Below are positions 1 through 64,000 of a stretch of 64,000 bases of DNA, piece by piece. Source of the stretch: Acidobacteriota bacterium. Lineage in GTDB: Bacteria; Acidobacteriota; Terriglobia; Bryobacterales; Bryobacteraceae. The DNA lies in NCBI GenBank assembly GCA_026393985.1, contig JAPKZB010000079.1:62001-126000 (forward strand), read 5' to 3'. The notes under the pieces are model-generated. The model was not told the origin of the DNA. It made no database searches and saw only the letters and a list, made by a program, of their open reading frames with translations. The position numbers and the translations under genes are program-made. Every line of letters begins with the position of its first letter. Positions within the stretch are counted from its first letter, which is position 1.

Positions 1-1
1 G

Positions 2-1621
2 GGCGGGGTGATTACGACGGTGGCGGGCAACGGCACGGCCGGGTTCAGCGGCGACGGGGGGGAGGCGATGAGCGCGCAGCTGTCCGGTCCGGCCGCGGTG
101 GCGCTCGATGGGGCGGGGAACCTCTATATCGCCGATGCCGAGAACCACCGGGTTCGCCGGGTCACTCCCGCCGGGACGGTGACGACAGTGGCGGGTTCGG
201 GGGGGATTCTGTTCAGCGGCGATGGTGGGGCGGCGACGGCGGCGACGCTGTACCGTCCGTCGGGGGTGGCGGTGGACGGGGTGGGCAATTTGTATATCGC
301 CGATACCTTCAACGACCGGATCCGGAGGGTAACGCCGGGCGGGGTGATTTCGACCGTAGCCGGAGGCGGCACCTCCCTGGCCGACGGGGTGGCGGCGACG
401 TCGGCGCGGCTGGTTCTGCCTTCGGCGGTGGTGGTGGACGGGAGCGGAGACCTGTTTGTAGCAGACTACTCGAACCGGGTCCGCCGGGTGAGTGGAGGAG
501 TGATCACGACCGTGGCCGGGTCAGGCGTCTACGGGACGGGGGGGGACGAAGGTAGCGCCGTGGCGGCTCAGTTGGCCGGTCCGAACGGTTTAGCGCTCGA
601 TAGTGGGGGTAATCTTTACGTGGCCGACGGCTCACGGATCCGGCGCTTCCGGCCCGGGGGAACGATTACGACCGTGGCGGGCACGCTGACTCCCGGGTCG
701 GCCGGCGACGGGGGGCCGGCCACGGCGGCCGGGCTGAACTTTCCGGCTGGTTTGGCGGTCGGGGCGGGTGGTCTCCTTATCGCCGACAGCGGGAACCATC
801 GGATCCGGGAGGTGAGCCCGGCCGGGGTGATCCGGACGGTGGCGGGCACCGGGGTGGCCGGTTTCTCGGGGGACGGCGGCGAACCGGCGGTGGGGGCGCT
901 GTATGACCCGCGTGGCGTGACCGTTGATAGCCTGGGCCGGGTGTTCACGGCCGATACCCGGAACCAGCGGGTGCGACGATTCACCGGGTCGACGCCGACG
1001 ACGTTTGTGACCGTGCCGTCCGGGCTGCAGTTGGTGGTGAACGGGGAGAGCCGGACCGCGCCGTTCAGTCTTGAACCCGCCGCCGGGACGGTGATTACGG
1101 TGACTGCGCCGGCCTCCCAGAGCGGGGCGGGCGTACAGGCGACCTTCGCCGGTTGGAGCGATGGGGGGGCGGCTTCACGGACGATCACGCTCAGCCCGAC
1201 GGGCGCCTCCTACACCGCCAACTACAATGTTCGAGTGCAGCTGACGCGGAGTGCGAGTCCGTCCGCCGGCGGGACGATTGTGGGCACGCCCGGTTCGGCG
1301 GACGACTACTATGCGCTTGGAACCAACGTCTCTCTGGTGGCGACGGCGGCACCCGGCTACGCATTCACCGGCTTTTCGGGCGCGCTCAGCGGCGGTGCGA
1401 ACCCGCAGGCGCTGGCCATGACCGGGGCGCGGGCCGTGACGGCGAACTTCACCTGCACCTTTCAACTGGCGGCGTCGAGCGCGAGTGTTCCTGCTACGGC
1501 CGGTTCGGGGACGGTGGCGGTGACGACAGGGGCGGGATGCTCAATTCCCGTTGTCCCCGATGTGGGCTGGTTGACCGGCACCGTGACGGGCAACACGGTG
1601 CAGGCTACCTATCAGCCTTAA
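2..1621 (+). CDS. NHL-repeat / InlB-type repeat / BACON secreted protein (5' partial)
   Basis: The reading frame is open to the window edge, so the N terminus is missing; the first start-like codon is a GTG at 8 inside a repeat. About six NHL-type propeller blades follow, each with a motif like TVAGxGxxGFSGDGG, then a P-G-(V/L)-A-(V/L)-D-x-x-G-N-L-Y-(I/V)-A-D turn and an RVRRV strand (residues ~1-330). After these come two InlB-like/Flg_new_2 β domains (~335-490) and a final segment starting CTFQL with a GCS...VGWLTG pattern, as in BACON domains (~480-537). The protein is probably extracellular, with the propeller serving in binding. Glycine-rich repeats with GGG runs dominate its codon use. 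The BACON-like end is short, so the C terminus may itself be truncated; decayed coding sequence follows directly. Confidence 0.85.
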   Translation, partial: GGVITTVAGNGTAGFSGDGGEAMSAQLSGPAAVALDGAGNLYIADAENHRVRRVTPAGTVTTVAGSGGILFSGDGGAATAATLYRPSGVAVDGVGNLYIADTFNDRIRRVTPGGVISTVAGGGTSLADGVAATSARLVLPSAVVVDGSGDLFVADYSNRVRRVSGGVITTVAGSGVYGTGGDEGSAVAAQLAGPNGLALDSGGNLYVADGSRIRRFRPGGTITTVAGTLTPGSAGDGGPATAAGLNFPAGLAVGAGGLLIADSGNHRIREVSPAGVIRTVAGTGVAGFSGDGGEPAVGALYDPRGVTVDSLGRVFTADTRNQRVRRFTGSTPTTFVTVPSGLQLVVNGESRTAPFSLEPAAGTVITVTAPASQSGAGVQATFAGWSDGGAASRTITLSPTGASYTANYNVRVQLTRSASPSAGGTIVGTPGSADDYYALGTNVSLVATAAPGYAFTGFSGALSGGANPQALAMTGARAVTANFTCTFQLAASSASVPATAGSGTVAVTTGAGCSIPVVPDVGWLTGTVTGNTVQATYQP

Positions 1622-2213
1622 AGTTTCAGCAAAGGAGAAGGTTTGAGATCAGGGTTTTTCACAGCCGTCGCCGTGGTGCCTTGGGGAAATCGAGTCCTTG
1701 CCAACGCTGCCCAAATTTGGCAGCTTAGTTGAGGAGAAGCCTTCCGCCACCACGAGCGACTCAACCGGACACGAGATATCTAGATTTAGACCCTCTGGCG
1801 GCGGGTTGGCAATTTCTCCGGACGAATCCTCAGAGGTCGCCTGGTCGTGGCCCCGCAACCTCCCCCCCACGCGCCGGGCCCACCCGAGCGGCGTCTTGCC
1901 GCCTATCTGCATGGTCTGGTGCAAGCGGCAGGACACCGAGACCGGTATCAGCACTTCACCAGCTCCCACATCAGCTTCCTTTTGCCCGGAGAGCGCAAAA
2001 GAGGGGAACCCAGGGCCACCCGTCTTGATCCAAACCCCGCGCCTATCCAGCGGCGAGTTCGGCAACTTTCGCAACGGCGGCAGCGCCGGAAACCGGGGCG
2101 AGGGACGGTGATTTGTGTCGAAGGCAACCATCTGCGGCAAACCGGGCGGCTACTGGCGGAGCCGTTCACGACGGGTGAGCCTGTTGTGAAGTCTGTCGGA
2201 AACCAACGTTAGT
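1622..2213. other. Gap with no intact gene; possible decayed coding sequence
   Basis: No frame here reads as a recognisable protein. A short TTG frame from 1641 (an AAGGAG sits at about 1631) starts MRSGFFTAVAVV, like the beginning of a signal peptide, but stops at about 1732. Other frames carry protein-like scraps, such as a stretch near 2120 reading EGNHLRQTGRLLAEPF that stops at 2212. With the recognisable remnant immediately downstream, this looks like gene debris rather than regulatory spacer. The parent genes cannot be identified by eye. Confidence 0.4.
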
Positions 2214-2577
2214 TCGGGCAGACGATCGGCGCGGCGTTGGTTCCCGAAGCGGCCGCCAGCTTCTCCCGGACCAATCAGCTCTCTTCGCCCACGGCCACCA
2301 CGGCGACGCAAACGCTGACGGCCACTTTTCAGGGCTCTGCTGATGAACTCGGCCGAGCGATTGGACTCAGCGGGTCGCATACGATCGAAAACAGCTACTG
2401 CCGGATCAGCGCGCAGGGTCGGGTGCCGTCAAATCCGGCAATCCGTTGTCGCTTGGCCTCCGCTACACCGTCCAGCCGGCCTTTGCCGGTCCGCGCGGCA
2501 TTTGGGGCGCGGCGCAGAAGATCGCGGTGCAAACCAGCCCCTGGGCAGTCCTCCGCGCGTGGCTGGCGCCGCGGTAG
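2214..2577 (+). pseudogene. Decayed acidobacterial extracellular-protein C-terminal domain
   Basis: Read in two frames joined near 2414-2420, the DNA gives TQTLTATFQ, then NSYCRISAQ, then (one base back) GSGAVKSGNPLSLGLRY and PAFAGPRGIWGAA, stopping at 2575-2577. The order of a xQTFTATF strand, NSQC-like cysteine, SGNxLxLxLxxTF and AFAGxxxIYxYA matches a domain I know to be common at the ends of secreted Solibacter-type proteins. A frame-breaking indel plus an in-frame stop at 2210-2212 just upstream mark it as a remnant. The similarity is recalled from family patterns; no alignment was made. Confidence 0.5.
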
Positions 2578-2596
2578 GCGACAATAGACCTTGGTG

Positions 2597-2902
2597 ATGA
2601 CGCGATTTGACGATCGATCTGTGCTGCTCCAGCAGGCCTGGCTGGGCGATGCCGTACTGGCGCTTTATGTCCGGGAGAAGATTCTTCGCGACGATGGCGT
2701 CCTCGACGGCGATAAGTACACGCGGATGACTTCCAACCAGTTCTTGAGCGCCTGGGGCGAGCCGACCGCGGTGGAGGCCGAGATCGGCCGACTCTACCAG
2801 CAGGGAGGGCTGCCGGCCGCTTTTGCGTTAATCGAGACGCGGCTTGTGCCGGTCTTTGCGCGGCAGGAGCAGAACCGGCGGAAACGGCTGGGGCTTACTT
2901 GA
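2597..2902 (+). CDS. Small RNase III-domain protein (Mini-III-like)
   Basis: A 101-residue protein with LLQQAWLGDAVLALYVREKIL near its N terminus. This resembles the ALAYLGDAVYELYVRE helix that carries the catalytic Asp in Mini-ribonuclease III. The rest is helical and ends in a basic tail (RRKRLGL), which suits RNA binding. Bacillus Mini-III matures 23S rRNA, but this copy is shorter than the usual ~130 residues, so the activity is inferred. Start choice is open: TTG 2591, GTG 2594 and ATG 2597 lie in frame, and a GACAAT hexamer at 2580-2585 may be the -10. Its stop overlaps the convergent peptidase gene by 8 bases. Confidence 0.55.
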   Translation: MTRFDDRSVLLQQAWLGDAVLALYVREKILRDDGVLDGDKYTRMTSNQFLSAWGEPTAVEAEIGRLYQQGGLPAAFALIETRLVPVFARQEQNRRKRLGLT

Positions 2903-4244
2903 CGAGATGGTAACGCTCCTGCCGCGGAAGTACCCACTGCATCCTGCCCTCCGGCGTCAGCCACGCCTCCTCTTCCATGCCGACAAACAACTCCTGCCCG
3001 CCCCATTCCGGCACCGGGGTCCGGGCCGAGAGCTCGATTGAAAACCAGGTGCCGCTCTTGAGCGGGACATCGCCACGGCCCGGGACGCCCTGCTGGCGGT
3101 CCCACAGGCCGATAAGCGGTCCGGCGCCGTGGCCGTGGTCGCCGATCGGGTGGGAGTAGACGGTCCCGCGGATGCCTTCGTCGAGCACTTGCGCCAGGGT
3201 TTCGGCCAGCACCTCGTTGCCCGACCGGCCGGGCTTCATCCGTTCGAGCAGCAGATCCTGCATGCGCTTGGCCTTTTCGAGCGCCCGGCGGATGCCGGCG
3301 GGCGGCTCGGTTTCGCCTTCGCCGAGCACGTAGCCCATGTGCTGGGTGTCGGTATTCAGGCGGAGGCCCTCGAGACCGAAATCGACGTGGAGGACATCGC
3401 CACGCTCAATGACCACGGGGCCGTCTTCGGAGAGGAAACTGGCCGCCGTCGCGGTTTTGGCCTGGCGCTGGACGCGGATCGAGGGCTGGAACCAGGTGCC
3501 CAGGCTGCGGTCGGCCACCTGCTGGCGGAGCCACCAGACCACGTCCTGGTTGGTGGTGCGGCCGGGACGGATGACTTCGGCCGAAAACGCCCGGCCGATC
3601 AGTTCGTGGGCCATCGTCATGAGCTTCCGGTAGAAGGGCATCATCTCCGGCAGCCGGGCCTCGACATAGTCGAGGGCGAGCAGTTCGCTGCGCCGGAAAC
3701 GCTTGGTGATGTCCGGGCCAAGATACTCAAGCATCTGTTCGTACTCGCCGGCGGTGAGGCCATCGGCAAAGGCGTGCGTGCGGGAGATGTTGATGCCGAT
3801 GGTGCGGGGCTGGCGGTGTTCAATCACCTTCTTAAGCAGCAGCCACTGGCCTTCGCCCCACAGCTCGCGGACGGAGTTGCCCGGCGCCGGGCTGGGTTCC
3901 CGGTACACCTCATAGAGGCCCCCGTTGGAGCCTCCGCCGAGGGCGAGGCGTTCGACGCCCCGCTCCGGGCCGCGGTCAAAGAAGACGTAAATGGTGCGGC
4001 GGCGGGCGGCGAACATTGTGGGTGAGACGAGGGAGTGGAACACCGGGTCCTCGTTGTACTCCCGCGAGACGACGAGCCACATGTCGATGCCGTACTGGCG
4101 CAGTAGCGGAGGCAGCGTGCGCTCGAGCCGTAGTTTCAGCCATTCCTGCTGAATGGCCGCCTGTTCCCGGACCGGAGGCAGTGGAGAGGGGGGCTGTCCC
4201 GCGGCGCCGGAAAAGAAAATGAGGAGCAGGCACACGATGCGCAT
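2895..4244 (-). CDS. Secreted M24 family metallopeptidase (Xaa-Pro aminopeptidase-like)
   Basis: The 449-residue protein begins with a signal peptide (MRIVCLLLIFFSGAAG). The second half has the pita-bread M24 fold with the metal ligands in family order: HVDFG, NTDTQHMGYV, SHPIGDHGHGAG, FSIELSA and GGQELF. It is expected to bind two divalent metals and cleave N-terminal Xaa-Pro bonds of peptides outside the cytoplasm. The N-terminal half is the usual creatinase-like domain. It lies 29 bases downstream of the regulator gene on the same strand, but no functional link is apparent. The 3' end overlaps the RNase III-like gene. Confidence 0.85.
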   Translation of the reverse strand: MRIVCLLLIFFSGAAGQPPSPLPPVREQAAIQQEWLKLRLERTLPPLLRQYGIDMWLVVSREYNEDPVFHSLVSPTMFAARRRTIYVFFDRGPERGVERLALGGGSNGGLYEVYREPSPAPGNSVRELWGEGQWLLLKKVIEHRQPRTIGINISRTHAFADGLTAGEYEQMLEYLGPDITKRFRRSELLALDYVEARLPEMMPFYRKLMTMAHELIGRAFSAEVIRPGRTTNQDVVWWLRQQVADRSLGTWFQPSIRVQRQAKTATAASFLSEDGPVVIERGDVLHVDFGLEGLRLNTDTQHMGYVLGEGETEPPAGIRRALEKAKRMQDLLLERMKPGRSGNEVLAETLAQVLDEGIRGTVYSHPIGDHGHGAGPLIGLWDRQQGVPGRGDVPLKSGTWFSIELSARTPVPEWGGQELFVGMEEEAWLTPEGRMQWVLPRQERYHLVK

Positions 4245-4273
4245 GCTCCCCAGGATAAACGATCGCGGCGGAA

Positions 4274-5017
4274 TTAGCCCTGCAGATGCAGGCCCTTGTG
4301 AATGGCGTAGAGCGCCAGTTCGAGGCGGTCCGACACGCCGAGTTTGTCAAAGATGTTGTGCAGATGGTTCTTGACGGTCTGCTCGCTGATGAACATCTTC
4401 TCGGCCATTTCCTTGTTCTTATAACCCTGCGCCACCAGGGCCACAATCTCGCGTTCGCGCGTGCTGAGCGGCGAGCGCTCGCGCTGCTTACCGCCGCCAC
4501 CGCCGCCCTGAGCCGCGAGCTCCGAGCCGGGAGAGGCAAACTGCCGCATCACGGCCGCCGTGGTGTGTGAATCAAGCCAGATTTCGCCCGAGTAGACCTT
4601 CCGGATGCTCTTCACAATCAGGTCCGGAGCGGTCTGTTTCAACACGATGCCCGAGCAGCCGAGCTTCATCGCCTGGACGAACTCGTTTTTGTCCTCCGAC
4701 GCCGTGAGGACAATGACCCGCGTCCGGCGATTCGTCTGCTGGATAGTCTGGAGCGCCTGCAGGCCATCCAGGTTGGGCATCCGCAGGTCTAACAGCAGGA
4801 CATCGGGATCGGTCTGCTGGACCAGTTCGATGACAGCCCGACCATCGCCCGCTTCGCCGGTTACTTCCACATCCGATTCTAATGCTAAGAGCTTTTTTAA
4901 CCCATCCCGAACAATCGGATGATCGTCGGCTATTGCGACGCGAATCATCTTTACTTTCGGGATCTCCCGCTCTAGAAGGGTATCAGTTGGTTCCATGGTC
5001 AGGGTGCCGCTTAGCAT
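4274..5017 (-). CDS. NarL/LuxR-family response regulator
   Basis: The receiver domain (MIRVAIADDHPIVRDGL; phospho-acceptor Asp in DVLLLDLRMPNLDG; Thr in VIVLTAS; Lys in IVLKQT) is followed by a Gly-rich linker and a C-terminal LuxR helix-turn-helix (LSTREREIVALVAQGYKNKEMAEKM, VKNHLHNIFDKLGV). It should be a DNA-binding regulator driven by a histidine kinase that is not in the window. Three ATG starts are possible: 5017, 4996 and 4948; the last gives the classical MIRVAIADDHP start. The six-glycine run in the linker is unusual. Upstream lies 250 bp of relatively AT-rich spacer, suggesting real regulation there. Confidence 0.9.
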   Translation of the reverse strand: MLSGTLTMEPTDTLLEREIPKVKMIRVAIADDHPIVRDGLKKLLALESDVEVTGEAGDGRAVIELVQQTDPDVLLLDLRMPNLDGLQALQTIQQTNRRTRVIVLTASEDKNEFVQAMKLGCSGIVLKQTAPDLIVKSIRKVYSGEIWLDSHTTAAVMRQFASPGSELAAQGGGGGGKQRERSPLSTREREIVALVAQGYKNKEMAEKMFISEQTVKNHLHNIFDKLGVSDRLELALYAIHKGLHLQG

Positions 5018-5198
5018 CTCTCGTAGTAGCCTCGACTCGATAGTAACGGGAGAATAGTACGAGGGTCAATTCAGGTCCTTCGGAAGCTGACGGCATTAAA
5101 ACACCTTAGGAACCCTTCGTAACTTACCTACTACCTTAAGGCTTATCGCTGATCGACTCCCTGCCAAGCCCGGTAAGGCTGTCAGGAAAGGCCGGAAG

Positions 5199-5273
5199 AT
5201 GCACAACTCGGATGACTTTATGGTACCAGATACCAGCCAAGCCGTCAGCGCCGCTAAACCATTGCAGCGCTAA
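5199..5273 (+). other. Candidate 24-codon small ORF in the regulator upstream region
   Basis: In the 252-bp spacer 5018-5269 an ATG at 5199 follows a purine-rich GGAAAGGCCGGAAG and reads MHNSDDFMVPDTSQAVSAAKPLQR before TAA. It ends inside the convergent gene at 5270. Nothing recognisable; such a frame could arise by chance. The rest of the spacer shows no clear riboswitch or terminator. Confidence 0.15.
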
Positions 5274-5857
5274 AGGTTTTTGATCGCTTCAGCGAGTTTC
5301 CCGGCGAAGTTTTCCCCCGACTCCGACCACAGCGAGCGCCGTTCGACGGCCAGGGACTCGTCTAGGTAGCTGACCAGGCGGAGTAGTCCGCGCAGGTTGG
5401 ACCGGGTGTAGTAGGCGCTCGCCGGGTCATCGGGCCAAGGGATGTAGTGGGAGTCGAGACCGCAATCGATCCGGAGATGCTCGGGGGGCGAGTTAGTGTC
5501 CGTGAGCGGGGTATCGGAAAACTCCGGGCCGTAACAGGAGAGGGTAACTCGGGCGGGCCGCAGCTCCCAATCTTTGCGGAACTGCCAGAGGCCCCACCAA
5601 GTTTCGAGCACATAGGCGCAGTCGGCGTGCAGGAACTCGTTGGCGCAGGTGAGGACGGCGTGCGGGTCGAGGGGATCGGCGAAGGACCGTTCGAGCAGAG
5701 GCGGTTCGCTGGCCGAGATGGCTTCAATGCGAAGCACGCTGTGGGCGGGGTTCTGCGGGGCGTAGGGGAACTTCTCGAGCATCTTTCCATAGGAGCGGAG
5801 CATGGAGAGGGCGGAGAAGTTCCTGAGCCAGTACGATAAATAAAGAGAATCGGCCAT
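5270..5857 (-). CDS. Conserved-looking hypothetical protein
   Basis: A 195-residue cytoplasmic-looking protein with no signal peptide, rich in aromatic residues (LETWWGLWQFRKDWELRPARV). I recognise no family. The middle has alternating β-type segments with EFSDTPLTD and LRIDCGLDSHYIPWP, and the C-terminal third is helical (GLLRLVSYLDESLAVERRS). The composition is normal coding for this genome. It is transcribed away from cox subunit III, with 40 bp between starts. A GATGAT hexamer on the minus strand (5865-5870) lies 7 bases before its ATG, like the other leaderless-type starts here. Confidence 0.65.
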   Translation of the reverse strand: MADSLYLSYWLRNFSALSMLRSYGKMLEKFPYAPQNPAHSVLRIEAISASEPPLLERSFADPLDPHAVLTCANEFLHADCAYVLETWWGLWQFRKDWELRPARVTLSCYGPEFSDTPLTDTNSPPEHLRIDCGLDSHYIPWPDDPASAYYTRSNLRGLLRLVSYLDESLAVERRSLWSESGENFAGKLAEAIKNL

Positions 5858-5897
5858 TGCTTAGATCATCATAAATGGTAAGGGAGAGCGTGAAACA

Positions 5898-6500
5898 ATG
5901 ACGAATTCCGAGGTTAGCCCGATGGGCCCGGCGCCGGTGGCGGCCGGGATGAGTTTGGGCACGATGGGGATGGTGCTCACGCTCGTCTCGATCGCCTGCT
6001 TTTTCGCTGCCTTGGTGATTGCGTACGCCTTCATTCTGCCGGACAAGCCGGCGCGGGCCGCGGTGGCGATTCCCTGGGTCTTCTGGTTTTCGACCGTTCT
6101 GATGTTGACGAGCAGCGGGACGCTGCAGTGGGCGCGCCGGTCGCTGCGGCGCGCGCAATTGCGCACCTACCGGCAACGGCTGCTCGTGACGATCGTCGCC
6201 GGCTACCTGTTTCTGGCCTCGCAGGTGGCCGGGGGGTGGCTGCTGTTGGCGAGCGGCGTGGGCATTGCGGGCAATCCGCAGGGGAATATGGTTTACGTCT
6301 TCAGCTTCATCCACGGGGTGCACCTGATTGGCGGCCTGGGCGGGATGCACTGGCTCTATAGGCGGTCGCGTCGTATCGAAGATGGCGAGGAGCAGCCGCT
6401 CCGGCGTCACCGGATGGAGGCGCGGCTGACGGGGATGTACTGGCACTTCATGGGGGTGCTCTGGATCGGGCTGTTTGCATTTTTGTTGACCTGGAACTGA
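5898..6500 (+). CDS. Cytochrome c oxidase subunit III (heme-copper oxidase)
   Basis: The 200-residue membrane protein has five predicted helices (about residues 25-48, 57-75, 98-120, 130-150 and 178-198). Family marks are FSFIHGVHLIGGLGG and a final YWHFMGVLWIGLFAFLL helix, as in short subunit III/CyoC-like proteins. It would stabilise a terminal oxidase in the inner membrane. Subunits I and II, haem-A synthase and cytochrome c genes are all absent from the window, so it is a detached copy. An AAGGGAG at 5879-5885 lies 12 bases before the ATG. The downstream hydrolase starts 14 bases after its stop but has its own -10-like box. Confidence 0.8.
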   Translation: MTNSEVSPMGPAPVAAGMSLGTMGMVLTLVSIACFFAALVIAYAFILPDKPARAAVAIPWVFWFSTVLMLTSSGTLQWARRSLRRAQLRTYRQRLLVTIVAGYLFLASQVAGGWLLLASGVGIAGNPQGNMVYVFSFIHGVHLIGGLGGMHWLYRRSRRIEDGEEQPLRRHRMEARLTGMYWHFMGVLWIGLFAFLLTWN

Positions 6501-6506
6501 TACAAT
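6501..6506 (+). promoter_or_regulatory. -10-like box TACAAT before the serine hydrolase
   Basis: TACAAT ends 8 bases before the ATG at 6515, just after the cox stop codon. Transcription would begin at or within a base or two of the start codon. No good -35 was found at normal spacing. Confidence 0.4.
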
Positions 6507-6514
6507 CACCCGGC

Positions 6515-7669
6515 ATGCGAGTACTCTTGGCAGGTTTATTGGGCGCGGCGCTCGGGGCGCTGCCGCTGTGGGCGCAGAACGGGATCGACATGGGGCGCCT
6601 TGAGAGAATTCCCGGCCGGATGCAGGAGTTTGTGGCAGCGGGCAAGGTGGCCGGGGTGGTGACGCTCGTCGGCCGGGCGAGCGGCGTGGTGGACCTCAAG
6701 GCGACCGGCTATTTCGACCTGGAAACGAAGGCGCCGCTGCGGACCGATCACATCTTCCAGATTCATTCGATGACCAAGCCCATGGTCGCCCTGGGCATTC
6801 TGATGCTGGCCGAAGAGGGCAAGCTGTCGATCGCGGACCCGGTGGAGAAGCACCTGCCCGAGTTTCGTTCGCTCGCCGACAAGATTACGCTGCAGCAGTT
6901 GATGACCCACACGGCGGGGATGCCGTTGAATCCGCCGCCCGGCATCGGGGAGTTGCACGGGTCGTTGCACAAGCCGCTGGCCGACGTGGCGCTTGTCTAT
7001 TCGCAGACGCCGGTGGCCTTCCGGCCGGGCAGCAAGTGGCAGTACAGTAACGCCGGCATCGCCGTGCTGGCCCGGGTGCTTGAGGTGCATTCAGGGATAC
7101 CCTTCGAGCAGTTTCTCACCAAGCGGATCTTTGAGCCGCTCGGCATGAAGGACTCCTATATATTCCCACCGAAGGAGAAATGGGGGCGGATGCCGACGGC
7201 CTATATCCTGCGGGACGGCGTGCCGGTGAAATACACCAGCGACCCGCTCGGCGAGGGCGCCATGAAATACCGCGCCGGGGCCAAGTACTCGCTGCCGGAG
7301 GGCGGCGTCTATTCGACGGCGAGCGATCTGTTTCTGCTCTACCAGACGCTGCTGCGGGACGGGAAGGCCGCCAACGGCTTCCGGCTGCTCTCGCCGGCTT
7401 CGGTGCGGCTGATGCGGATGGTGCACACGGGCGAACTGGCCACCAACGGGCCGGGGATGGGCTGGGGGCTGGGCGCCTACGTGGTCCGGCCGGGTTTTTC
7501 GCCGATGGGGATGAGCCCGGGCACCTACGGCCACGGCGGGCGGTACGGGACGTTCTACTTCATCGATCCGGTCAAGGACCTGATCGGGGTGTTTATGATT
7601 CACCGCGAAGGCGGCAGCGACGAGCGCACGGCCTTCGTGCAGATGGCTTATTCGGCGCTAGTCGAGTAG
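6515..7669 (+). CDS. Secreted serine hydrolase, class C beta-lactamase fold
   Basis: A 384-residue protein with a signal peptide ([20 protein letters not shown]). It has the SxxK nucleophile motif (SMTK, Ser85/Lys88), the second motif YSN (Tyr177-Asn179) and a late HGG (GHGGRYGTF) in place of KTG. This pattern is typical of esterase/DD-peptidase-like members rather than true resistance enzymes, so the substrate is unknown. Its last 12 bases overlap the convergent hemB gene. There is no Shine-Dalgarno site before the ATG; the -10-like box at 6501 suggests a leaderless message. Confidence 0.88.
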
Positions 7670-8629
7670 CCGCGCGGCGTCCTTGGCAAAGTAGGTGAGG
7701 ATGATGCCGGCGCCGGCGCGTTTAATGGCGGTAAGCGACTCCATCATCATGCGGTCGCCGTCGACCCAGCCGAGGCGGGCGGCGGCGACAATCTGGCTGA
7801 ACTCGCCCGAGACCTGGTAGGCGGCCAGCGGAACGTCGAAGCGGTCGCTGGCCTGGCGGATGATGTCGAGGTAGGCGAGCGCGGGTTTAACCATCAGGAT
7901 ATCGGCGCCCTCCTCAAGGTCGAGGGCCATCTCCCGCATCGCTTCGCGGGCGTTGGCGGGATCCATCTGGTAGGTGCGGCGATCGCCGAACTGGGGGGCG
8001 GATTCGGCGGCTTCGCGGAAGGGGCCATAGTAGCTCGAAGCGAACTTGGCGGCGTAGGCCATGATGGGCAGATCGGGGAAGCCCGCCTGGTCGAGCGCAC
8101 GGCGGATGGCGGCCACGCGGCCGTCCATCATGTCTGACGGCGCGATGATGTCGGCGCCGGCGCGGGCGTGCGAGACAGCCGAAGCGGCCAGCCACTCGAG
8201 GGTATTGTCGTTGTCCACGTCGCCGTCGACGATCTTGCCGCAGTGGCCATGCGAGGTGTACTCGCAGTTGCAGACATCGGTGACGACCAGCAGGCCGGGG
8301 ACCTCGCGCTTAATGGCGCGCGCGGCCCGCTGCACGATGCCCTCGTCGTCGTAGGCGCCCGTGGCGGTTTCGTCCTTGTGTCGGGGGATACCAAACAGAA
8401 TGACGCCGCCGATGCCGAGGGAGTGGATCAGCGCGCACTCGCGGACGGTCTCATCGATCGACATCTGAAAGTTCCCGGGCATGGCGCCGATCTCTTTGCG
8501 GATGCCCTCGCCTTCGACGATGAAGAGCGGAAAGATGAAGTTGGACGGCTGCAGGTGGGTTTCGCGGACGAGCGAACGGATAGCCGGGGTGCGGCGAAGA
8601 CGCCGGGGGCGATGGATCGGGAAGGGCAT
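7658..8629 (-). CDS. hemB: Porphobilinogen synthase (delta-aminolevulinic acid dehydratase)
   Basis: A 323-residue enzyme that condenses two 5-aminolevulinate molecules to porphobilinogen in tetrapyrrole synthesis. Zinc-type ligands are Cys120, Cys122 and Cys130 ([13 protein letters not shown]), and the two active-site lysines are Lys195 ([14 protein letters not shown]) and Lys248 ([11 protein letters not shown]). Length and the N-terminal arm ([24 protein letters not shown]) are standard. The gene stands alone, with no other hem gene nearby. Its promoter must overlap the end of the upstream secreted-repeat gene, because TAAAAT at 8637-8642 includes that gene's stop codon. Confidence 0.97.
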
Positions 8630-8636
8630 AGGCCCT

Positions 8637-8642
8637 ATTTTA
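8637..8642 (-). promoter_or_regulatory. -10-like box TAAAAT before hemB
   Basis: Read on the minus strand, TAAAAT ends 7 bases before the hemB ATG (8629), overlapping the TAA of the upstream gene at 8640-8642. The message would be leaderless or nearly so. Confidence 0.45.
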
Positions 8643-9566
8643 CTTGCACGCGCCGGTGCAGACTTTTTCGGAGATCTTTTGGGGCGGGCCGAGGTTGGCC
8701 GGGTTGTCGAGCGCGGGCCGGCGGATGCTCAAGGTTTCCACCGTCTGGCCGTTGGCGCTGCGCGTTTCGATGATTTGCTGCTCGCGGACCTGGGGCTGGT
8801 CGGCGCTGGGGCGGCCGGGAGCGTTGCTGCCAAACAGGGTAACCTGCTTGCGCTGCGATCCGTCGGGCTGCTTCTGCGTCTCGGCGACCGATTGTCCGTT
8901 CCACTGCAGTTGCCCCGCAGGACCCGCCAGGTACTGCGTCATCGTCTCGGTGGTCTTGCCGCTGCTCTCCCGGGTTTGTTTAACCTCGCGCAGCGCGGGC
9001 AGGAACTGGCCGTTGGCGTCGCGCCGTTCGACGTTGACCACCTCCTGCCGGGACTGGCCGCCAGTTTCGATACGGGCCTGCCGGCGTTCGAGCAGTTCGA
9101 CCGCGCCGTTCAGCGTCGGCCGGGCCACCTGCGTCTCGATCGTTTCCACGTTACCGGCGGTGCGCGAGATCGCCGTCGTCTTTTCAATCAACGAGAAGCC
9201 GCCGCTGATGTTGCCGGCGAAGACCTCAGTTTCAACCGATTTCGAGCCGTCCGGCCGCGTGCGCTCGGCAATCTGCAGTCTCTGCGGCGGGCCGGGCTGG
9301 CCCGTGGCGTCGTAGGGACGGATGATGCGTTCGATCACCCGGCCGGAGGAGTCCTGCCGCAGGATGCGCTCCTCGACCCGTTCGAGGGGGGACACGCCGC
9401 CGTTGAGATTCCGGACCGTCTGTTCGCTCGAACCGTTGACGGTGGAACTCTCCGTGGCGAGTTGGCGCGCGCCGTTGGCGTCGAACGTATACGTCCGGGT
9501 CGTGCTGCTCTGGGGCTGGGCCCAGAGGGCGGAAACGCTGCAAAGGGCGGGGATCCACCATCTCAT
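8640..9566 (-). CDS. Secreted protein made of about eight ~32-residue imperfect repeats
   Basis: After a signal peptide ([17 protein letters not shown]) almost the entire 308-residue protein is tandem repeats of 31-36 residues. Each begins with G or N, then x-L-x-x-L/R-E, a polar strand, a turn with G or DG, and a strand containing E-x-x-V-x-R. Unit boundaries fall near [56 protein letters not shown] and QPQVREQQI. The alternating charged/hydrophobic strands suggest a β-hairpin or β-solenoid array. It ends KVCTGACK with two cysteines. No known family is recognised. It is divergent from miaB, and an AAGAGAG-type ribosome site precedes its ATG. Confidence 0.75.
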
Positions 9567-9614
9567 AAGCTCTCTTTCGGGTGTTTGCGGCAGAAACTAC
9601 AGTCGGTAAACCCC

Positions 9615-9620
9615 TATAAT
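9615..9620 (+). promoter_or_regulatory. Consensus -10 box TATAAT before miaB
   Basis: TATAAT ends 6 bases before the GTG at 9627, placing +1 on the start codon. There is no ribosome site between. The -35 region at 17 bp spacing is poor. Confidence 0.6.
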
Positions 9621-9626
9621 GTTACT

Positions 9627-10958
9627 GTGGATCGCTCCTTTTATATCGAGACATTTGGCTGCCAAATGAACGTGCATGACTCTGAGAAGGTCATCGGCAC
9701 GCTCCGGGAGCGCGGCTATCTGCAGGTGCCGACGGCCGAAGAGGCCGGTCTGGTGCTCTACAACACCTGCTCCATCCGCGATAAAGCCGAGCAGAAGGTC
9801 TTTAACAAACTGCAGAACTTCAAAAAAGGAGCCAGTAAAGGCAACCAGGTGTTTGGCGTGCTCGGGTGCGTGGCGCAGCAAGAGGGCGAGAAGATCTTTG
9901 AACGGGCGCCCCATGTCTCCCTCGTAGTCGGTTCGGCGAGCTACACGAAGTTTCCGGAACTGCTCGTGCAGATTGAGCAGGGCGACCGCCGGGTGACCGG
10001 GCTGAGTCTGGATACCGAAGAGGCCTTCGACACGCCCTACACCCGCCGGGATAACCCTTACCGGGCGTTTGTCACCATCATCGAGGGTTGCGATAAAGCC
10101 TGCGCCTATTGCGTGGTGCCGTTCACGCGCGGCCCGGAGCGGAGCCGGACGGCCGATAGCGTCATCGAAGAGGTTCGCCGCCTGGCCGACCTGGGTTATA
10201 CCGAGATCACGCTACTCGGGCAGAACGTCAACTCCTATCGCGATCCTTCGGCCAAGCGCTGGGATTTTGCCACCTGTCTCGAGCAGGTGGGGCTCGTGCC
10301 GGGCATCCGGCGGGTGCGCTTTACAACGTCGCATCCGCGGGACTTTACCAAGGCGATTGTCGAGGCGATCGATGCGACGCCCTCCCTGTGCAATCACATC
10401 CATCTGCCGGTGCAGAGTGGTTCGAACCGGATCCTGACCGGCATGCAGCGGTTGTACACACGGGAGCAGTACCTCGAACGCATCCATTGGATGAAGGCGG
10501 CCCGGCGGCCCATGGCGATTACGACCGATATCATTGTTGGATTTCCGGGCGAGACCGATCAGGATATTGAAGATACGCTGGCCCTGCTTGACGAAGTGCA
10601 GTACGATGCGATCTTCAACTTCAAGTACTCGCCCCGGCCGAACACCCCGGCGTTGGTGCTCGGCGACCAGATTACCGAGGAAGAGAAGGGCCGTCGCCAC
10701 CTGCAAGTGCAGGAGCGGCAGCGGATGATCCAGATTCAGAATAACGCCAACTACGTCGGCGAGACCTGCGAGGTGCACGTCGAGTTCTTCAATCTGGCCA
10801 CCGGCCAGTGGGTCGGCAAGACGACCCAGCATAAGACGGTCAACTTCTCCCATCCGTCCGGCCAGGCGGCGGCGCTGCAGGGGCAGTATCTCGATGTGCT
10901 GGTCACGCGCTCCGGCCCCGTGTCGCTGGTGGGTGAAGCGGTTGGACAAGCGGCGTAG
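9627..10958 (+). CDS. miaB: tRNA-2-methylthio-N6-dimethylallyladenosine synthase
   Basis: A radical-SAM methylthiotransferase that adds the 2-methylthio group to i6A37 of tRNAs reading UNN codons. The UPF0004 domain holds Cys12 (FGCQMN), Cys48 (NTCSIRDKAEQK) and Cys81 (LGCVAQ) for one 4Fe-4S cluster. The radical-SAM motif is Cys155-x3-Cys159-x2-Cys162 (CDKACAYC), and a TRAM domain closes the ~443 residues. The frame is open far upstream, but homology begins at DRSFYIETFGCQ, so the GTG at 9627 is the start; a consensus TATAAT sits exactly 6 bases before it. It is followed after 19 bases by the DUF151 gene, in one operon. Confidence 0.95.
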   Translation: MDRSFYIETFGCQMNVHDSEKVIGTLRERGYLQVPTAEEAGLVLYNTCSIRDKAEQKVFNKLQNFKKGASKGNQVFGVLGCVAQQEGEKIFERAPHVSLVVGSASYTKFPELLVQIEQGDRRVTGLSLDTEEAFDTPYTRRDNPYRAFVTIIEGCDKACAYCVVPFTRGPERSRTADSVIEEVRRLADLGYTEITLLGQNVNSYRDPSAKRWDFATCLEQVGLVPGIRRVRFTTSHPRDFTKAIVEAIDATPSLCNHIHLPVQSGSNRILTGMQRLYTREQYLERIHWMKAARRPMAITTDIIVGFPGETDQDIEDTLALLDEVQYDAIFNFKYSPRPNTPALVLGDQITEEEKGRRHLQVQERQRMIQIQNNANYVGETCEVHVEFFNLATGQWVGKTTQHKTVNFSHPSGQAAALQGQYLDVLVTRSGPVSLVGEAVGQAA

Positions 10959-10977
10959 AATGAAAACAGGAGGGCGC

Positions 10978-11463
10978 GTGGAAATCGAAATGAAGATTCG
11001 GGGTCTCATGATGGACCCGGTAACCCAGACGCCCATTGTCATCCTGAAGGATGTGGACGGCGGAACGATCCTGCCCATATGGGTGGGCATGTACGAAGCG
11101 AACGCAATTGCGCTTGAGATTGAGAAGGTGGCCACCCCGCGGCCGATGACGCACGACCTGATCAAGACCCTGTTGGCGGGGCTTGAAACCAACGTTAGCA
11201 AGGTGGTCGTCAACGAGTTGAAGGACGACACCTTCTACGCCATGATCTGGCTTGAAAAAGACGGTGAGTTGATCACGGTCGATTCCCGGCCCTCGGATGC
11301 CCTGGCGCTGGCGCTCCGCACCGATTGTCCGATCTACGTGGACGAGCAGGTGATCCGAACGTCGAAGGCAACCAATTCGGTATCGGACAAGGTGACCAAC
11401 GACGAGTTGAAGCGGTGGCTTGAGAGCCTGAACGACGAGGATCTCGGCCGGTACAAGATGTAA
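10978..11463 (+). CDS. Bifunctional nuclease family protein (DUF151)
   Basis: A 161-residue protein with the DUF151 signature: MKIRGLMMDPVTQTPIVIL at the start, LPIWVGMYEANAIALEIE, then VDSRPSDALALALRTDCPIYV. Family members have been described as DNase/RNase or wound-inducible nucleases; the cellular role in acidobacteria is unknown. Start candidates are ATG 10960, GTG 10978 and ATG 10990. The GTG gives the usual MEIEMKIRGLMMDP form and lies just after AGGAGG (10968-10973). It is the second gene of the miaB operon. The acidic C-terminal helix (ELKRWLESLNDEDLGRY) is typical. Confidence 0.88.
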   Translation: MEIEMKIRGLMMDPVTQTPIVILKDVDGGTILPIWVGMYEANAIALEIEKVATPRPMTHDLIKTLLAGLETNVSKVVVNELKDDTFYAMIWLEKDGELITVDSRPSDALALALRTDCPIYVDEQVIRTSKATNSVSDKVTNDELKRWLESLNDEDLGRYKM

Positions 11464-11465
11464 TC

Positions 11466-11777
11466 ATGCTCGAAATCTTCGAGCGGCTGGCGGCGGCGGG
11501 GATTGACCTGCTGCCGGCCGAGATCGCGACCCATTTTCTGTTTGTACGCGGTGGCTTCGTTTCGCTCGTCGAGCGGCGCGAGAAGGGCTTCGGAAACATC
11601 GGAGCGCCGGGCTTGCTGATTGAGCAGGGCTTTGCGGCGCTCGTGTGGCGGGGCGGGGAACCGTTCTTCGTTGGCCGGGGGTACGAGCGGCGGGCCGAGG
11701 CTGCTGAGGTGGCGGCTCTGCGCGAGTTCGACCGGGCGTTGCGGGAGTGTCTGGGCGCTTCCGGTACCGGGCAATAA
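11466..11777 (+). CDS. Small hypothetical protein, third gene of the miaB operon
   Basis: A 103-residue protein that starts two bases after the DUF151 stop, so it is co-transcribed and probably translationally coupled. It has short β segments with FVRGGFVSLVERRE and LIEQGFAALVWRGGEPFFVGRG, then a helical tail (EVAALREFDRALREC). No signal peptide and no recognised family. A strong hairpin follows directly, marking the end of the operon. Confidence 0.7.
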   Translation: MLEIFERLAAAGIDLLPAEIATHFLFVRGGFVSLVERREKGFGNIGAPGLLIEQGFAALVWRGGEPFFVGRGYERRAEAAEVAALREFDRALRECLGASGTGQ

Positions 11778-11806
11778 AAAGGGGGTGAGGCCGCAGCCTC
11801 ACCCCC
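11776..11806 (-). terminator. Intrinsic terminator between convergent units
   Basis: Perfect 11-bp stem GGGGGTGAGGC / GCCTCACCCCC (11781-11791 with 11796-11806) and a 4-base loop. On the minus strand it is followed by TTTTTATT, so it best terminates the 13105-11831 gene. On the plus strand only a weak GCTTTC follows, so it may also slow the miaB operon. Confidence 0.85.
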
Positions 11807-11830
11807 GCTTTCGGTCGCCCGCTGGGGCGA

Positions 11831-13105
11831 CTACTTCTTCTTCGGCGCAGCCTTCTTGGCCGCGGGTTTGGGAGCCGCCGCCTGGACCGGCCAACCGGTG
11901 ATTTTTTCCTTATCCACTTCGACCGTCAGGTTGAACGGATCGGCCGAAAACTCCTTGCCGATTCCTTCAAACTCGATCTCGGTGCCTGGATCGGCCTTGC
12001 CCCGGAAAGCCACTCCGCCTTCGAGCACAATCGTGATCTCCGGGGTGGCGGCGTCCGAGATACCCACCACAATCTTCTTCGGGTTAGTGGCCGGGTCCAT
12101 CGAGACCAGCTTCCCCTTGAGCTTCGGCAGCGCCGCACCCTTCAGGTTGCTTTCGAAGTTGGTGGCCGCATTGGCGCCCGTCAGCTCCTGCTTCAACTGC
12201 ACCCACAGAGCCAGTTGCGGATTGCTCTGCTTCAGGTTTTCCAACTGTTCGACGTCTTCCTGCTGCTTGGTCTTGATCGCGAAACCGGCCGGCGCGAAGG
12301 GGGTCGCTGCGGCATCCGCCATCAGTTTGTCGAGACCCTTCTTGTCGCCGCGATACTGCGGGTAAACGCGATTCAAGTAGTCGCAAACAGCCTTCTTGTT
12401 GGCGGCGGGCAGTTCGCCGGCGCCGGTGAGAGCGCAGGCGCGGGCCACTTGCCACAGCGCTTCGGGCTGCCGTTCGGCCTTCTTCTGGCCGAGGATGGCA
12501 GCACCGAGCTTATAGGCTGCTTCGGCGTTGGCGGGCTTAAACTCGATGAACTTCCGGAGCCGGTCTTCAATCAGCACCGGGTCTTTCTTCTGGTTCGAGA
12601 CGAACAGAATCGTCTGCCATGCCGTGTTCTGCACATCGCCCTTCTGCTTGCTCCAGGCGGCAGCGTCGACTCCGGCCGGCTTCTTGGCGTCGGCGAAGTA
12701 GTCGTCGATACCGCTCAGCAACTGATTGGCGGCCTTCTCGCCTTCGTCGAGGGCGGCCGGGTCGGTTGTCTGCATCGAAGTCGTCAAGAGGGCAACGTAA
12801 TATGGGCCGGTAAAATTCTTAGGATCGGCGGCCGCGATCTCCTTGGCCACGCCGAGCATGTCGGCGGCCTTGCCGAGTTGCTGGTAGGTCACCAGGAACT
12901 GGCCGAGGCGCTGCATGCCAAAGGCGGTCTTGGGATATTTTTGTTTCCACTGGTTCAGGAGCTCCAGCTTCTTGGCCGGGTCGGTCGCCTTACCGATCTG
13001 CTCCACTACCAGTTCGTACTCCTGCCGGTCTACCCAGCTGGGCTCCTGTCCGAAGGCCAGGCCCAAGGCCAAGCCGAATACGAGTAAAGTCTTCCGAAAA
13101 AACAC
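11831..13105 (-). CDS. Secreted TPR-like protein with Ala/Lys-rich tail
   Basis: A 424-residue protein. A signal peptide (MFFRKTLLVFGLALGLAFG) is followed by helical repeats resembling degenerate TPRs (KLELLNQWKQKYPKT, LGQFLVTYQQLGKAADMLGVAKE, NAEAAYKLGAAILGQ; about residues 20-270). A β-rich C-terminal domain follows (KIVVGISDAATPEITIVLEGG; ~330-400), with a tail of mostly Ala, Pro and Lys (PKPAAKKAAPKKK). The basic tail could bind nucleic acid or envelope polymer; that is only a guess. It is a single-gene unit ended by the strong terminator at 11776. Confidence 0.75.
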   Translation of the reverse strand: MFFRKTLLVFGLALGLAFGQEPSWVDRQEYELVVEQIGKATDPAKKLELLNQWKQKYPKTAFGMQRLGQFLVTYQQLGKAADMLGVAKEIAAADPKNFTGPYYVALLTTSMQTTDPAALDEGEKAANQLLSGIDDYFADAKKPAGVDAAAWSKQKGDVQNTAWQTILFVSNQKKDPVLIEDRLRKFIEFKPANAEAAYKLGAAILGQKKAERQPEALWQVARACALTGAGELPAANKKAVCDYLNRVYPQYRGDKKGLDKLMADAAATPFAPAGFAIKTKQQEDVEQLENLKQSNPQLALWVQLKQELTGANAATNFESNLKGAALPKLKGKLVSMDPATNPKKIVVGISDAATPEITIVLEGGVAFRGKADPGTEIEFEGIGKEFSADPFNLTVEVDKEKITGWPVQAAAPKPAAKKAAPKKK

Positions 13106-13250
13106 TCATGCCTCCCGAGTGAGAATACGCAAAGCCGGAGTATACCCGAATTCCAGGCCCCGCCGCAATGCCCTTCACGCTACGCCTTTTAGATGGAACC
13201 CTGAATCGAATTGTTCCAGCAACTGTCATGTTACACTCCCATTTCCTCCC

Positions 13251-14705
13251 ATGCGCTACTTTGATCTTGGCGTCATTCTTTTCTACCTGATCGGCATCAC
13301 CTGGTTCGGCGCCCAGTTCCGCAATTCGCAGAAGTCGTTGAAGGATTATTTCCTCGGCGGACGCAGTACGCCGTGGTGGGCCATCGGCTTTTCCATTGTT
13401 TCGGCCGAGACGAGCACGCTCACGGTGATCGGCACGCCAGGAATCTCGTTTCGAGGCGATTTCGGCTTTTTGCAGGTGGTGATGGGCTACCTCGTCGCCC
13501 GGATAATCATCAGCACGCTCTTCTTGCCGCACTATTTTCGCGGCGAAATGTTCACCGCCTACGAGCTCATGCAACGGCGCTTTGGCCCCGACATCCGCCG
13601 GTTGACGGCCGGCAGCTTTCTGCTGTTGCGGGCCATGGCCGAAGGCGTGCGCGTGTTCGCCATCTCGATTGTGATTTCCATCATCCTCGGCACGGGCGAG
13701 CTGGCTTCGATTCTGCTGATTGTGGCCCTGACGCTTTTCTACACCTTCGAGGGTGGCATGACGGCCGTCATCTGGACCGATGTCGTGCAGATGTTCCTCT
13801 ATATCCTCGGGGCGCTCGTCAGTCTGTACGTCATCTTCCAACTGGTGCCCGGCGGCTGGACGCATATCGTCGACGTGGCCCGGGCCGGAAATAAGCTCCG
13901 CGTATTCGATTTCCGGTTCGACTGGTCGGCCGAGTTCTTCAGCCGGCCCTACAGCTTCTGGGCCGGTCTGATCGGCGGGGCTTTTCTGACCACGGCCAGC
14001 CATGGCACCGAGCAGTTGATGGTCCAGCGGCTGCTGGCGGGCCGCACCGAGGCAGAGAGCCGGCTGGCGCTGTTTTCGAGTTGGGTAGTGATTTTCTTTC
14101 AGTTTTCGTTGTTTTTGGTGATTGGGCTGATCCTGTTCGTCTACTACAAAGACACCGGGCAGGCGCCGCCGGCGGTGCCGGACCGCATCTATCCGCAGTT
14201 CATTTGGGACCATCTGCCGCGCGGCATAGCGGGCCTCGTGATGGCCGCCGTACTGGCGGCGGCGATGTCGAACCTCAGCGCGGCGTTGAACGCACTGGCC
14301 TCGACCACCGTGATGGACTTCTGGAAACCCCTGGCCAAGGTCGCGCGCAGCGAGGAGGAGTATCTGCGGATCTCGCGCTGGATCACCGTGGCTTGGGGCG
14401 TTGTCCTGTTCGTCATTGCGCTAGTGGCGCAGAGTATTCAGTCCGTGCTTGAATCGGGGCTGTCGATTGCCTCGATTGTCTATGGCTGCCTGCTGGGGGT
14501 GTTCCTGCTGGGGGTGCTGACTAAACGCGCCGGCGAGAAGGCCGCGATGGTGGGCATGCTGGCGGGGCTGATCACGAATCTGTACGTGAAATTCGGCACG
14601 AACATTGCGTGGACCTGGTATGTGTTGATTGGTTCGACCGTCACCGTGGCGACGGCTTTGCTGGTTTCGATTTTGGTTCGGGAGGAGAGTGTCCGGAATG
14701 GTTGA
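13251..14705 (+). CDS. Sodium:solute symporter (SSS family)
   Basis: A 484-residue membrane protein with about 13 helices and SSS hallmarks: YFLGGRSTPWWAIGFS in the second helix, FYTFEGGMTAVIWTDVVQM mid-protein, and ASHGTEQLMVQRLLAGR. It is expected to import a solute with Na+; the substrate cannot be read from sequence. The frame runs open upstream to 12915, but the hydrophobic N terminus starts at the ATG at 13251 (MRYFDLGVILFYLIG). The downstream amino-acid permease overlaps its end by 8 bases, a tight two-transporter operon. A possible -10 TACACT lies at 13232-13237. Confidence 0.9.
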   Translation: MRYFDLGVILFYLIGITWFGAQFRNSQKSLKDYFLGGRSTPWWAIGFSIVSAETSTLTVIGTPGISFRGDFGFLQVVMGYLVARIIISTLFLPHYFRGEMFTAYELMQRRFGPDIRRLTAGSFLLLRAMAEGVRVFAISIVISIILGTGELASILLIVALTLFYTFEGGMTAVIWTDVVQMFLYILGALVSLYVIFQLVPGGWTHIVDVARAGNKLRVFDFRFDWSAEFFSRPYSFWAGLIGGAFLTTASHGTEQLMVQRLLAGRTEAESRLALFSSWVVIFFQFSLFLVIGLILFVYYKDTGQAPPAVPDRIYPQFIWDHLPRGIAGLVMAAVLAAAMSNLSAALNALASTTVMDFWKPLAKVARSEEEYLRISRWITVAWGVVLFVIALVAQSIQSVLESGLSIASIVYGCLLGVFLLGVLTKRAGEKAAMVGMLAGLITNLYVKFGTNIAWTWYVLIGSTVTVATALLVSILVREESVRNG

Positions 14706-16041
14706 GCTAAAGCGTGACCTGGGTGTATGGGGGGCGGCGGCGATCGTCGTCGGGACGGTAATCGGTTCGGGGATTTTCCTCGTTCCTAAGAAGATGGTAC
14801 TGAGCGTGGGCTCGGCGGAGATGGTGTTTTTCGTCTTCGTCTTCGGCGGTTTGCTCTCGCTGGCCGGGGCGCTCACCTATGCCGAGCTGGCCGCGATGAT
14901 GCCGGAGGCGGGCGGCGAGTATACCTACCTGCGTGAGGCCTACGGGCCCTTCTACGCCTTCGTCTACGGTTGGACGCAGCTGTGGGTGGCGAAGTCCGGA
15001 TCGATTGCCACGCTGGCGACCGCGTTTTTTATCTACCTGGCCAACTTTTTTCCGGGGCTCGAGGCCACGCTGTTTTCGAGTCCGTGGCTGGAGATCAGAT
15101 CCGGCCAGCTGCTGGCGATGGCCGTGATTGCGGCGCTCGGGTTCCTGAACTATTTCGGGGTCAAGGTCGGCGGTGGGGTGCAGATCGGGGTGACGATTCT
15201 GAAGGTAGCGCTGATCGGGATGATCATTGCCGTGGGTCTGACTTTTGGCGGTGGTTCGGTAGCCAACTACACCACCAGCATGCCGACGTCGACCGGAGGC
15301 CTGGCCGGCTTCTTCGCGGCGCTCGTGGCGGCTCTGTGGGCCTATGACGGCTGGAACAACGTGAGCATGGTGTCGAGCGAGATCCGGAATCCGCAGCGGA
15401 ATCTGCCGATCGCCCTGATTCTGGGCACGCTGGTGGTGATGGCGATCTACCTGGGCGCCAATCTGGCTTATTTCTACGTCCTACCGGCCGAGGTGGTGGC
15501 GACCAGCGACCGGGTGGCGGCCGAGATGATGCGGCGCGTCTGGGACGCGCCGGGGGCCAACGCAGTCTCCATTGCGGCCATGATCTCCATTTTTGCGGCC
15601 CTGAATGGGTCTATTCTGGCCGGCGCGCGGGTGCCCTTTGCCATGGCGCGCGACCAGCTGTTTTTCCCCTCGATTGCCACGGTGCACGAGCGCTACTTTA
15701 CGCCGGCCAACTCAATCATGCTCCTGTCGGGCTGGTCGATGTTGTTCGTGCTGACCGGCCGGTACGAACAGCTGTTCACCTGTGTGATTTTTGCGTCCTG
15801 GATTTTGTACGGCATGGCCACCGCCTCGGTGCTGGTACTGCGGCGAAAACGGCCAGATCTGGCGCGCCCGTACAAGACTCTGGGCTACCCGTTTGTGCCA
15901 ATTGTTTTCGTTCTGGTGGCCGGTGCGCTGATTGTTTCCACTCTGTTAGAGTCGCCGCGCGAAAGTCTGCTGGGTCTGGGAATCATCGCCCTGGGAGTCC
16001 CTTTTTACCGGTACTGGAGCCGTCAAAAAGCGGCGAAATGA
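14698..16041 (+). CDS. APC family amino acid permease
   Basis: A 447-residue transporter with 12 predicted helices. The first helix has the APC consensus (GAAAIVVGTVIGSGIFLVP), followed by LTYAELAAMMPEAGGEYTYL and LWAYDGWNNVSMVSSEIRNP, characteristic of the LAT/SteT-like branch. It probably exchanges or imports amino acids. The ATG lies inside the end of the symporter gene, with GGAGGAG 10 bases upstream, so translation is coupled. The spacer downstream (16042-16185) carries palindromes that belong to the next gene rather than an obvious terminator. Confidence 0.9.
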   Translation: MVELKRDLGVWGAAAIVVGTVIGSGIFLVPKKMVLSVGSAEMVFFVFVFGGLLSLAGALTYAELAAMMPEAGGEYTYLREAYGPFYAFVYGWTQLWVAKSGSIATLATAFFIYLANFFPGLEATLFSSPWLEIRSGQLLAMAVIAALGFLNYFGVKVGGGVQIGVTILKVALIGMIIAVGLTFGGGSVANYTTSMPTSTGGLAGFFAALVAALWAYDGWNNVSMVSSEIRNPQRNLPIALILGTLVVMAIYLGANLAYFYVLPAEVVATSDRVAAEMMRRVWDAPGANAVSIAAMISIFAALNGSILAGARVPFAMARDQLFFPSIATVHERYFTPANSIMLLSGWSMLFVLTGRYEQLFTCVIFASWILYGMATASVLVLRRKRPDLARPYKTLGYPFVPIVFVLVAGALIVSTLLESPRESLLGLGIIALGVPFYRYWSRQKAAK

Positions 16042-16060
16042 GACGGTTAATTCCGCAGAC

Positions 16061-16078
16061 TGTTCTGATTTCAGAACA
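16061..16078. promoter_or_regulatory. Operator-like palindrome, distal copy
   Basis: TGTTCTGA and TCAGAACA form a perfect 8-bp inverted repeat around a TT centre. The stem is too AT-rich and lacks a T-run, so it is not an intrinsic terminator. The same TGTTCTGAT half-site recurs at 16147. Confidence 0.5.
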
Positions 16079-16145
16079 AATGCCTTGAAAGTTAATCTCT
16101 TTTTCGGGTACAAAGAGAAGGAGGGAAGGCCTGAAATGTCTATCC

Positions 16146-16165
16146 CTGTTCTGATAACGGAATAG
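16146..16165. promoter_or_regulatory. Operator-like imperfect palindrome, promoter-proximal copy
   Basis: CTGTTCTGAT/AACGGAATAG pairs at 7 of 10 positions and repeats the TGTTCTGAT half-site of the element at 16061; the two centres are about 86 bp apart. It abuts a GATACT -10-like box (16165-16170) in front of the 70-residue protein gene, so a bound dimer would block that promoter. Confidence 0.45.
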
Positions 16166-16185
16166 ATACTGCGGTAGGTGTTGAG

Positions 16186-16398
16186 ATGGACGTCACCAAG
16201 ATTTTGGCTGAATTGAAGCAGGAAAGGGATGCGCTCGAGGAGGCCATCGCCACTCTGGAGCGCCTTGCCCTGGGACGGGGAAAGCGGCGTGGGCGCCCGC
16301 CCCTGTGGATGGTCGAGGCGGCAAAACGGAAGCCGGCCGATGGGGATAAAGAACCGGTCAGCCGTGCGGCTGGGGGCGGGAAGACAGCGGTCGTATAA
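16186..16398 (+). CDS. Small coiled-coil protein with AT-hook-like motif
   Basis: A 70-residue protein. The N-terminal half is an amphipathic helix suited to dimer formation (ILAELKQERDALEEAIATLERLAL), followed by GKRRGRPPLWMVEA, where RGRPP is close to the RGRP core of an AT-hook, then a disordered tail. I recall short proteins of this layout in other acidobacterial genomes, but no function. The upstream region has two related palindromes and little else, suggesting a regulated, perhaps autoregulated, single gene. It could be a nucleoid or regulator-like DNA-binding protein; that is inference. Confidence 0.7.
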   Translation: MDVTKILAELKQERDALEEAIATLERLALGRGKRRGRPPLWMVEAAKRKPADGDKEPVSRAAGGGKTAVV

Positions 16399-16427
16399 CG
16401 GGTGGCCGGGTCCTCCGGCCACGCGAA

Positions 16428-18740
16428 TTAGTAGAGGAGAAACTTGGCGCGGCGCCCCAGAAACGGGATGAGTTCCTCTTCAAGACGCGCCTGTACCGCT
16501 CTGGGATCGGCGCCGGCGGTGAGTTCTTTGATCAGCGCCTGGCTGCCGATCAGTTTCGCGTTGATGGCGTAATTGAGCTGGCCGGGGTAGAGCCGCTGCA
16601 GGGCGACCGCCAGTTCGATGCCGAGGCGGACCGCATCGAAGCCTTCCCGGTCTGTAATGACGAAGCGGATGCCTTCAATGGTCTTGCCCTTCAGATTGGA
16701 GTCGTTGGGGGTGAACCGGGTGGGATAGACGCGCACCCCGGGGATCTTGCGGGAGTTGAGCGCGGTGGCCAGTTCGCGTCCGCGGATGAATTCGGCGCCG
16801 ATTTGTTCGAATGGCGCGTCCGTTCCACGGCCAACCGAGTAGTTTTTCGCGCTTTCGAGCATGGCCACGCCCGGATAAAGCAGCGCGGCGTTCAGGCTGC
16901 GCATGTTGGGCGAAGGGTTGACCCAAACCACGCCGGTAGAATCGAGCCAGTCGCCCCGCTGCCAGCCCTTCATGGCGACCACCTCAAGCTTGGCGTTGAT
17001 CTGCAGTTCGGTGTTGAACATCCGGGCTAGTTCGCCGGCGGTCATGCCGTGGCGGATGGGAATATTGTGGCAGCCGATGAAGCTCTGCAACGCCGGGTCC
17101 ATGAGCGGGCCTTCGACGCGGACGCCGGTGATGGGGTTGGGCCGGTCGAGGACGTAGAAGGGCAGTTTGGCGGCGGCGGCCGCTTCGAGGGCGTTCTTCA
17201 TGGTGCTCGTGTAGGTATAAAAGCGGGCGCCGATGTCCTGGATGTCGAAGACGAGGGCGTCGAGTTCGGCCAGGGCGGCCGGCGCCGGTTTGCGGTTGGC
17301 CTGGTTGTAGAGGCTGTAGACGCGGATGCCGGTTTGCGGCTCACGGGCATCGGCGACGTCCTCGCGGTCCTCCTTGCCGAAGATGCCGTGTTCGGGCGAA
17401 AACAGAGCCGTCACGTTGACGCCCATCTCACGCATGACCAGGAAGCCGGGGCGGCCGGAACCGGTCAGGCCGGTGTGATTGGTGATGAGGCCGACGCGCT
17501 TGCCCCGCAGCCGGGCGAACTTTTCGCTGATCAGCACGTCGAGGCCGGTCTCTACCTGGCCCGCGCGGTTGACGTGGCGGCGGACGCCGGCCATGGTCTC
17601 GTTGTAGCCGGTGAGCGTGGCGCGAGGCGCGTCGACGCCGAGGCTGGCGGCGGCGATGGTGGCGACCTTGGCGCGGAGCGGGGTAATGGCCGGCCGGCGC
17701 TTGGGATGCACGGTGTTGGCGAGCAGGATGACGTAGGACTGCGTGGCTGGGTCGATCCACAGTGAGGTGCCGGTAAAGCCGGTGTGGCCCACCGACCCGA
17801 TGGGATACAACTCGCCACGGTTGGCCGAGAAGGGCGAATCCAGGTCGAAGCCCAGGCCGCGCAGGATGGGCTGGTCGGAGGGCGTCTGGGGTTCGGTGAA
17901 CTTCCGGACCGTGAGCGGGCTCCAGATCCGGACGCCGTTCCACTCGCCGCCGTTGAGGATGGCCTGGGCGAAATGGGCGAGGTCGTCGGCGGTGGTGAAC
18001 AGGCCGGCGTGCCCGGCCACGCCGCCCATGAAGCGCGTGGTTTCGTCGTGAACAACGCCGCGGAGCGGCGCTGTCATGCCGGGGTACTGCTCGGTGGGGG
18101 CGATGCGCGGCGTCAGCGCGGCGGCGGGCCGGAAGCCGGTATCCTTCATGCCCAGCGGCTTGAAGATCTCCTCCCGCGCATATTGATCGAGCGGACGGCC
18201 GCTCACCCGGCGCACAATCTCGCCCAGCAGAATGAAGTTGATATCGCTGTAGACGAAGCGTTCGCCGGGGGCGTGCACGGGCTTGTCGACCAGCGCCTTC
18301 TCAATACCGAGTTCATAGCCGGACCAGGGGGGCTGCAGGTCGAGGTCCGGGCGCAGACCGGAGAAGTGGGTGAGGAGCAGGCGAATCGTAATGTCGCTCT
18401 TGCCGCCCTGGTAGGTGGGCAGATAGGTGGTGACCTTGTCGTTGAGGCGGACGCGGCCCTGCTCGACCAGTTTCATAATGGACGCCGTCGTGGCCACGAC
18501 CTTGGTGAGCGAGGCGGCGTCAAAGATCGTGTCGGCCGTCATGGCTTCGACGGCCGGAACCAGCGCCCGGGAGCCGTGCACGCTCTGGTGGACCACGCGG
18601 CCCTGATGGCTCACCAAACAGACGGCCCCCGGCAGCTGGCCGGCGGTGACCGCATCATCAATCACCCGGCGGATCTCCGCCAACTCCTGCGCAACCGCCA
18701 GCCCGGCGCAAGCGAACAAAACGACGCCAATTTTTTTCAT
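16428..18740 (-). CDS. Fusion of serine hydrolase (beta-lactamase fold) and NamZ-type exo-N-acetylmuramidase
   Basis: A 770-residue secreted protein (signal MKKIGVVLFACAGLAVAQ). Residues ~20-370 form a class C beta-lactamase-fold hydrolase with Ser77-Lys80 (SLTK) and Tyr164-Ser-Asp (YSD). Residues ~390-770 match DUF1343/NamZ, known to release N-acetylmuramic acid from peptidoglycan ends: VGLITNHTGLTG, LFSPEHGIFG, VFDIQDIGARFYTYTSTM, VLDRPNPI and GRGTDAPFEQIGA. A DD-peptidase/esterase domain plus a muramidase in one chain implies cell-wall turnover. The start is the ATG at 18740 before the signal peptide; the frame is open a little further upstream. It lies 7 bases after the pterin dehydratase gene. 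Confidence 0.9.
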   Translation of the reverse strand: MKKIGVVLFACAGLAVAQELAEIRRVIDDAVTAGQLPGAVCLVSHQGRVVHQSVHGSRALVPAVEAMTADTIFDAASLTKVVATTASIMKLVEQGRVRLNDKVTTYLPTYQGGKSDITIRLLLTHFSGLRPDLDLQPPWSGYELGIEKALVDKPVHAPGERFVYSDINFILLGEIVRRVSGRPLDQYAREEIFKPLGMKDTGFRPAAALTPRIAPTEQYPGMTAPLRGVVHDETTRFMGGVAGHAGLFTTADDLAHFAQAILNGGEWNGVRIWSPLTVRKFTEPQTPSDQPILRGLGFDLDSPFSANRGELYPIGSVGHTGFTGTSLWIDPATQSYVILLANTVHPKRRPAITPLRAKVATIAAASLGVDAPRATLTGYNETMAGVRRHVNRAGQVETGLDVLISEKFARLRGKRVGLITNHTGLTGSGRPGFLVMREMGVNVTALFSPEHGIFGKEDREDVADAREPQTGIRVYSLYNQANRKPAPAALAELDALVFDIQDIGARFYTYTSTMKNALEAAAAAKLPFYVLDRPNPITGVRVEGPLMDPALQSFIGCHNIPIRHGMTAGELARMFNTELQINAKLEVVAMKGWQRGDWLDSTGVVWVNPSPNMRSLNAALLYPGVAMLESAKNYSVGRGTDAPFEQIGAEFIRGRELATALNSRKIPGVRVYPTRFTPNDSNLKGKTIEGIRFVITDREGFDAVRLGIELAVALQRLYPGQLNYAINAKLIGSQALIKELTAGADPRAVQARLEEELIPFLGRRAKFLLY

Positions 18741-18747
18741 GGGACCT

Positions 18748-19041
18748 TTACCCGAGCAGCTTCTGCGCGATCGCTTCGAGCTTGTTGGCCAGAAGGACGT
18801 CTTTGGGCGTGATGCCACCAAGGTCGTGTGTCGTCAGGTCGATGGTGACCCGGTTCCAGACGTTGGACCACTCCGGATGGTGTTCCATGGCTTCGATCGC
18901 GATCGCCGACGTGGCCATGAACCCGAAGGCGTGGACGAAGTCGGCGAAGGCGTATTCGCGGTGCATTTTTCCGTTCACGAGCGTCCAGCCCGGCAGGGAA
19001 TCGAGGGCGGCGGCGAGTTCGGTGTCGTTCAGTTTGGCCAT
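18748..19041 (-). CDS. Pterin-4a-carbinolamine dehydratase family protein
   Basis: A 97-residue PCD/DCoH protein with the active-site pattern EAMEHHPEWSNVWNRVTIDL...THDLGGIT, complete with the paired His, Trp and final Asp. The enzyme recycles the 4a-hydroxytetrahydropterin formed by aromatic amino acid hydroxylases. No hydroxylase is nearby; in bacteria lacking one, PCDs have been linked to molybdopterin. Its ATG is 19 bases from the divergent MEMO start codon, with a shared TATGATA between them. The hydrolase-NamZ gene follows closely on the same strand, probably co-transcribed. Confidence 0.9.
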   Translation of the reverse strand: MAKLNDTELAAALDSLPGWTLVNGKMHREYAFADFVHAFGFMATSAIAIEAMEHHPEWSNVWNRVTIDLTTHDLGGITPKDVLLANKLEAIAQKLLG

Positions 19042-19047
19042 GCCCTT

Positions 19048-19054
19048 TATGATA
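19048..19054. promoter_or_regulatory. Interlocked divergent -10 boxes (TATGATA)
   Basis: On the plus strand TATGAT (19048-19053) ends 6 bases before the ATG at 19060. On the minus strand TATCAT (19049-19054) ends 7 bases before the ATG at 19041. One 7-bp near-symmetric sequence therefore seems to serve both genes, each without a leader. Confidence 0.5.
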
Positions 19055-19059
19055 GTCCC

Positions 19060-20139
19060 ATGGGTATACGCCCGGAAATTGACGGTTTCCCCTCGAGCGA
19101 TCCGCAGCAGCCCGGCCTCGTTCTGCACGATCCGACGGGAATCTCCACCGCCATGCTGCTGGTGCCGCCCGCGCTCGTGCCGGCGCTGGCCGAAGATCCG
19201 CTGCCGCCGGAGCTCGCCGCGGCGTTGAGCGAGGCCGGTTTTCTGGAAGACGACAACTACGCCCGCCTGCGGGACTCCTTCACGCGCGCCGAAACGCTCC
19301 GGGCGCGCCACGGAGGGCCGGGCAACTATCCCACCGAGGGCGTGGCGCTGCGGCAGCTCTTCGATACCTGGTTTGCGCGGCCCGGTCTGGAGCGCCCGCT
19401 GCACGCCATCGCCGCGCCGCACGCGAGCCCCGAGCCAGCGCGCGGCTCCTACGTCAGCGCCTACACCGCCCTGGCGGCCAGCCTGACCAAGACCGAGGCC
19501 GCCGGCAAGACCTTCGTCGTGCTGGGTACCTCGCACCAGGGGGCCCGGGACCGGTTCGGCATGACGCGCAAGCGCTTCGTCACGCCGGTGGGCGAATCGC
19601 GGACCCGCTTGCCGGAGCCGCTCGCCAAGCTTGCTGAGATGGAGGACCCCTGCTTTGCTGTCGAGCACTCCATCGAGTTCCAGGTGGTCTTTCTGCAGTA
19701 CCTCTACGGGCCGGATATTGAAATTGTCCCGATTCTGTGCGGTCCGCTGACCTCGCCGCGCCATCCGTTCCTTGAGGCGCTCGGCGAGTGGTCGGAGCGG
19801 GAAGGCGACCGCCTGCGCTGGGTGCTGGGCGTCGACATGGCGCACAAGGGTCCGCGCTACGGCGACCGGGAGGCCCGGCGGGCTTATACCGATTCGATGG
19901 TGGAAATTGACCAGCGGGACCGGGACCGAATCGCCGCGCTGGCGGCGGGCGACCGGGACACGTTCTGGGCCCAGGTGCGGGAGCGCAACGACGACCTGAA
20001 CTGGTGCGGCACCGCTCCCTTCTACTCCTACCTGGCGGCGCATCCGTCCATGCGCGGGGAACTGCTCACCTACGAGCACTGGCAGATCGATCCCCGGAGC
20101 GTGGTGACCTTCGCGGGGATGACGTTTGGCCGCGGTTGA
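19060..20139 (+). CDS. MEMO1 family protein (AmmeMemoRadiSam system protein B-like)
   Basis: A 359-residue protein whose second part (~115-355) carries the MEMO signatures: AIAAPHASPEPARGSY, VVLGTSHQG, AVEHSIEFQVVFLQYLYG, GVDMAHKGPRYG and LNWCGTAPFYSYL. The conserved His/His/His/Cys set that binds copper or iron in MEMO proteins appears present. The N-terminal ~110 residues are an added domain with FPSSDPQQPGLVLHDPTG. Partners of the AmmeMemoRadiSam set (AMMECR1, radical SAM) are not seen here. Role unknown; perhaps metal handling or redox. It starts leaderless from the shared TATGATA. Confidence 0.85.
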   Translation: MGIRPEIDGFPSSDPQQPGLVLHDPTGISTAMLLVPPALVPALAEDPLPPELAAALSEAGFLEDDNYARLRDSFTRAETLRARHGGPGNYPTEGVALRQLFDTWFARPGLERPLHAIAAPHASPEPARGSYVSAYTALAASLTKTEAAGKTFVVLGTSHQGARDRFGMTRKRFVTPVGESRTRLPEPLAKLAEMEDPCFAVEHSIEFQVVFLQYLYGPDIEIVPILCGPLTSPRHPFLEALGEWSEREGDRLRWVLGVDMAHKGPRYGDREARRAYTDSMVEIDQRDRDRIAALAAGDRDTFWAQVRERNDDLNWCGTAPFYSYLAAHPSMRGELLTYEHWQIDPRSVVTFAGMTFGRG

Positions 20140-20228
20140 GGAGAGCTGTACGCTTCCGGTTCCATACTGCTTAGTACTCTTGCTCTATGGTCAAGTCGTT
20201 CTCGGGGAAATACCTTAGAGGAGTCTCC

Positions 20229-20270
20229 ATGAAAGCACCAACTGATTGCCGCGTAATTCTCTGGCTCTAG
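20229..20270 (+). other. Candidate 13-codon small ORF with strong ribosome site
   Basis: The 146-bp space 20140-20285 contains GAGGAG (20218-20223), a 5-base spacer, and an ATG reading MKAPTDCRVILWL then TAG. It stands in front of no plus-strand gene. It could be a real micropeptide or the relic of a lost gene; there is no homology I can name. Confidence 0.25.
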
Positions 20271-20285
20271 GGCGTTCCTTCCGTT

Positions 20286-21467
20286 CTACAGTCCCTGCCG
20301 CTGCTGCAGCGCGATCAGGCTGAGACCTGGATTGCCGCTGCGCTCATAGGCGCGCAGGACACTCTCATACTCTGCTTCCGGGAGGCTGATTACCGAGGAG
20401 GGCAGCGCGATGGCTTGCTTGTGCCACGCCGCCGGGTTTTCTCGTTGCAGGCTGGTCCGGTCCAGCAGATTGATGTATTCGGTGAGCACGGTTTCACGGA
20501 TCGGGCCGCGCGGGGAGGCAATGTAGGCGGCCGCGACCATCTCGGCTTGGCGGTGAAACGATGTTTTGCCTTCGCGGATGCGCTGCAGATAGCTGGCGAA
20601 CTTGTCCTGCCACTGGGGCGTTGTTTTGTCGCGGGTGAAGAGCAGTTCGTGGAACATCACCTGGCTTTGGCGGTCGTCGGCGAGCCAGTGGCGGGATTCA
20701 ACGCCGGCGCCGAGGGAGGGCGGTGGCAGTTCGAGTTGGAATTCGGCGGCCGCCGCGGCGCGGGTTCTTCGCTGCCAGCCTTCCTCGCCGCTCTCGCGGC
20801 AGGCTTCGGCGGCCAGATTCCGTTTGACGTAGTTCCCTAATGCGTCGCCCGTGTTCAGGCTGCGGAACTTGGCCAGCGTGTCCGGCAGCAGGCCGGTAAA
20901 GAGGCGCTCCTCTCCGGTGAGCCGGGCGAGCGCGCCGGTGAGGGCGCCGCGGGTGACCTCTTCGTCGGCGAGCCAGACGGCGGGGGCGAGTTCGGCGTGG
21001 CTGCGGAGGCTTTGGATGAAGGCGAGCTTGTCTTCGGTGGTGCCGAAGACGCGGAGCAGGGCGACGTAAGCGGTAATGTCGTCGTAAGAGTCCTCGGCAC
21101 AGGTGACGGGGCGGGGCGTCGGCCGCTGCAGGGAGCGAAACAGCTTGGCACCCTCGTCGGGGTCGAGCTGGGTGAGCGCGAAGATGGCCCGGGTTTCGAG
21201 CGACAGGCGGTCGAGGGCTACATCGGGCAGCTTAACCTGGTTGATACCCGGCACGGGGCGGCGCAGCACCGTTTCTCTGGCCAGGCGGGCCAGTTCGGCG
21301 GCGCGCTCGATGGTCCTTCTCTGTTCGGTGAGCCCTTTCACCCGGCCCTTCTCAATCAGGCGGAGCAGGGCATCGGCGCCGATTTCCGGAGCGACCTGTA
21401 AGGCAAGTTCCGGGATGCTGGCGGCGGCCAGCACGGCGGGGAACAGGAGACAGGGCAAAAGGCGCAT
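20286..21467 (-). CDS. Hypothetical secreted helical protein
   Basis: A 393-residue protein with a signal peptide (MRLLPCLLFPAVLAAA). The remainder is mostly α-helical with no recognised family: LLRLIEKGRVKGL, SLETRAIFALTQLDPDEGAKLF, ALTGALARLTGEERL, EYESVLRAYERSGNPGLSL. The helix-turn-helix periodicity is reminiscent of degenerate TPR/HEAT-like repeats, without clear units. It starts on the last base of the ABC transporter gene, so it is co-expressed and may work with that transporter. Confidence 0.7.
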   Translation of the reverse strand: MRLLPCLLFPAVLAAASIPELALQVAPEIGADALLRLIEKGRVKGLTEQRRTIERAAELARLARETVLRRPVPGINQVKLPDVALDRLSLETRAIFALTQLDPDEGAKLFRSLQRPTPRPVTCAEDSYDDITAYVALLRVFGTTEDKLAFIQSLRSHAELAPAVWLADEEVTRGALTGALARLTGEERLFTGLLPDTLAKFRSLNTGDALGNYVKRNLAAEACRESGEEGWQRRTRAAAAAEFQLELPPPSLGAGVESRHWLADDRQSQVMFHELLFTRDKTTPQWQDKFASYLQRIREGKTSFHRQAEMVAAAYIASPRGPIRETVLTEYINLLDRTSLQRENPAAWHKQAIALPSSVISLPEAEYESVLRAYERSGNPGLSLIALQQRQGL

Positions 21468-23233
21468 CAGGCTTCCTGATACTGCAGTTGATAGAGCTTC
21501 CAGTACAACCCGCGTTGGGCCAGCAGTTCGGCGTGGGTACCGGCTTCGCGCAGTTGCCCCTTGTGGAAGGCGAAGATGCGGTCGGCGTTCTGGATGGTGG
21601 AGAGGCGATGCGCAATCGAGATGGACGTTCTGCCGGTGAGGAGTTTCTTCTGCGCATCGCGGATGCGCAGTTCGGTGTCCGTCTCAACGCTGGAAGTCGC
21701 CTCGTCGAGGATGAGGATTTTGGGTTCGTGGACCAGTGCGCGGGCAAAGCTGACCAGCTGCTTCTGGCCGGTGGAGAGATTGGCGCCGCGTTCGAGAATG
21801 GGTTCGGCAAAGCGCCCCGGCAGCTGTTCGATGAAGTCGAGGAGATTGACCTCGGCCGCCGCGGCGGCCAGGCGGGCTTCGTCGATGCCCTCGCCGTCGA
21901 GGCTGATGTTGGAGCCGATGGTGCCGGTAAACAGATAAGGGTCCTGCAGGACGATGGCGAAGCGGCGGCGGAGGGCGACGGGGTCGAACTCGCGGATGTC
22001 GATGCCGCCCAGTTTGATCACGCCGCGCTGCACGTCATAAAAGCGCAGCAGCAGGTTGGTCACGGTAGTTTTGCCCGCGCCGGTGTGGCCGACGATGGCG
22101 ATGGCTTCGCCGGGGGCGATGGAGAAGCTGACGTCGCGCAGAACCCAGTCTTCGGCGTGGTAGGCGAACCAGACGTTTTGAAATGTGATGGTCAGGTCGT
22201 CGGGTAGCGGCCGGGGGGCCGCCGGAGCTGTAATGGCGACCGGGGTATCGAGCAGTTGAAAGATCCGTTCGCTCGCGGCGGTAGCCGACTGCAGAATGTT
22301 GTACTTCTCGCTCAGGTCCTGAATGGGCCGGAAGAAACGCAGCGAAAACTGGAAAAACGCAATGAGCACGCCGAGCGAGAGTCCACCGCCGGGCACCTGC
22401 CACCCCCCGTAGACGAGGATTCCGGCAAAGGCGACCATGCTGAGAAACTCCACCACCGGGTAGAACCAGCCGTAGGCGAAGACGCTCTCCTTGAAGGCGA
22501 ACATATGTTCGCGGTTGATAGCGGCGAACTCGTCGCGGGCGTGCGCTTCGCGGTTGAAGGCCTGCACCACCGCGATGCCGTTGATGTTTTCGTTGAGGAA
22601 GGCGTTGATGCGGGCGACGGCGAGGCGGATGCGGCGGTAGCTGGCCGAAACCTGGGCCCGGAAGCGCATGGTGGCCCAGAAGATGGCCGGGGTGACCAGC
22701 AGGAGGATCGCGGTGAGGCCGGGGCTCATCCACAGCAGCACGCCGAGCAGCCAGGTGAGCATGATGGCGTCGCCGAGGATGGCCACCAGGCCGGAGCTGA
22801 ACAGCTCGTTGAGCGTGTCGACATCGCTCGTGACGCGCGTAACGAGGCGGCCGACGGGGTGCTTGTCGAAGTAGCCGATGTCCAGATGGTGCAGCTTGGC
22901 CATCAGATCGCGGCGGAGCGCGAACATCGCCTGTTGGCCGGTGGACTGCATCAGGAGCGTTTGTCCGAACTCGGCCAGGAGGATCAGCACGGCCACGCCG
23001 AGCAGGAGCAGCGACAGTTGGGCGATGCCGGCGAAGGCGGCCGGGGCGCGTTGAACCAGATAGCGGTCGACGGCGATGCTGGTCAGCACCGGGCCAACCG
23101 ATTCGAGCAGCGAATGGACGGTGAGCAGCGCGACCGTGGCGGCCACCTGTTTCCGGTACGGCCGCAGATACACCGCGAGCCGGCGCAGCAATTGAACGTC
23201 GTACAGTTTGCCTTGAACCTGCTCTTGTTCCAC
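21467..23233 (-). CDS. ABC exporter, fused membrane and ATPase domains
   Basis: About 588 residues in the MsbA/LmrA-type half-transporter layout. Six helices occupy ~30-320; the nucleotide-binding domain follows, with Walker A GHTGAGKTTVTN, Q-loop FAIVLQDPYLF, signature LSTGQ (usual LSGGQ, a mild variant), Walker B ILILDEATSS and H-loop SIAHRLS. The substrate is unknown; drugs, lipids or peptides are possible. Homology begins at GTG 23233 (VEQEQVQGKLYDV), although the frame is open to 23353 over the truB start. A TAGACT box lies 7 bases before that GTG. Confidence 0.9.
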   Translation of the reverse strand: MEQEQVQGKLYDVQLLRRLAVYLRPYRKQVAATVALLTVHSLLESVGPVLTSIAVDRYLVQRAPAAFAGIAQLSLLLLGVAVLILLAEFGQTLLMQSTGQQAMFALRRDLMAKLHHLDIGYFDKHPVGRLVTRVTSDVDTLNELFSSGLVAILGDAIMLTWLLGVLLWMSPGLTAILLLVTPAIFWATMRFRAQVSASYRRIRLAVARINAFLNENINGIAVVQAFNREAHARDEFAAINREHMFAFKESVFAYGWFYPVVEFLSMVAFAGILVYGGWQVPGGGLSLGVLIAFFQFSLRFFRPIQDLSEKYNILQSATAASERIFQLLDTPVAITAPAAPRPLPDDLTITFQNVWFAYHAEDWVLRDVSFSIAPGEAIAIVGHTGAGKTTVTNLLLRFYDVQRGVIKLGGIDIREFDPVALRRRFAIVLQDPYLFTGTIGSNISLDGEGIDEARLAAAAAEVNLLDFIEQLPGRFAEPILERGANLSTGQKQLVSFARALVHEPKILILDEATSSVETDTELRIRDAQKKLLTGRTSISIAHRLSTIQNADRIFAFHKGQLREAGTHAELLAQRGLYWKLYQLQYQEA

Positions 23234-23240
23234 CCCTACC

Positions 23241-23246
23241 AGTCTA
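23241..23246 (-). promoter_or_regulatory. -10-like box TAGACT before the ABC exporter
   Basis: Read on the minus strand, TAGACT ends 7 bases before the GTG at 23233. The divergent truB start lies only 16 bases away, so the two promoters must overlap. Confidence 0.4.
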
Positions 23247-23249
23247 CTT

Positions 23250-24140
23250 GTGCCAACCTGGAAGTGGATGGATGGAGTGATCATAGTCGATAAGCCCGCC
23301 GAATGGACTTCCCACGATGTGGTGGGCAAGATGCGGCGGCTGGCGCAGACCAAGCGCGTGGGGCACCTGGGAACCCTGGACCCGATGGCGACCGGGGTGC
23401 TGCCGCTCGTGCTGAACCGGGCGACGCGGCTCGCGCAGTTCTACACCAAGGCCGATAAGGTCTACGAGGCGACCATCCGCTTTGGTTTTGCGACCAACTC
23501 CTATGACGCCGATGGCGAGGCGACCACCGAAGCCGTGGCCGTGAGTCTGGACGCCGCGGCGCTCAACCGGGCGCTCGATGCCTTCCGCGGCGACATTCTG
23601 CAGGTGCCGCCCGCCGTCTCGGCCAAGAAGATCAACGGCGTGCCAGCCTACAAGCTGGCGCGGCAGAGCAAGCCGGTGGTGCTCGACCCCGTGCCGGTGA
23701 CGATTCACGAACTGGAGCTGCTCGACTGCGGCGCCGATACGGCCCGCGTGCGCGTGCACTGTTCCACCGGGACCTACATTCGCAGCCTGGCGCACGATCT
23801 CGGCGTGGCGTTGGGGTGCGGAGCGCATCTTTCGGCGCTGCGGCGGACGCGCGCCGGGCAGTTCACCCTGGCCGAAGCGCGGACGCTGGCGGAGTTGGCC
23901 GACCCGGCGGTGCTCGAGGTGGCGTTGATTCCGGCCAGCGCGCTGTTGCCGGAGTTTCCGGCCGAGCGGGTGGACGAGGTGACGGCCGGTTTCATCCGCC
24001 AGGGCCGGGACTTCCGCGTGAACCCGTTCCGGGTGCGGCAGGGGGCGCCTTATGTGCGGGCGGTGGACGGCGGCGGGGCGTTGGTGGCGATCGGCGAGAT
24101 CAGGCTACCGAATCTTTATCATCCGTTTCTGGTCCTCTAA
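23250..24140 (+). CDS. truB: tRNA pseudouridine-55 synthase
   Basis: TruB converts U55 of tRNA to pseudouridine. Motif I (GVIIVDKPAEWTSHDVVGK), the catalytic-Asp motif (KRVGHLGTLDPMATGVLPL) and the conserved CSTGTYIRSLAHDLG are all present, with a C-terminal PUA-like region. Two starts are possible: GTG 23250 (296 residues) or ATG 23268, which gives MDGVIIVDKP and follows a GGAAG. The latter resembles homologues more closely. The gene is divergent from the ABC exporter and convergent with glmU, 5 bases apart. Its usual neighbours (rbfA, infB) are not here. Confidence 0.95.
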   Translation: MPTWKWMDGVIIVDKPAEWTSHDVVGKMRRLAQTKRVGHLGTLDPMATGVLPLVLNRATRLAQFYTKADKVYEATIRFGFATNSYDADGEATTEAVAVSLDAAALNRALDAFRGDILQVPPAVSAKKINGVPAYKLARQSKPVVLDPVPVTIHELELLDCGADTARVRVHCSTGTYIRSLAHDLGVALGCGAHLSALRRTRAGQFTLAEARTLAELADPAVLEVALIPASALLPEFPAERVDEVTAGFIRQGRDFRVNPFRVRQGAPYVRAVDGGGALVAIGEIRLPNLYHPFLVL

Positions 24141-24145
24141 ACGGT

Positions 24146-25513
24146 CTATTTCTTCTTGCGGGAAACCCAGCCGGGTTTGTTCACCTGCCGTCCGCGGCCG
24201 ATGGCGAGCGCTTCGCCCGGGACCGATTCGGTAATCACGCTACCCGCGGCGATGTAGCTGCCGGCTTCGAGCGTGACAGGGGCCACCAGCGTCGCGTTGC
24301 TGCCGACAAAGACGCCTTCACCGATCGTGGTCGGATGCTTATGGACGCCATCGTAGTTGCAGGTGATCGTGCCGGCGCCGACGTTTGAGCGGGCGCCGAT
24401 TGCGGCATCGCCGAGATAGGCCAGATGGTTGGCCTTGGCGCCATCGCCCAACTGCGTGTTCTTGAGTTCGACGAAGTTGCCGATGTGGGCGTGGGCGCCG
24501 ACCACGTTGTGCATCCGCAGGCGGGCAAAGGGGCCGATGCGGGCGCCGCCGCCGACGCGGGAGTCTTCGACGATGGAGTAGGGATGGATGAGGACCCCAT
24601 CGTCGAGCGTGGCGTTGGCGAGGATGGTTCCGGCGCCGATGCGGCAGTCGGCTCCGATCGTGGTGCAGCCCAGGAGGCGGACGCCGGATTCCACGATCGT
24701 ATCGGCGCCGATGGTGACATCGACGTCGACGGTGATGGTCTCGGGTTTTTCGAGCGTGACCCCGCTCAGCATGAGTTCGGTGGTCTTGCGGGCGCGGAAG
24801 ATGGCGTCGACTTTGGCGAGTTCGACGCGGGTGTTGATGCCGAGCAGTTCGTCGGGGTCGGCGAGGATGCGGGCTTGGGTCAGGTGGCCGGCGGCGCGGA
24901 GCAGTTCGACGATGTCGGTGAGGTAGAACTCGCCGGCGGGGTTATTGGTGCCGATGGCATCGATGTGCGCCCAGAGCTTTTCGGCGCGGAAGCAGTAGAT
25001 TCCGGAGTTGATTTCCCGGATCTCGCGTTGGGCGGGTGTGGCGGCCTTGTGCTCGACGATGCCGGCCACGTGGCCGACGGGGTCGCGGAGAATGCGGCCG
25101 TAGCCGGTGGGGTCGTCGAGGATGGCCGTGAGGACGGTGGCGGTCTTCGGGCGGTCGTTGACGAGGGCGGCGAGCGTTGCGGCGGTGAGCAGCGGGGCAT
25201 CGCCGTAGAGGATGACCAGATGTCCGGCGGCCGGGGCGGCGGCGCGGGCGCAGCGGACCGCGTGGCCGGTGCCGAGCTGCTCGGTCTGCTCGGCGGTGCA
25301 TACGCCGTAGGGCGCGAGCACGGCGCGGACGGCATCGGCGCCGTGGCCCACCACGACGACGATATTCTCCGGCTCGGCCACTGTGCGGGCCAGGCGGACA
25401 ACGTGCTCGATCAAGGTGAGCCCGCCGGCGCGATGGAGGACTTTGGGCGTCTTCGAGCGCATGCGCGTGCCCATGCCGGCGGCGAGGATCACAACAGATA
25501 CGGGGGCGTTCAT
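24146..25513 (-). CDS. glmU: Bifunctional UDP-N-acetylglucosamine pyrophosphorylase / glucosamine-1-phosphate acetyltransferase
   Basis: The 455-residue GlmU makes UDP-GlcNAc for peptidoglycan and lipopolysaccharide. The N-terminal uridylyltransferase has LAAGMGTRMRSKTPKVLH and the LYGDAPLL metal-binding site. The C-terminal left-handed β-helix acetyltransferase shows hexapeptide repeats (IGADTIVESGVRLLG, IGAGTILANATLDDG) and the site GAGTITCNYDGVHKHPT. It is the last gene of the valS operon, overlapping the yvcK end by 4 bases (ATGA-type coupling). Confidence 0.97.
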   Translation of the reverse strand: MNAPVSVVILAAGMGTRMRSKTPKVLHRAGGLTLIEHVVRLARTVAEPENIVVVVGHGADAVRAVLAPYGVCTAEQTEQLGTGHAVRCARAAAPAAGHLVILYGDAPLLTAATLAALVNDRPKTATVLTAILDDPTGYGRILRDPVGHVAGIVEHKAATPAQREIREINSGIYCFRAEKLWAHIDAIGTNNPAGEFYLTDIVELLRAAGHLTQARILADPDELLGINTRVELAKVDAIFRARKTTELMLSGVTLEKPETITVDVDVTIGADTIVESGVRLLGCTTIGADCRIGAGTILANATLDDGVLIHPYSIVEDSRVGGGARIGPFARLRMHNVVGAHAHIGNFVELKNTQLGDGAKANHLAYLGDAAIGARSNVGAGTITCNYDGVHKHPTTIGEGVFVGSNATLVAPVTLEAGSYIAAGSVITESVPGEALAIGRGRQVNKPGWVSRKKK

Positions 25514-26577
25514 AGGGGTTGACGGACTCCTTCAATTTGGCGTCGGCGCCTGCCGAGGCGGGCCAGTTTCAGAATAACGGCGGCCGTGGCCGCGGGATTG
25601 TGGCGGATCTTTTCGCCCTCGCTGAGCAGGTCCGCTTTGAGAACTTCGAGTCCCATTTCGCGCAGGGCTACCGTATCATTTTCCACCGGTAGCGCCTGTT
25701 TGGCGGCATAGCGGCCGAGTTGACGGGGATGAATGCCTTGCGAGTTCAGCACCACATAGTTGAGAAACTGCGCCCGCTCCTGCCCGGTAAGGCCGGTATG
25801 GCGGATGATGGCCCGGATGTGGTCCGAGGCGGTGAAATTGACGGTTTCGCCGGGCTGCCACATCAGGTTGCCGATGGAGACCTTCAGCGCAGGACTGGCG
25901 GCGATGGCCTGGGGGATGCCGGCGACGAGCAGGTTGGGAATGATGCTCGTGAACAGCGACCCGGGGCCGAGCGTGATCAGGTCGGCGCTGGCGATGGCGG
26001 CCAGGGCTTCGGGCAGCGGTTGGGGACGTTTGGGCAGAATACGGATTTCGCGAATCGGCGAGCGGCTTTTCGAGATACTGCTTTCGCCGCTAACCAAGGT
26101 GCCGTCGTGCAGTTTCGCGCTGATGACGACGTTCTCGGCCGTTGAGGGAATGATCTGGCCGCAGCAGGCCAGCACGCCGCTGGCAAAGCGCACCGCGCTG
26201 GCGAAGTCGCCCGTGAGGTGGGTGAGCGCCGTCAGGAACAGGTTGCCGAAGCTGTGCCCTTTGAGGCCGCGGCCGCCGGTGAACCGGTACTGGAACAACT
26301 GGCTGAGCAGCGCCTCTTCTTCGGCGAGGGCGACGAGGCAGTTGCGAACGTCGCCGGGGGGGAGGACGGAGAAGTCCCGCCGGAGCCGCCCGGAGCTGCC
26401 GCCGTCGTCGGTGACCGTGACCACCGCGGAGAGCGAGATTACGGGATTGTCGGCCGAGGCGTGCTGCTTGAGCCCTTTGAGGAGAGAGGAAAGGCCGGTG
26501 CCGCCGCCGATCGTGACAACGCGCAAGGGGCCGCGCTGAGCGGGCTTAGCGCCCCGCGATCTTTTCGCTGTAGACAA
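25510..26577 (-). CDS. YvcK/CofD-like gluconeogenesis factor
   Basis: A Rossmann-type UDP-sugar-binding protein of the CofD-like/YvcK branch: RVVTIGGGTGLSSLLKGLK, VVTVTDDGGSSGRLRRDF, PPGDVRNCLVALAEEE, and ITLGPGSLFTSIIPNLLV. In Bacillus it supports cell shape and gluconeogenic growth and binds UDP-GlcNAc, which fits its coupling to glmU here. The start is uncertain: TTG 26577 gives a 26-residue Lys/Arg-rich extension, while TTG 26526 gives the usual MRVVTIGGGTG. The frameshift in the preceding TPR gene affects this choice. Confidence 0.9.
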   Translation of the reverse strand: MSTAKRSRGAKPAQRGPLRVVTIGGGTGLSSLLKGLKQHASADNPVISLSAVVTVTDDGGSSGRLRRDFSVLPPGDVRNCLVALAEEEALLSQLFQYRFTGGRGLKGHSFGNLFLTALTHLTGDFASAVRFASGVLACCGQIIPSTAENVVISAKLHDGTLVSGESSISKSRSPIREIRILPKRPQPLPEALAAIASADLITLGPGSLFTSIIPNLLVAGIPQAIAASPALKVSIGNLMWQPGETVNFTASDHIRAIIRHTGLTGQERAQFLNYVVLNSQGIHPRQLGRYAAKQALPVENDTVALREMGLEVLKADLLSEGEKIRHNPAATAAVILKLARLGRRRRQIEGVRQPL

Positions 26578-27087
26578 GTTCCCTTACCGGAGAGTGCTGG
26601 AGTGCTTCTTGGAAATCTGCATCGGTACGGGCGGCGGCGCGGTTGGCCGGTTGAATCTCGATGGCGCGGGCGAGGCTTTCCGCGGCGCCGCGATAGTTTC
26701 CCTGGAGCCCGCGCGCCACGGCGAGGGCATAGTGGATGTGGTCGGCGCCCGGCGCCAGGCCGGCTCTTTCGTCAGGGCCGTTTCCGCCGCGGCCAGTTTG
26801 CGCTGATTGGTGAGAGCGAGTCCGTAGGTGTAATAGTCCTCGGCCGAACTCAGCGCCGGCTCCGCACTATTGCCGAGACGCTGCTGGCACATCCGGGCGT
26901 GCATCTGCGCGGTCTGCCCGACATCCAGGTTCGGCCCCTTGCCTGCTTCTACGAACAGCGGCATGGCAGCGGCGAACTCCCGGCGGTGGAATAACTGCAC
27001 CGCTTCTTCAAAAGCCGCCAACTGGGGATCAACCGCCTTGGCTGGCGAATGGGCGGGCGCTTTCTTGCTGGGTCCCGATTTCGACAT
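26546..27087 (-). pseudogene. TPR-like protein gene with a frameshift near 26763-26772
   Basis: As read, the frame from ATG 27087 starts well (AAFEEAVQLFHRREFAAAMPLF, a TPR-type helix pair) but after ETALTK turns into a Pro/Ser/Arg-rich sequence and stops at 26584. Shifting one base gives a convincing continuation: AGLAPGADHIHYALAVARG, GNYRGAAESLARAIEIQP, then ELVYSEKIAGR and TAA at 26546. The intact product would be about 180 residues with two to three TPR units. A single missing base explains this, either a true mutation or a sequencing error. The restored frame overlaps the yvcK start region. It is the sixth gene of the valS operon. Confidence 0.7.
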
Positions 27088-27102
27088 GATTACCCTGACT
27101 CA

Positions 27103-27765
27103 CTAGTATAGAAAGAATAGACTCAGTCTGGGGATGCCTAGTTTGTCGAACAGTTGCCGGTCGAGGAAGCTCTTCTCGAGCAAGGCCAGTTCGGCGGCGC
27201 CCATGCGGCTGCGGTGCGGCTTGAGTTGTGCCTCCAGATCGCGGCGCAAGGCGACTAAGTCGGCCTCACTCAGGGCCAGCCGCGCCCGGGCCAGAACGCG
27301 CTCCTCGAGTGTCGTCAACCTTTGTTCCAGCGCTTGAAGATCGGCATGCACGGTGTCGATGCCGGCGGCGAGGGCCGCCAAGGAATCGGCTTCTTCGATA
27401 AAGCCACGGTCGCGCAGCGCCGCGCTGTTGGCGGTAAGGAAGGCCTGCACGCGGTCCTGCGGCAGGGAGTCTTCGTTAGTTGGCGCGGCTTTGGCGGTCC
27501 GGTTGCGCGCCATATCTTCGGCTGCTTTCTTAATGGCCTGGCTGCAGTAACTCAGTGAGTTGACCTGCTGGAACTTGGGCCGCTTGCGGGAAAACGCATC
27601 GTCAATGCCGCGCAGCACCGCTTCGAGGGGAACGTCGGCGGCTTTCCAGCTTTCCACCAGCGCCCAGTCGATGGGCGACATTAGAAAAAGGCTGGTGCCG
27701 CGGGCTTTCTGGAAATGCTCCTCGACCTCGGTGAAGTAATTGAAGTAGTTCAGTTCCTCTCCCAT
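27103..27765 (-). CDS. Hypothetical protein in the valS-glmU operon
   Basis: A 220-residue soluble protein. The N terminus MGEELNYFNYFTEVEEHFQKARGT is aromatic-rich and includes an SPIDWALVESWKAADVPLEAVLRGIDDAF region. The last 90 residues are strongly helical and coiled-coil-like (DLQALEQRLTTLEERVLARARLALSEADLVAL). The position between coaX and the TPR gene, with a 16-base overlap with coaX, shows tight co-expression. No function known to me; the N-terminal part looks like a small helical adaptor. Confidence 0.75.
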   Translation of the reverse strand: MGEELNYFNYFTEVEEHFQKARGTSLFLMSPIDWALVESWKAADVPLEAVLRGIDDAFSRKRPKFQQVNSLSYCSQAIKKAAEDMARNRTAKAAPTNEDSLPQDRVQAFLTANSAALRDRGFIEEADSLAALAAGIDTVHADLQALEQRLTTLEERVLARARLALSEADLVALRRDLEAQLKPHRSRMGAAELALLEKSFLDRQLFDKLGIPRLSLFFLY

Positions 27766-28511
27766 AGCAGGCGCAACCCCTTGAGCGTCAGATCTTCATC
27801 GAGGTGCTGCACCAGACGGGACCCGGCGCGGATAAGCGGCGCCTGGCCACCGGTGGCGATCACCTGCGGTTGGCCGCCGAGTTCGCCGGCTAGCCGTTCA
27901 ATCAGACCGTCCACCATTCCCATGGTGCCGTAGTACAGCCCGCTCTGAATGGAGCCGACCGTGGTGGTGCCGATGAGCTTGGAAGGCTGCTCGAAGTTCA
28001 CCTGCGGCAGCAGCGCCGTCTTGGCGAACAGGCCGGAGAGCGAGATGCCGATGCCAGGGTAGATGAGACCGCCCAGGTAGGCCGCATCGGCCGAGATCAC
28101 GTCGAAGGTAATGGCCGTGCCGAGGTCGATGACGATGGCCGGGCCGCCGTAGAGGCAATACGCCGCCACGCCGTTGACAATGCGGTCGGCGCCTACCTCT
28201 TTCGGATTGTCGTAGCGGATGGCGAGGCCGAGGTTCATCTCCGTTGAGACGAACACCGCCTGCCGGTCGAAGTACTTGCCCACCATCTCCGCCAGCGTGC
28301 CGTTGATGACGGGCACGACCGAGGAGATGATAATGCCGCGGACGTCGGCCAGATTCAGGTTCGAGAGCGCAAAGACGTTGCGGAGCAGAATGCCCCACTC
28401 GTCGGCCGTTTGTTCCCGGATGGTGCGCAGCCGCCAGCGGCCGATGAGCACCTCGCCGCGGAAGGCGCCAATGGTGATGTTGGTATTGCCAACGTCGAGA
28501 GCTAAGAGCAT
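27750..28511 (-). CDS. coaX: Type III pantothenate kinase
   Basis: CoaX phosphorylates pantothenate in the first step of coenzyme A synthesis. The ASKHA-fold signatures are present: LLALDVGNTNITIGAF (phosphate loop), EVGADRIVNGVAAY, and VIDLGTAITFDVIS, plus the late IATGGQAPLI. The 253-residue length is typical. It overlaps birA by 10 bases and the following hypothetical gene by 16, in the middle of the valS operon; the birA-coaX order is common in bacteria. Confidence 0.96.
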   Translation of the reverse strand: MLLALDVGNTNITIGAFRGEVLIGRWRLRTIREQTADEWGILLRNVFALSNLNLADVRGIIISSVVPVINGTLAEMVGKYFDRQAVFVSTEMNLGLAIRYDNPKEVGADRIVNGVAAYCLYGGPAIVIDLGTAITFDVISADAAYLGGLIYPGIGISLSGLFAKTALLPQVNFEQPSKLIGTTTVGSIQSGLYYGTMGMVDGLIERLAGELGGQPQVIATGGQAPLIRAGSRLVQHLDEDLTLKGLRLLWERN

Positions 28512-29224
28512 GGACGGACGCCTCCGGCGAGAATCGTGTGTCGGCGGCCCTGGTCGTCTTCGAGCAGCAGGTAGCCGTGCGGGTCGAGGCCGACCGTGGT
28601 GCCGCGGACCTCGGCGCCGTTGAGTTCGACGGCGACGCGGCGGCCGCGGACGTAGCTCGATTGTTGCGTGAAGGCGGCCAGAATCGCATCCATGGGGAGC
28701 CGGACGAAGGTTTCCAAGCTGCGCAGGACTTCAATCAGCAGCTCTTCGCGCCCCCACGGCCGGCCGGTGGCCAGGCGGAGGCTCGTGGCGATAGCGGCCA
28801 GCTCCGGCGGAAAGGACTCGTGGTTGACGTTGATGCCAATGCCGGCCAGCACGCGGTCCTCGTGGCCCTGGGTGAGAATGCCGCAGCACTTCCGGTCGCC
28901 GGCCAGCAGGTCGTTCGGCCAGCGGATATCGCAGCGCAGACCCGAGTAGCGGCCGATGGCCTCCTGCACGGCCAGGCCAATGGCCATCGTCAGCACCGGC
29001 AGCGGCTTGGTGCGCAGCACCACGGTGCAATAGAGGCCATCGCCCGGTGCCGAGTGCCAGGGGCGGCTGTAGCGGCCGACGCCGTGAGTCTGGGCGTCGG
29101 CGATGACGACCGCGCCGTCGTCGGGAACCTGCGCGGCAACGGCCATCGTCGAGCCGGTCTCTTGATAAAAATCAACGCGGCGGCCGGGGAAGGCGGCGCG
29201 AACCAGAGCGGGGTCGAAGGGCAT
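28502..29224 (-). CDS. birA: Biotin--[acetyl-CoA-carboxylase] ligase, catalytic type
   Basis: The 240-residue enzyme attaches biotin to the carboxyl-carrier protein. It has ETGSTMAVAAQ, the biotinyl-AMP loop HGVGRYSRPWHS (GRGRxGRxW in most homologues, so the first Arg is Val here), the IRWPNDLL motif and KCCGILTQ. There is no N-terminal helix-turn-helix, so it is an enzyme only, not a biotin-operon repressor. It begins on the last base of nadC and runs into coaX. Confidence 0.93.
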   Translation of the reverse strand: MPFDPALVRAAFPGRRVDFYQETGSTMAVAAQVPDDGAVVIADAQTHGVGRYSRPWHSAPGDGLYCTVVLRTKPLPVLTMAIGLAVQEAIGRYSGLRCDIRWPNDLLAGDRKCCGILTQGHEDRVLAGIGINVNHESFPPELAAIATSLRLATGRPWGREELLIEVLRSLETFVRLPMDAILAAFTQQSSYVRGRRVAVELNGAEVRGTTVGLDPHGYLLLEDDQGRRHTILAGGVRPCS

Positions 29225-30084
29225 CAGGCTTCCAGGTGCAACCGGAAGTTGATATCTACCGCGATGGCCGAATGGGTCAGCGCGCCGACAGAGATGAAGT
29301 CCGGACCGGCCACGGCGTAGTCGCGGAGTTTTTCAAGGCGCATGCCGCCGGACAGTTCGACGGTAGCGCGCTTGTTGATCACGCGGATCCATTCGGTGGC
29401 CTCCTCCGGGGTGAGGTTGTCGAGCAGCAGATGCTCGGCGCCGAAGGTAAGCGCCTCTTCGAGTTCGCGGCGGGTGCGGACTTCAATCTCGATCCGCACC
29501 CCGGGCGGCAGTCCAGCGGCGCGGACGGCGGCGATGGCCTGCTCGACGCCGCCGGCGGCGGTGATGTGGTTATTCTTGATCAGCACGGCGTCGAACAAAC
29601 CGAGGCGATGATTGACGGCGCCGCCGGCCAAGGTGGCAATTTTTTCGAGGCGCCGGAGGCCGGGCGTGGTCTTGCGCGTATCGAGGATGCGGCAGCCGGT
29701 GCCGGCGACCGCCTCGACGTGCTTGCGGGTGTAGGTGGCAATGCCCGAAAGGCGCTGCATGAAGTTGAGCGCCACGCGTTCGGCGGTGAGCAGCGTGCGC
29801 GCGCTACCGCGGACCGTGGCGAGCACGTCGCCGTCGGCGGCGCGGTCGCCGCTGGCGACGTGGAGGCCGAGGAACTGGATGCCGCCGAGTTCAGCGTAGA
29901 TCATCGGCAGCAGTTCGACGCCGGCGACCACTATGTCCTGCCGCGCGATGAAGCGGCCGTTGGCGCGCCGATGGGCGGCCACCGTGGAGTTGGTGGTCAG
30001 GTCGCCGGAGCCGATGTCTTCGGCTAAGGCACGCTGGACGGCATCGCGAATCTCGGGATGGTCGAAATCAAAGTTCGTCATCAC
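29224..30084 (-). CDS. nadC: Nicotinate-nucleotide pyrophosphorylase (carboxylating)
   Basis: A 286-residue quinolinate phosphoribosyltransferase of NAD synthesis. Motifs: ALAEDIGSGDLTTNS near the N terminus, ERVALNFMQRLSGIAT, CRILDTRKTTPGLRRLEK, GGAVNHRLGLFDAVLIKNNH and LLLDNLTPEEA. The complete α/β-barrel length is present. nadA and nadB are not in this window. It overlaps valS by 4 bases. Confidence 0.96.
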   Translation of the reverse strand: MMTNFDFDHPEIRDAVQRALAEDIGSGDLTTNSTVAAHRRANGRFIARQDIVVAGVELLPMIYAELGGIQFLGLHVASGDRAADGDVLATVRGSARTLLTAERVALNFMQRLSGIATYTRKHVEAVAGTGCRILDTRKTTPGLRRLEKIATLAGGAVNHRLGLFDAVLIKNNHITAAGGVEQAIAAVRAAGLPPGVRIEIEVRTRRELEEALTFGAEHLLLDNLTPEEATEWIRVINKRATVELSGGMRLEKLRDYAVAGPDFISVGALTHSAIAVDINFRLHLEA

Positions 30085-32738
30085 TTCAGCTCCCCGAGGG
30101 CCTCCTGACTCTTGGCCAGTTGGGCCCGATAGTCGGCCAGTTTCTCGCGCATGGAGGCCAGCACCTTTTCGGGGGCTTTGGCCAGAAACGCTTCATTTGA
30201 CAGCTGGGCCTCGGAGCTGGCGATAACCTTGCTCAACTGGTCGATCTCTTTGCGCAGACGGTCGCGCTGGGCGTCGAGCTGGGCGGCCGAGACGGCGAGC
30301 ACGAGGTCAAACTCGGGCGTCGAGCGCTTGCTGCCCTTGACGCGTTCGGCGCTGGCCGGGGCGAGCGTCAGTTGCAGATTGGCGAGTTTCTCGATGGCCT
30401 CCTTCTGCGCGGCCGCCAGTGACGAAACGAAGCCGTCGGCGTAGATGACGGCTTCGAAGGGCGCCTTGGGGTCGAGCTTGTTTTCGGCCCGTAGCGTCCG
30501 GGCGGCCGTGATGAGCTCCTGCAGAGTGGCCATGTCGCGTTCGGCCTCCGGGTCGGCGGCGGCGGGGTCGAACTGAGGGAACGCGGCAAGCGAGATAGAC
30601 TTCTTCTCGTGCGTGCCGAGCCGCTGCCAGAGCTCTTCGGTGAGGAAGGGCATCGAGGGATGCAGCAGCCGAAGCGAAGCGTCGAACACCGTCAGGATGT
30701 TGCGCCAGTGGGCGTTCAGGCCGCTGTTTTCGACAAACCGGAGTTTCTTGAGTTCAATGTACCAGTCGCAGAAATCGTCCCAGAAAAAGTGCCACTGCAG
30801 TTGGGCGGCTTCGTGGAAGCGGTAGGCGTTGATGGCTTTGTTGATCTCGCCGGCGGCGTGGTTCAGGCGGCTGAAGATCCAGCGGTCTTCAAGCGGCACA
30901 GCGCCGTCGATAGCCTCGGGCCGGTAGCTGGCCTGTTCGGCGGGCGACCAGGGTTCGGCGCCGGCGCGTTCGAGATTCAGGAACAGGAAGCGGGCGGCGT
31001 TCCAGATCTTATTGGCGAACGAGCGCGCGGCCTCCATGCGGTCTTCGCTGGCAATGATGTCGGTGCCCGGGGGCGCGGCGAGCAGCAGCGACATGCGGAC
31101 GGCGTCGGTGCCGTACTTTTCGGTAACGCTGAGCGGGTCGATGACGTTGCCCTTGGTCTTGGACATCTTCTGCCGTTCGGCGTCGCGGACGAGGCCGTGG
31201 ATGTAGACCTGGCGGAAGGGCACCTGCTTGGTGCAGTAGAGGCCCATGACCATCATGCGGGCGACCCAGAAGAAGATAATGTCAAAACCAGTGATGAGCA
31301 GCGAGGTGGGGTAGTAGCGTTCGAGGTCAGCGGTCTGGTCGGGCCAGCCGAGTGTGGAGAAGGGCCACAGGCCGGAGCTGTACCAGGTGTCGAGGACGTC
31401 GGGATCCTGGGTGAGATTGGCGCTCTGGCAGTGCTGGCAGACGGTGGGCGTTTCGCGGGCGACGGTGATGCCGGCGCAGTCGCTGCAATGCCAGGCCGGG
31501 ATGCGGTGGCCCCACCACAGCTGGCGCGAGATGCACCAGTCGCGGATGTTGTACATCCACTCGAAGTAGGTTTTGCTCCAGTTTTCGGGGATGAAGACGG
31601 TTTCGCCGGTTTCGACGGCGCGGATGGCCGGGGCGGCCAGCTCCTTCATCTTCACGAACCATTGCTTTGAAATGAGCGGCTCGACGATGGTCGCGCAGCG
31701 CTGGCACTTCGAGATGGGCAGGGCATGCGGCTTGACGGCGCGGAGCAGGCCGGCGGCTTCGAGGTCGGCCAGCACGCGCTTGCGGGCTTCGCCGCGGTCG
31801 AGCCCGGCGTAGGCACCGGCTTCGGCGGTCATCTTCGCCTGCGGGCTGATGACCTGAATAATCGGCAGGCTGTGCCGTTTGCCGGCTTCAAAGTCGTTTG
31901 GGTCGTGGGCCGGGGTGATCTTCACAACGCCGGTGCCGAACTCGGGATCGGCCATGTCGTCGAGGACGATGGGGAGCTCGCGGTTCATGAGCGGCAATTG
32001 AACCGTGTGGCCGTGCAGGTCGCGGTAGCGTTCGTCGCGGGCGTTGATGGCGACGGCGGTATCGCCCAGCATCGTCTCCGGCCGGGTGGTGGCGACGGTG
32101 AGCACGCGGCCGGGTTGACCGGTGACGGGGTAGTCGATTTCCCAGAGGCTGCCGGCGGTGTCTTCGTGGTTGACTTCGAGATCGGAGAGGGCCGTGTTGC
32201 AGCGGGGGCACCAGGTGACCATGTACTCGCCGCGGTAGATGAGCCCGTCTTCGTGCATGCGGACGAAGACTTCGCGCACGGCGCGCGACAGGCCGTCATC
32301 GAGCGTGAAGCGGTTGCGGGTCCAATCGACCGAGTCGCCGATCTTGCGCATCTGCCGTTCGATGTTGCCGCCGTACTGCGCCTTCCACTCCCACACCTTG
32401 GCTTCGAAGGCCTCGCGGCCGAGGTCGTAGCGCGTAATGTTCTGCTTGGCGAGATCGCGTTCCACCACCATCTGCGTGGCGATGCCGGCGTGGTCGGTGC
32501 CGGGGATCCAGAGCGTGTTGTCGCCGATCATCCGGTGGTAGCGGGTGATGACGTCCATTTCGGTGTGGCCGATCATGTGCCCGATGTGGAGTGAACCGGT
32601 GACGTTCGGCGGCGGGATGGCGATCGAGAACATCTTGCCCGGCCGCGCGGGATCGGCTTCATAGATCCCGGACTCTTCCCACCATTGGGCCCAATGGGGT
32701 TCAAACCGTTGGGGCTCATAGACTTTTTCGAGTTGCAT
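30081..32738 (-). CDS. valS: Valyl-tRNA synthetase
   Basis: A class I synthetase of about 885 residues with the HIGH motif (PPPNVTGSLHIGHMIGH), the KMSKS loop as KMSKTKGN, the editing domain, zinc-type cysteine pairs (CQRCATIVE, CSDC, CQHC) and a C-terminal coiled coil (LRKEIDQLSKVIASSEAQL). The start is taken as ATG 32738 (MQLEKVYEPQRFEPHW); the frame is open to a GTG at 32774 without homologous sequence. It leads an eight-gene minus-strand operon and is divergent from serS. Confidence 0.97.
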   Translation of the reverse strand: MQLEKVYEPQRFEPHWAQWWEESGIYEADPARPGKMFSIAIPPPNVTGSLHIGHMIGHTEMDVITRYHRMIGDNTLWIPGTDHAGIATQMVVERDLAKQNITRYDLGREAFEAKVWEWKAQYGGNIERQMRKIGDSVDWTRNRFTLDDGLSRAVREVFVRMHEDGLIYRGEYMVTWCPRCNTALSDLEVNHEDTAGSLWEIDYPVTGQPGRVLTVATTRPETMLGDTAVAINARDERYRDLHGHTVQLPLMNRELPIVLDDMADPEFGTGVVKITPAHDPNDFEAGKRHSLPIIQVISPQAKMTAEAGAYAGLDRGEARKRVLADLEAAGLLRAVKPHALPISKCQRCATIVEPLISKQWFVKMKELAAPAIRAVETGETVFIPENWSKTYFEWMYNIRDWCISRQLWWGHRIPAWHCSDCAGITVARETPTVCQHCQSANLTQDPDVLDTWYSSGLWPFSTLGWPDQTADLERYYPTSLLITGFDIIFFWVARMMVMGLYCTKQVPFRQVYIHGLVRDAERQKMSKTKGNVIDPLSVTEKYGTDAVRMSLLLAAPPGTDIIASEDRMEAARSFANKIWNAARFLFLNLERAGAEPWSPAEQASYRPEAIDGAVPLEDRWIFSRLNHAAGEINKAINAYRFHEAAQLQWHFFWDDFCDWYIELKKLRFVENSGLNAHWRNILTVFDASLRLLHPSMPFLTEELWQRLGTHEKKSISLAAFPQFDPAAADPEAERDMATLQELITAARTLRAENKLDPKAPFEAVIYADGFVSSLAAAQKEAIEKLANLQLTLAPASAERVKGSKRSTPEFDLVLAVSAAQLDAQRDRLRKEIDQLSKVIASSEAQLSNEAFLAKAPEKVLASMREKLADYRAQLAKSQEALGELK

Positions 32739-32753
32739 TCGTGAATCCACCAG

Positions 32754-35180
<2,427 letters not shown>

Positions 35181-35184
<4 letters not shown>

Positions 35185-35840
35185 AGGACGCCGTACTTGG
35201 CGAAGACGTCGCGGAGATAGGCGCCGTTCTGGAGTTCGGCGCGGGAGTGGTTCTCGCGGCGCACCTTGTCGGCGGCGATGCCGAGCACCTCTTCGACCAG
35301 CGCCGCCGGAATGACAATGATCCCATCGTGATCGCCGAAGACGAAATCGCCGGGGTTGACGATCACCTCGCCGCACTCCACTGGAACGTTGTAGCCGGTG
35401 ACGATGCCGCGACCCATCGAATCGACGGGCTTGATGCCGGCGGCAAAGACCGGAAACGAGATCTCTTCAATCTTGCGGATGTCGCGCACCAGGCCGTCGA
35501 CCACGGCGCCGCGGGCCTTCGAGGCGGTCGACAGCAGCTCGCCCCACGGCGCGTTGCGCGTCGATTTCTGCGTGCCGACCACGCAGATCTCGCCGGGCTG
35601 CAGGCTATCGATGGCCTCGATCTCCAAGCCGTAGGGATCCTCCGGGATGTGGTAGATGTCCGAGCAGGTGACCGTGCGGGCCCAGCCGGCCATGACGCAC
35701 CCCGGGTGCACCGGACGGAGGTATTCGCGCATCGCCTGATGGCGCACTCCCAGTTGGTCTAACGCGTCCGACACCACGGCCGTGTAGAGCTCTCTCTCTG
35801 CCATCTCGGCGAGTTCGATCTGCTTGGATAACTCGATCAT
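35181..35840 (-). CDS. RraA-fold aldolase/decarboxylase (HMG aldolase-like)
   Basis: A 219-residue protein of the RraA/4-hydroxy-4-methyl-2-oxoglutarate aldolase family. Signatures are AVVSDALDQLGV, GWARTVTC, NAPWGELLSTASKARGAVVDG followed by LVRD (the Arg-Asp that binds metal and substrate) and GDFVFGDHDGIIVIP. Enzymatic members cleave 2-oxo-hydroxy acids; RNase E-inhibiting RraA lacks some of these residues. Pairing with an enolase-superfamily enzyme supports a catabolic role for a hydroxy- or sugar-acid. TAAGAT at 35849-35854 ends 8 bases before the ATG. Confidence 0.85.
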
Positions 35841-35848
35841 TCCGTACC

Positions 35849-35854
35849 ATCTTA
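35849..35854 (-). promoter_or_regulatory. -10-like box TAAGAT before the aldolase-enolase pair
   Basis: On the minus strand TAAGAT ends 8 bases before the ATG at 35840, so the mRNA should be leaderless or nearly so. Confidence 0.35.
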
Positions 35855-35958
35855 ACGGGAATCGGCCGGGGCTTGCCCCGTGCGTCCAGAATGCGGATCA
35901 GAATGCAGAAGCCGTTGCCAAGCAGGGGGAGGCCTGTGCTAACCTAACGAGTAGCGCG

Positions 35959-36034
35959 GTGCCCTTAGCTCAGCTGGTAGAGCGTCGGATTGTGGTTCCG
36001 AATGTCGCGGGTTCGAACCCCGTAGGGCACCCCA
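35959..36034 (+). tRNA. tRNA-His (anticodon GTG)
   Basis: A complete cloverleaf: acceptor GTGCCCT (35959-35965) pairs with AGGGCAC (36024-36030); D arm AGCTCAGCTGGTAGAGC; anticodon stem TCGGA/TCCGA with loop TTGTGGT (GTG at 35992-35994); T arm GCGGGTTCGAACCCCG. A G at 35958 can serve as the -1 residue of tRNA-His opposite the C discriminator at 36031, and CCA is encoded (36032-36034). Confidence 0.97.
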
Positions 36035-36095
36035 GTTCCGCCAGGTAGAAGACGTTATATCTCGCGGGAAGGCAGTATATGGCGTAAGGCGGCGG

Positions 36096-36101
36096 TATAC
36101 T
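36096..36101 (+). promoter_or_regulatory. -10-like box TATACT before the kinase gene
   Basis: TATACT lies 23 bases before the kinase ATG, so this unit would have a short leader, in contrast to the leaderless-type genes. The leader has GGGGAG and CTCCCC arms (36103-36124) that could pair. Confidence 0.35.
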
Positions 36102-36124
36102 CGGGGAGAGTAAGGCTCCTCCCC

Positions 36125-38491
36125 ATGGCTCTCAGCGAAGGTACGCACATCCACGAGTTTCGAGTCATTCGCTTGCTCGGCAAAGGTGGCATGGGCGAAG
36201 TGTATCTGGCTGAGGACACCAAGCTTGGGCGCGAGGTGGCGCTGAAGGTGCTGCGCGCGGAATTCGTCGATTCTCCGGCCCGCGGCAAGCGCTTCCTGCA
36301 GGAGGCCAAAGCCACCTCCCGGCTCAGTCATCCCAACGCCGCGCACGTCTATTCCTTTGGCGAGTGGGAGGGCGGGGCCTTCCTGGCCATCGAGTACATC
36401 CCGGGCGAAACGCTCAGCACCAGGATTCAACAGGGAACGTTCGCTTGGGAAGAGGTGGCCCGAGTGGGCGTGCAGACGGCGGAGGTGCTGCAGGCGGCGC
36501 ACGATCTGGGCATCGTGCATCGGGATATCAAGAGCCAGAACATCATGCTGGGCCCTAACGGCATCGTGAAGCTGCTCGATTTCGGCCTGGCCAAACTGAC
36601 GGCCGAGCCGGCCGGGACGGCGGTCTCCGAGACCGAGACGCAGTTGACGGCCGAAAACGCCGTGGTCGGCTCGCTGGGGTATATGAGCCCGGAACAGGCC
36701 TTGGGCAAGCCTCTCGACCGCCGAAGCGATCTGTTTTCCTTTGGCATTGTGCTCTATGAAATGGCCACGGGGCGGCGGCCGTTCCAGGGGATCAACCCGG
36801 TGGAGATCCTGTCCAAGGTCATTTCTTCGGCTCCCGATCCGGTTTCCAAGTGGAACTACGCCACGCCCGAGGAGATGGACCGCATCATCCGGAAGTGCCT
36901 CGAGAAGAATCCGGACGACCGGTATCAGTCCGCGCGGGAGATTGGGATCGATCTGCGGGCGTGGCTGAGTTCGCACCCCTCGCGGGGTACGGTGACGCAG
37001 GCGCGCCTCGCCCCGCCAGCCCCGGCGCCGCCAATCTCCCGGCGGCGGATCGGTTTGGCGGCCGCTGGGACGGCCGCGGCGGGCGCTGTGGGTTGGCGCC
37101 TCTACCGGTTCCTGCGGCCCGCCGGGCCGGCTTCGATCGCCGTGCTCCCGTTCGAGAACGACTCGGGAGCCGAAGATGCGCCGTTGAGTGACGGGCTGAC
37201 GGAGGCGCTGATCAACTTGATTGCGACCGCCGGAAACGTGCGGGTGATCTCGAGAAGCGCTGTTTTCCGCTTCAAGAAGATCGATGATCCGCTGGCGGTG
37301 GCGCGTCAGTTGAATGCGGCGGTGATGATGGTGGGGCGGCTGCGGCGGGTGCAGAACGGCATCAACATCTCCTTCGAACTGGTGGATGTGGCGACGGCGC
37401 AGCAGCTGTTAAGCCGTCAGCTTTCCACCTCGCTCAGTGGGTTTCAGGAGTTGGCGCAACAGATCGCTGATTTAGTGATGAGCTCGCTTGGCATTCGCCG
37501 GCGTAGTGCTGAGCCGTCGAAGGTTCACGTTGCCGACGGCGATGCTCACCTGCTGTATTTGAAGGGCCGCCATGCGCTCAACCGCCGCGTTCCGGATGCC
37601 TTTGCCAAGGCCCAGGATCTGTTTCAGCAGGCCATCGAAGCCGACCCCTCTTACGCTCTACCCTACGCCGGACTAGCGGACGTCTATTCGTTGCAGAGCG
37701 GCAGTCGCCCGCCGAACGAAGTCTGTCCGAAGGCCAAGGCCGCGGCGCTGAAGTCGATTGAGCTGGACCCGTCGCTCAGCGAAGGCCATACGGCGCTGGG
37801 GTTTGTGCAGATGCACTACGACTATGCCTGGGCCGCGGCGGAAGCGTCCTTTCAGCAGGCGCTGGCGCTGAACCCCAGCTATGCGCCGACGCATTCTAAC
37901 TACGCCCGGCTCCTGACTGCGCTGAAGCGGTTCTCCGAGGCGGAAGACCGGCAGAAGCGCGCGATGGAACTCGATCCGCTCTCGCCGGCGTTGGCGACGG
38001 CGCTGGGGGTGACTTACTATCATGCACGGCGGTACCCCGAAGCGGAAAAGACGTTGTTATCTGTTCTGGCGGACCAGCCGCGGTTCATTCAGGCGCAGTC
38101 GATGCTCGGCACGGTGCGGATGGCCATGCGCCGATACGCGGCGGCCATCGCCGATTTCGAAAAATGCCTGGAGATGATCGGAGAAGACGATTACGGCGTG
38201 GTGAGCGACTGGGGATTGGCGCAGGCTTTGAACGGCAATCGGGAGAAGACGCGGGATGCCATCCGGCGGATTGAGGCGCTCGCGGCGAGTTCGTATGTGG
38301 CGCCGTGCTTCTGGGCCGGACCCTACATCGGCCTGGGCGAGACCGCACGCGCGCTCGATCTGCTCGAACAATCGGTCGATCCGGATCACTCCTGGCCGGT
38401 TTATTACTACGGGGTCGAATCAAAGCTCGACCCCGTAAGGAAGGAGCCGCGTTTTCAGAAACTGATCACGCGGCTGGCCCTGCCTACCTGA
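36125..38491 (+). CDS. Membrane Ser/Thr protein kinase with TolB-like and TPR domains
   Basis: A 788-residue protein. The Hanks-type kinase spans ~1-280: glycine loop LLGKGGMGEVYLAED, Lys41 in VALKVL, HRDIKSQN (Asp134), DFGLAK, and SPEQ as the APE-like motif. One membrane helix near 305-327 is followed by a TolB/FlgO-like segment (SIAVLPFENDSGAEDAPLSDGLTE, ~335-460) and then about five TPR units (ALPYAGLADVYSLQSG; APTHSNYARLLTALKRFSEAE). This intracellular kinase with an external repeat sensor is typical of acidobacteria. Target unknown. It overlaps the convergent gene by 8 bases. Confidence 0.92.
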   Translation: MALSEGTHIHEFRVIRLLGKGGMGEVYLAEDTKLGREVALKVLRAEFVDSPARGKRFLQEAKATSRLSHPNAAHVYSFGEWEGGAFLAIEYIPGETLSTRIQQGTFAWEEVARVGVQTAEVLQAAHDLGIVHRDIKSQNIMLGPNGIVKLLDFGLAKLTAEPAGTAVSETETQLTAENAVVGSLGYMSPEQALGKPLDRRSDLFSFGIVLYEMATGRRPFQGINPVEILSKVISSAPDPVSKWNYATPEEMDRIIRKCLEKNPDDRYQSAREIGIDLRAWLSSHPSRGTVTQARLAPPAPAPPISRRRIGLAAAGTAAAGAVGWRLYRFLRPAGPASIAVLPFENDSGAEDAPLSDGLTEALINLIATAGNVRVISRSAVFRFKKIDDPLAVARQLNAAVMMVGRLRRVQNGINISFELVDVATAQQLLSRQLSTSLSGFQELAQQIADLVMSSLGIRRRSAEPSKVHVADGDAHLLYLKGRHALNRRVPDAFAKAQDLFQQAIEADPSYALPYAGLADVYSLQSGSRPPNEVCPKAKAAALKSIELDPSLSEGHTALGFVQMHYDYAWAAAEASFQQALALNPSYAPTHSNYARLLTALKRFSEAEDRQKRAMELDPLSPALATALGVTYYHARRYPEAEKTLLSVLADQPRFIQAQSMLGTVRMAMRRYAAAIADFEKCLEMIGEDDYGVVSDWGLAQALNGNREKTRDAIRRIEALAASSYVAPCFWAGPYIGLGETARALDLLEQSVDPDHSWPVYYYGVESKLDPVRKEPRFQKLITRLALPT

Positions 38492-40406
38492 CCGCGAGCG
38501 GGACCGCTTGCGCGGCTCGCGGAAACACCCGGCCGTTGTCGAACGTGGCGAAGACGGAAACCGGTTGGTTGCCGGGCGCCAGGCCCGTGGGAACGGTAGC
38601 CCGGAGCACCCAGGCGCCGGGTCCGGACGGCTGCGGCACGACCGATGCAGCTGCCTGGTCGCCGATCCGGACCGTGTATCGAATATCCGGCCGGAGGGTG
38701 ATGCCCGTACAGTAGATGTCCAGCAAGTCCCCGGCCGCGGCCGGGCTTTCCGGAATAACGGGGCGTCGCGATCCTGCAAAGAAGATGGACGGGCCGTTGA
38801 AGAGGAAAGGCTCGACAACGTCGACCGTAAGGGTCGCCCGGGCCGTGGTGGCCTCAGGCAGGTTGACGAGTAAGAGTGTCTTCAGCAGCGAGGGGCTGGG
38901 GGCGGGGGCGGTAGTTGTCGTTAATCCTGTGGGTAGCCGCAGGTTGATCTGGGTCGGGCTGGCGTAGAGGATTTCGACGGGTAAGCCTTCCAGGGAGACC
39001 GTGGCTTGCGCCGCCTGAGCCGGCAAGGAGCGGCCAAACAGGCTGACAATGGAGCCGGGCGTCGACACCGCCGGAAGGACTTGCGTAATCGCCATCGCGG
39101 GGGGGGAGAGTTCCGGCTGCGGCCCCACCGCGGTGAGGGTCATTACGCCCTGCGCATCAATGGTCGTGTTCAGGCGCGCCCGGAACAGGCCGGGCTTCAG
39201 CAAATAGGCCAATAGCGGGTCGTCGCCGAGAAGCGGGTAGTCCTGATAGACGACCGTATCGCCGGTGGCGTTGAAGCGGGTGTCGTTCAGGTCCGGTTGC
39301 AGCGGCAGCACCCGTGCCGGCGGTCCCTCCACGGTGAAGCCGGTCAGCACCGCGCCGGGCCGCGTAAAGCCGCGGCCGGCCAAGCTGATGTTGGCCAGAC
39401 CGGCCAGCACCGTGCCCGCTTCGTTGCGGAGTGTGTGGATGGTGATGAGGCCTCTGGTGGACGCCGTCTCCGGGGTCGAGGAGGTGAGGATGCGTTCGCC
39501 GCGGACCTCGTAGGTAATGCTTTCCGGGTTGCGCAGCAGCGCGCCGCCGTTACCGGTGGCGGTGCGGAGCTGAACGTAGAGGGACGACGGGCTCTGCAGC
39601 ATGGCCTCCAGGCCCGCCATGGCCGCGGCGTTGGCGGGGTCGAGAATCTGCCGGAAGGTGATGGTGCCGGAGCTGCCCGCCGTGGCGACGGTGTTCGGGA
39701 TGGGGGCTTCGATGACGGTGGGGCCAAAGGCGGCTACACTGCGCAGGGCCAATCCCGCGATGACGGCGGCGCTGTTGCCGGCGCGGTAGCGCACCTGATA
39801 CTGCAACTCGGCCGCGGTGATGGGCGAGCCGGGAGTGCGGCGCAGGTAGGTGGCGCGGATGGCCACCGCGGCGCCTTCGAGGTCCCGTGGAGGACTCAAC
39901 TGCGCGAGGGCGATGGCCTCGGCGCCTTCGAGAGTGAACGCGGGGTTCAGGGAGTAGCCCTCGGCGCGCTCTTCGGTCTGCAGGAAGAGAGTCCAACCGG
40001 CCTCGCCAGCCGTGGTTTCGAGCGTGGAACCGCGCAGGACGACGGTGCTGCGGCCGGCGGGAAGAACGAGCGGATTAGCCGCCGTGATCCCGAAGGTGAG
40101 CTGCGCCTGGGGCCGCCGGAGCGCTATCTCAGTGAGGCGCACCGGGCGGTCCATGACCGCATCGAGCAGAAGCTCCGAGACGGCGAAGTAGCGGGTTTGG
40201 CCGCCGTCGACGCTGAGCCGGTCGATGCGGAGCTGGGCCTGGATCGTTCCCAGGCCATCGGGAAGGACCAGCTGCCCCTGGGGGCGGTAAGACGTGCGGG
40301 GCGGTCCCGGCGGGTTGCCCCCGCCGTCGGGTCCGCACCGACCACATTGTGCATTTGCCGGACCGGACGCTAACGAGATACAGAAAAGAGCAGTTCCGAG
40401 CTTCAT
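38484..40406 (-). CDS. Secreted protein with TIGR03437-like C-terminal domain
   Basis: About 640 residues. Signal peptide MKLGTALFCISLASGPANA, then long β-rich domains (~30-400), then the Solibacter-type C-terminal domain: PAVSTPGSIVSLFGRSLP, LEGLPVEILYASPTQINLRLP, FFAGSRRPVIPESPAAAG, DLLDIYCTGITLRP and a final GNQPVSVFATFDNG. That domain is the best taxonomic marker in the window. The ATG at 40406 begins the signal peptide; the frame is open upstream to 40442. A TATGAT lies 9 bases before the ATG. Function unknown, probably cell-surface. Confidence 0.85.
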   Translation of the reverse strand: MKLGTALFCISLASGPANAQCGRCGPDGGGNPPGPPRTSYRPQGQLVLPDGLGTIQAQLRIDRLSVDGGQTRYFAVSELLLDAVMDRPVRLTEIALRRPQAQLTFGITAANPLVLPAGRSTVVLRGSTLETTAGEAGWTLFLQTEERAEGYSLNPAFTLEGAEAIALAQLSPPRDLEGAAVAIRATYLRRTPGSPITAAELQYQVRYRAGNSAAVIAGLALRSVAAFGPTVIEAPIPNTVATAGSSGTITFRQILDPANAAAMAGLEAMLQSPSSLYVQLRTATGNGGALLRNPESITYEVRGERILTSSTPETASTRGLITIHTLRNEAGTVLAGLANISLAGRGFTRPGAVLTGFTVEGPPARVLPLQPDLNDTRFNATGDTVVYQDYPLLGDDPLLAYLLKPGLFRARLNTTIDAQGVMTLTAVGPQPELSPPAMAITQVLPAVSTPGSIVSLFGRSLPAQAAQATVSLEGLPVEILYASPTQINLRLPTGLTTTTAPAPSPSLLKTLLLVNLPEATTARATLTVDVVEPFLFNGPSIFFAGSRRPVIPESPAAAGDLLDIYCTGITLRPDIRYTVRIGDQAAASVVPQPSGPGAWVLRATVPTGLAPGNQPVSVFATFDNGRVFPRAAQAVPLAVR

Positions 40407-40451
40407 GGCACTCGGATCATACTCCTTCGCGACCCCAAGCACAATGAGGCG

Positions 40452-42386
40452 TCAGCGACCGGCGTAAACCACCGTGGTCCGGGTGGTATGGGAGAGTCCG
40501 TTCTGCGCCGTGACGGTGAGGTCGAAGCGGTACTCGCCGGGCCCACCGCCGAACTGGACGGTTACCTTGGGCCGGTCAGCGTGGTTCAGCGCGGCGGGGA
40601 GCCCCGCGACGCGCCACTGGTAGCTGACAATCTGGCCGCCGCCGGGCACGGTGGACAAGGATCCGTCGAGTTCCATTTCGCGCAGGAGGACAGGGCCGGG
40701 GATGGACTGAACGCTGGCGGCAGGCCGGTAAATGATCCGGGCGGCCTCCTCCGCGGCTTGCCGGGGAGACTGTTCCACCAGGTCCGGTTCGCGGTAGACC
40801 GCGCCGAAGCGGAGCGCGTTGTTCTGGAAGGAATAGACGAGATTCGCCCAGTCGTCGTGGCCGCGCAGGACGGTGCCTTCGCCGCCGTTGAGGTCAGCGG
40901 TGACGAAGCGGTCGCCTCGGTTGCCATCGCAGTTCCAATCGAGCCCAAAGCCGTCGGTAATCGATTCGACGACGACGGCGGAACGGCAGTTGTAGGCAAG
41001 GGCCGGGAGTTCGGTTCGCTCCTCAATGGTACGGTTGGGCAGCGCGACGCGGACACGGGCGGGCAGGCTGGCGGCGGGGTAAAAGGGCGCGGCTTCGTTC
41101 AACGCCGATTCGTCGAGGGTGGGGAGTTCGAGACGGGAGAAGTCGTAGCGGTAGAGGAGTTGTTCGGGTTCGGCGCGGAGTGCACTCGCATCGGCGCTGC
41201 CGGTGAATCGCTGCAACTGGAAGGGCACGCCGCGGAACTGGTGGCGGTAGTTCATGACGCTGCGGTAGTTCGGTTTATTATTCACGTCGTCCCGTCCGCC
41301 GTGGCGGAGACCGAGGCTGTGGCCGAGTTCGTGCATCAGCGTTCCGGCAATCGCGCCGGCATCCGTGTTCGGGAGGGTGACCATCAGATCGTCGCCCGGC
41401 GTCTCGCTGATGCCGGAGCTGGGGTTATCCGCTTCGTATTGGTGGCCGAAGATGGCGTAGCGAAACGCAAAGCGCCGGGGATTGCGCTCGCCGAAGTTGG
41501 CCGGATCGGCCTTGATCCTGGCGAACGCCGGGCCGAAGAGCAGGACATCCTGGTGGAGGATCTCGTTGCTGAGGTCGATGTGCAGGTCGATGCCGGTGGA
41601 GCCATCGGGATTCTGCACCGGGGCCCTTGCAAAGGCGTCGATGACGATTTGCAGCGCTTCGGCCGGCGGCTTGTGGCTGTGGCCGTCCCCAGCTTTGCCC
41701 ATGTAGTCGATTTCGAGGAAGACGTCTTTGCGGAGCGGGTTGGCGCCGAGCGCGGGGAGGTCGAGGTCGATTTCGCCATCGCCATTGGTGTCGACGCCGA
41801 AGGTTTCCCAATCGTCCCAGAGGCCGTCGCCATCGGTGTCGCGCTCGACGCGCAGATAAAGGACGGTATCGTTGAAGTCCTGGTCGCCGTTGTTACGGGT
41901 GTCTTCCCAGCCGAGGTAGAGCAGCGTGCCCTGGTATTTACCGGGGTGGATCTCCCGTTCGAGGAGATGGTCGGCGCCATCGGCGTTCTTGTCTTTGTTA
42001 CTCGACCAGAAATCGTCACATTCGCCGCGGCCAAGTTTGTCCACGCAGAGGCCGAGCTCGAAACTGGTGCCGGCGGGAAAGCCGTCGATTTGATTGGGGG
42101 TGCTGGGATCGCTGTCGAAGGTCACCCGGCAGCCGAAGGCCGCGAGTTTGTCAGTAACGAGCGGCAGCCCCAGTCCTTTGCCGGGCCTTTCGGTCCGGCA
42201 ACCGGAGGAGCCGAGGATGACTTCCTTCCCGCCCGGGTAGGTGGCGCGCCCCAGGAATACCGTGTTCCGGTACCCGGATTCCATGTTGACGAAGTCGAGC
42301 GAGACGCGCCCGGCCTCGCGGATAACAACGTCCCGGGCGGTCAGGATCGTTGCTATCCCAAATAGCAGCAGACACTTAGTGCTCAT
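40452..42386 (-). CDS. Secreted metzincin-type metalloprotease with DUF4114 and PKD domains
   Basis: A 644-residue protein. After the signal peptide come a DUF4114-like domain (GKYQGTLLYLGWEDTRNNGDQDFNDTV split by the usual Asp-rich turn), calcium-type repeats (DTDGDGLWDDWE, DTNGDGEIDLD), and the zinc site HELGHSLGLRH matching HExxHxxGxxH with Met-turn SVMNY. The C-terminal domain is PKD-like (ELDGSLSTVPGGGQIVSYQWRV). It should be an extracellular Zn/Ca-dependent endopeptidase. TATACT at 42394-42399 ends 7 bases before the ATG. Confidence 0.82.
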   Translation of the reverse strand: MSTKCLLLFGIATILTARDVVIREAGRVSLDFVNMESGYRNTVFLGRATYPGGKEVILGSSGCRTERPGKGLGLPLVTDKLAAFGCRVTFDSDPSTPNQIDGFPAGTSFELGLCVDKLGRGECDDFWSSNKDKNADGADHLLEREIHPGKYQGTLLYLGWEDTRNNGDQDFNDTVLYLRVERDTDGDGLWDDWETFGVDTNGDGEIDLDLPALGANPLRKDVFLEIDYMGKAGDGHSHKPPAEALQIVIDAFARAPVQNPDGSTGIDLHIDLSNEILHQDVLLFGPAFARIKADPANFGERNPRRFAFRYAIFGHQYEADNPSSGISETPGDDLMVTLPNTDAGAIAGTLMHELGHSLGLRHGGRDDVNNKPNYRSVMNYRHQFRGVPFQLQRFTGSADASALRAEPEQLLYRYDFSRLELPTLDESALNEAAPFYPAASLPARVRVALPNRTIEERTELPALAYNCRSAVVVESITDGFGLDWNCDGNRGDRFVTADLNGGEGTVLRGHDDWANLVYSFQNNALRFGAVYREPDLVEQSPRQAAEEAARIIYRPAASVQSIPGPVLLREMELDGSLSTVPGGGQIVSYQWRVAGLPAALNHADRPKVTVQFGGGPGEYRFDLTVTAQNGLSHTTRTTVVYAGR

Positions 42387-42393
42387 GCCGCCG

Positions 42394-42399
42394 AGTATA
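42394..42399 (-). promoter_or_regulatory. -10-like box TATACT before the metzincin gene
   Basis: On the minus strand TATACT (5 of 6 to consensus) ends 7 bases before the ATG at 42386; no ribosome site fits in between. Confidence 0.45.
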
Positions 42400-42407
42400 C
42401 ACCCCGG

Positions 42408-42872
42408 TCAGTGGCTGGACGGGGTGGCTTCGAGGTTGACGTTCTTCCAATCTCCCCGCATGATAGCCGTGCGAATCTCGGCGGCGGTGTACTTTTCCTC
42501 GTGCAACTGCTTGGCGAGCAGGGCTTCCTTCATGCAGGTGCCGCAGTGCGAGCTGTGGTTATCGCGGAAGCAGTCGAGCAGGCCTTTGTGGCCGGCCGAG
42601 CGGTCGCAGTAGCAGTAGCAGGGCTGCTGGGCGAGGATTTCGGGGATCTCTTTGGCGACCTGGTAGGCCATGCGGATGATGGGGTCGGTGAAGGTTTTCG
42701 GGTCGAGGGTAGGGGGGAAGGGTTTGGCGGCGGCGGCGGTTTCGTGGAAGTAGGGTACGAGCGGGGTGGGGGGCGTCTTCTTCACACTGGCGGCGGGCTC
42801 CGGCGTTGTCGGTGATTCGGTGGTGCAACCGGCGAGCAGCAGCAGAGGGAGGCAGAGAATGAGGGCGCGCAT
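42408..42872 (-). CDS. Lipoprotein with PCYCxC motif
   Basis: A 154-residue protein. A lipoprotein signal (LLLLLAGC, lipid on Cys16) is followed by a Pro/Thr-rich linker, then PCYCYCDRSAGHKGLLDCF and HCGTCMKEALLA. The PCYCGC family (here PCYCYC) is of unknown function; its dense cysteines suggest metal or redox chemistry at the membrane surface. Its ATG follows a TAGACT box by exactly 6 bases, within a palindrome shared with the divergent permease gene. Confidence 0.78.
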   Translation of the reverse strand: MRALILCLPLLLLAGCTTESPTTPEPAASVKKTPPTPLVPYFHETAAAAKPFPPTLDPKTFTDPIIRMAYQVAKEIPEILAQQPCYCYCDRSAGHKGLLDCFRDNHSSHCGTCMKEALLAKQLHEEKYTAAEIRTAIMRGDWKNVNLEATPSSH

Positions 42873-42878
42873 CTCTTT

Positions 42879-42900
42879 AGTCTAGCGGACCCGCTAGACT
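42879..42900. promoter_or_regulatory. Palindromic divergent promoter
   Basis: Arms AGTCTAGCGG and CCGCTAGACT form a perfect 10-bp inverted repeat around a 2-base centre. Each arm carries TAGACT reading outward, a -10-like box for the lipoprotein gene (6 bases before its ATG) and for the permease gene (12 bases before its ATG, with GGGAGAG in the leader). The symmetry could also be an operator. Confidence 0.5.
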
Positions 42901-42912
42901 GGGAGAGACTCC

Positions 42913-43719
42913 ATGGGGCTTCCCGGTACTCTGTTTCTGCGCAACCTCTTTGCGCGCCGTAACCTGCTGTTTCAACTGATTGCCCGCGACTTCCGCCAAC
43001 GCTACATCGGTTCGGCGGCGGGCTGGATGTGGGGTCTCGTGCATCCCACCGTGCAACTGGCCAGTTGGACCTTCGTCTTCTCCTACTGCATGAAAACCCC
43101 GATGCCGCCCGGGGAGGCTACCGAAAATTACACCCTTTTTCTGCTGTGCGGGTATCTGCCGTGGATGCTCTTCCAGGAAGCCGTGCAGCGCAGCGCCAAC
43201 TGCATTCTTGAACACGCCAACCTGATCACCAAAACGGTGTTTCCGAGCGAGATGCTGCCGATCTCCGTCTTTTTTTCGTCGATGATGAATCATCTGCTGG
43301 CGGTGCTGCTGGCCGTGGCGGCCGTCGCCTTCTGGGACCGCCATCTGCACTGGACGCTGCTGTTTCTGCCGCTGTACACGGGCTTGCTCGGGATGCTGGC
43401 CGTGGGCATCGGCTGGGTGTTCGCGAGTCTGCAGGTGTATCTGCGTGATACGGCGCAGGGCGTAATGGTGCTGCTGACGCTCTGGTTCTGGGTGACGCCC
43501 ATCTTCATCAACGAAGAGCAGGTACCGGAGGGCTTGCGCTTCGTGCTGCGGGGCAATCCGCTATCACTGTTTGTGAAGGCCTACCGGGCCCGGCTGCTCT
43601 CAAGTGAGCTGCCGAACCCGGAGGAGTTGGCTGTGATGGCGATGTGGAGCGTGGGCGCGTTCGTGGCGGGCGGCCTGTTTTTCCGCTACCTGAAGCGCGG
43701 CTTTGCGGACGTGCTTTAG
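42913..43719 (+). CDS. ABC-2 type permease, polysaccharide-export (Wzm) family
   Basis: A 268-residue protein with six helices and the family N terminus (LIARDFRQRYIGSAAGWMWGLVHP), the VFPSEMLPISVFFSSMMNHL region, and LYLRD-like LQVYLRDTAQGV with NPLSLFVKAYR. Wzm proteins form the membrane channel for O-antigen or teichoic/capsular polymer export with a Wzt ATPase. No Wzt gene or glycan cluster flanks it. It shares a TTAG stop overlap with the convergent aminotransferase. Confidence 0.82.
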   Translation: MGLPGTLFLRNLFARRNLLFQLIARDFRQRYIGSAAGWMWGLVHPTVQLASWTFVFSYCMKTPMPPGEATENYTLFLLCGYLPWMLFQEAVQRSANCILEHANLITKTVFPSEMLPISVFFSSMMNHLLAVLLAVAAVAFWDRHLHWTLLFLPLYTGLLGMLAVGIGWVFASLQVYLRDTAQGVMVLLTLWFWVTPIFINEEQVPEGLRFVLRGNPLSLFVKAYRARLLSSELPNPEELAVMAMWSVGAFVAGGLFFRYLKRGFADVL

Positions 43720-44828
43720 AGCGCCTCTTTGAGGGCGGACAGCAGCAGGTCCACGTGGGCCGACTGCGAGCCTTCGCCCATCAGACCGATGCGGAATACC
43801 TGCCCGGCGAGGGGCCCGAAGCCGCCGAGGATCTCGATGCCGTGCCGCTCCATCAGCTTCTTGCGGACTTCGAGGTCGCTCACGCCGGCGGGGACTTTCG
43901 GCGTGTGGAGCGCCCACATGCGGTTCTCGGCCGGGACGAGCATTTCAAGGCCAAGCGCCTCGAGGCCGGCCGTGAGCTTGGCGGCGTTCGTCCGGTGGCG
44001 TTCGAAGCGGGCTTCGACGCCTTCGTCGAGGATCAGCGCGATGCCTTCGCGCAGGGCGTAGAACATGGAGATGGGTGCCGTGTGGTGGTAGCGGTGGGCG
44101 CCATCGTAGTACTCGCTGAGCAGCTTGAGATCGAGATACCAGGTGCGGATCGGAGTCTGCCGGGCGCGCAGGCGGTCCATGGCGCGGGGCGAGCAGGAGA
44201 TGGGCGCCAGGCCAGGCGGGCAGCTCATGCCTTTCTGCGTGCAGCTGTAGGCGATGTCGATGCCGACCGCGTCCATGTTGATGGGCATGGTGCCGAGCGA
44301 GGTGACGCAGTCGCCGATGGTGAGCGCGTCGACTTCGCGGGCGGCCTGCGCGATGGCGTGTCCGGGCGTCGAAACGCCGGTGGAGGTCTCGCCGTGGACG
44401 AAGGCGACTACCTGCGGTTTCTCGCGGTGGATGGCCTCGGCAGCCTCGGCGTCGCTGACCTTCTGGCCCCAGGGCTTTTCAATGCGAACGACGTTGGCCT
44501 GCTGGCGATTGCCCATTTCGGTGAGGCGGTCGCAGAAGTAGCCGTTGGCGAAGACGAGGAATTTCGACCCCGGTTCGACGAAGTTGGAGACGGCGGCCTC
44601 CATGCCGGCGCTGCCGGTGCCGGACAGGGCCAGCGTGAATGGATTCTGGGTGCCAAAGACCTGTTGGAGGCCGGCGCGGATCTCTTCGTTGACCTGGAAG
44701 AAGAACGGGTCGAGGTGACCGACGACCGGTTTGGCCATTGCCTCGTACACGCGGGGCGCCACCATGGACGGACCCGGTCCGAACAGCAGGCGCTTGGGCG
44801 GCGATAGAGGAGCGAGTGGAGCAGACAT
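43716..44828 (-). CDS. Alanine-glyoxylate / serine-pyruvate aminotransferase family protein
   Basis: A 370-residue class V PLP enzyme: LLFGPGPSMVAPRVYEAM, ALSGTGSAGMEAAVSN (phosphate-binding), VHGETSTGVSTPG, IGDCVTSLG and the Schiff-base Lys in YSCTQKGMSCPPGLAP. It probably transfers amino groups between alanine or serine and glyoxylate or hydroxypyruvate. The chosen start is ATG 44828 (MSAPLAPLSPPKRLLFGPGP); an in-frame ATG at 44858 lies beyond the -10 box. It starts 18 bases from the divergent hrpB TTG. Confidence 0.92.
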   Translation of the reverse strand: MSAPLAPLSPPKRLLFGPGPSMVAPRVYEAMAKPVVGHLDPFFFQVNEEIRAGLQQVFGTQNPFTLALSGTGSAGMEAAVSNFVEPGSKFLVFANGYFCDRLTEMGNRQQANVVRIEKPWGQKVSDAEAAEAIHREKPQVVAFVHGETSTGVSTPGHAIAQAAREVDALTIGDCVTSLGTMPINMDAVGIDIAYSCTQKGMSCPPGLAPISCSPRAMDRLRARQTPIRTWYLDLKLLSEYYDGAHRYHHTAPISMFYALREGIALILDEGVEARFERHRTNAAKLTAGLEALGLEMLVPAENRMWALHTPKVPAGVSDLEVRKKLMERHGIEILGGFGPLAGQVFRIGLMGEGSQSAHVDLLLSALKEAL

Positions 44829-44833
44829 GTCGA

Positions 44834-44840
44834 TAGGATA
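44834..44840. promoter_or_regulatory. Interlocked divergent -10 boxes (TAGGATA)
   Basis: Plus strand TAGGAT (44834-44839) ends 6 bases before the hrpB TTG at 44846. Minus strand TATCCT (44835-44840) ends 6 bases before the aminotransferase ATG at 44828. The two elements share five base pairs, leaving both genes without 5' leaders. Confidence 0.5.
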
Positions 44841-44845
44841 TCCTT

Positions 44846-47191
44846 TTGAGACTTCCAATTGACAGTCTGCTGCCGGAGATCGTGGCTTCGCTCGGCAAAA
44901 CCCCTAATTTGGTGATTGAGGCCCCGCCCGGGGCGGGGAAGACGACGCGGGTGCCGGCGGCGCTGCTTGCGGCGGGGATGGGCGAGGTGCTGGTGCTCGA
45001 ACCGCGCCGGCTGGCGGCGCGGTTGGCGGCGCGGCGCGTGGCGGCCGAACTGGGCGAGCGGCTGGGCGAGACGGTGGGCTATCAGGTCCGCTTCGAGGAC
45101 GTGGGCGGGCCGAAGACGCGGCTGCGCTTTCTGACCGAAGGGGTGCTGACGCGGCGGCTGCTGAGCGATGGGGCGCTGCGCGGGGTGCAGGTGGTGGTGC
45201 TCGATGAGTTCCACGAGCGGCATCTCGATGGCGATCTGGCGCTGGCGCTGCTGCTCGACCTGCAACGGCGGAAGCGGCCGGACTTGCGGCTGGTGGTGAT
45301 GTCAGCCACGCTCGATGCCGCGCCGATTGCGGCGCATCTGGGGGGCTGTCCCGTGCTGCGGAGCGAAGGCAAGCTCTACCCGATGGAAGTGGAGTATACG
45401 CCGCACTCCGGGGCGACGCTGGAGCAGCTGGTGGCGGGGGGCGTCGAGCGGCTGGCGCGGCAGGGATTGAGCGGCGATGTGCTGGTGTTTCTGCCGGGCA
45501 TCGCCGAGATGCGGCGGGCGCAGCGGCTGTTGGGTTCGTTTCGCACGGTGCTGCTGCACGGCGATCTGACGCCCGAGGAGCAGGACCTCGCCCTCGAATT
45601 GCGAAACGAACCCAAAGTCATTCTGGCGACCAACGTGGCCGAGAGTTCGATTACGATTCCCGGGGTGACGGCGGTGGTGGACAGCGGTCTGGCGCGGGTG
45701 GCGGTGGATTCGCCGTGGACGGGGATGCCGTCGGTGGAGGTGGCGCGGGTGAGCCAGGCGTCGGCGACGCAGCGGGCGGGGCGGAGCGCGCGGATGGCTC
45801 CGGGGCGGGTGGTGCGGCTGTATTCGCGGGAGGAGTTTGTGCGGCGCCCGCTGCAGGACGCCCCGGAGATTACGCGGCGGGAGCTGTCGCAGTTGTTGGT
45901 GAACCTGCACGGGTGCGCGGTGAAGGATCCCTTGGCGCTGCCGTGGCTGACGCCGCCGCCGGGGCCGGCGCTGGCGGCGGCCGAGACGCTGCTGGGCCGG
46001 CTGGGCGTGGTGGCTAACGGGGCGTTGACGCCCTTGGGCCGGCAGATTGCGCAGCTGCCGGTGCACCCGCGGTTGGGGCGCCTGATCGTGGACGGCGGGG
46101 AGGACGGCTGCCGGGCCGCGGCGGTGCTGTCTACGGGCGAGCGGCTGGAGGGCAAGCCTCCGCATCTGGTGGATTCGGACCTTTTCCTGCTGCTCGAGCG
46201 CCCTTGGGGGCCGCAGACGGTGCGGACGTATGAGCAGCTGCGGCGGGCGGCGCGGCCCGCGCGGAGAGACGACCAGGCGCTGCTCTTGGCGCTGACGGCG
46301 GCCTTCAGCGACCGGCTGGGCAAGCGGCGGCCGAACGGCGAGATTCTGCTGGCGGCGGGCGGGCAGGCGGCGCTGGCGGAGAGCAGCGGGGTGCGACAGG
46401 CGGAGTTGGTGGTGGCGATTGAGATGGAGAACCGGGGGACGCCGTTGATCCGGCTGGCGAGCAAAGTGGAGCCGGAGTGGCTGCTGGATCTGTTTCCGGA
46501 GCGGATGGAGAGCCGGGATGGCGTCGAGTGGAACCGGACGGCGGAGCGTGTCGAGCGGGTGAGCGCGCTGCTGTTTGACGGGATGGTGATTGAGGAGACG
46601 CGCAGCGGGGGGCCGGAGGCCGGGGCGGCGGCCGAGTTGCTGGCGGCCAAGGCGCTTGAGGCGGGCATGGAACGGTTTGCTGATGTGTCGGAGTTGATGG
46701 CGCGGTGGCGGTTCGCGGGGATGCCGGCGCCGGATTTGCAGCGGGCGATCAGCGGGGCGTGCTATGGGCTGCGGAGCTTTGCGGAGTTGAAGGGTCTGCT
46801 GGGGGACGGGGGGCTCGAGCGGATCTTACTGGAGGGCTTGGCGGATCGGGCGGTGCTGGAGGCGAAGGCTCCGGAGCGGGTGAAGCTGGCCAAGGGGCGG
46901 TCGGTGGCCGTTCACTACGTGGACGGGCAGCCGCCGTGGGTCGCCTCGCGGCTGCAGGATTTTTTCGGGATGCGGGAGACGCCGCGGGCGGGCGATACGC
47001 CGGTGGTGGTGCATCTGCTGGCGCCGAATCAGCGGCCGGTGCAGGTTACGCAGGACCTGGCGGGGTTTTGGGAGCGACATTATCCTGCTCTGCGGCGGGA
47101 GTTGGGGCGGCGCTACCCGCGGCATGCGTGGCCGGAGGATCCGCTGGCGGGGGGAGGGGGCGGATCCAGAACGTCTGACAGCAACCGCTGA
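44846..47191 (+). CDS. hrpB: ATP-dependent helicase HrpB
   Basis: A 781-residue DEAH-type helicase: Walker A APPGAGKTTRVPAALL, motif II DEFHERH, motif III MSATLDAAPIAAHL, LVFLPGIAEMRRAQ, ATNVAESSITIPGV and the arginine-finger region QRAGRSARMAPG, followed by winged-helix, HA2 and the C-terminal HrpB domain. RNA remodelling is presumed; the role is poorly known. TTG 44846 matches the family N terminus (RLPIDSLLPEI). Homology ends near WPEDP; the last 14 residues (Gly/Ser-rich) lie in the region overlapped by the convergent gene. Confidence 0.95.
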   Translation: MRLPIDSLLPEIVASLGKTPNLVIEAPPGAGKTTRVPAALLAAGMGEVLVLEPRRLAARLAARRVAAELGERLGETVGYQVRFEDVGGPKTRLRFLTEGVLTRRLLSDGALRGVQVVVLDEFHERHLDGDLALALLLDLQRRKRPDLRLVVMSATLDAAPIAAHLGGCPVLRSEGKLYPMEVEYTPHSGATLEQLVAGGVERLARQGLSGDVLVFLPGIAEMRRAQRLLGSFRTVLLHGDLTPEEQDLALELRNEPKVILATNVAESSITIPGVTAVVDSGLARVAVDSPWTGMPSVEVARVSQASATQRAGRSARMAPGRVVRLYSREEFVRRPLQDAPEITRRELSQLLVNLHGCAVKDPLALPWLTPPPGPALAAAETLLGRLGVVANGALTPLGRQIAQLPVHPRLGRLIVDGGEDGCRAAAVLSTGERLEGKPPHLVDSDLFLLLERPWGPQTVRTYEQLRRAARPARRDDQALLLALTAAFSDRLGKRRPNGEILLAAGGQAALAESSGVRQAELVVAIEMENRGTPLIRLASKVEPEWLLDLFPERMESRDGVEWNRTAERVERVSALLFDGMVIEETRSGGPEAGAAAELLAAKALEAGMERFADVSELMARWRFAGMPAPDLQRAISGACYGLRSFAELKGLLGDGGLERILLEGLADRAVLEAKAPERVKLAKGRSVAVHYVDGQPPWVASRLQDFFGMRETPRAGDTPVVVHLLAPNQRPVQVTQDLAGFWERHYPALRRELGRRYPRHAWPEDPLAGGGGGSRTSDSNR

Positions 47192-48746
47192 TGAGGTTAA
47201 CCTTGGTAGCGAGGCGGGTCCAGCCAGATTTGTCGGCCTTTTCGGGGACCTCATGGGCGATGACGAAGCGGGCGCCGGATTGGGCAAATCCTTCGTAGAT
47301 CTTCTTCCGGACGGCGGCCGGGGCGCGCCAGAACTGCTCGAGATTGGAGCGGTCAAACAGGATGTAACGGTTCAGGCCGGGGTCCCGGTTGTAACGGAAC
47401 GGTACGTCGCCCACGATGCGAAACTGGCCTTGGCGAGCCCACTCCGGCTGCAAGTTCAATCCGATAAAAGCGACCGGCGTACCGGGTAGGGCCCCAGCGG
47501 CGTGCATCTCCATGGCGACCGCGGCATGGGGGTTGGGGGTGACTCCGTCGACGAACACTTCCTGGGCCGCGAGTTTAACCTCCGCCACCAATAGGAAGAA
47601 GACGACTGCCGATGCGGCTACGGGAAACAGCCAGAAGGCGGGGCGGCCTGCGCGGCTGTAGGCGGCGCGCAGCGGGATGGTGCCGAGCAGGAAAAGCTGC
47701 GGAGCGAGGTAGCGGGGTTCAAAAAACACCGCCGCGTACATGCTGGCCGTGGCGAGGGCCGGCACGAGCAAGAGCCAGCGACTGCGCACTTCGCTCCCGA
47801 GACCCCGCCAGTCGCGAATGCGGTGGCTCAACGCCAGCGCGGCCATGAACCCCGGCACGGCAATCCAGTACCAGAGTATGGGGGCGCCGTTTTCATACAG
47901 CGCACGGAGTTGATTGGCCGGGGAGAAGGGCCTTTTTTCGAGCCCCGCGAACCAGTAGGAAGGATCGTACCAGGGCGGATAGGTGACCGCGAACGGGGTG
48001 GGGTAGACGAAAGCGTCGGGCTGCGAAGAGATTTGGCGTGTGGACTGCGGACCGCCCTGGCCGTGCATCCAGCGGGTGAGGCCGTCGACCTCCCAGGCGT
48101 GGTTCAGCGCGCCGGAGTCCCCGATGGTCCAGCGGCCGGTGTGCTGGCGGAGCGCCAGCCACCAGGGGAAACAGCAGACAAACAGGATGGCAGTGGCGAG
48201 CAGGGTCCGGCGGCGTTCGACGAAGAACCAGCAACCAAGCAGAATCAGGGCGAACGGGAGCATGGCGGCCTTGGCGAGGTAGGCGGCGGCGAGGACCAAG
48301 CCGAGTAAAACGGGCCGGCGGTGGAGCACCAGCAGACAGGCCGTCAGGTAGAGGCAGAGGGCCAGTCCATCGGGCTGGAAGAGACTGATGCTGGTGAGGT
48401 CGAACACCATCCACCAGGCGGCCAGCCAGCGCGTAATGAGCCAGCCGCGATCTTCGGTCGCCTCCGGAGAGAGTTTTCGCCATAGCCGGTCGGCGAGCAG
48501 CACGGCGAGGAGGGCGAAGAGGGTTTGCAGTGCGTGGACGGCCGTTGCGGTCCAGGCGAGCGGTACAAAGCGGACCACCGGGACCAGAAGCCACGAGAAC
48601 AGCGGGCTCCAATAGGAGTTCACCTCGAGCCGCTTGGCCACCTCGAGATAAGCGATGCCGTCCGAATACATGAAGAATCGGTAGTTCCACAGCTGCAGCA
48701 TCGCAATGAGTAGGGTACCGATCCAGAGTATGCGCCGGGTTTTCAT
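47046..48746 (-). CDS. Membrane glycosyltransferase, GT39/PMT-like
   Basis: A 566-residue polytopic protein with about 10-11 helices. The first loop after the first helix holds the acidic pattern MYSDGIAYLEVAKRLEVNSYWSPL, typical of the dolichyl/undecaprenyl-phosphate-sugar glycosyltransferase superfamily. The external C-terminal domain runs to about FWIRPLPP. The last ~35 residues (Pro/Ala-rich, ADPPATHAAGSAAPTP...) are read antisense through the end of hrpB, 146 bases of overlap, and look like a recent extension. Acceptor unknown. Confidence 0.75.
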   Translation of the reverse strand: MKTRRILWIGTLLIAMLQLWNYRFFMYSDGIAYLEVAKRLEVNSYWSPLFSWLLVPVVRFVPLAWTATAVHALQTLFALLAVLLADRLWRKLSPEATEDRGWLITRWLAAWWMVFDLTSISLFQPDGLALCLYLTACLLVLHRRPVLLGLVLAAAYLAKAAMLPFALILLGCWFFVERRRTLLATAILFVCCFPWWLALRQHTGRWTIGDSGALNHAWEVDGLTRWMHGQGGPQSTRQISSQPDAFVYPTPFAVTYPPWYDPSYWFAGLEKRPFSPANQLRALYENGAPILWYWIAVPGFMAALALSHRIRDWRGLGSEVRSRWLLLVPALATASMYAAVFFEPRYLAPQLFLLGTIPLRAAYSRAGRPAFWLFPVAASAVVFFLLVAEVKLAAQEVFVDGVTPNPHAAVAMEMHAAGALPGTPVAFIGLNLQPEWARQGQFRIVGDVPFRYNRDPGLNRYILFDRSNLEQFWRAPAAVRKKIYEGFAQSGARFVIAHEVPEKADKSGWTRLATKVNLISGCCQTFWIRPLPPPADPPATHAAGSAAPTPAAEQDNVAPKTPPGPA

Positions 48747-48813
48747 TCGTCCTGCCTAGCTATCGGCCATTGGGGGCCGCGTCTTTATGGCAAAATCAGG
48801 GTCGGTTATCTTT

Positions 48814-49857
48814 ATGACGCGAAGGGACGTTTTATTGAGTTTGGCTGCTCCGTTGCGCTTGCCGCGGAAGCTGCGGTTGGCCGTTATCGGGACGGTGGGC
48901 CACATTGGCGACGTGCTGACGCCGCTGCCGAAGCTGCCGGAGGTGGAACTGGTGGCGGTGGCCGAATCGGACCCGGACGGCTTGAAGATTGTCGCCGGGC
49001 GGCCGGCGCTGCGCATCGCCAAACAGTACACGGACTACCGGAAGATGCTCGATGAGGTGAAGCCGGACGTGGTGGCGATCTGCAACGACAACGGCGCGCG
49101 GGCGGGCGCGGCGCTCGAGTGCGCCGAACGCAAGCTGCCGATGATTGCCGAAAAGCCGCTGGCGATTGACCGGCGGGAGTACGAGCGGGTGAAGAGGGCA
49201 ATCGAGCGGTCCGGGCAGCCGGTGCAGCTGATTCTGCCGATGCGCTACGAGCCGCACTACGCCAAGCTGCGCGAGATTGTCACGAGTGGGGTGATCGGCG
49301 AGGTGGGCCAGATCAGCAGCCAGAAGAGCTACAAGGCGGGCAACCGGGCGCAGTGGTACCGGAATCAGAAGACGTATGGCTCGACGATTCTCTGGATCGG
49401 GATTCACATGTTCGACCTGATGCGGCACTGTTCGGGGCGGGAGTTCACCGAGGCGTTCTCGTATCAGGCGCAGGTGGGCGCCGGGGCGGGACTCGGGCAG
49501 ATGGAGAACACGACGACCACCATTTTGAAGCTCGATAACGGCGGGTCGGCGTCGCTGCACATGGATTACTACCGGCCGGACGAGGCGCCGACGCACGGGG
49601 ATGACCGGGTGCGGATTGCCGGGTCGAAGGGCGTGGTGGAGTACATGGCGGCGACGGGGTTGACGCTGATGGAGCGGGGGAAGAAGCCGGTGGTGGTGAG
49701 CCCGCTGCCGGAGGCGGGGCAGGTGTTTGTCGACTTTCTGGGCTGGGCGTTCGCGGGGCAGAAGTGCTCGATGCCGCTGAGCGACATCTGGGCGGTGAAC
49801 GAGACGACGCTGGCCGCGCACGAGTCGGTGCGGGCGCACCGGCCGGTGCGGATTTAG
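48814..49857 (+). CDS. Gfo/Idh/MocA family oxidoreductase
   Basis: A 347-residue NAD(P)-dependent oxidoreductase. The short Arg-Arg N terminus (MTRRDVLLSLAAP) resembles a Tat signal. The Rossmann domain LRLAVIGTVGHIGDV departs from the usual GxGxxG (GTVGHIG). The EKP motif (MIAEKPLAID) carries the catalytic Lys, and the C-terminal domain has WIGIHMFDLMRHCSG. Sugar or inositol derivatives are likely substrates. An upstream in-frame ATG at 48787 is possible but would bury the RR signal. Its stop overlaps the methyltransferase stop (TTAG). Confidence 0.85.
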   Translation: MTRRDVLLSLAAPLRLPRKLRLAVIGTVGHIGDVLTPLPKLPEVELVAVAESDPDGLKIVAGRPALRIAKQYTDYRKMLDEVKPDVVAICNDNGARAGAALECAERKLPMIAEKPLAIDRREYERVKRAIERSGQPVQLILPMRYEPHYAKLREIVTSGVIGEVGQISSQKSYKAGNRAQWYRNQKTYGSTILWIGIHMFDLMRHCSGREFTEAFSYQAQVGAGAGLGQMENTTTTILKLDNGGSASLHMDYYRPDEAPTHGDDRVRIAGSKGVVEYMAATGLTLMERGKKPVVVSPLPEAGQVFVDFLGWAFAGQKCSMPLSDIWAVNETTLAAHESVRAHRPVRI

Positions 49858-51281
49858 AGCCGGGTGCCGATGGCGGCGTAGTCGAGACAGCCGAAGAACG
49901 CCTCGCGGAATTCGGCGGGTAGGGCGGCGAGCGAGGGCATGGAGTCGATGGCCGGCGCGAGGCGGCGGATTTCGAGCCGTCCGTAGCCGGCCTCTTCGAG
50001 GTAGTGGGCGGCGAGGGCGGGCGGGACCGGGCGCTGGTGGGTCGGGTCGAGATAGAAGTGCGAGGCGAAGATGGCGAGGCACTCCGGGTTGGGCGTTTCA
50101 AAAACGGCCACCGCGCCGGGGCGGGACTTGGCGGCGCATAAGCGGAACAGGCGAGGGACGAGGGGCGGGGGCAGGTGTTCGATGACTTGGCCGCAGAAGA
50201 TGCCGTCGAGCGAATGGTCGGGCTGGGCGTCGAGCCAGGCGAACAGGTCGGCTTCGACGGCCGTCAGGCCCTGGGCGAGGCAGAGGCCGACCGATTCGGC
50301 ATCGCCGTCGACGCCGGTGGCGGTGAGGCCGTTTTCGGCCAGCAGGGCGAGGAACTCGCCGCGGCCGCAGCCGAGGTCGACGAGGTTCTGGCGGCCGGCG
50401 AACAGGGGGAGATACGCGGCGTAGTTGGCGCGGACGTAGGCTTCGGGGCCGCGGAAGCGGTTGGCGAAGTGGATGAAGTCGTAGGCCGGGGGCTCCGGGG
50501 CGGCGGGGGGCGGGTGGGCGGCGGCGGCGAAGGCTTTCTGGCGGATAGTGCGGAGTTCGGCGTGAATGAAGCGTTCGTACTCTTCGCGGACCTTGGCGAA
50601 GTCGGCCCAGAAGCGGGCTTGGGTGGCTTCGTTCGAGCGGGCGACGAGGCCTTCAAAGTCGCGGTGCTGGCGGGAGACGATGTCGCGGAAGTTGGCTTCG
50701 AGTTGGGCGGTGCGGTGCTGGTAGGCTCCGTTGAGGTCGGCGACGCTGCGGAGGAACTGCACCTCGTTGACGCTGAGTTTGCGCTCCCAGTCCTGGCGCC
50801 ATTCGTGCCAGTGGAGGCGCGCGTCGGCTAGTTCGCGGGCCTGTTCGCGGAGGCCGTCGATGTTCGCGAAGGCGGATTCGGCGGCGGCGAGGCGGGATTC
50901 GACGGTGTCCATCCGCCGGGCGTTTTCTTCGAGCGCCAGGGCGATGTCGCGCAGGGCGCGGTTGTGTTCGTTGAGGGCTTCGAGGGTGGCCTGGACGGCG
51001 TTGATGGCGCCGCGGTTGAACTCGACCTGTTCGCGGACGTGCCAGTCGAGGAGGCGGGCGAGGAGGCGCTTCCAGGATTGGATGAGCGAATTTTTGAGGC
51101 CGGGGGGCCGGGGGTTGACCGTGCCGATGGCGGCGACTTTGGCTTCGGCCGCGTCGCGGGCGTGGAGCAGGGGCAGGAGGTCGGCGACGGGGATGGCGAA
51201 GCGGCTGTGGGCGCCCTGGCGGGCCTGGACGCGCTCGCGGATTTCGCGGACGGCCTGTTCGAGGGGGTGCTCAGCGTCCAC
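49854..51281 (-). CDS. SAM-dependent methyltransferase with long N-terminal coiled coil
   Basis: About 475 residues. Residues ~100-300 are a long heptad-rich helical region (ALEENARRMDTVESRLAAAESAF, VADLNGAYQHRTAQLEANF). The C-terminal class I methyltransferase follows: NLVDLGCGRGEFLALLAENG (SAM loop), ATGVDGDAESV, DGIFCGQVIEHLP and ETPNPECLAIF. The start is GTG 51281 within the end of queF; the frame is open further upstream but only as antisense-like Ser/Pro sequence. Such coiled-coil methyltransferases occur in glycan chain modification; that role is inferred here. Confidence 0.83.
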   Translation of the reverse strand: MDAEHPLEQAVREIRERVQARQGAHSRFAIPVADLLPLLHARDAAEAKVAAIGTVNPRPPGLKNSLIQSWKRLLARLLDWHVREQVEFNRGAINAVQATLEALNEHNRALRDIALALEENARRMDTVESRLAAAESAFANIDGLREQARELADARLHWHEWRQDWERKLSVNEVQFLRSVADLNGAYQHRTAQLEANFRDIVSRQHRDFEGLVARSNEATQARFWADFAKVREEYERFIHAELRTIRQKAFAAAAHPPPAAPEPPAYDFIHFANRFRGPEAYVRANYAAYLPLFAGRQNLVDLGCGRGEFLALLAENGLTATGVDGDAESVGLCLAQGLTAVEADLFAWLDAQPDHSLDGIFCGQVIEHLPPPLVPRLFRLCAAKSRPGAVAVFETPNPECLAIFASHFYLDPTHQRPVPPALAAHYLEEAGYGRLEIRRLAPAIDSMPSLAALPAEFREAFFGCLDYAAIGTRL

Positions 51282-51693
51282 GCTTGGTTTTCCTGACGTA
51301 GCGGGCGGTGATTTTCGAGGGGATGCCGCCGCGGGGCATGAAGTCGCCGATGACGGTGGCTTCGAGGGGCTGGGCGGCGCGGACCAGGTCGGCGAGGAAG
51401 CGGTTGACAACGTTTTCCTGGAAGATGCCGAGGTTGCGGTAGGCAAGCCAGTACATTTTGAGCGACTTGAGTTCGAGGCAGTGCTGGTCGGGGATGTAGC
51501 GGAGGGTGAGCGTGCCGTGGTCGGGGAGGCCGGTTTTGGGGCAGACGCTGGTGAACTCGGGATTGACGATCTCGATTTCGTAGCCGGTGCGGAACTGGTT
51601 GGGCCAGGTTTCGATGTCGGGCAGGGGGGCGTCGAGGCCGGAGGCGGCGTGTTCGTCGGTGTAAGCGGGTTTCTTGTTTACGGATTTACTCAT
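51271..51693 (-). CDS. queF: NADPH-dependent 7-cyano-7-deazaguanine reductase
   Basis: The 140-residue short (type I) QueF reduces preQ0 to preQ1 in queuosine synthesis. The catalytic Cys51 (FTSVCPKTGLPDHG) and Asp58 are present, followed by the substrate-binding ELKSLKMYWLAYRNLGIFQEN and the T-fold end. queC, queD, queE and tgt are not in the window. It follows the ornithine cyclodeaminase-like gene by 22 bases on the same strand, and its end overlaps the methyltransferase start. Confidence 0.95.
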   Translation of the reverse strand: MSKSVNKKPAYTDEHAASGLDAPLPDIETWPNQFRTGYEIEIVNPEFTSVCPKTGLPDHGTLTLRYIPDQHCLELKSLKMYWLAYRNLGIFQENVVNRFLADLVRAAQPLEATVIGDFMPRGGIPSKITARYVRKTKRGR

Positions 51694-51715
51694 TACAAAG
51701 TCACTCTTGACCCAT

Positions 51716-52933
51716 TTACTCTGCGCCGGGCACCAGTTTCTTGGCGAGGTGGTCGAGGAAGAGGCCGACGTCGGTGACGACGCCGACGGCCTGGCCGGTG
51801 CCGCGGTCGCTGAGTTTGGTGGCGACGGCGGGGTTGATGTCGACGCAGACGGTTTTGACCCAGCCGGGCAGCATATTGCCGGTGGCGATGGAGTGGAGCA
51901 TGGAGCTGAGGCAGAGGACGAGACCGGCGCCGTGGGCGTGTTCGTTGTAGGCGTCCTGGGCCTGGTTCATGTCGGTGATGGTGTCGGGCAGGGGGCCGTC
52001 ATCGCGAAGGCTGCCGGCGAGGACGAAGGGCACGTTGGCTTTGACGCACTCGTACATAATGCCGCTTTGCAGGCGGCCCGATTCGACGGCGCCGCGGATG
52101 CCGCCGGCGTGATAGATGGCGTTGATGGCGCGCATGTGATTGCGGTGGCCGTGTTCTTCAAGGCGGCCGTCCTGCATGCGGACGCCGAGCGAGGTGCCGA
52201 GCAGGGCGGCTTCAATATCGTGGACGGCCAGAGCGTTGCCACACAGGAGGGCGTCGACAAAGCCCGCGCGGATGAGGGCGCCAAGGGGCTTGACGCCGCC
52301 GGTGTGGACGACGACCGGCCCGGCGACGACGACGACGGTTTTGCCTTCGGCGCGCATCTGCTGGATGAGAGCGGCCGTCTGGCTGACGGCGGTCTCCACC
52401 TGGCGCTCGGAGCTGATTTCGTTGCTCATGAAGGCGAAGCCGTGGCGGTCGCGTTCCTTCGATTCCGGGATAACACGGATGCCGCGCATGCCGACGACGA
52501 CGGCGTCGCCGGCCTTGACGTTGCGGAGTTTGCGGCAGGAGGCGGCGCCGTTTTCTACGACAATGCAGGCGTCCATGCGCTGCTTGTCGACCGTGAGCCA
52601 GGTGCCGCCGTGGCGGATTTCGGTGCGCTGGTTGGTGGTTGAGTAGAAGTCTTCGGGGGCGCAGCAGTCGCGTTCGACGAGGCGGGTTTCGGCGTCGCGG
52701 GAGTCGACCGGGGTGCAGCCGAGGCCGAGGAGTTGGCCGAGCACCTTGTCCATGAGCTCGCCAGTGGGCGTTTCGATGCGGAGCCGGAGATGGGACGGTT
52801 CGCTATTGGTGCGCCCGATCTGAAAGACTTCGACTTCAAAGCGGCCCTGATACTCGACAACGGTATCGAAGATGCGCTCCATGATGTGACTGTCGATCAG
52901 GTGGCCCTGGGCTTCGACGGTTTCGTGATACAT
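51716..52933 (-). CDS. Archaeal-type ornithine cyclodeaminase / LOR-SDH domain protein (TIGR00300-like)
   Basis: A 405-residue protein. The N-terminal ~100 residues form the LOR/SDH conserved region (AQGHLIDSHIMERIFDTVVE, ...FQIGRTNSEPSHLRLRI). The C-terminal NAD-binding part has VVVVAGPVVVHTGGVKPLGALI, LLCGNALAVHDIEAALLGTSLG and a late VCVDINPAVATKLSDRG. Archaeal relatives convert ornithine to proline and ammonia; cyanobacterial AgrE/ArgZ adds an arginine dihydrolase domain, which is absent here. It is an uncommon family in bacteria. Its ATG is 25 bases from the divergent acyl-CoA synthetase start. Confidence 0.82.
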   Translation of the reverse strand: MYHETVEAQGHLIDSHIMERIFDTVVEYQGRFEVEVFQIGRTNSEPSHLRLRIETPTGELMDKVLGQLLGLGCTPVDSRDAETRLVERDCCAPEDFYSTTNQRTEIRHGGTWLTVDKQRMDACIVVENGAASCRKLRNVKAGDAVVVGMRGIRVIPESKERDRHGFAFMSNEISSERQVETAVSQTAALIQQMRAEGKTVVVVAGPVVVHTGGVKPLGALIRAGFVDALLCGNALAVHDIEAALLGTSLGVRMQDGRLEEHGHRNHMRAINAIYHAGGIRGAVESGRLQSGIMYECVKANVPFVLAGSLRDDGPLPDTITDMNQAQDAYNEHAHGAGLVLCLSSMLHSIATGNMLPGWVKTVCVDINPAVATKLSDRGTGQAVGVVTDVGLFLDHLAKKLVPGAE

Positions 52934-52943
52934 GCGTCCTTAC

Positions 52944-52951
52944 AGGATAAT
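52944..52951. promoter_or_regulatory. Overlapping divergent -10 boxes (AGGATAAT)
   Basis: Plus strand GATAAT (52946-52951) ends 6 bases before the ATG at 52958. Minus strand TATCCT (52944-52949) ends 10 bases before the ATG at 52933, where an AAGGA could still act as a ribosome site. Confidence 0.4.
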
Positions 52952-52957
52952 GGATTC

Positions 52958-54808
52958 ATGCCCGAAGCTATAGTCTGGCGGCCGGATGCGGCGACAATCG
53001 AGCGGGCGCAACTCACCCGGTTTCTTGCGCAAGTGAGTTTGGGGTCGTATACCGAGCTAGAGGCGAAGGCGGCGGCGGACCCGGCGTGGTTTACCGGGGA
53101 GTGGCTACGGTTTCTCGATTTGCCCTGGGACCGGCCGTATACGCAGGTGATGGACTGTTCGCGCGGGATCGCCTGGACCCGATGGTGCGTGGACGGGGAG
53201 ATGAATATCGGGACGGCGTGTCTTGCGAAGGGGCCGGCGCGGCAGCCGGCGGTGGTGTGGGAGGGGGAAGAGGGCGTGACGCGGTCCTGGAGTTACCGGG
53301 CGCTGCGGTTGGCGGTGGAGCGGTGCGCGGGCGGGTTGCGGACGATGGGCATTCGGAAGGGTGATGCGGTGGGGGTGCATCTGCCGATGATGCCGGAGAC
53401 GGTGGCGGTGATGGTGGCGCTGGCGCGGATTGGGGCGGTGGCGGTGCCGCTGTTTACGGGGTTTGGGCCGTCGGCGATGGCGGCGCGGCTGCGGGATGTG
53501 GGCGCTAAGGCGGTGTTTACGTGCAATGCGTTTCCGCGGCGCGGGAAGCTGATTGAGGCCAAGCGGGCGGTGGACGAGGCGGACGCGGCGGAGTTGGTGA
53601 TTGTGGTCGAGCGCGTGGAGGGGTATGCGGTGGCGATGCGCCCGGGGCGGGACATCGGCTGGCGGGAGTTTTGCGAGTTGGCGGGGGACGCGGCGCCGGA
53701 GCGGGTATCGGCCGAGGATCCGCTGCTGCTGATCTACACTTCCGGGACCACGGGGGCGCCGAAGGGGATTCTGCATACGCACTGCGGCTTTCCCGTGAAA
53801 GGGGCGCAGGATATGGCGCTCAACATGGACGTGGGGCCGGGGACGCGGGTGAGCTGGCTGACGGATATTGGCTGGATGATGGGGCCGTGGCTGATTTATG
53901 GCAGTCTGCTGCTGGGGGCGACGATGGCGCTCTATGACGGAGCGCCGGAGCATCTGTGGGCGTTTACGGCGCGGCAGGGGGTGGAGGTGCTGGGGGTGTC
54001 GCCGACGCTGGTGCGGACGTTGATGGGGGCGCCGGTGCGGCAGGAGTTTTCGCGACTGCGGCTGCTGGGTTCGACGGGGGAGCCGTGGACGCGGGATGCG
54101 TGGATGTGGCTGTTTGAGAAAGTGGGCCGGGGGAGGCTGCCGCTGATCAACTACTCGGGCGGTACGGAGGCATCGGGGGGCATTCTGTGTTCGAACCCGC
54201 TGCTTCCGATAAAGCCCTGCGCGTTTTCGGCGCCTTGTCCCGGGATGGCGGCGGATATTGTGGACGCGGACGGAGAAGGGGTGGGGGAGCTGGTGGTGCG
54301 GCAGCCGTGGATTGGCATGGCGCGGGGATTTTACAAAGACCCGGCGCGATACGAGGAGACTTACTGGTCGCAGTTTCCGGGGGTGTGGCGGCACGGGGAC
54401 TTTGCGGCGCGGGACGAAGACGGGTTCTGGTACATCCACGGCCGGAGCGACGATACGATCAAGATTGCGGGCAAGCGGGTGGGTCCGGCCGAGGTGGAGA
54501 CGATTGTGACCTCGCACGGGGCGGTGCGGGAGGCGGCGGCGATTGGGGTGCCGGATGCGTTGAAGGGCAGCGAGTTGATTGTGTATTGCGTGCGGCAGGG
54601 GGAGGTGTCGGCGGCGGAGGTGGCGGACCTGGTGGCGCGGGAGTTGGGTAAGCCGCTGCGGCCACGGGAGGTGCGCTTTGTTTCCGGGCTGCCGAAGACG
54701 CGGAACGGGAAGGTGATGCGGCGGCTGGTGCGGGCGGCGCGGCTGGGGCTGCCGCTGGGGGATACGAGTAATCTGGAGAATCCGGAAGTATTAGAGGAGT
54801 TTCGATAA
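52958..54808 (+). CDS. Acyl-CoA synthetase (acetyl-CoA synthetase-like AMP-forming enzyme)
   Basis: A 616-residue ANL-superfamily enzyme. An ACS-type N-terminal domain (YTELEAKAAADPAWFTGEWL) precedes the adenylation core: IYTSGTTGAPKGILHTH, WLTDIGWMMGPW, NYSGGTEASGG, RHGDFAARDEDGFWYIHGRSDDTIK, and the catalytic Lys in KTRNGKVMRR. It activates a carboxylic acid, probably short or branched, as the acyl-CoA. It is distinct from the acs gene at 61958. The degenerate dioxygenase-like gene starts 4 bases downstream, suggesting a shared catabolic context. Confidence 0.88.
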   Translation: MPEAIVWRPDAATIERAQLTRFLAQVSLGSYTELEAKAAADPAWFTGEWLRFLDLPWDRPYTQVMDCSRGIAWTRWCVDGEMNIGTACLAKGPARQPAVVWEGEEGVTRSWSYRALRLAVERCAGGLRTMGIRKGDAVGVHLPMMPETVAVMVALARIGAVAVPLFTGFGPSAMAARLRDVGAKAVFTCNAFPRRGKLIEAKRAVDEADAAELVIVVERVEGYAVAMRPGRDIGWREFCELAGDAAPERVSAEDPLLLIYTSGTTGAPKGILHTHCGFPVKGAQDMALNMDVGPGTRVSWLTDIGWMMGPWLIYGSLLLGATMALYDGAPEHLWAFTARQGVEVLGVSPTLVRTLMGAPVRQEFSRLRLLGSTGEPWTRDAWMWLFEKVGRGRLPLINYSGGTEASGGILCSNPLLPIKPCAFSAPCPGMAADIVDADGEGVGELVVRQPWIGMARGFYKDPARYEETYWSQFPGVWRHGDFAARDEDGFWYIHGRSDDTIKIAGKRVGPAEVETIVTSHGAVREAAAIGVPDALKGSELIVYCVRQGEVSAAEVADLVARELGKPLRPREVRFVSGLPKTRNGKVMRRLVRAARLGLPLGDTSNLENPEVLEEFR

Positions 54809-54812
54809 CGAC

Positions 54813-55796
54813 ATGCCGATTTATCATCAGTTGGGAGTGGTGCCGCGGAGGCGGAACGCCACGTTTATGCGGGCCGATGGTGGCGACCATTTCGTGGCGC
54901 TGGCCGGGAGCGGGGGTTACGGCGGGTCGCTGAGCCGGCTCTACCATGTCAACGACCCGGGGTGCGTGGTTTCGACGCGGCAGGCTTTCGAGCTGGTTTG
55001 GCAGAAGGAGGCGGCGCGGCCGCTGCGTCACCGGCACTTCCGTACGCACCGGCTGACGGCGGCCGACCGGATTCCGCTGCTGTGGAACGATGAGGTGGCG
55101 CTGCACACGTGGACGCCGCACAAGAGCGGCTTTTACCGGAATGCCCAAGCCGATGAGGTGCTGTTTGTCACCGAGGGAGCCGGGACGCTGGAGACCCAAA
55201 TGGGAGAGCTGCCGTATCAGGCGGGCGATTTTCTGGCGATCCCGCGGGGGATTCTGCACCGGCTGCGGATGAACCCGGTGCGGCACCGGTTTCTGGTGAT
55301 CGAGAGCCGGGGGGCGGTGCGGATTCCGCGCGGGCACCGCAACGGGCTGGGGCAGTTGCGGGAGGACGCGCCATACGGGGAGCGGGATATCCGGCGGCCG
55401 GTGGCGCTGCCGGTGCACGCCGAGCGGGGCGCGTTTTCGCTGGTGGTGAAGAAAGACAACTGGCTGCACGAGGTGGTGACGGCGCATCATCCGTTTGATG
55501 TTGCGGGCTGGGACGGGTACTTCTATCCGTGGGCGTTGTCGCTGCAGGACTGCGCGGCGGGGGCGGGGAAGCTGCTGGCGGGCGACGGGTTTGCGGTGGG
55601 CGCTGGGGGGATGGGCGAGGAGGTGGTCTACTGCGTGAAGCCGGGTGCGGCGGGAGTCGAGAGCGGGTCGCTGCTGCTGCATCCGGAGGGTTTGGCGCCG
55701 CGGCGGGCGGCTTGCGAGGTGGCGGTGCGGCTAACGGTGGCGAGGCCGCTGGCGGTGGGCGAAGGAGCGTTGCCGGTGGAAGACAGCGGTTACTGA
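54813..55796 (+). CDS. Homogentisate 1,2-dioxygenase-like protein lacking iron-ligand motifs
   Basis: A 327-residue bicupin related to HmgA: RIPLLWNDEVALHTWTPH, DEVLFVTEGAGTLETQMGEL, GDFLAIPRGILHRLRM, ERDIRRPVALPVHAERGAF and HHPFDVAGWDGYFYPWAL. Functional enzymes continue with a segment holding PYYHRN/PYHHSN (His), SDE/SEF (Glu) and IPHGP (His), the Fe(II) ligands. Here about 40 residues are missing after the GWDGYFYPW block, the first His motif is absent, and the PHGP position reads LAPRRA. Classical homogentisate oxidation is therefore unlikely. It may be a structural or altered-activity paralogue. Confidence 0.75.
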   Translation: MPIYHQLGVVPRRRNATFMRADGGDHFVALAGSGGYGGSLSRLYHVNDPGCVVSTRQAFELVWQKEAARPLRHRHFRTHRLTAADRIPLLWNDEVALHTWTPHKSGFYRNAQADEVLFVTEGAGTLETQMGELPYQAGDFLAIPRGILHRLRMNPVRHRFLVIESRGAVRIPRGHRNGLGQLREDAPYGERDIRRPVALPVHAERGAFSLVVKKDNWLHEVVTAHHPFDVAGWDGYFYPWALSLQDCAAGAGKLLAGDGFAVGAGGMGEEVVYCVKPGAAGVESGSLLLHPEGLAPRRAACEVAVRLTVARPLAVGEGALPVEDSGY

Positions 55797-55854
55797 GAGC
55801 CGGTGCGTAGAATGTTGTATGCTACGAGTCCGGTAATCGGGGGATTGATCGAAG

Positions 55855-56553
55855 ATGGATACTACTCGCGTTCTCGTCGTTGAGGACGAGAAACGAATTG
55901 CTGACTTTCTGGGCCGGGGCCTCGAGAGCGCCGGTTACTCGGTGTCGATCGTTCACGATGGTACGAGCGCGCTTGAGTCGCTGCACGCGTTGGCGCATGA
56001 TCTGGTGGTGCTGGACTTGAACCTTCCGGACATGGACGGGCTGAAAGTACTTGAAAAGATACGGAACCGGAAGGTGAGTCCGCCGGTGTTGATTTTGAGT
56101 GCGCGGAGCAACGTGGATGACCGGGTGCAGGGGCTGGAGTCGGGGGCGGACGACTATATCAGCAAGCCCTTTGCAGTGGTGGAGTTTCTGGCGCGGGTGA
56201 AGGCGCTGTTGCGGCGCGGGGCGCCGCTGCAGGACCGGTTGCAGGTGGGTGACCTGACGCTCGATTGCATCCGGCGCAAGGTGACGCGGGCGGGTGAGAA
56301 TATCGACCTGGCGCCGAAGGAGTTCAGCATCCTTGAGTATCTGATGCGGAACCGGGGGCGCCCGCTGAGCCGGACGATGATTGTCGAGCATGTCTGGGAT
56401 ATGGACTATGACGGTTTGACGAACATTGTCGATGTCTACATCCGGCACTTGCGGAGTAAGATCGACGACCGGTATCCGGTGCGGCTGATTCATACGGTGC
56501 GGGGGATTGGCTACCTGATTGAGGTTCCCGAGACGGGCGGCGAGCAGGAGTAA
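55855..56553 (+). CDS. OmpR-family response regulator
   Basis: A 232-residue protein. Receiver domain: RVLVVEDEKRIADFL, phospho-Asp in DLVVLDLNLPDMDG, Lys in DDYISKPF. The winged-helix DNA-binding domain (LAPKEFSILEYLMRNRGRPLSR..., VDVYIRHLRSKID) closes the protein. It is the first gene of a four-gene unit with the kinase 2 bases downstream. The -10-like TATGCT at 55818-55823 gives a leader of about 25 bases, longer than most units here. Confidence 0.94.
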   Translation: MDTTRVLVVEDEKRIADFLGRGLESAGYSVSIVHDGTSALESLHALAHDLVVLDLNLPDMDGLKVLEKIRNRKVSPPVLILSARSNVDDRVQGLESGADDYISKPFAVVEFLARVKALLRRGAPLQDRLQVGDLTLDCIRRKVTRAGENIDLAPKEFSILEYLMRNRGRPLSRTMIVEHVWDMDYDGLTNIVDVYIRHLRSKIDDRYPVRLIHTVRGIGYLIEVPETGGEQE

Positions 56554-56555
56554 GG

Positions 56556-58064
56556 GTGCTGCAGGGGTGGCTGGCGGAGACCGGCAAGATTGCTCGCGGC
56601 CTGCGGTTCCGGCTGACGATGAGTTATGTCGTGATTCTGGCTCTGCTGCTGGTTGGTATTGGCCTATACTTCCGGGTGAGTCTGGAGCGGTTGATTGAGG
56701 CGCGGACCCGGGAGTTGATTGAGGAAGAGTGGCGGGCGGTGCGGGGCTTTGTGCGGATTGAGCGGGGGCAGGTCACCTGGACGTTCGACCCGCGGGAGGT
56801 GGAGGATGCCTCCTACGTCGAGCGTTTGCGGCGGTTGCTGCTGATTGCCGACCGCGAGGGGACCGTGCTCGAGGTTTCGAATGGATACCGCGCCTTTGGC
56901 GTGGAGACGCCGGCCGAGATCGCGCAGATCCTAGCCAACCGGATGCCGCAGTGGAAGTTGAAGCGAGACGGCCGGGGGACCACGCTGCTGCTGCGCTCCG
57001 GCATCATACGGGTCGCCAATCAGCCGTATTTGCTGGTGGTGGGCCGGACGCTGACGGATAACGAGACGCTGCCGGCGCGGTTTGTGGGCAACTACTTCAG
57101 CGTTTTGCCACTGCTGTTGGGTTTGACGCTGGTGCTGGGCTGGTTTATTGCCGGGCGGGGTTTGGAGCCGGTGAACCGGGTGGCGGCGACGGCGCAGGAG
57201 GTGAGCAGTTCGACGCTGCACGTGCGGATTCCGGGGCGGGGGACCGATGATGAGTTGGACCGGCTGATTGATGCCTTCAACAAAATGATGGACCGGCTTT
57301 CGCAGGGCTTCGAGCAGGTACGGCGGTTCAGCACCGACGTATCGCATGAGTTGCGGACACCGTTGACGTCGATTCGTGGACAGTTGGAGGTGGCGCTGTT
57401 TACGGCCAAGACCAAGGAGCAGTACCGGGACGCGATCGTCAACGCGTTGCAGGATGTGGACCGGCTGTCGAGCATTGTGCGGGCGCTGCTGCTGTTGTCG
57501 CAGTCGGAGGCGGGGCATCTGGTCTTGAAGTTTCTGCGATTGAACCTGAGCGAGACAGTGGGGGAGATTGTTGACCAGTTTCAGATTCCGGCCGAGGATG
57601 CCGGCGTGCGGCTCGATGCGGAGCTGCCGGCCGAGGTGTGGGTGGACGCTGACCGGGTGCAGATGGAGCGGTTGGTGGCGAATCTGCTGTCGAACGCGGT
57701 GAAGTATACGCCGGCGGGCGGGAGGATCCAAGTGACACTGCGGGCGATGGCGAGTGAGCAGGGCGATGTGGTGGAGCTGTGTTTTTCCGATACCGGGCAG
57801 GGAATTCCGGCCGAGAGTCTGCCGCATATTTTTGAGCGGTTTTACAAAGTGCCGGGGGGAGATCCGGAGAAGGGATTGGGGCTGGGCTTGAGTTTTGTGG
57901 CCTGGATTGTGCGGGCGCACCACGGCCGGATTGAAGTGGAGAGCACGGTGGGAGAGGGGACGCGGTTCCGGGTGTTGTTGCCGGCGGGTCCGGAGTCGGG
58001 GGTATCGCTGCCGTCGCTGGCGGGTTTGGGAGCAGGATTGGGAAGGGAGGACAGGCGAGGATGA
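56556..58064 (+). CDS. Two-component sensor histidine kinase
   Basis: A 502-residue kinase starting at GTG 56556. Helix 1 (~21-42), a periplasmic sensor of about 120 residues, helix 2 (~178-202), HAMP (EVSSSTLHVRIPGRGTDDEL), HisKA with FSTDVSHELRTPLTSIRG (phospho-His) and HATPase with NLLSNAVKYTP, DTGQGIP and GLGLGLSFV. The CusS/BaeS-like layout suggests an envelope or metal signal. Its last 4 bases overlap the STAS gene (ATGA), so all three signalling proteins are made together. Confidence 0.94.
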   Translation: MLQGWLAETGKIARGLRFRLTMSYVVILALLLVGIGLYFRVSLERLIEARTRELIEEEWRAVRGFVRIERGQVTWTFDPREVEDASYVERLRRLLLIADREGTVLEVSNGYRAFGVETPAEIAQILANRMPQWKLKRDGRGTTLLLRSGIIRVANQPYLLVVGRTLTDNETLPARFVGNYFSVLPLLLGLTLVLGWFIAGRGLEPVNRVAATAQEVSSSTLHVRIPGRGTDDELDRLIDAFNKMMDRLSQGFEQVRRFSTDVSHELRTPLTSIRGQLEVALFTAKTKEQYRDAIVNALQDVDRLSSIVRALLLLSQSEAGHLVLKFLRLNLSETVGEIVDQFQIPAEDAGVRLDAELPAEVWVDADRVQMERLVANLLSNAVKYTPAGGRIQVTLRAMASEQGDVVELCFSDTGQGIPAESLPHIFERFYKVPGGDPEKGLGLGLSFVAWIVRAHHGRIEVESTVGEGTRFRVLLPAGPESGVSLPSLAGLGAGLGREDRRG

Positions 58065-58465
58065 TGCAGATAACCGAGCGGGAGAAGGAAGGGATTGTGG
58101 TGCTCGACTGCGCCGGGCAGTTGGTGGCCGGCGAGTCGACTGGGGCGCTGCGGGAGCGGCTGAGCGCGTTGATTGCCGCGGGCAGGAGCCAGTTGATTCT
58201 GAATCTGGCCGAGGTGAGCTACATTGACTCGTCGGGTTTAGGGGCGCTGGTGATGTGTTTTTCGAAGGCGCGTCGTGCGGGGGGCATTATGAAGCTGGTG
58301 AATCTGTCGCGGCGGGCGGTGGAGTTGATTTTGCTGACGCGCCTTGAAACGGTGTTTGAAGTCTTTGACGACGAGCAGTCGGCGGTGAACAGTTTCTTTC
58401 CGGACCGGGAGATTCAGAAGTTTGACATTCTGAGCTTCTTGCAGCATCGCAAGAGCGAAGGGTAA
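58061..58465 (+). CDS. STAS-domain anti-sigma factor antagonist-like protein
   Basis: A 134-residue protein of the SpoIIAA/RsbV type: IVVLDCAGQLVAGES, then NLAEVSYIDSSGLGALVM with the serine that anti-sigma kinases phosphorylate. The C-terminal ~30 residues (SFFPDREIQKFDILSFLQHRK) extend past the usual domain. No anti-sigma kinase or sigma factor gene is nearby, so the partner is elsewhere, or the upstream histidine kinase is linked to it. It overlaps the kinase stop and precedes nuoI by 11 bases. Confidence 0.9.
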   Translation: MMQITEREKEGIVVLDCAGQLVAGESTGALRERLSALIAAGRSQLILNLAEVSYIDSSGLGALVMCFSKARRAGGIMKLVNLSRRAVELILLTRLETVFEVFDDEQSAVNSFFPDREIQKFDILSFLQHRKSEG

Positions 58466-58476
58466 CCTGGAAGGAG

Positions 58477-58959
58477 ATGGCAAACTCGATCTCCGAGATT
58501 CTGGGCTCCGCGGCGGCAATCGCCAAGGGCATGAGCGTCACTTTGAAGGAGATGATGTCTCCGACGGTGACCGAGGACTATCCGGATGCTCCGCCGAAGT
58601 TCCAGGAGCGGTACCGCGGGGTGCACGTGCTGCAGCGCGATGAGGCGGGCCTTGAAAAGTGCGTGGCCTGCTTTCTTTGCGCGGCGGCGTGCCCGTCGAA
58701 CTGCATCTACATCGAAGCCGATGAGAACACGGACCAGAAGCGGATCAGCGGCGGCGAGCGCTATGCGAGCGTGTACAACATCGACTACAGCCGGTGCATC
58801 TTCTGCGGCTTCTGCGTGGAGGCCTGCCCTACGGATGCGATTACGCACGGCCACCAGTTTGAGATTGCGAGCTACAATACCTCGACGCTCATCTACCGGA
58901 AAGAGCAGATGCTTGTGAACATCAGTCCGCTCGCGAAGGCGCCGGCGGTGCCGGTGTAG
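58477..58959 (+). CDS. nuoI: NADH-quinone oxidoreductase subunit I (2x[4Fe-4S] ferredoxin type)
   Basis: A 160-residue NuoI-like protein. The N-terminal amphipathic region contains AKGMSVTLKEMMSPTVTEDYP and ERYRGVHVLQRDEAGLEKCVACFLCAAACP, the first four-Cys cluster site. IDYSRCIFCGFCVEACPTDAI is the second. In complex I it passes electrons toward quinone. No other nuo gene is present; instead it ends a regulator-kinase-STAS operon. It could be a detached subunit gene or a dedicated ferredoxin. GAAGGAG precedes the ATG. Confidence 0.88.
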   Translation: MANSISEILGSAAAIAKGMSVTLKEMMSPTVTEDYPDAPPKFQERYRGVHVLQRDEAGLEKCVACFLCAAACPSNCIYIEADENTDQKRISGGERYASVYNIDYSRCIFCGFCVEACPTDAITHGHQFEIASYNTSTLIYRKEQMLVNISPLAKAPAVPV

Positions 58960-58981
58960 ACGGCGGGCGGCGGCCACTAAG

Positions 58982-60010
58982 CTAGCGGACGTTGCGGGCG
59001 GCCAGGCGGATGGTCTGGCGCGTGGCGTTGTTGGTGAGCACGAGATAGCCGTTTTCGTGGCGGACATCGTCGACCTGGTCGAAGCCGGGGGGGATGGCGG
59101 CGTAGAACATGTGGAAGGCGGCCGAGACTTGTGATTTGGCGGGGAGCCAGCGGTAGGTGGGGAGGTCGAAGAGCTTGCCGAGGCTGATGGCTTCGCGGCG
59201 CGAGACGTCAAAGGGCTGGGTGCCGAACTCGAGGCCGCGGGAGAGTTCGCCGGAGGCGGGGTAGTTGTGCCACTCCTGGAGCCAGGGGTAGTCGGCGCGG
59301 GGGAAGTAGTAGCCGAAGACGAGGCGTTTGTCGAGGTGGAGGGCGGTGACGAAGCCGTGGGTGCGGTTGGGGTCGATGGCGCAGCCGGTGTGGTCGAGGG
59401 AGTTGGCGCCGGGGGGGACGCTGCGGAGGTTGCGGGTGCCGCCGTTGCGCAGGGGGACGTGGGGATAGGTGAACTCGACGCCGGCGTTGAGGGTGGCCTT
59501 GGGGCCGCCTTTTTCGTCGGGGCGGGTGAGGCAGCGGCCGACGGAGGCGTCGACGACGGTTTGGCCGGGGGTGAGGAAGGGGGCGCCGATGGTGCCGTGT
59601 TCGGCCCAGTTGAGGGGACGGTCGAAGGCGAGTTCGTTGGTGACGGTGGTTTCGACGGTGATGACCTGTTCGCCGGGGAGGAGGGTGATGCGGCGGGTGA
59701 TGGCTTCATGAAGCAGGGGGAGGCGCGTGGAGAAGACGCCGGGCGCGGATTGGGTCCAGGATTGGCGAACGGCTTCGCCGTGGCCGGGGAGGCCGGCGGC
59801 CTGCTCTTCTTTGGAGGTGGGGCCGAAGCCGTCGAGGCAGAGGAAGTGGCCCTGGTAGTTGCCGCTGCCTTTCCACATGGGATTGGTTTGGGCGGGGTCG
59901 GCGAGGAGGAGGAGTTTGGTGAAGGCGCCGCCCGGGTTTTGGACGGAGAGTTCGAGTTTGTCGTTCTTGATGAGGGTGAGGTCGGCGAACAGGAGCAGGA
60001 GCGCGAGCAT
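58982..60010 (-). CDS. Secreted galactose mutarotase-like protein
   Basis: A 342-residue β-rich protein with a weak signal (MLALLLLFADLTLI). It has the aldose 1-epimerase-like start LIKNDKLELSVQNPGGAFTKLLL, a mid-protein RRITLLPGEQVITVETTVTNE, LNWAEHGTIGAPFL and DKRLVFGYYFPRADYPWLQEW. The fold assignment is by pattern only; catalytic His/Glu positions are not certain. The frame is open upstream, but ATG 60010 begins the hydrophobic leader. TAGAAT (60016-60021, minus) ends 5 bases before it, and the divergent gene starts 27 bases away. Confidence 0.68.
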   Translation of the reverse strand: MLALLLLFADLTLIKNDKLELSVQNPGGAFTKLLLLADPAQTNPMWKGSGNYQGHFLCLDGFGPTSKEEQAAGLPGHGEAVRQSWTQSAPGVFSTRLPLLHEAITRRITLLPGEQVITVETTVTNELAFDRPLNWAEHGTIGAPFLTPGQTVVDASVGRCLTRPDEKGGPKATLNAGVEFTYPHVPLRNGGTRNLRSVPPGANSLDHTGCAIDPNRTHGFVTALHLDKRLVFGYYFPRADYPWLQEWHNYPASGELSRGLEFGTQPFDVSRREAISLGKLFDLPTYRWLPAKSQVSAAFHMFYAAIPPGFDQVDDVRHENGYLVLTNNATRQTIRLAARNVR

Positions 60011-60036
60011 GCTGCATTCTACGTCAGAATAGAGGC

Positions 60037-60396
60037 ATGTGGGGAATCTTGTTGTTCGCGGTGATGACGGTGGCGCAGGTGGAGAAGCTGCTGGAGCAGG
60101 GGCGGAATCTTTCGGCCAATCCGCTGCAGCGGCTGGAGCAGCGGTTGAAGTCGAATCCGGACGATGCGGCGGCGCGGATTCAGCTGCTGGCGTGGTATAC
60201 GGAGAACGCGTCGACGGCGGGGGAGGCGACGGCGAAGGCGGCGCGGGTGGATCACATTTTGTGGTTTCTTGAAAACGACGCGAAGAACCCGGTGTTGACG
60301 CATGCGTCGGGCGTCGGAAAGCTGAATTGCGAAACGAAGCCAACGAGCCGGGAGGAGGAGCGGACGTGTGAGCTTCAGGGTCGGGCGCGGAAGTAG
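60037..60396 (+). CDS. Small exported helical protein, possibly C-terminally truncated
   Basis: A 119-residue protein. After a short signal (MWGILLFAVMTVA) come two helices with the pattern QRLEQRLKSNPDDAAARIQLL and ARVDHILWFLENDAKNPVL. Longer acidobacterial proteins with this start continue for another 100 or more residues. Here the sequence turns basic and polar (TKPTSREEERTCELQGRARK) and ends 22 bases inside the convergent gene, so loss of the original end is possible. CAGAAT at 60025-60030 ends 6 bases before the ATG. Confidence 0.55.
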   Translation: MWGILLFAVMTVAQVEKLLEQGRNLSANPLQRLEQRLKSNPDDAAARIQLLAWYTENASTAGEATAKAARVDHILWFLENDAKNPVLTHASGVGKLNCETKPTSREEERTCELQGRARK

Positions 60397-60662
60397 AGGA
60401 GCGTGGCGGCGCCGAGGATGACGGCGGCGACGAAGACGGCGTTGGCGGCCCAGATGAGCCAGTAGAAGACGCGCCAGCGGCGGAAGAGGCGGTGGGCGGG
60501 GATGGTGGCGCGGCAGTGGTCGTAGAGAGGGCGGTCGGGGAGGAAGGGGTTGGTGGGGGGAAGTTCGGGGAAGCGGAGGCGGAGTTCGAAGCGGAGGAGG
60601 CTGTAGGGGATGCTGAGGGCGGCGGCGGCGCTGATCAGGAGGAGGATGAGCGCCGCCGGCAT
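60375..60662 (-). CDS. Small membrane protein with two helices
   Basis: A 95-residue protein with helices at ~3-25 (ALILLLISAAAALSIPYSLL) and ~68-90 (FYWLIWAANAVFVAAVILGAA), and an Arg-rich loop between. It is the second gene of a unit with the XylA-like isomerase, 6 bases downstream of it. No family recognised. Confidence 0.6.
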   Translation of the reverse strand: MPAALILLLISAAAALSIPYSLLRFELRLRFPELPPTNPFLPDRPLYDHCRATIPAHRLFRRWRVFYWLIWAANAVFVAAVILGAATLLYFRARP

Positions 60663-60668
60663 GGCGGG

Positions 60669-61910
60669 TTAGACCGAGAAGAGGCGGCCTTTGTTCTGGC
60701 CGACCAGGATCTGGAAGAGGCGATGGCCGATGAGTTCGTGCAGGCTCCAGAGTTCGCGGTTGGCGGCGAACATGCCGGCCGAGTCCTGGGGGCTGGCGAC
60801 GCGGGGGCCGGCGGTTTTGAGGGCTTCGGTGGCTTCCTTGATGATGGGGTCGGTGAGGACCTCGCCGGCCATCTCCCAGAGGGTGATGAAGCGGTCGACG
60901 GCGGTGGGGAAGCTGACGGCGAAGACGCCGTGCTGGCTCGTGGATCTCGGCGGCTTGTAGTCGAGGTTGAAGGGTCCGTTGAAGCCGTGGCTACGGAGGA
61001 GAACCAAGACGTTGAGCCAGTCGAAGGGGTTGATGAGGCCGACGGCGATGTCGACGTCGTGTTTGAGGCTATAGCCGTCGTTGATGTCGAAGTGCCAGAG
61101 TTTGTTGGCGAAGAGCATGCGGGCGAGGGCGGCGCGGACGGCGGTGCCCCACATGCGTTCGTGGAGATACTCGGGGTTGAGGCCGACCATGGCGGGGTAC
61201 TTCAGTTTGCCCGAGTGGATGAAGGCGAGCATGGCGTCGCTGGTGGGGAGGAGGATTTCGGCGACGGGTTCAAAGGGCTTGGCCTCCATGCAGTGCTTGA
61301 GCGTGGCGCGGCTGAACTTTTTAGCGAGGTCGATGTCGGCTTCGCAGGCGGCGTTGAGGGTGTCGGCGTACCACTGGAGGACTTCGGTTTCGTCGATGGC
61401 GCCCTGAATCCAGTAGCCGAGGGCGCCGGGCCAGTAGACGGCGAACTGGGCGCCGAGTTCGTGGCCGATTTTGACGGTATTGGAGACGCGCCAGGCGGCA
61501 TACTCGCGGATTTGCGCGGCTTCGGGGGCGGAGCTGGCGGCCCAGACGGGGTTGTTGAAGGTCTCGGTGGTGACCATCGAGCACTGCAGGCCTTCCTTCT
61601 TCAGAGAGGCGGCGATGCGGCCGACGATCTCATCCTGCTCGGCGTGGCCGAGGCCGGCGGTGGGGATGACGTCGGTGTCGTGGGTGCACCAGTAGCCGAT
61701 GCCGATTTTGGCGTATTCTTCGATGATTCGTTCAAAGCCGATGGCGGGGCGGGTTTTGTCCTGGAAGAGCGAGTTGCCTTCGTAGGCGGCGGCCCATTGG
61801 GGGCCGGTGATGAAGAATTTGCGCCGGGTTTCCGGGGAATAGGCGCCGCCGCAGGCCGAGGCGAGGCGCTCAACGAGAGCTTGTTGCTGGTTGGGTTCGA
61901 GGACAGACAT
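60669..61910 (-). CDS. XylA-like sugar isomerase with altered active-site segment
   Basis: A 413-residue TIM-barrel protein aligned by eye with xylose isomerase: YWCTHDTDVIP (His/Asp of the catalytic dyad), MEAKPFEPVAEILLPT (metal Glu and Lys), GLNPEYLHERMWG (metal Glu and His), DINDG, LKHDVDIAVG (two metal Asp) and NLDYKPPRS (last metal Asp). The usual WGGREGYE segment after β-strand 4 reads YWPGALGYWIQG, so the substrate pocket differs. Sugar specificity may not be xylose. No xylulokinase is nearby. Confidence 0.85.
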   Translation of the reverse strand: MSVLEPNQQQALVERLASACGGAYSPETRRKFFITGPQWAAAYEGNSLFQDKTRPAIGFERIIEEYAKIGIGYWCTHDTDVIPTAGLGHAEQDEIVGRIAASLKKEGLQCSMVTTETFNNPVWAASSAPEAAQIREYAAWRVSNTVKIGHELGAQFAVYWPGALGYWIQGAIDETEVLQWYADTLNAACEADIDLAKKFSRATLKHCMEAKPFEPVAEILLPTSDAMLAFIHSGKLKYPAMVGLNPEYLHERMWGTAVRAALARMLFANKLWHFDINDGYSLKHDVDIAVGLINPFDWLNVLVLLRSHGFNGPFNLDYKPPRSTSQHGVFAVSFPTAVDRFITLWEMAGEVLTDPIIKEATEALKTAGPRVASPQDSAGMFAANRELWSLHELIGHRLFQILVGQNKGRLFSV

Positions 61911-61944
61911 GACGGGATAGGAGACACCATGATATCGCGGTTGG

Positions 61945-61950
61945 TAGAAT
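61945..61950 (+). promoter_or_regulatory. -10-like box TAGAAT before acs
   Basis: TAGAAT ends 7 bases before the ATG at 61958. GAGACA at 61921-61926 could be a weak -35 at 18 bp spacing. Confidence 0.45.
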
Positions 61951-61957
61951 CGCCAGA

Positions 61958-63910
61958 ATGACGCAAGACGCTAAACCCGTATCGCTTCCGACCCTGGTGC
62001 CGCCGTCGGAGGAGTTTGTCCGGCAGGCCAACGTGAGTGGGATGGAGGCTTATCGCGCGCTGTACGCGCGGGCTTTGAACAACACGGAGGAGTTCTGGGG
62101 CCAGTTGGCCGAGCAGGAGCTCGATTGGTTTGAGCGGTTTGAGAAGCCGCTTGAATGGAGCGCGCCGTTCGCCAAGTGGTTTGTGGGCGGGAAGATCAAC
62201 GTCTGCTACAACTGCGTGGACCGTCATGCGGAGAACGGGCGGGGGAACAAGGCGGCGATTATCTTTGAAGGCGAGCCGGGCGACCAGCGGACGATTACGT
62301 ATCGCGAACTGCAGCGGCTGGTGACGCGGTTTGCCAGTTCGCTGCTTGAGCTGGGCCTGCAGACGGGGGACCGGGCGGTGATCTACATGCCGATGATTCC
62401 CGAGGCCGCGATTGCGATGCTGGGCTGTGCGCGGCTGGGCATTCCGCACTCGGTGGTGTTTGGCGGGTTTTCGGCCGAGGCGTTGAAGGCGCGGATTCAG
62501 GACCTGGAAGCGGCGGTGGTGATTACGGCCGACGGCGGGTGGCGGCGCGGCAAGGAGATCCGGCTGAAGGATGCCGTCGATGAGGCGCTGCGGGAGTGCC
62601 CGACGGTGCGGCATACGGTGGTGTATCAGCGCACCGGTTCAGAAGTGAAGATGGAGAAGGGCCGGGACCACTGGTGGCACGTGCTCGATGAGGCGGCGAG
62701 CGAGAACGTGGCGCCGGTGCCGCTCGACAGCGAGCATCCGCTGTATGTGTTGTACACGTCGGGGACGACGGGCAAGCCGAAGGGGATTCTGCATACCTCG
62801 GCCGGGTATCTGCTGCAGGCGACGATGACGTCGAAGTGGGTGTTCGACCTGAAGGAGCAGGACACGTACTGGTGCACGGCGGACGTGGGTTGGGTGACGG
62901 GGCACAGCTATGTGGTGTACGGGCCGCTGTCGTGCGGGGCGACGAACTTCATGTACGAAGGGGCGCCGGATACGCCGGCTTTTGACCGCTGGTGGCGGCT
63001 GATTGATAAATATAAAATTTCAGTTTTCTACACCTCGCCGACGGCGATCCGGGCGTTGATCCGGCAGGGCGACCATTGGCCGGAGCGTCATAACCTGGGT
63101 TCGCTGCGGTTGTTGGGTTCGGTGGGCGAGCCGATTAATCCGGCGGCGTGGGACTGGTATTACCGGGTGATTGGCGGGAGCCGGTGTCCGATTGTGGACA
63201 CGTGGTGGCAGACCGAGACGGGGGCGATTTTGATTTCGCCGATGCCGGGGGCGACGCCGCTCAAGCCGGGTTCGGGGACGATGCCGATGCCGGGGATTGT
63301 GCCGGAGATTGTGGACCACAACGGGCACGCGGTGGAGGACGGCAAAGAGGGCTTCCTGATTATGCGGAAGCCTTGGCCGAGCATGCTGCGGACGATCTGG
63401 GGTGATGCGGAGCGGTACAAGGATCAATACTGGTCGCGCTTTCCGGGCTACTACTTTACGGGGGACGCGGCGCGGAAGGACAAAGACGGCTACTTCTGGA
63501 TTTTGGGCCGGGTGGACGATGTGATGAACGTGAGCGGCCACCGGCTGAGCACGATGGAGATTGAGTCGGCGCTCGTGAAGCATCCGGCGGTGGCCGAGGC
63601 GGCGGTGGTGGGTAAGCCGCACGAGATTACGGGGCAGGCGGTTTGCTGCTTTGTGACCTTGAAGAAGAACGCCAAGGACGTCGATACGCTCGGCAAGGAG
63701 TTGCGGCAGTGGGTGGCGCACGAGATTGGACCGTTTGCGCGGCCGGAGGAGATTCGGTTTACCGAGTCGCTGCCGAAGACGCGGAGCGGGAAGATTATGC
63801 GGCGGCTGCTGCGGGAGATTGTGACATCGAACACGGTGGCGGGCGATGTGACGACGCTCGAAGACATGAACGTGTTGACGTCGCTCGCGGCGCAGAACGA
63901 TGAGGATTAG
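61958..63910 (+). CDS. acs: Acetyl-CoA synthetase (AMP-forming)
   Basis: A 650-residue enzyme that makes acetyl-CoA from acetate, ATP and CoA. Family marks: [91 protein letters not shown], and [15 protein letters not shown] with the Lys that is commonly regulated by acetylation. The length is normal. It is divergent from the XylA-like gene, with 47 bases between starts, and no ribosome site is visible. Confidence 0.96.
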
Positions 63911-63977
63911 TTTTTTGAATCAAGGGTAGTTGTATTTTTATTACGCGGCGGAGTGGGCAGCGTGCCATCCTATGGGC

Positions 63978-64000
63978 ATGCAGCCTCCCGCCGCCAACCA
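63978..64000 (+). CDS. Possible start of a downstream gene (3' partial)
   Basis: ATG at 63978 reads MQPPAAN to the window edge. CATCCT (63966-63971) ends exactly 6 bases before it, the same geometry as other starts in this window. Only seven codons are visible, so nothing about function can be said. Confidence 0.3.

Follow-up and report, generated by a model that had tools for sequence, protein, structure and literature searches.

Within the 64,000-nucleotide stretch of DNA analyzed here (the window), from a soil bacterium of the Acidobacteriota, many genes carry a short −10-like box a few bases before the start codon, which raises the question of whether their messages begin at the start codon itself, as an initial annotation had proposed from 15 such boxes. 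All 15 are present at the gaps claimed, each followed by a long frame that begins with ATG, GTG, or TTG. Fourteen fit TANNNT; the GATAAT of the gene at 52958 does not. The TAGACT box assigned to an ABC exporter is likewise present but suits a minus-strand gene at 23233. We rejected an alternative match for the exporter, at 30609 on the plus strand, which is antisense to a longer gene and whose box is absent from both orthologous loci seen (L175 and L176). The boxes, including one that was previously unlisted, are given below (gap, bases between box and start codon).

19048..19054, both strands: putative symmetric −10 box TATGATA, common to the next two genes
within 19048..19054, plus strand: TATGAT, gap 6, before the MEMO-like gene at 19060
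within 19048..19054, minus strand: TATCAT, gap 7, before the pterin-4a-carbinolamine dehydratase gene at 19041 (families of the pair from Pfam)
44834..44840, both strands: putative symmetric −10 box TAGGATA, common to the next two genes; weak model call
within 44834..44840, plus strand: TAGGAT, gap 6, before hrpB, TTG at 44846 (Pfam)
within 44834..44840, minus strand: TATCCT, gap 6, before a class-V aminotransferase gene, ATG at 44828 (Pfam)
32777..32782, plus strand: TAGCAT, gap 6, before serS, GTG at 32789
9615..9620, plus strand: TATAAT, gap 6, before a MiaB-like radical SAM gene, GTG at 9627 (Pfam UPF0004, Radical_SAM, TRAM)
8637..8642, minus strand: TAAAAT, gap 7, before hemB (name from the initial annotation), ATG at 8629
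35849..35854, minus strand: TAAGAT, gap 8, before an aldolase-like gene, ATG at 35840
42394..42399, minus strand: TATACT, gap 7, before a metzincin-like gene, ATG at 42386
42879..42884, minus strand: TAGACT, gap 6, before a PCYCGC-motif gene, ATG at 42872 (Pfam); the box sits in one arm of a palindrome
23241..23246, minus strand: TAGACT, gap 7, before the gene at 23233, GTG
61945..61950, plus strand: TAGAAT, gap 7, before acs, ATG at 61958
6501..6506, plus strand: TACAAT, gap 8, before a start at 6515 that lacks coding-statistics support
52946..52951, plus strand: GATAAT (not TANNNT), gap 6, before an AMP-binding synthetase gene, ATG at 52958 (Pfam); weak
60016..60021, minus strand: TAGAAT, gap 5, before a mutarotase-like gene, ATG at 60010; weak
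4252..4257, minus strand: TATCCT, gap 7, before the gene at 4244, ATG; previously unlisted

The background of TANNNT per position is 5.5 in 486 starts when starts are fixed and 16.7 in 486 if any coding-supported start may be picked. By our own arithmetic from this measured background, ≈25 starts and four positions yield up to ≈3.4 chance matches under free start choice, and the original estimate of about one was too low. With 14 TANNNT boxes set against that figure, the excess over chance in the window is real.

We examined a 1.264-Mb sample of the 5.925-Mb genome using a custom-written gene finder that places starts by coding statistics alone, excluding from the counts genes with a coding score of 15 or less and those open at the end of a stretch. 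Because the finder's start calls are often off, we tallied twice, once with coding-only starts held fixed and once with every coding-supported start allowed. TANNNT lies 6 to 8 bases before the start in 67 of 486 unit-first genes (coding-only starts), where 16.4 are expected, and in 48 of 443 following genes, where 7.1 are expected. The Poisson p for the coding-only-start peak is ≈7e-21, and the 67 unit-first cases fall at gaps 6, 7, and 8 in the numbers 31, 13, and 23. The sharp distance peak predicted by the initial annotation thus exists away from the window, and it holds with the window left out; TANNNT at a fixed short distance, above chance, is the mark of TA-led genes. Among 78 named relatives, a tally that omits the near-copies L175 and L176, the counts are 62 of 540 against 16.3 expected and 23 of 294 against 3.5. 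The same code finds a peak in Deinococcus radiodurans, a control with leaderless genes (plasmid MP1, 10 versus 1.6), at gaps 6 to 7, and no peak in Escherichia coli (0 versus 3.3 expected). Some other members of the phylum have a weak peak, such as G028 with 3 versus 2.0 (fixed starts).

A two-motif model places 153 of 941 genes in the sample (16%) confidently in a leaderless-like class, including 93 of the 486 unit-first genes, and the earlier claim that a large share of messages lack leaders was therefore overstated. The model box reads T.74 A.88 c a a T.96 at gaps 6 to 8; its peak vanishes once upstream bases are shuffled, and an unseeded run gave a blurred motif. Gap 6 is the commonest class (81 of 153), and gaps of 8 to 9, which may correspond to leaders of 1 to 3 bases, account for 34. 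GTG and TTG starts are included, as had been claimed, with 33 and a few (5) of the 153, respectively. We rejected the idea that the start codon sets the gap, which the serS relatives had suggested (GTG with 6, ATG with 8), since ATG in the genome itself also peaks at 6 (58 of 115). No −35 element is found upstream of the boxes: TTG is not enriched at offsets 22 to 25 in the 153 cases, and the genes, in which the TTG-like −35 of canonical sigma-70 promoters was not seen ≈16 to 18 bp upstream of the −10, are classed as −10-led only. An extended −10 TG occurs in only 20 of the 153. SD-like words are enriched too, and Shine-Dalgarno genes coexist with leaderless-like ones.

Applied to the window, the same model scored 52 genes and called 13 confidently leaderless-like, with nine more for which a box at gap 5 to 9 is the best but weak reading. 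From the earlier list, ten genes are confident, four are weak (hrpB, the aminotransferase, the 52958 synthetase, and the mutarotase-like gene), and the 6515 start is not chosen, coding statistics favoring an internal TTG at 6539. Three confident genes were not on that list (2621, 4244, and 58477), and only 4244 looks clear; the box of 2621 is GACGAT, and 58477 also has an SD-like GGAAGGAG.

Several boxes are kept at the same distance while the flanks change: those of the MEMO/pterin and hrpB/aminotransferase pairs and, in part, that of serS. TAT(G/C)ATA is retained between the MEMO and pterin dehydratase genes in all eight orthologous pairs of the genus, our own included, and TAGGATA with its 18-bp spacing is invariant at hrpB/aminotransferase in all eight genus genomes examined, again counting our own. 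Among serS relatives (77 of 80 loci; L233, L241, and L246 were omitted, their matches starting past residue 1), 33 have TANNNT at gaps 6 to 9, including 18 at gap 8, and 25 have none within 30 bases; TACAAT stands at gaps 10 to 27 in 13 loci. In L176, the aldolase-like gene has TAATAT and the metzincin-like gene TAAACT at the same gap amid changed flanks. The TAGACT of the 23233 gene is kept in both L175 and L176 but is weak as a footprint, because the flanks are conserved there as well.

The window contains two close divergent pairs, with start codons 19 bp (MEMO/pterin) and 18 bp (hrpB/aminotransferase) apart. Such spacing recurs: the start codons of 21 of 153 divergent pairs are 17 to 29 bp apart, most at 18 to 19 and 21 to 25. 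Boxes occur on both sides in 8 of 22 pairs at 10 to 30 bp versus 2 of 107 pairs separated by more than 60 bp (Fisher p 7.6e-6); in 5 of the 22 close pairs, TANNNT is on neither side. Elsewhere, 6 of 128 divergent pairs in the 78 named relatives lie at 20 to 29 bp and none at 30 to 48, and one of 12 in E. coli lies at 30 bp. Of eight other sampled genomes, G017 has two pairs (17 and 22 bp) and G066 one (29 bp), and the other six have no divergent pair at 30 bp or less. Scans for exact patterns gave 118 matches versus 32 in the control for the 23-bp pattern in 101 family genomes. The 18-bp pattern gave 192 versus 111 outside the genome's own class in 297 phylum genomes (a sum over 117 rows with a forward match, all-zero rows omitted), was not enriched in the family outside the genome's own genus (67 versus 56, p 0.37), and fell below the control in family f4, which belongs to the genome's own class (9 versus 25). 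We give the 18-bp scan little weight, because its control, the pattern read backwards, differs in dinucleotides and sites in orthologous loci do not count as independent.

Promoters that fire in both directions around a symmetric −10 element were reportedly described by Warman et al. in 2021. In such promoters, divergent transcription starts are mostly 18 bp apart, with 10 and 23 bp also common, around a common −10 (PMC12825309, PMC10268837). A symmetric −10-like box between divergent starts at these distances is found here as a matter of sequence geometry, and the start codons cluster in a similar way, although those studies mapped transcription starts whereas our distances run between start codons and are read from the DNA alone. 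The word leaderless is absent from the main texts of both papers. In the titles and abstract openings of the open-access literature, searched with limited terms, we found neither divergent leaderless pairs sharing a −10 nor divergent genes 17 to 29 bp apart around one symmetric or overlapping −10.

Given the observed boxes, spacing peak, conservation, and start-codon spacing, we hold it very likely that the boxes are sigma-70-type −10 elements that position the transcription start at the start codon or within ≈3 bases of it, that ≈1/6 of the genes in this Bryobacterales-like genome of the Acidobacteriota yield leaderless mRNA, and that some close divergent pairs probably share a two-way box. 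The placement of +1 on the start codon would follow from −10 geometry. Translation would then begin at a 5′-terminal AUG or GUG with no Shine-Dalgarno site involved, and the remaining genes would use SD sites. Leaderless initiation proceeds via initiator tRNA and IF2. That no leader is needed would explain why some divergent start codons lie only 17 to 29 bp apart, separated by one symmetric TANNNTA (18 to 19 bp) or by a pair of boxes that overlap in TA (22 to 23 bp). A single short element of this kind probably drives transcription both ways. We lean toward a stronger version, in which a single symmetric or self-overlapping −10 of 7 to 10 bp launches two leaderless mRNAs and the opposite start codons are both +1 positions. 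The 18- and 22- to 23-bp geometry of bidirectional promoters would thus be written into divergent start-codon spacing, the first codons of each gene would be the upstream promoter DNA of the other, and the two genes may compete, as the box would admit a single polymerase at a time.

The same boxes could be real −10 elements whose messages mostly carry very short leaders of 1 to 10 bases, translation still being SD-independent. We regard this as possible but rather unlikely. It would accommodate the second mode at gap 8 with fixed starts, the confident cases at gaps 8 to 9, and the gap-8 and distant TACAAT boxes of the serS relatives, but with +1 taken to lie 7 bases past the box, the commonest gap of 6 would place it at the start codon. 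AT-rich starts aid SD-less translation, and the missing −35 would also suit an AT-rich, unstructured stretch that assists ribosome binding on leadered mRNAs and contains no promoter element. That reading is improbable, because the signal resides in fixed positions (T1, A2, T6), the bases in between being loose, and is not one of general AT richness, because one symmetric double-stranded box is common to two divergent genes and kept while flanks change, and because the spacing fits that which published work on E. coli and Salmonella gives for divergent transcription starts. Free start choice does triple the background, and the starts of the initial annotation were picked by eye, yet chance combined with convenient start codons has next to no probability: the peak holds with coding-only starts, without the window, in relatives, and as conserved boxes, and its presence outside the window already refutes this explanation.

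Promoter-proximal starts of this kind, the reading that we favor, have precedent. TA-led leaderless genes carry TANNNT ≈12 bp upstream of the start, and leaderless genes were predicted in three of three Acidobacteria at a mean of 13.3% (9.7–19.4) (Zheng et al. 2011, PMC3160421). The present 16% falls within that range, and the finding is of a known kind; our work concerns another genome of the phylum and adds conservation among relatives and the divergent pairs. We saw no leaderless figure for Acidobacteriota in the parts of PMC10783764 consulted. Loss of bS21 was rejected as the cause of leaderless use: of 149 genomes from the window's phylum, 148 contain PF01165, whereas the Thermus, Deinobacterium, Thermotoga, and Corynebacterium control genomes are not among its matches, so leaderless use is unexplained by such loss. 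If the boxes fire both ways, divergent start-codon spacing would reveal bidirectional promoters directly from genomes of leaderless-rich lineages. Start codons are misplaced when prediction takes no account of such boxes; coding statistics alone missed those of the MEMO gene, hrpB, the aminotransferase, miaB, acs, and the pterin dehydratase.

All 15 -10-like boxes from which the initial annotation had read many genes in the window as leaderless were recovered by exact match, each at the gap (bases from box to start codon) claimed for it, ahead of a long-frame start codon. The pattern TANNNT accommodates every listed box except GATAAT, and the box assigned to the ABC exporter is present but should be attributed to the gene that starts at 23233 on the minus strand. 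Because that list was partly picked by eye, we ran the test away from the window, sampling 1.2 Mb of further stretches from the same assembly (5.925 Mb, 96 contigs). Genes were called with a periodic Markov model blind to upstream signals, and TANNNT was tallied by distance to the chosen start. The anticipated distance peak extends beyond the window, as seen in a first 464-kb sample with the window removed. Among 486 genes leading a unit, TANNNT occurs 31, 13, and 23 times at gaps of 6, 7, and 8, where an average position has 5.5; the 443 genes that have a neighbor on the same strand no more than 60 bp away yield 48 matches against 7.1. Gap 8 forms a second mode, and no -35 signal was detected upstream of the boxes; the mechanism proposed below accounts for neither. 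Shine-Dalgarno-like words are likewise enriched in this sample. With the same code, Deinococcus radiodurans plasmid MP1 gave 10 against 1.6 (72 unit-first genes) and Escherichia coli K-12 gave 0 against 3.3 (43 unit-first genes).

The share of such genes was estimated on 941 genes using two motifs with free spacing and a null class. This model assigns 153 genes confidently to the box-led class, about 16%, with gaps of 6 (81 genes), 7 (36), 8 (24), 9 (10), and 5 (2) and with ATG (115), GTG (33), or TTG (5) starts; 93 of them lead a unit. The peak disappears once upstream bases are shuffled. Because a weak TANNNT served as the seed of this model and an unseeded run on a smaller sample blurred the motif, we rest the case on the distance counts. 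Leaderless genes in Acidobacteria are not a new prediction: figures of 9.7–19.4% were given for three members in 2011 (PMC3160421), a range that includes our ≈16%.

The peak recurs in relatives. The nearest named genomes by serS are metagenome-assembled and labeled Acidobacteriaceae, Acidobacteriales, or Bryobacterales, labels that suggest a Bryobacterales-like genome here; 78 named relatives give 62/540 against 16.3 and 23/294 against 3.5. Among eight further sampled genomes of the phylum (unit-first genes, starts fixed by coding statistics), the peak ranges from clear in G017 (11 against 4.1), G024 (8 against 1.0), and G167 (9 against 2.5) to weak in G155 and G094 (each 3 against 1.7) and G028 (3 against 2.0). 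Individual boxes are also retained. The MEMO-like gene diverges from a pterin dehydratase gene (Pfam assignments), and TAT(G/C)ATA, its middle base varying among genomes, is common to all eight orthologous pairs in the genus (ours included), with start codons 18-19 bp apart. Six other same-genus MEMO copies with an alignable start have otherwise unrelated upstream sequence; in five, TANNNT sits at gap 5 or 6, the remaining one carries CATAAT, and the three copies from g13, a genus of another family, lack TANNNT. The hrpB and class-V aminotransferase starts lie exactly 18 bp apart in 8/8 genus genomes, where TAGGATA is invariant and five of the ten other spacer bases vary, on both sides. In the near-copy locus L176, the aldolase and metzincin boxes are altered in sequence with TANNNT and gap kept. 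Among 77 serS relatives, TANNNT lies at gap 6 in 9, 7 in 3, 8 in 18, and 9 in 3, and 25 have none within 30 bases. TACAAT lies 10-27 bases upstream of serS at loci L177, L178, L180-L185, L187-L189, L192, and L195, a placement suggesting short leaders rather than none.

Divergent genes show a further regularity. In our sample, 21 of 153 divergent pairs (coding-only starts) have start codons 17-29 bp apart; other close pairs lie at 10 bp (one), -1 (two), and 30-42 bp (seven). The hrpB pair is missing from the 21 because coding statistics picked other starts for it. TANNNT at gap 4-9 flanks both sides in 8, one side in 9, and neither in 5 of the 22 pairs separated by 10-30 bp, against 2, 35, and 70 of the 107 pairs beyond 60 bp (two-sided boxes, Fisher p = 7.6e-6). 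In the two window pairs, at 18-19 bp, the boxes of both genes merge into a single symmetric TANNNTA, and in several pairs at 22-23 bp the two boxes overlap by a self-complementary TA. Across 101 family genomes, the 23-bp form occurs at 118 sites against 32 for the backwards-read pattern. For the 18-bp form the tally is 83 against 58, with 16 against 2 supplied by three own-genus genomes; the remaining 67 against 56 show no enrichment, and family f4 of the same class falls below control (9 against 25). Further CAT-N5-TANNNTA-N5-ATG matches in our genome lie at G000:C6:60249-60271, G000:C17:107838-107860, and G000:C30:33869-33891, and two other genomes, G009 and G017, have sites similar or identical to these.

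These data establish position-specific -10-like boxes that are conserved and regularly spaced, and they establish how far apart divergent starts lie. In the mechanism we propose, +1 would coincide with the start codon's first base, shared boxes would fire in both directions, and ribosomes would initiate at the mRNA 5' end. For divergent transcription starts in E. coli and Salmonella, the most frequent reported separation is 18 bp, and 10 and 23 bp are frequent too (PMC12825309, PMC10268837), whereas the similar spacing in our genome is between start codons, known from sequence. If both messages were leaderless, start codons would be expected at similar spacing, and our genome agrees. Our searches of an open-access library did not turn up leaderless starts combined with a shared bidirectional -10, and this combination is the part that merits a bench test.

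One divergent spacer in the window contains an inverted repeat:

42879-42900: palindrome AGTCTAGCGG-GT-CCGCTAGACT, with arms of 10 bp, flanked by the PCYCGC-motif gene (42872) and, diverging from it, the ABC2-type membrane gene (42913)

One arm holds the -10 box of the PCYCGC-motif gene, and the palindrome, also present in the near-copy L175, looks like an operator. The hrpB start (44846) is apparently TTG in 8/8 genus genomes, so a leaderless hrpB mRNA would have UUG at its 5' end, which is usually regarded as a poor codon for leaderless initiation. Of 149 Acidobacteriota genomes, 148 matched ribosomal protein bS21 (PF01165), and only G108 did not.
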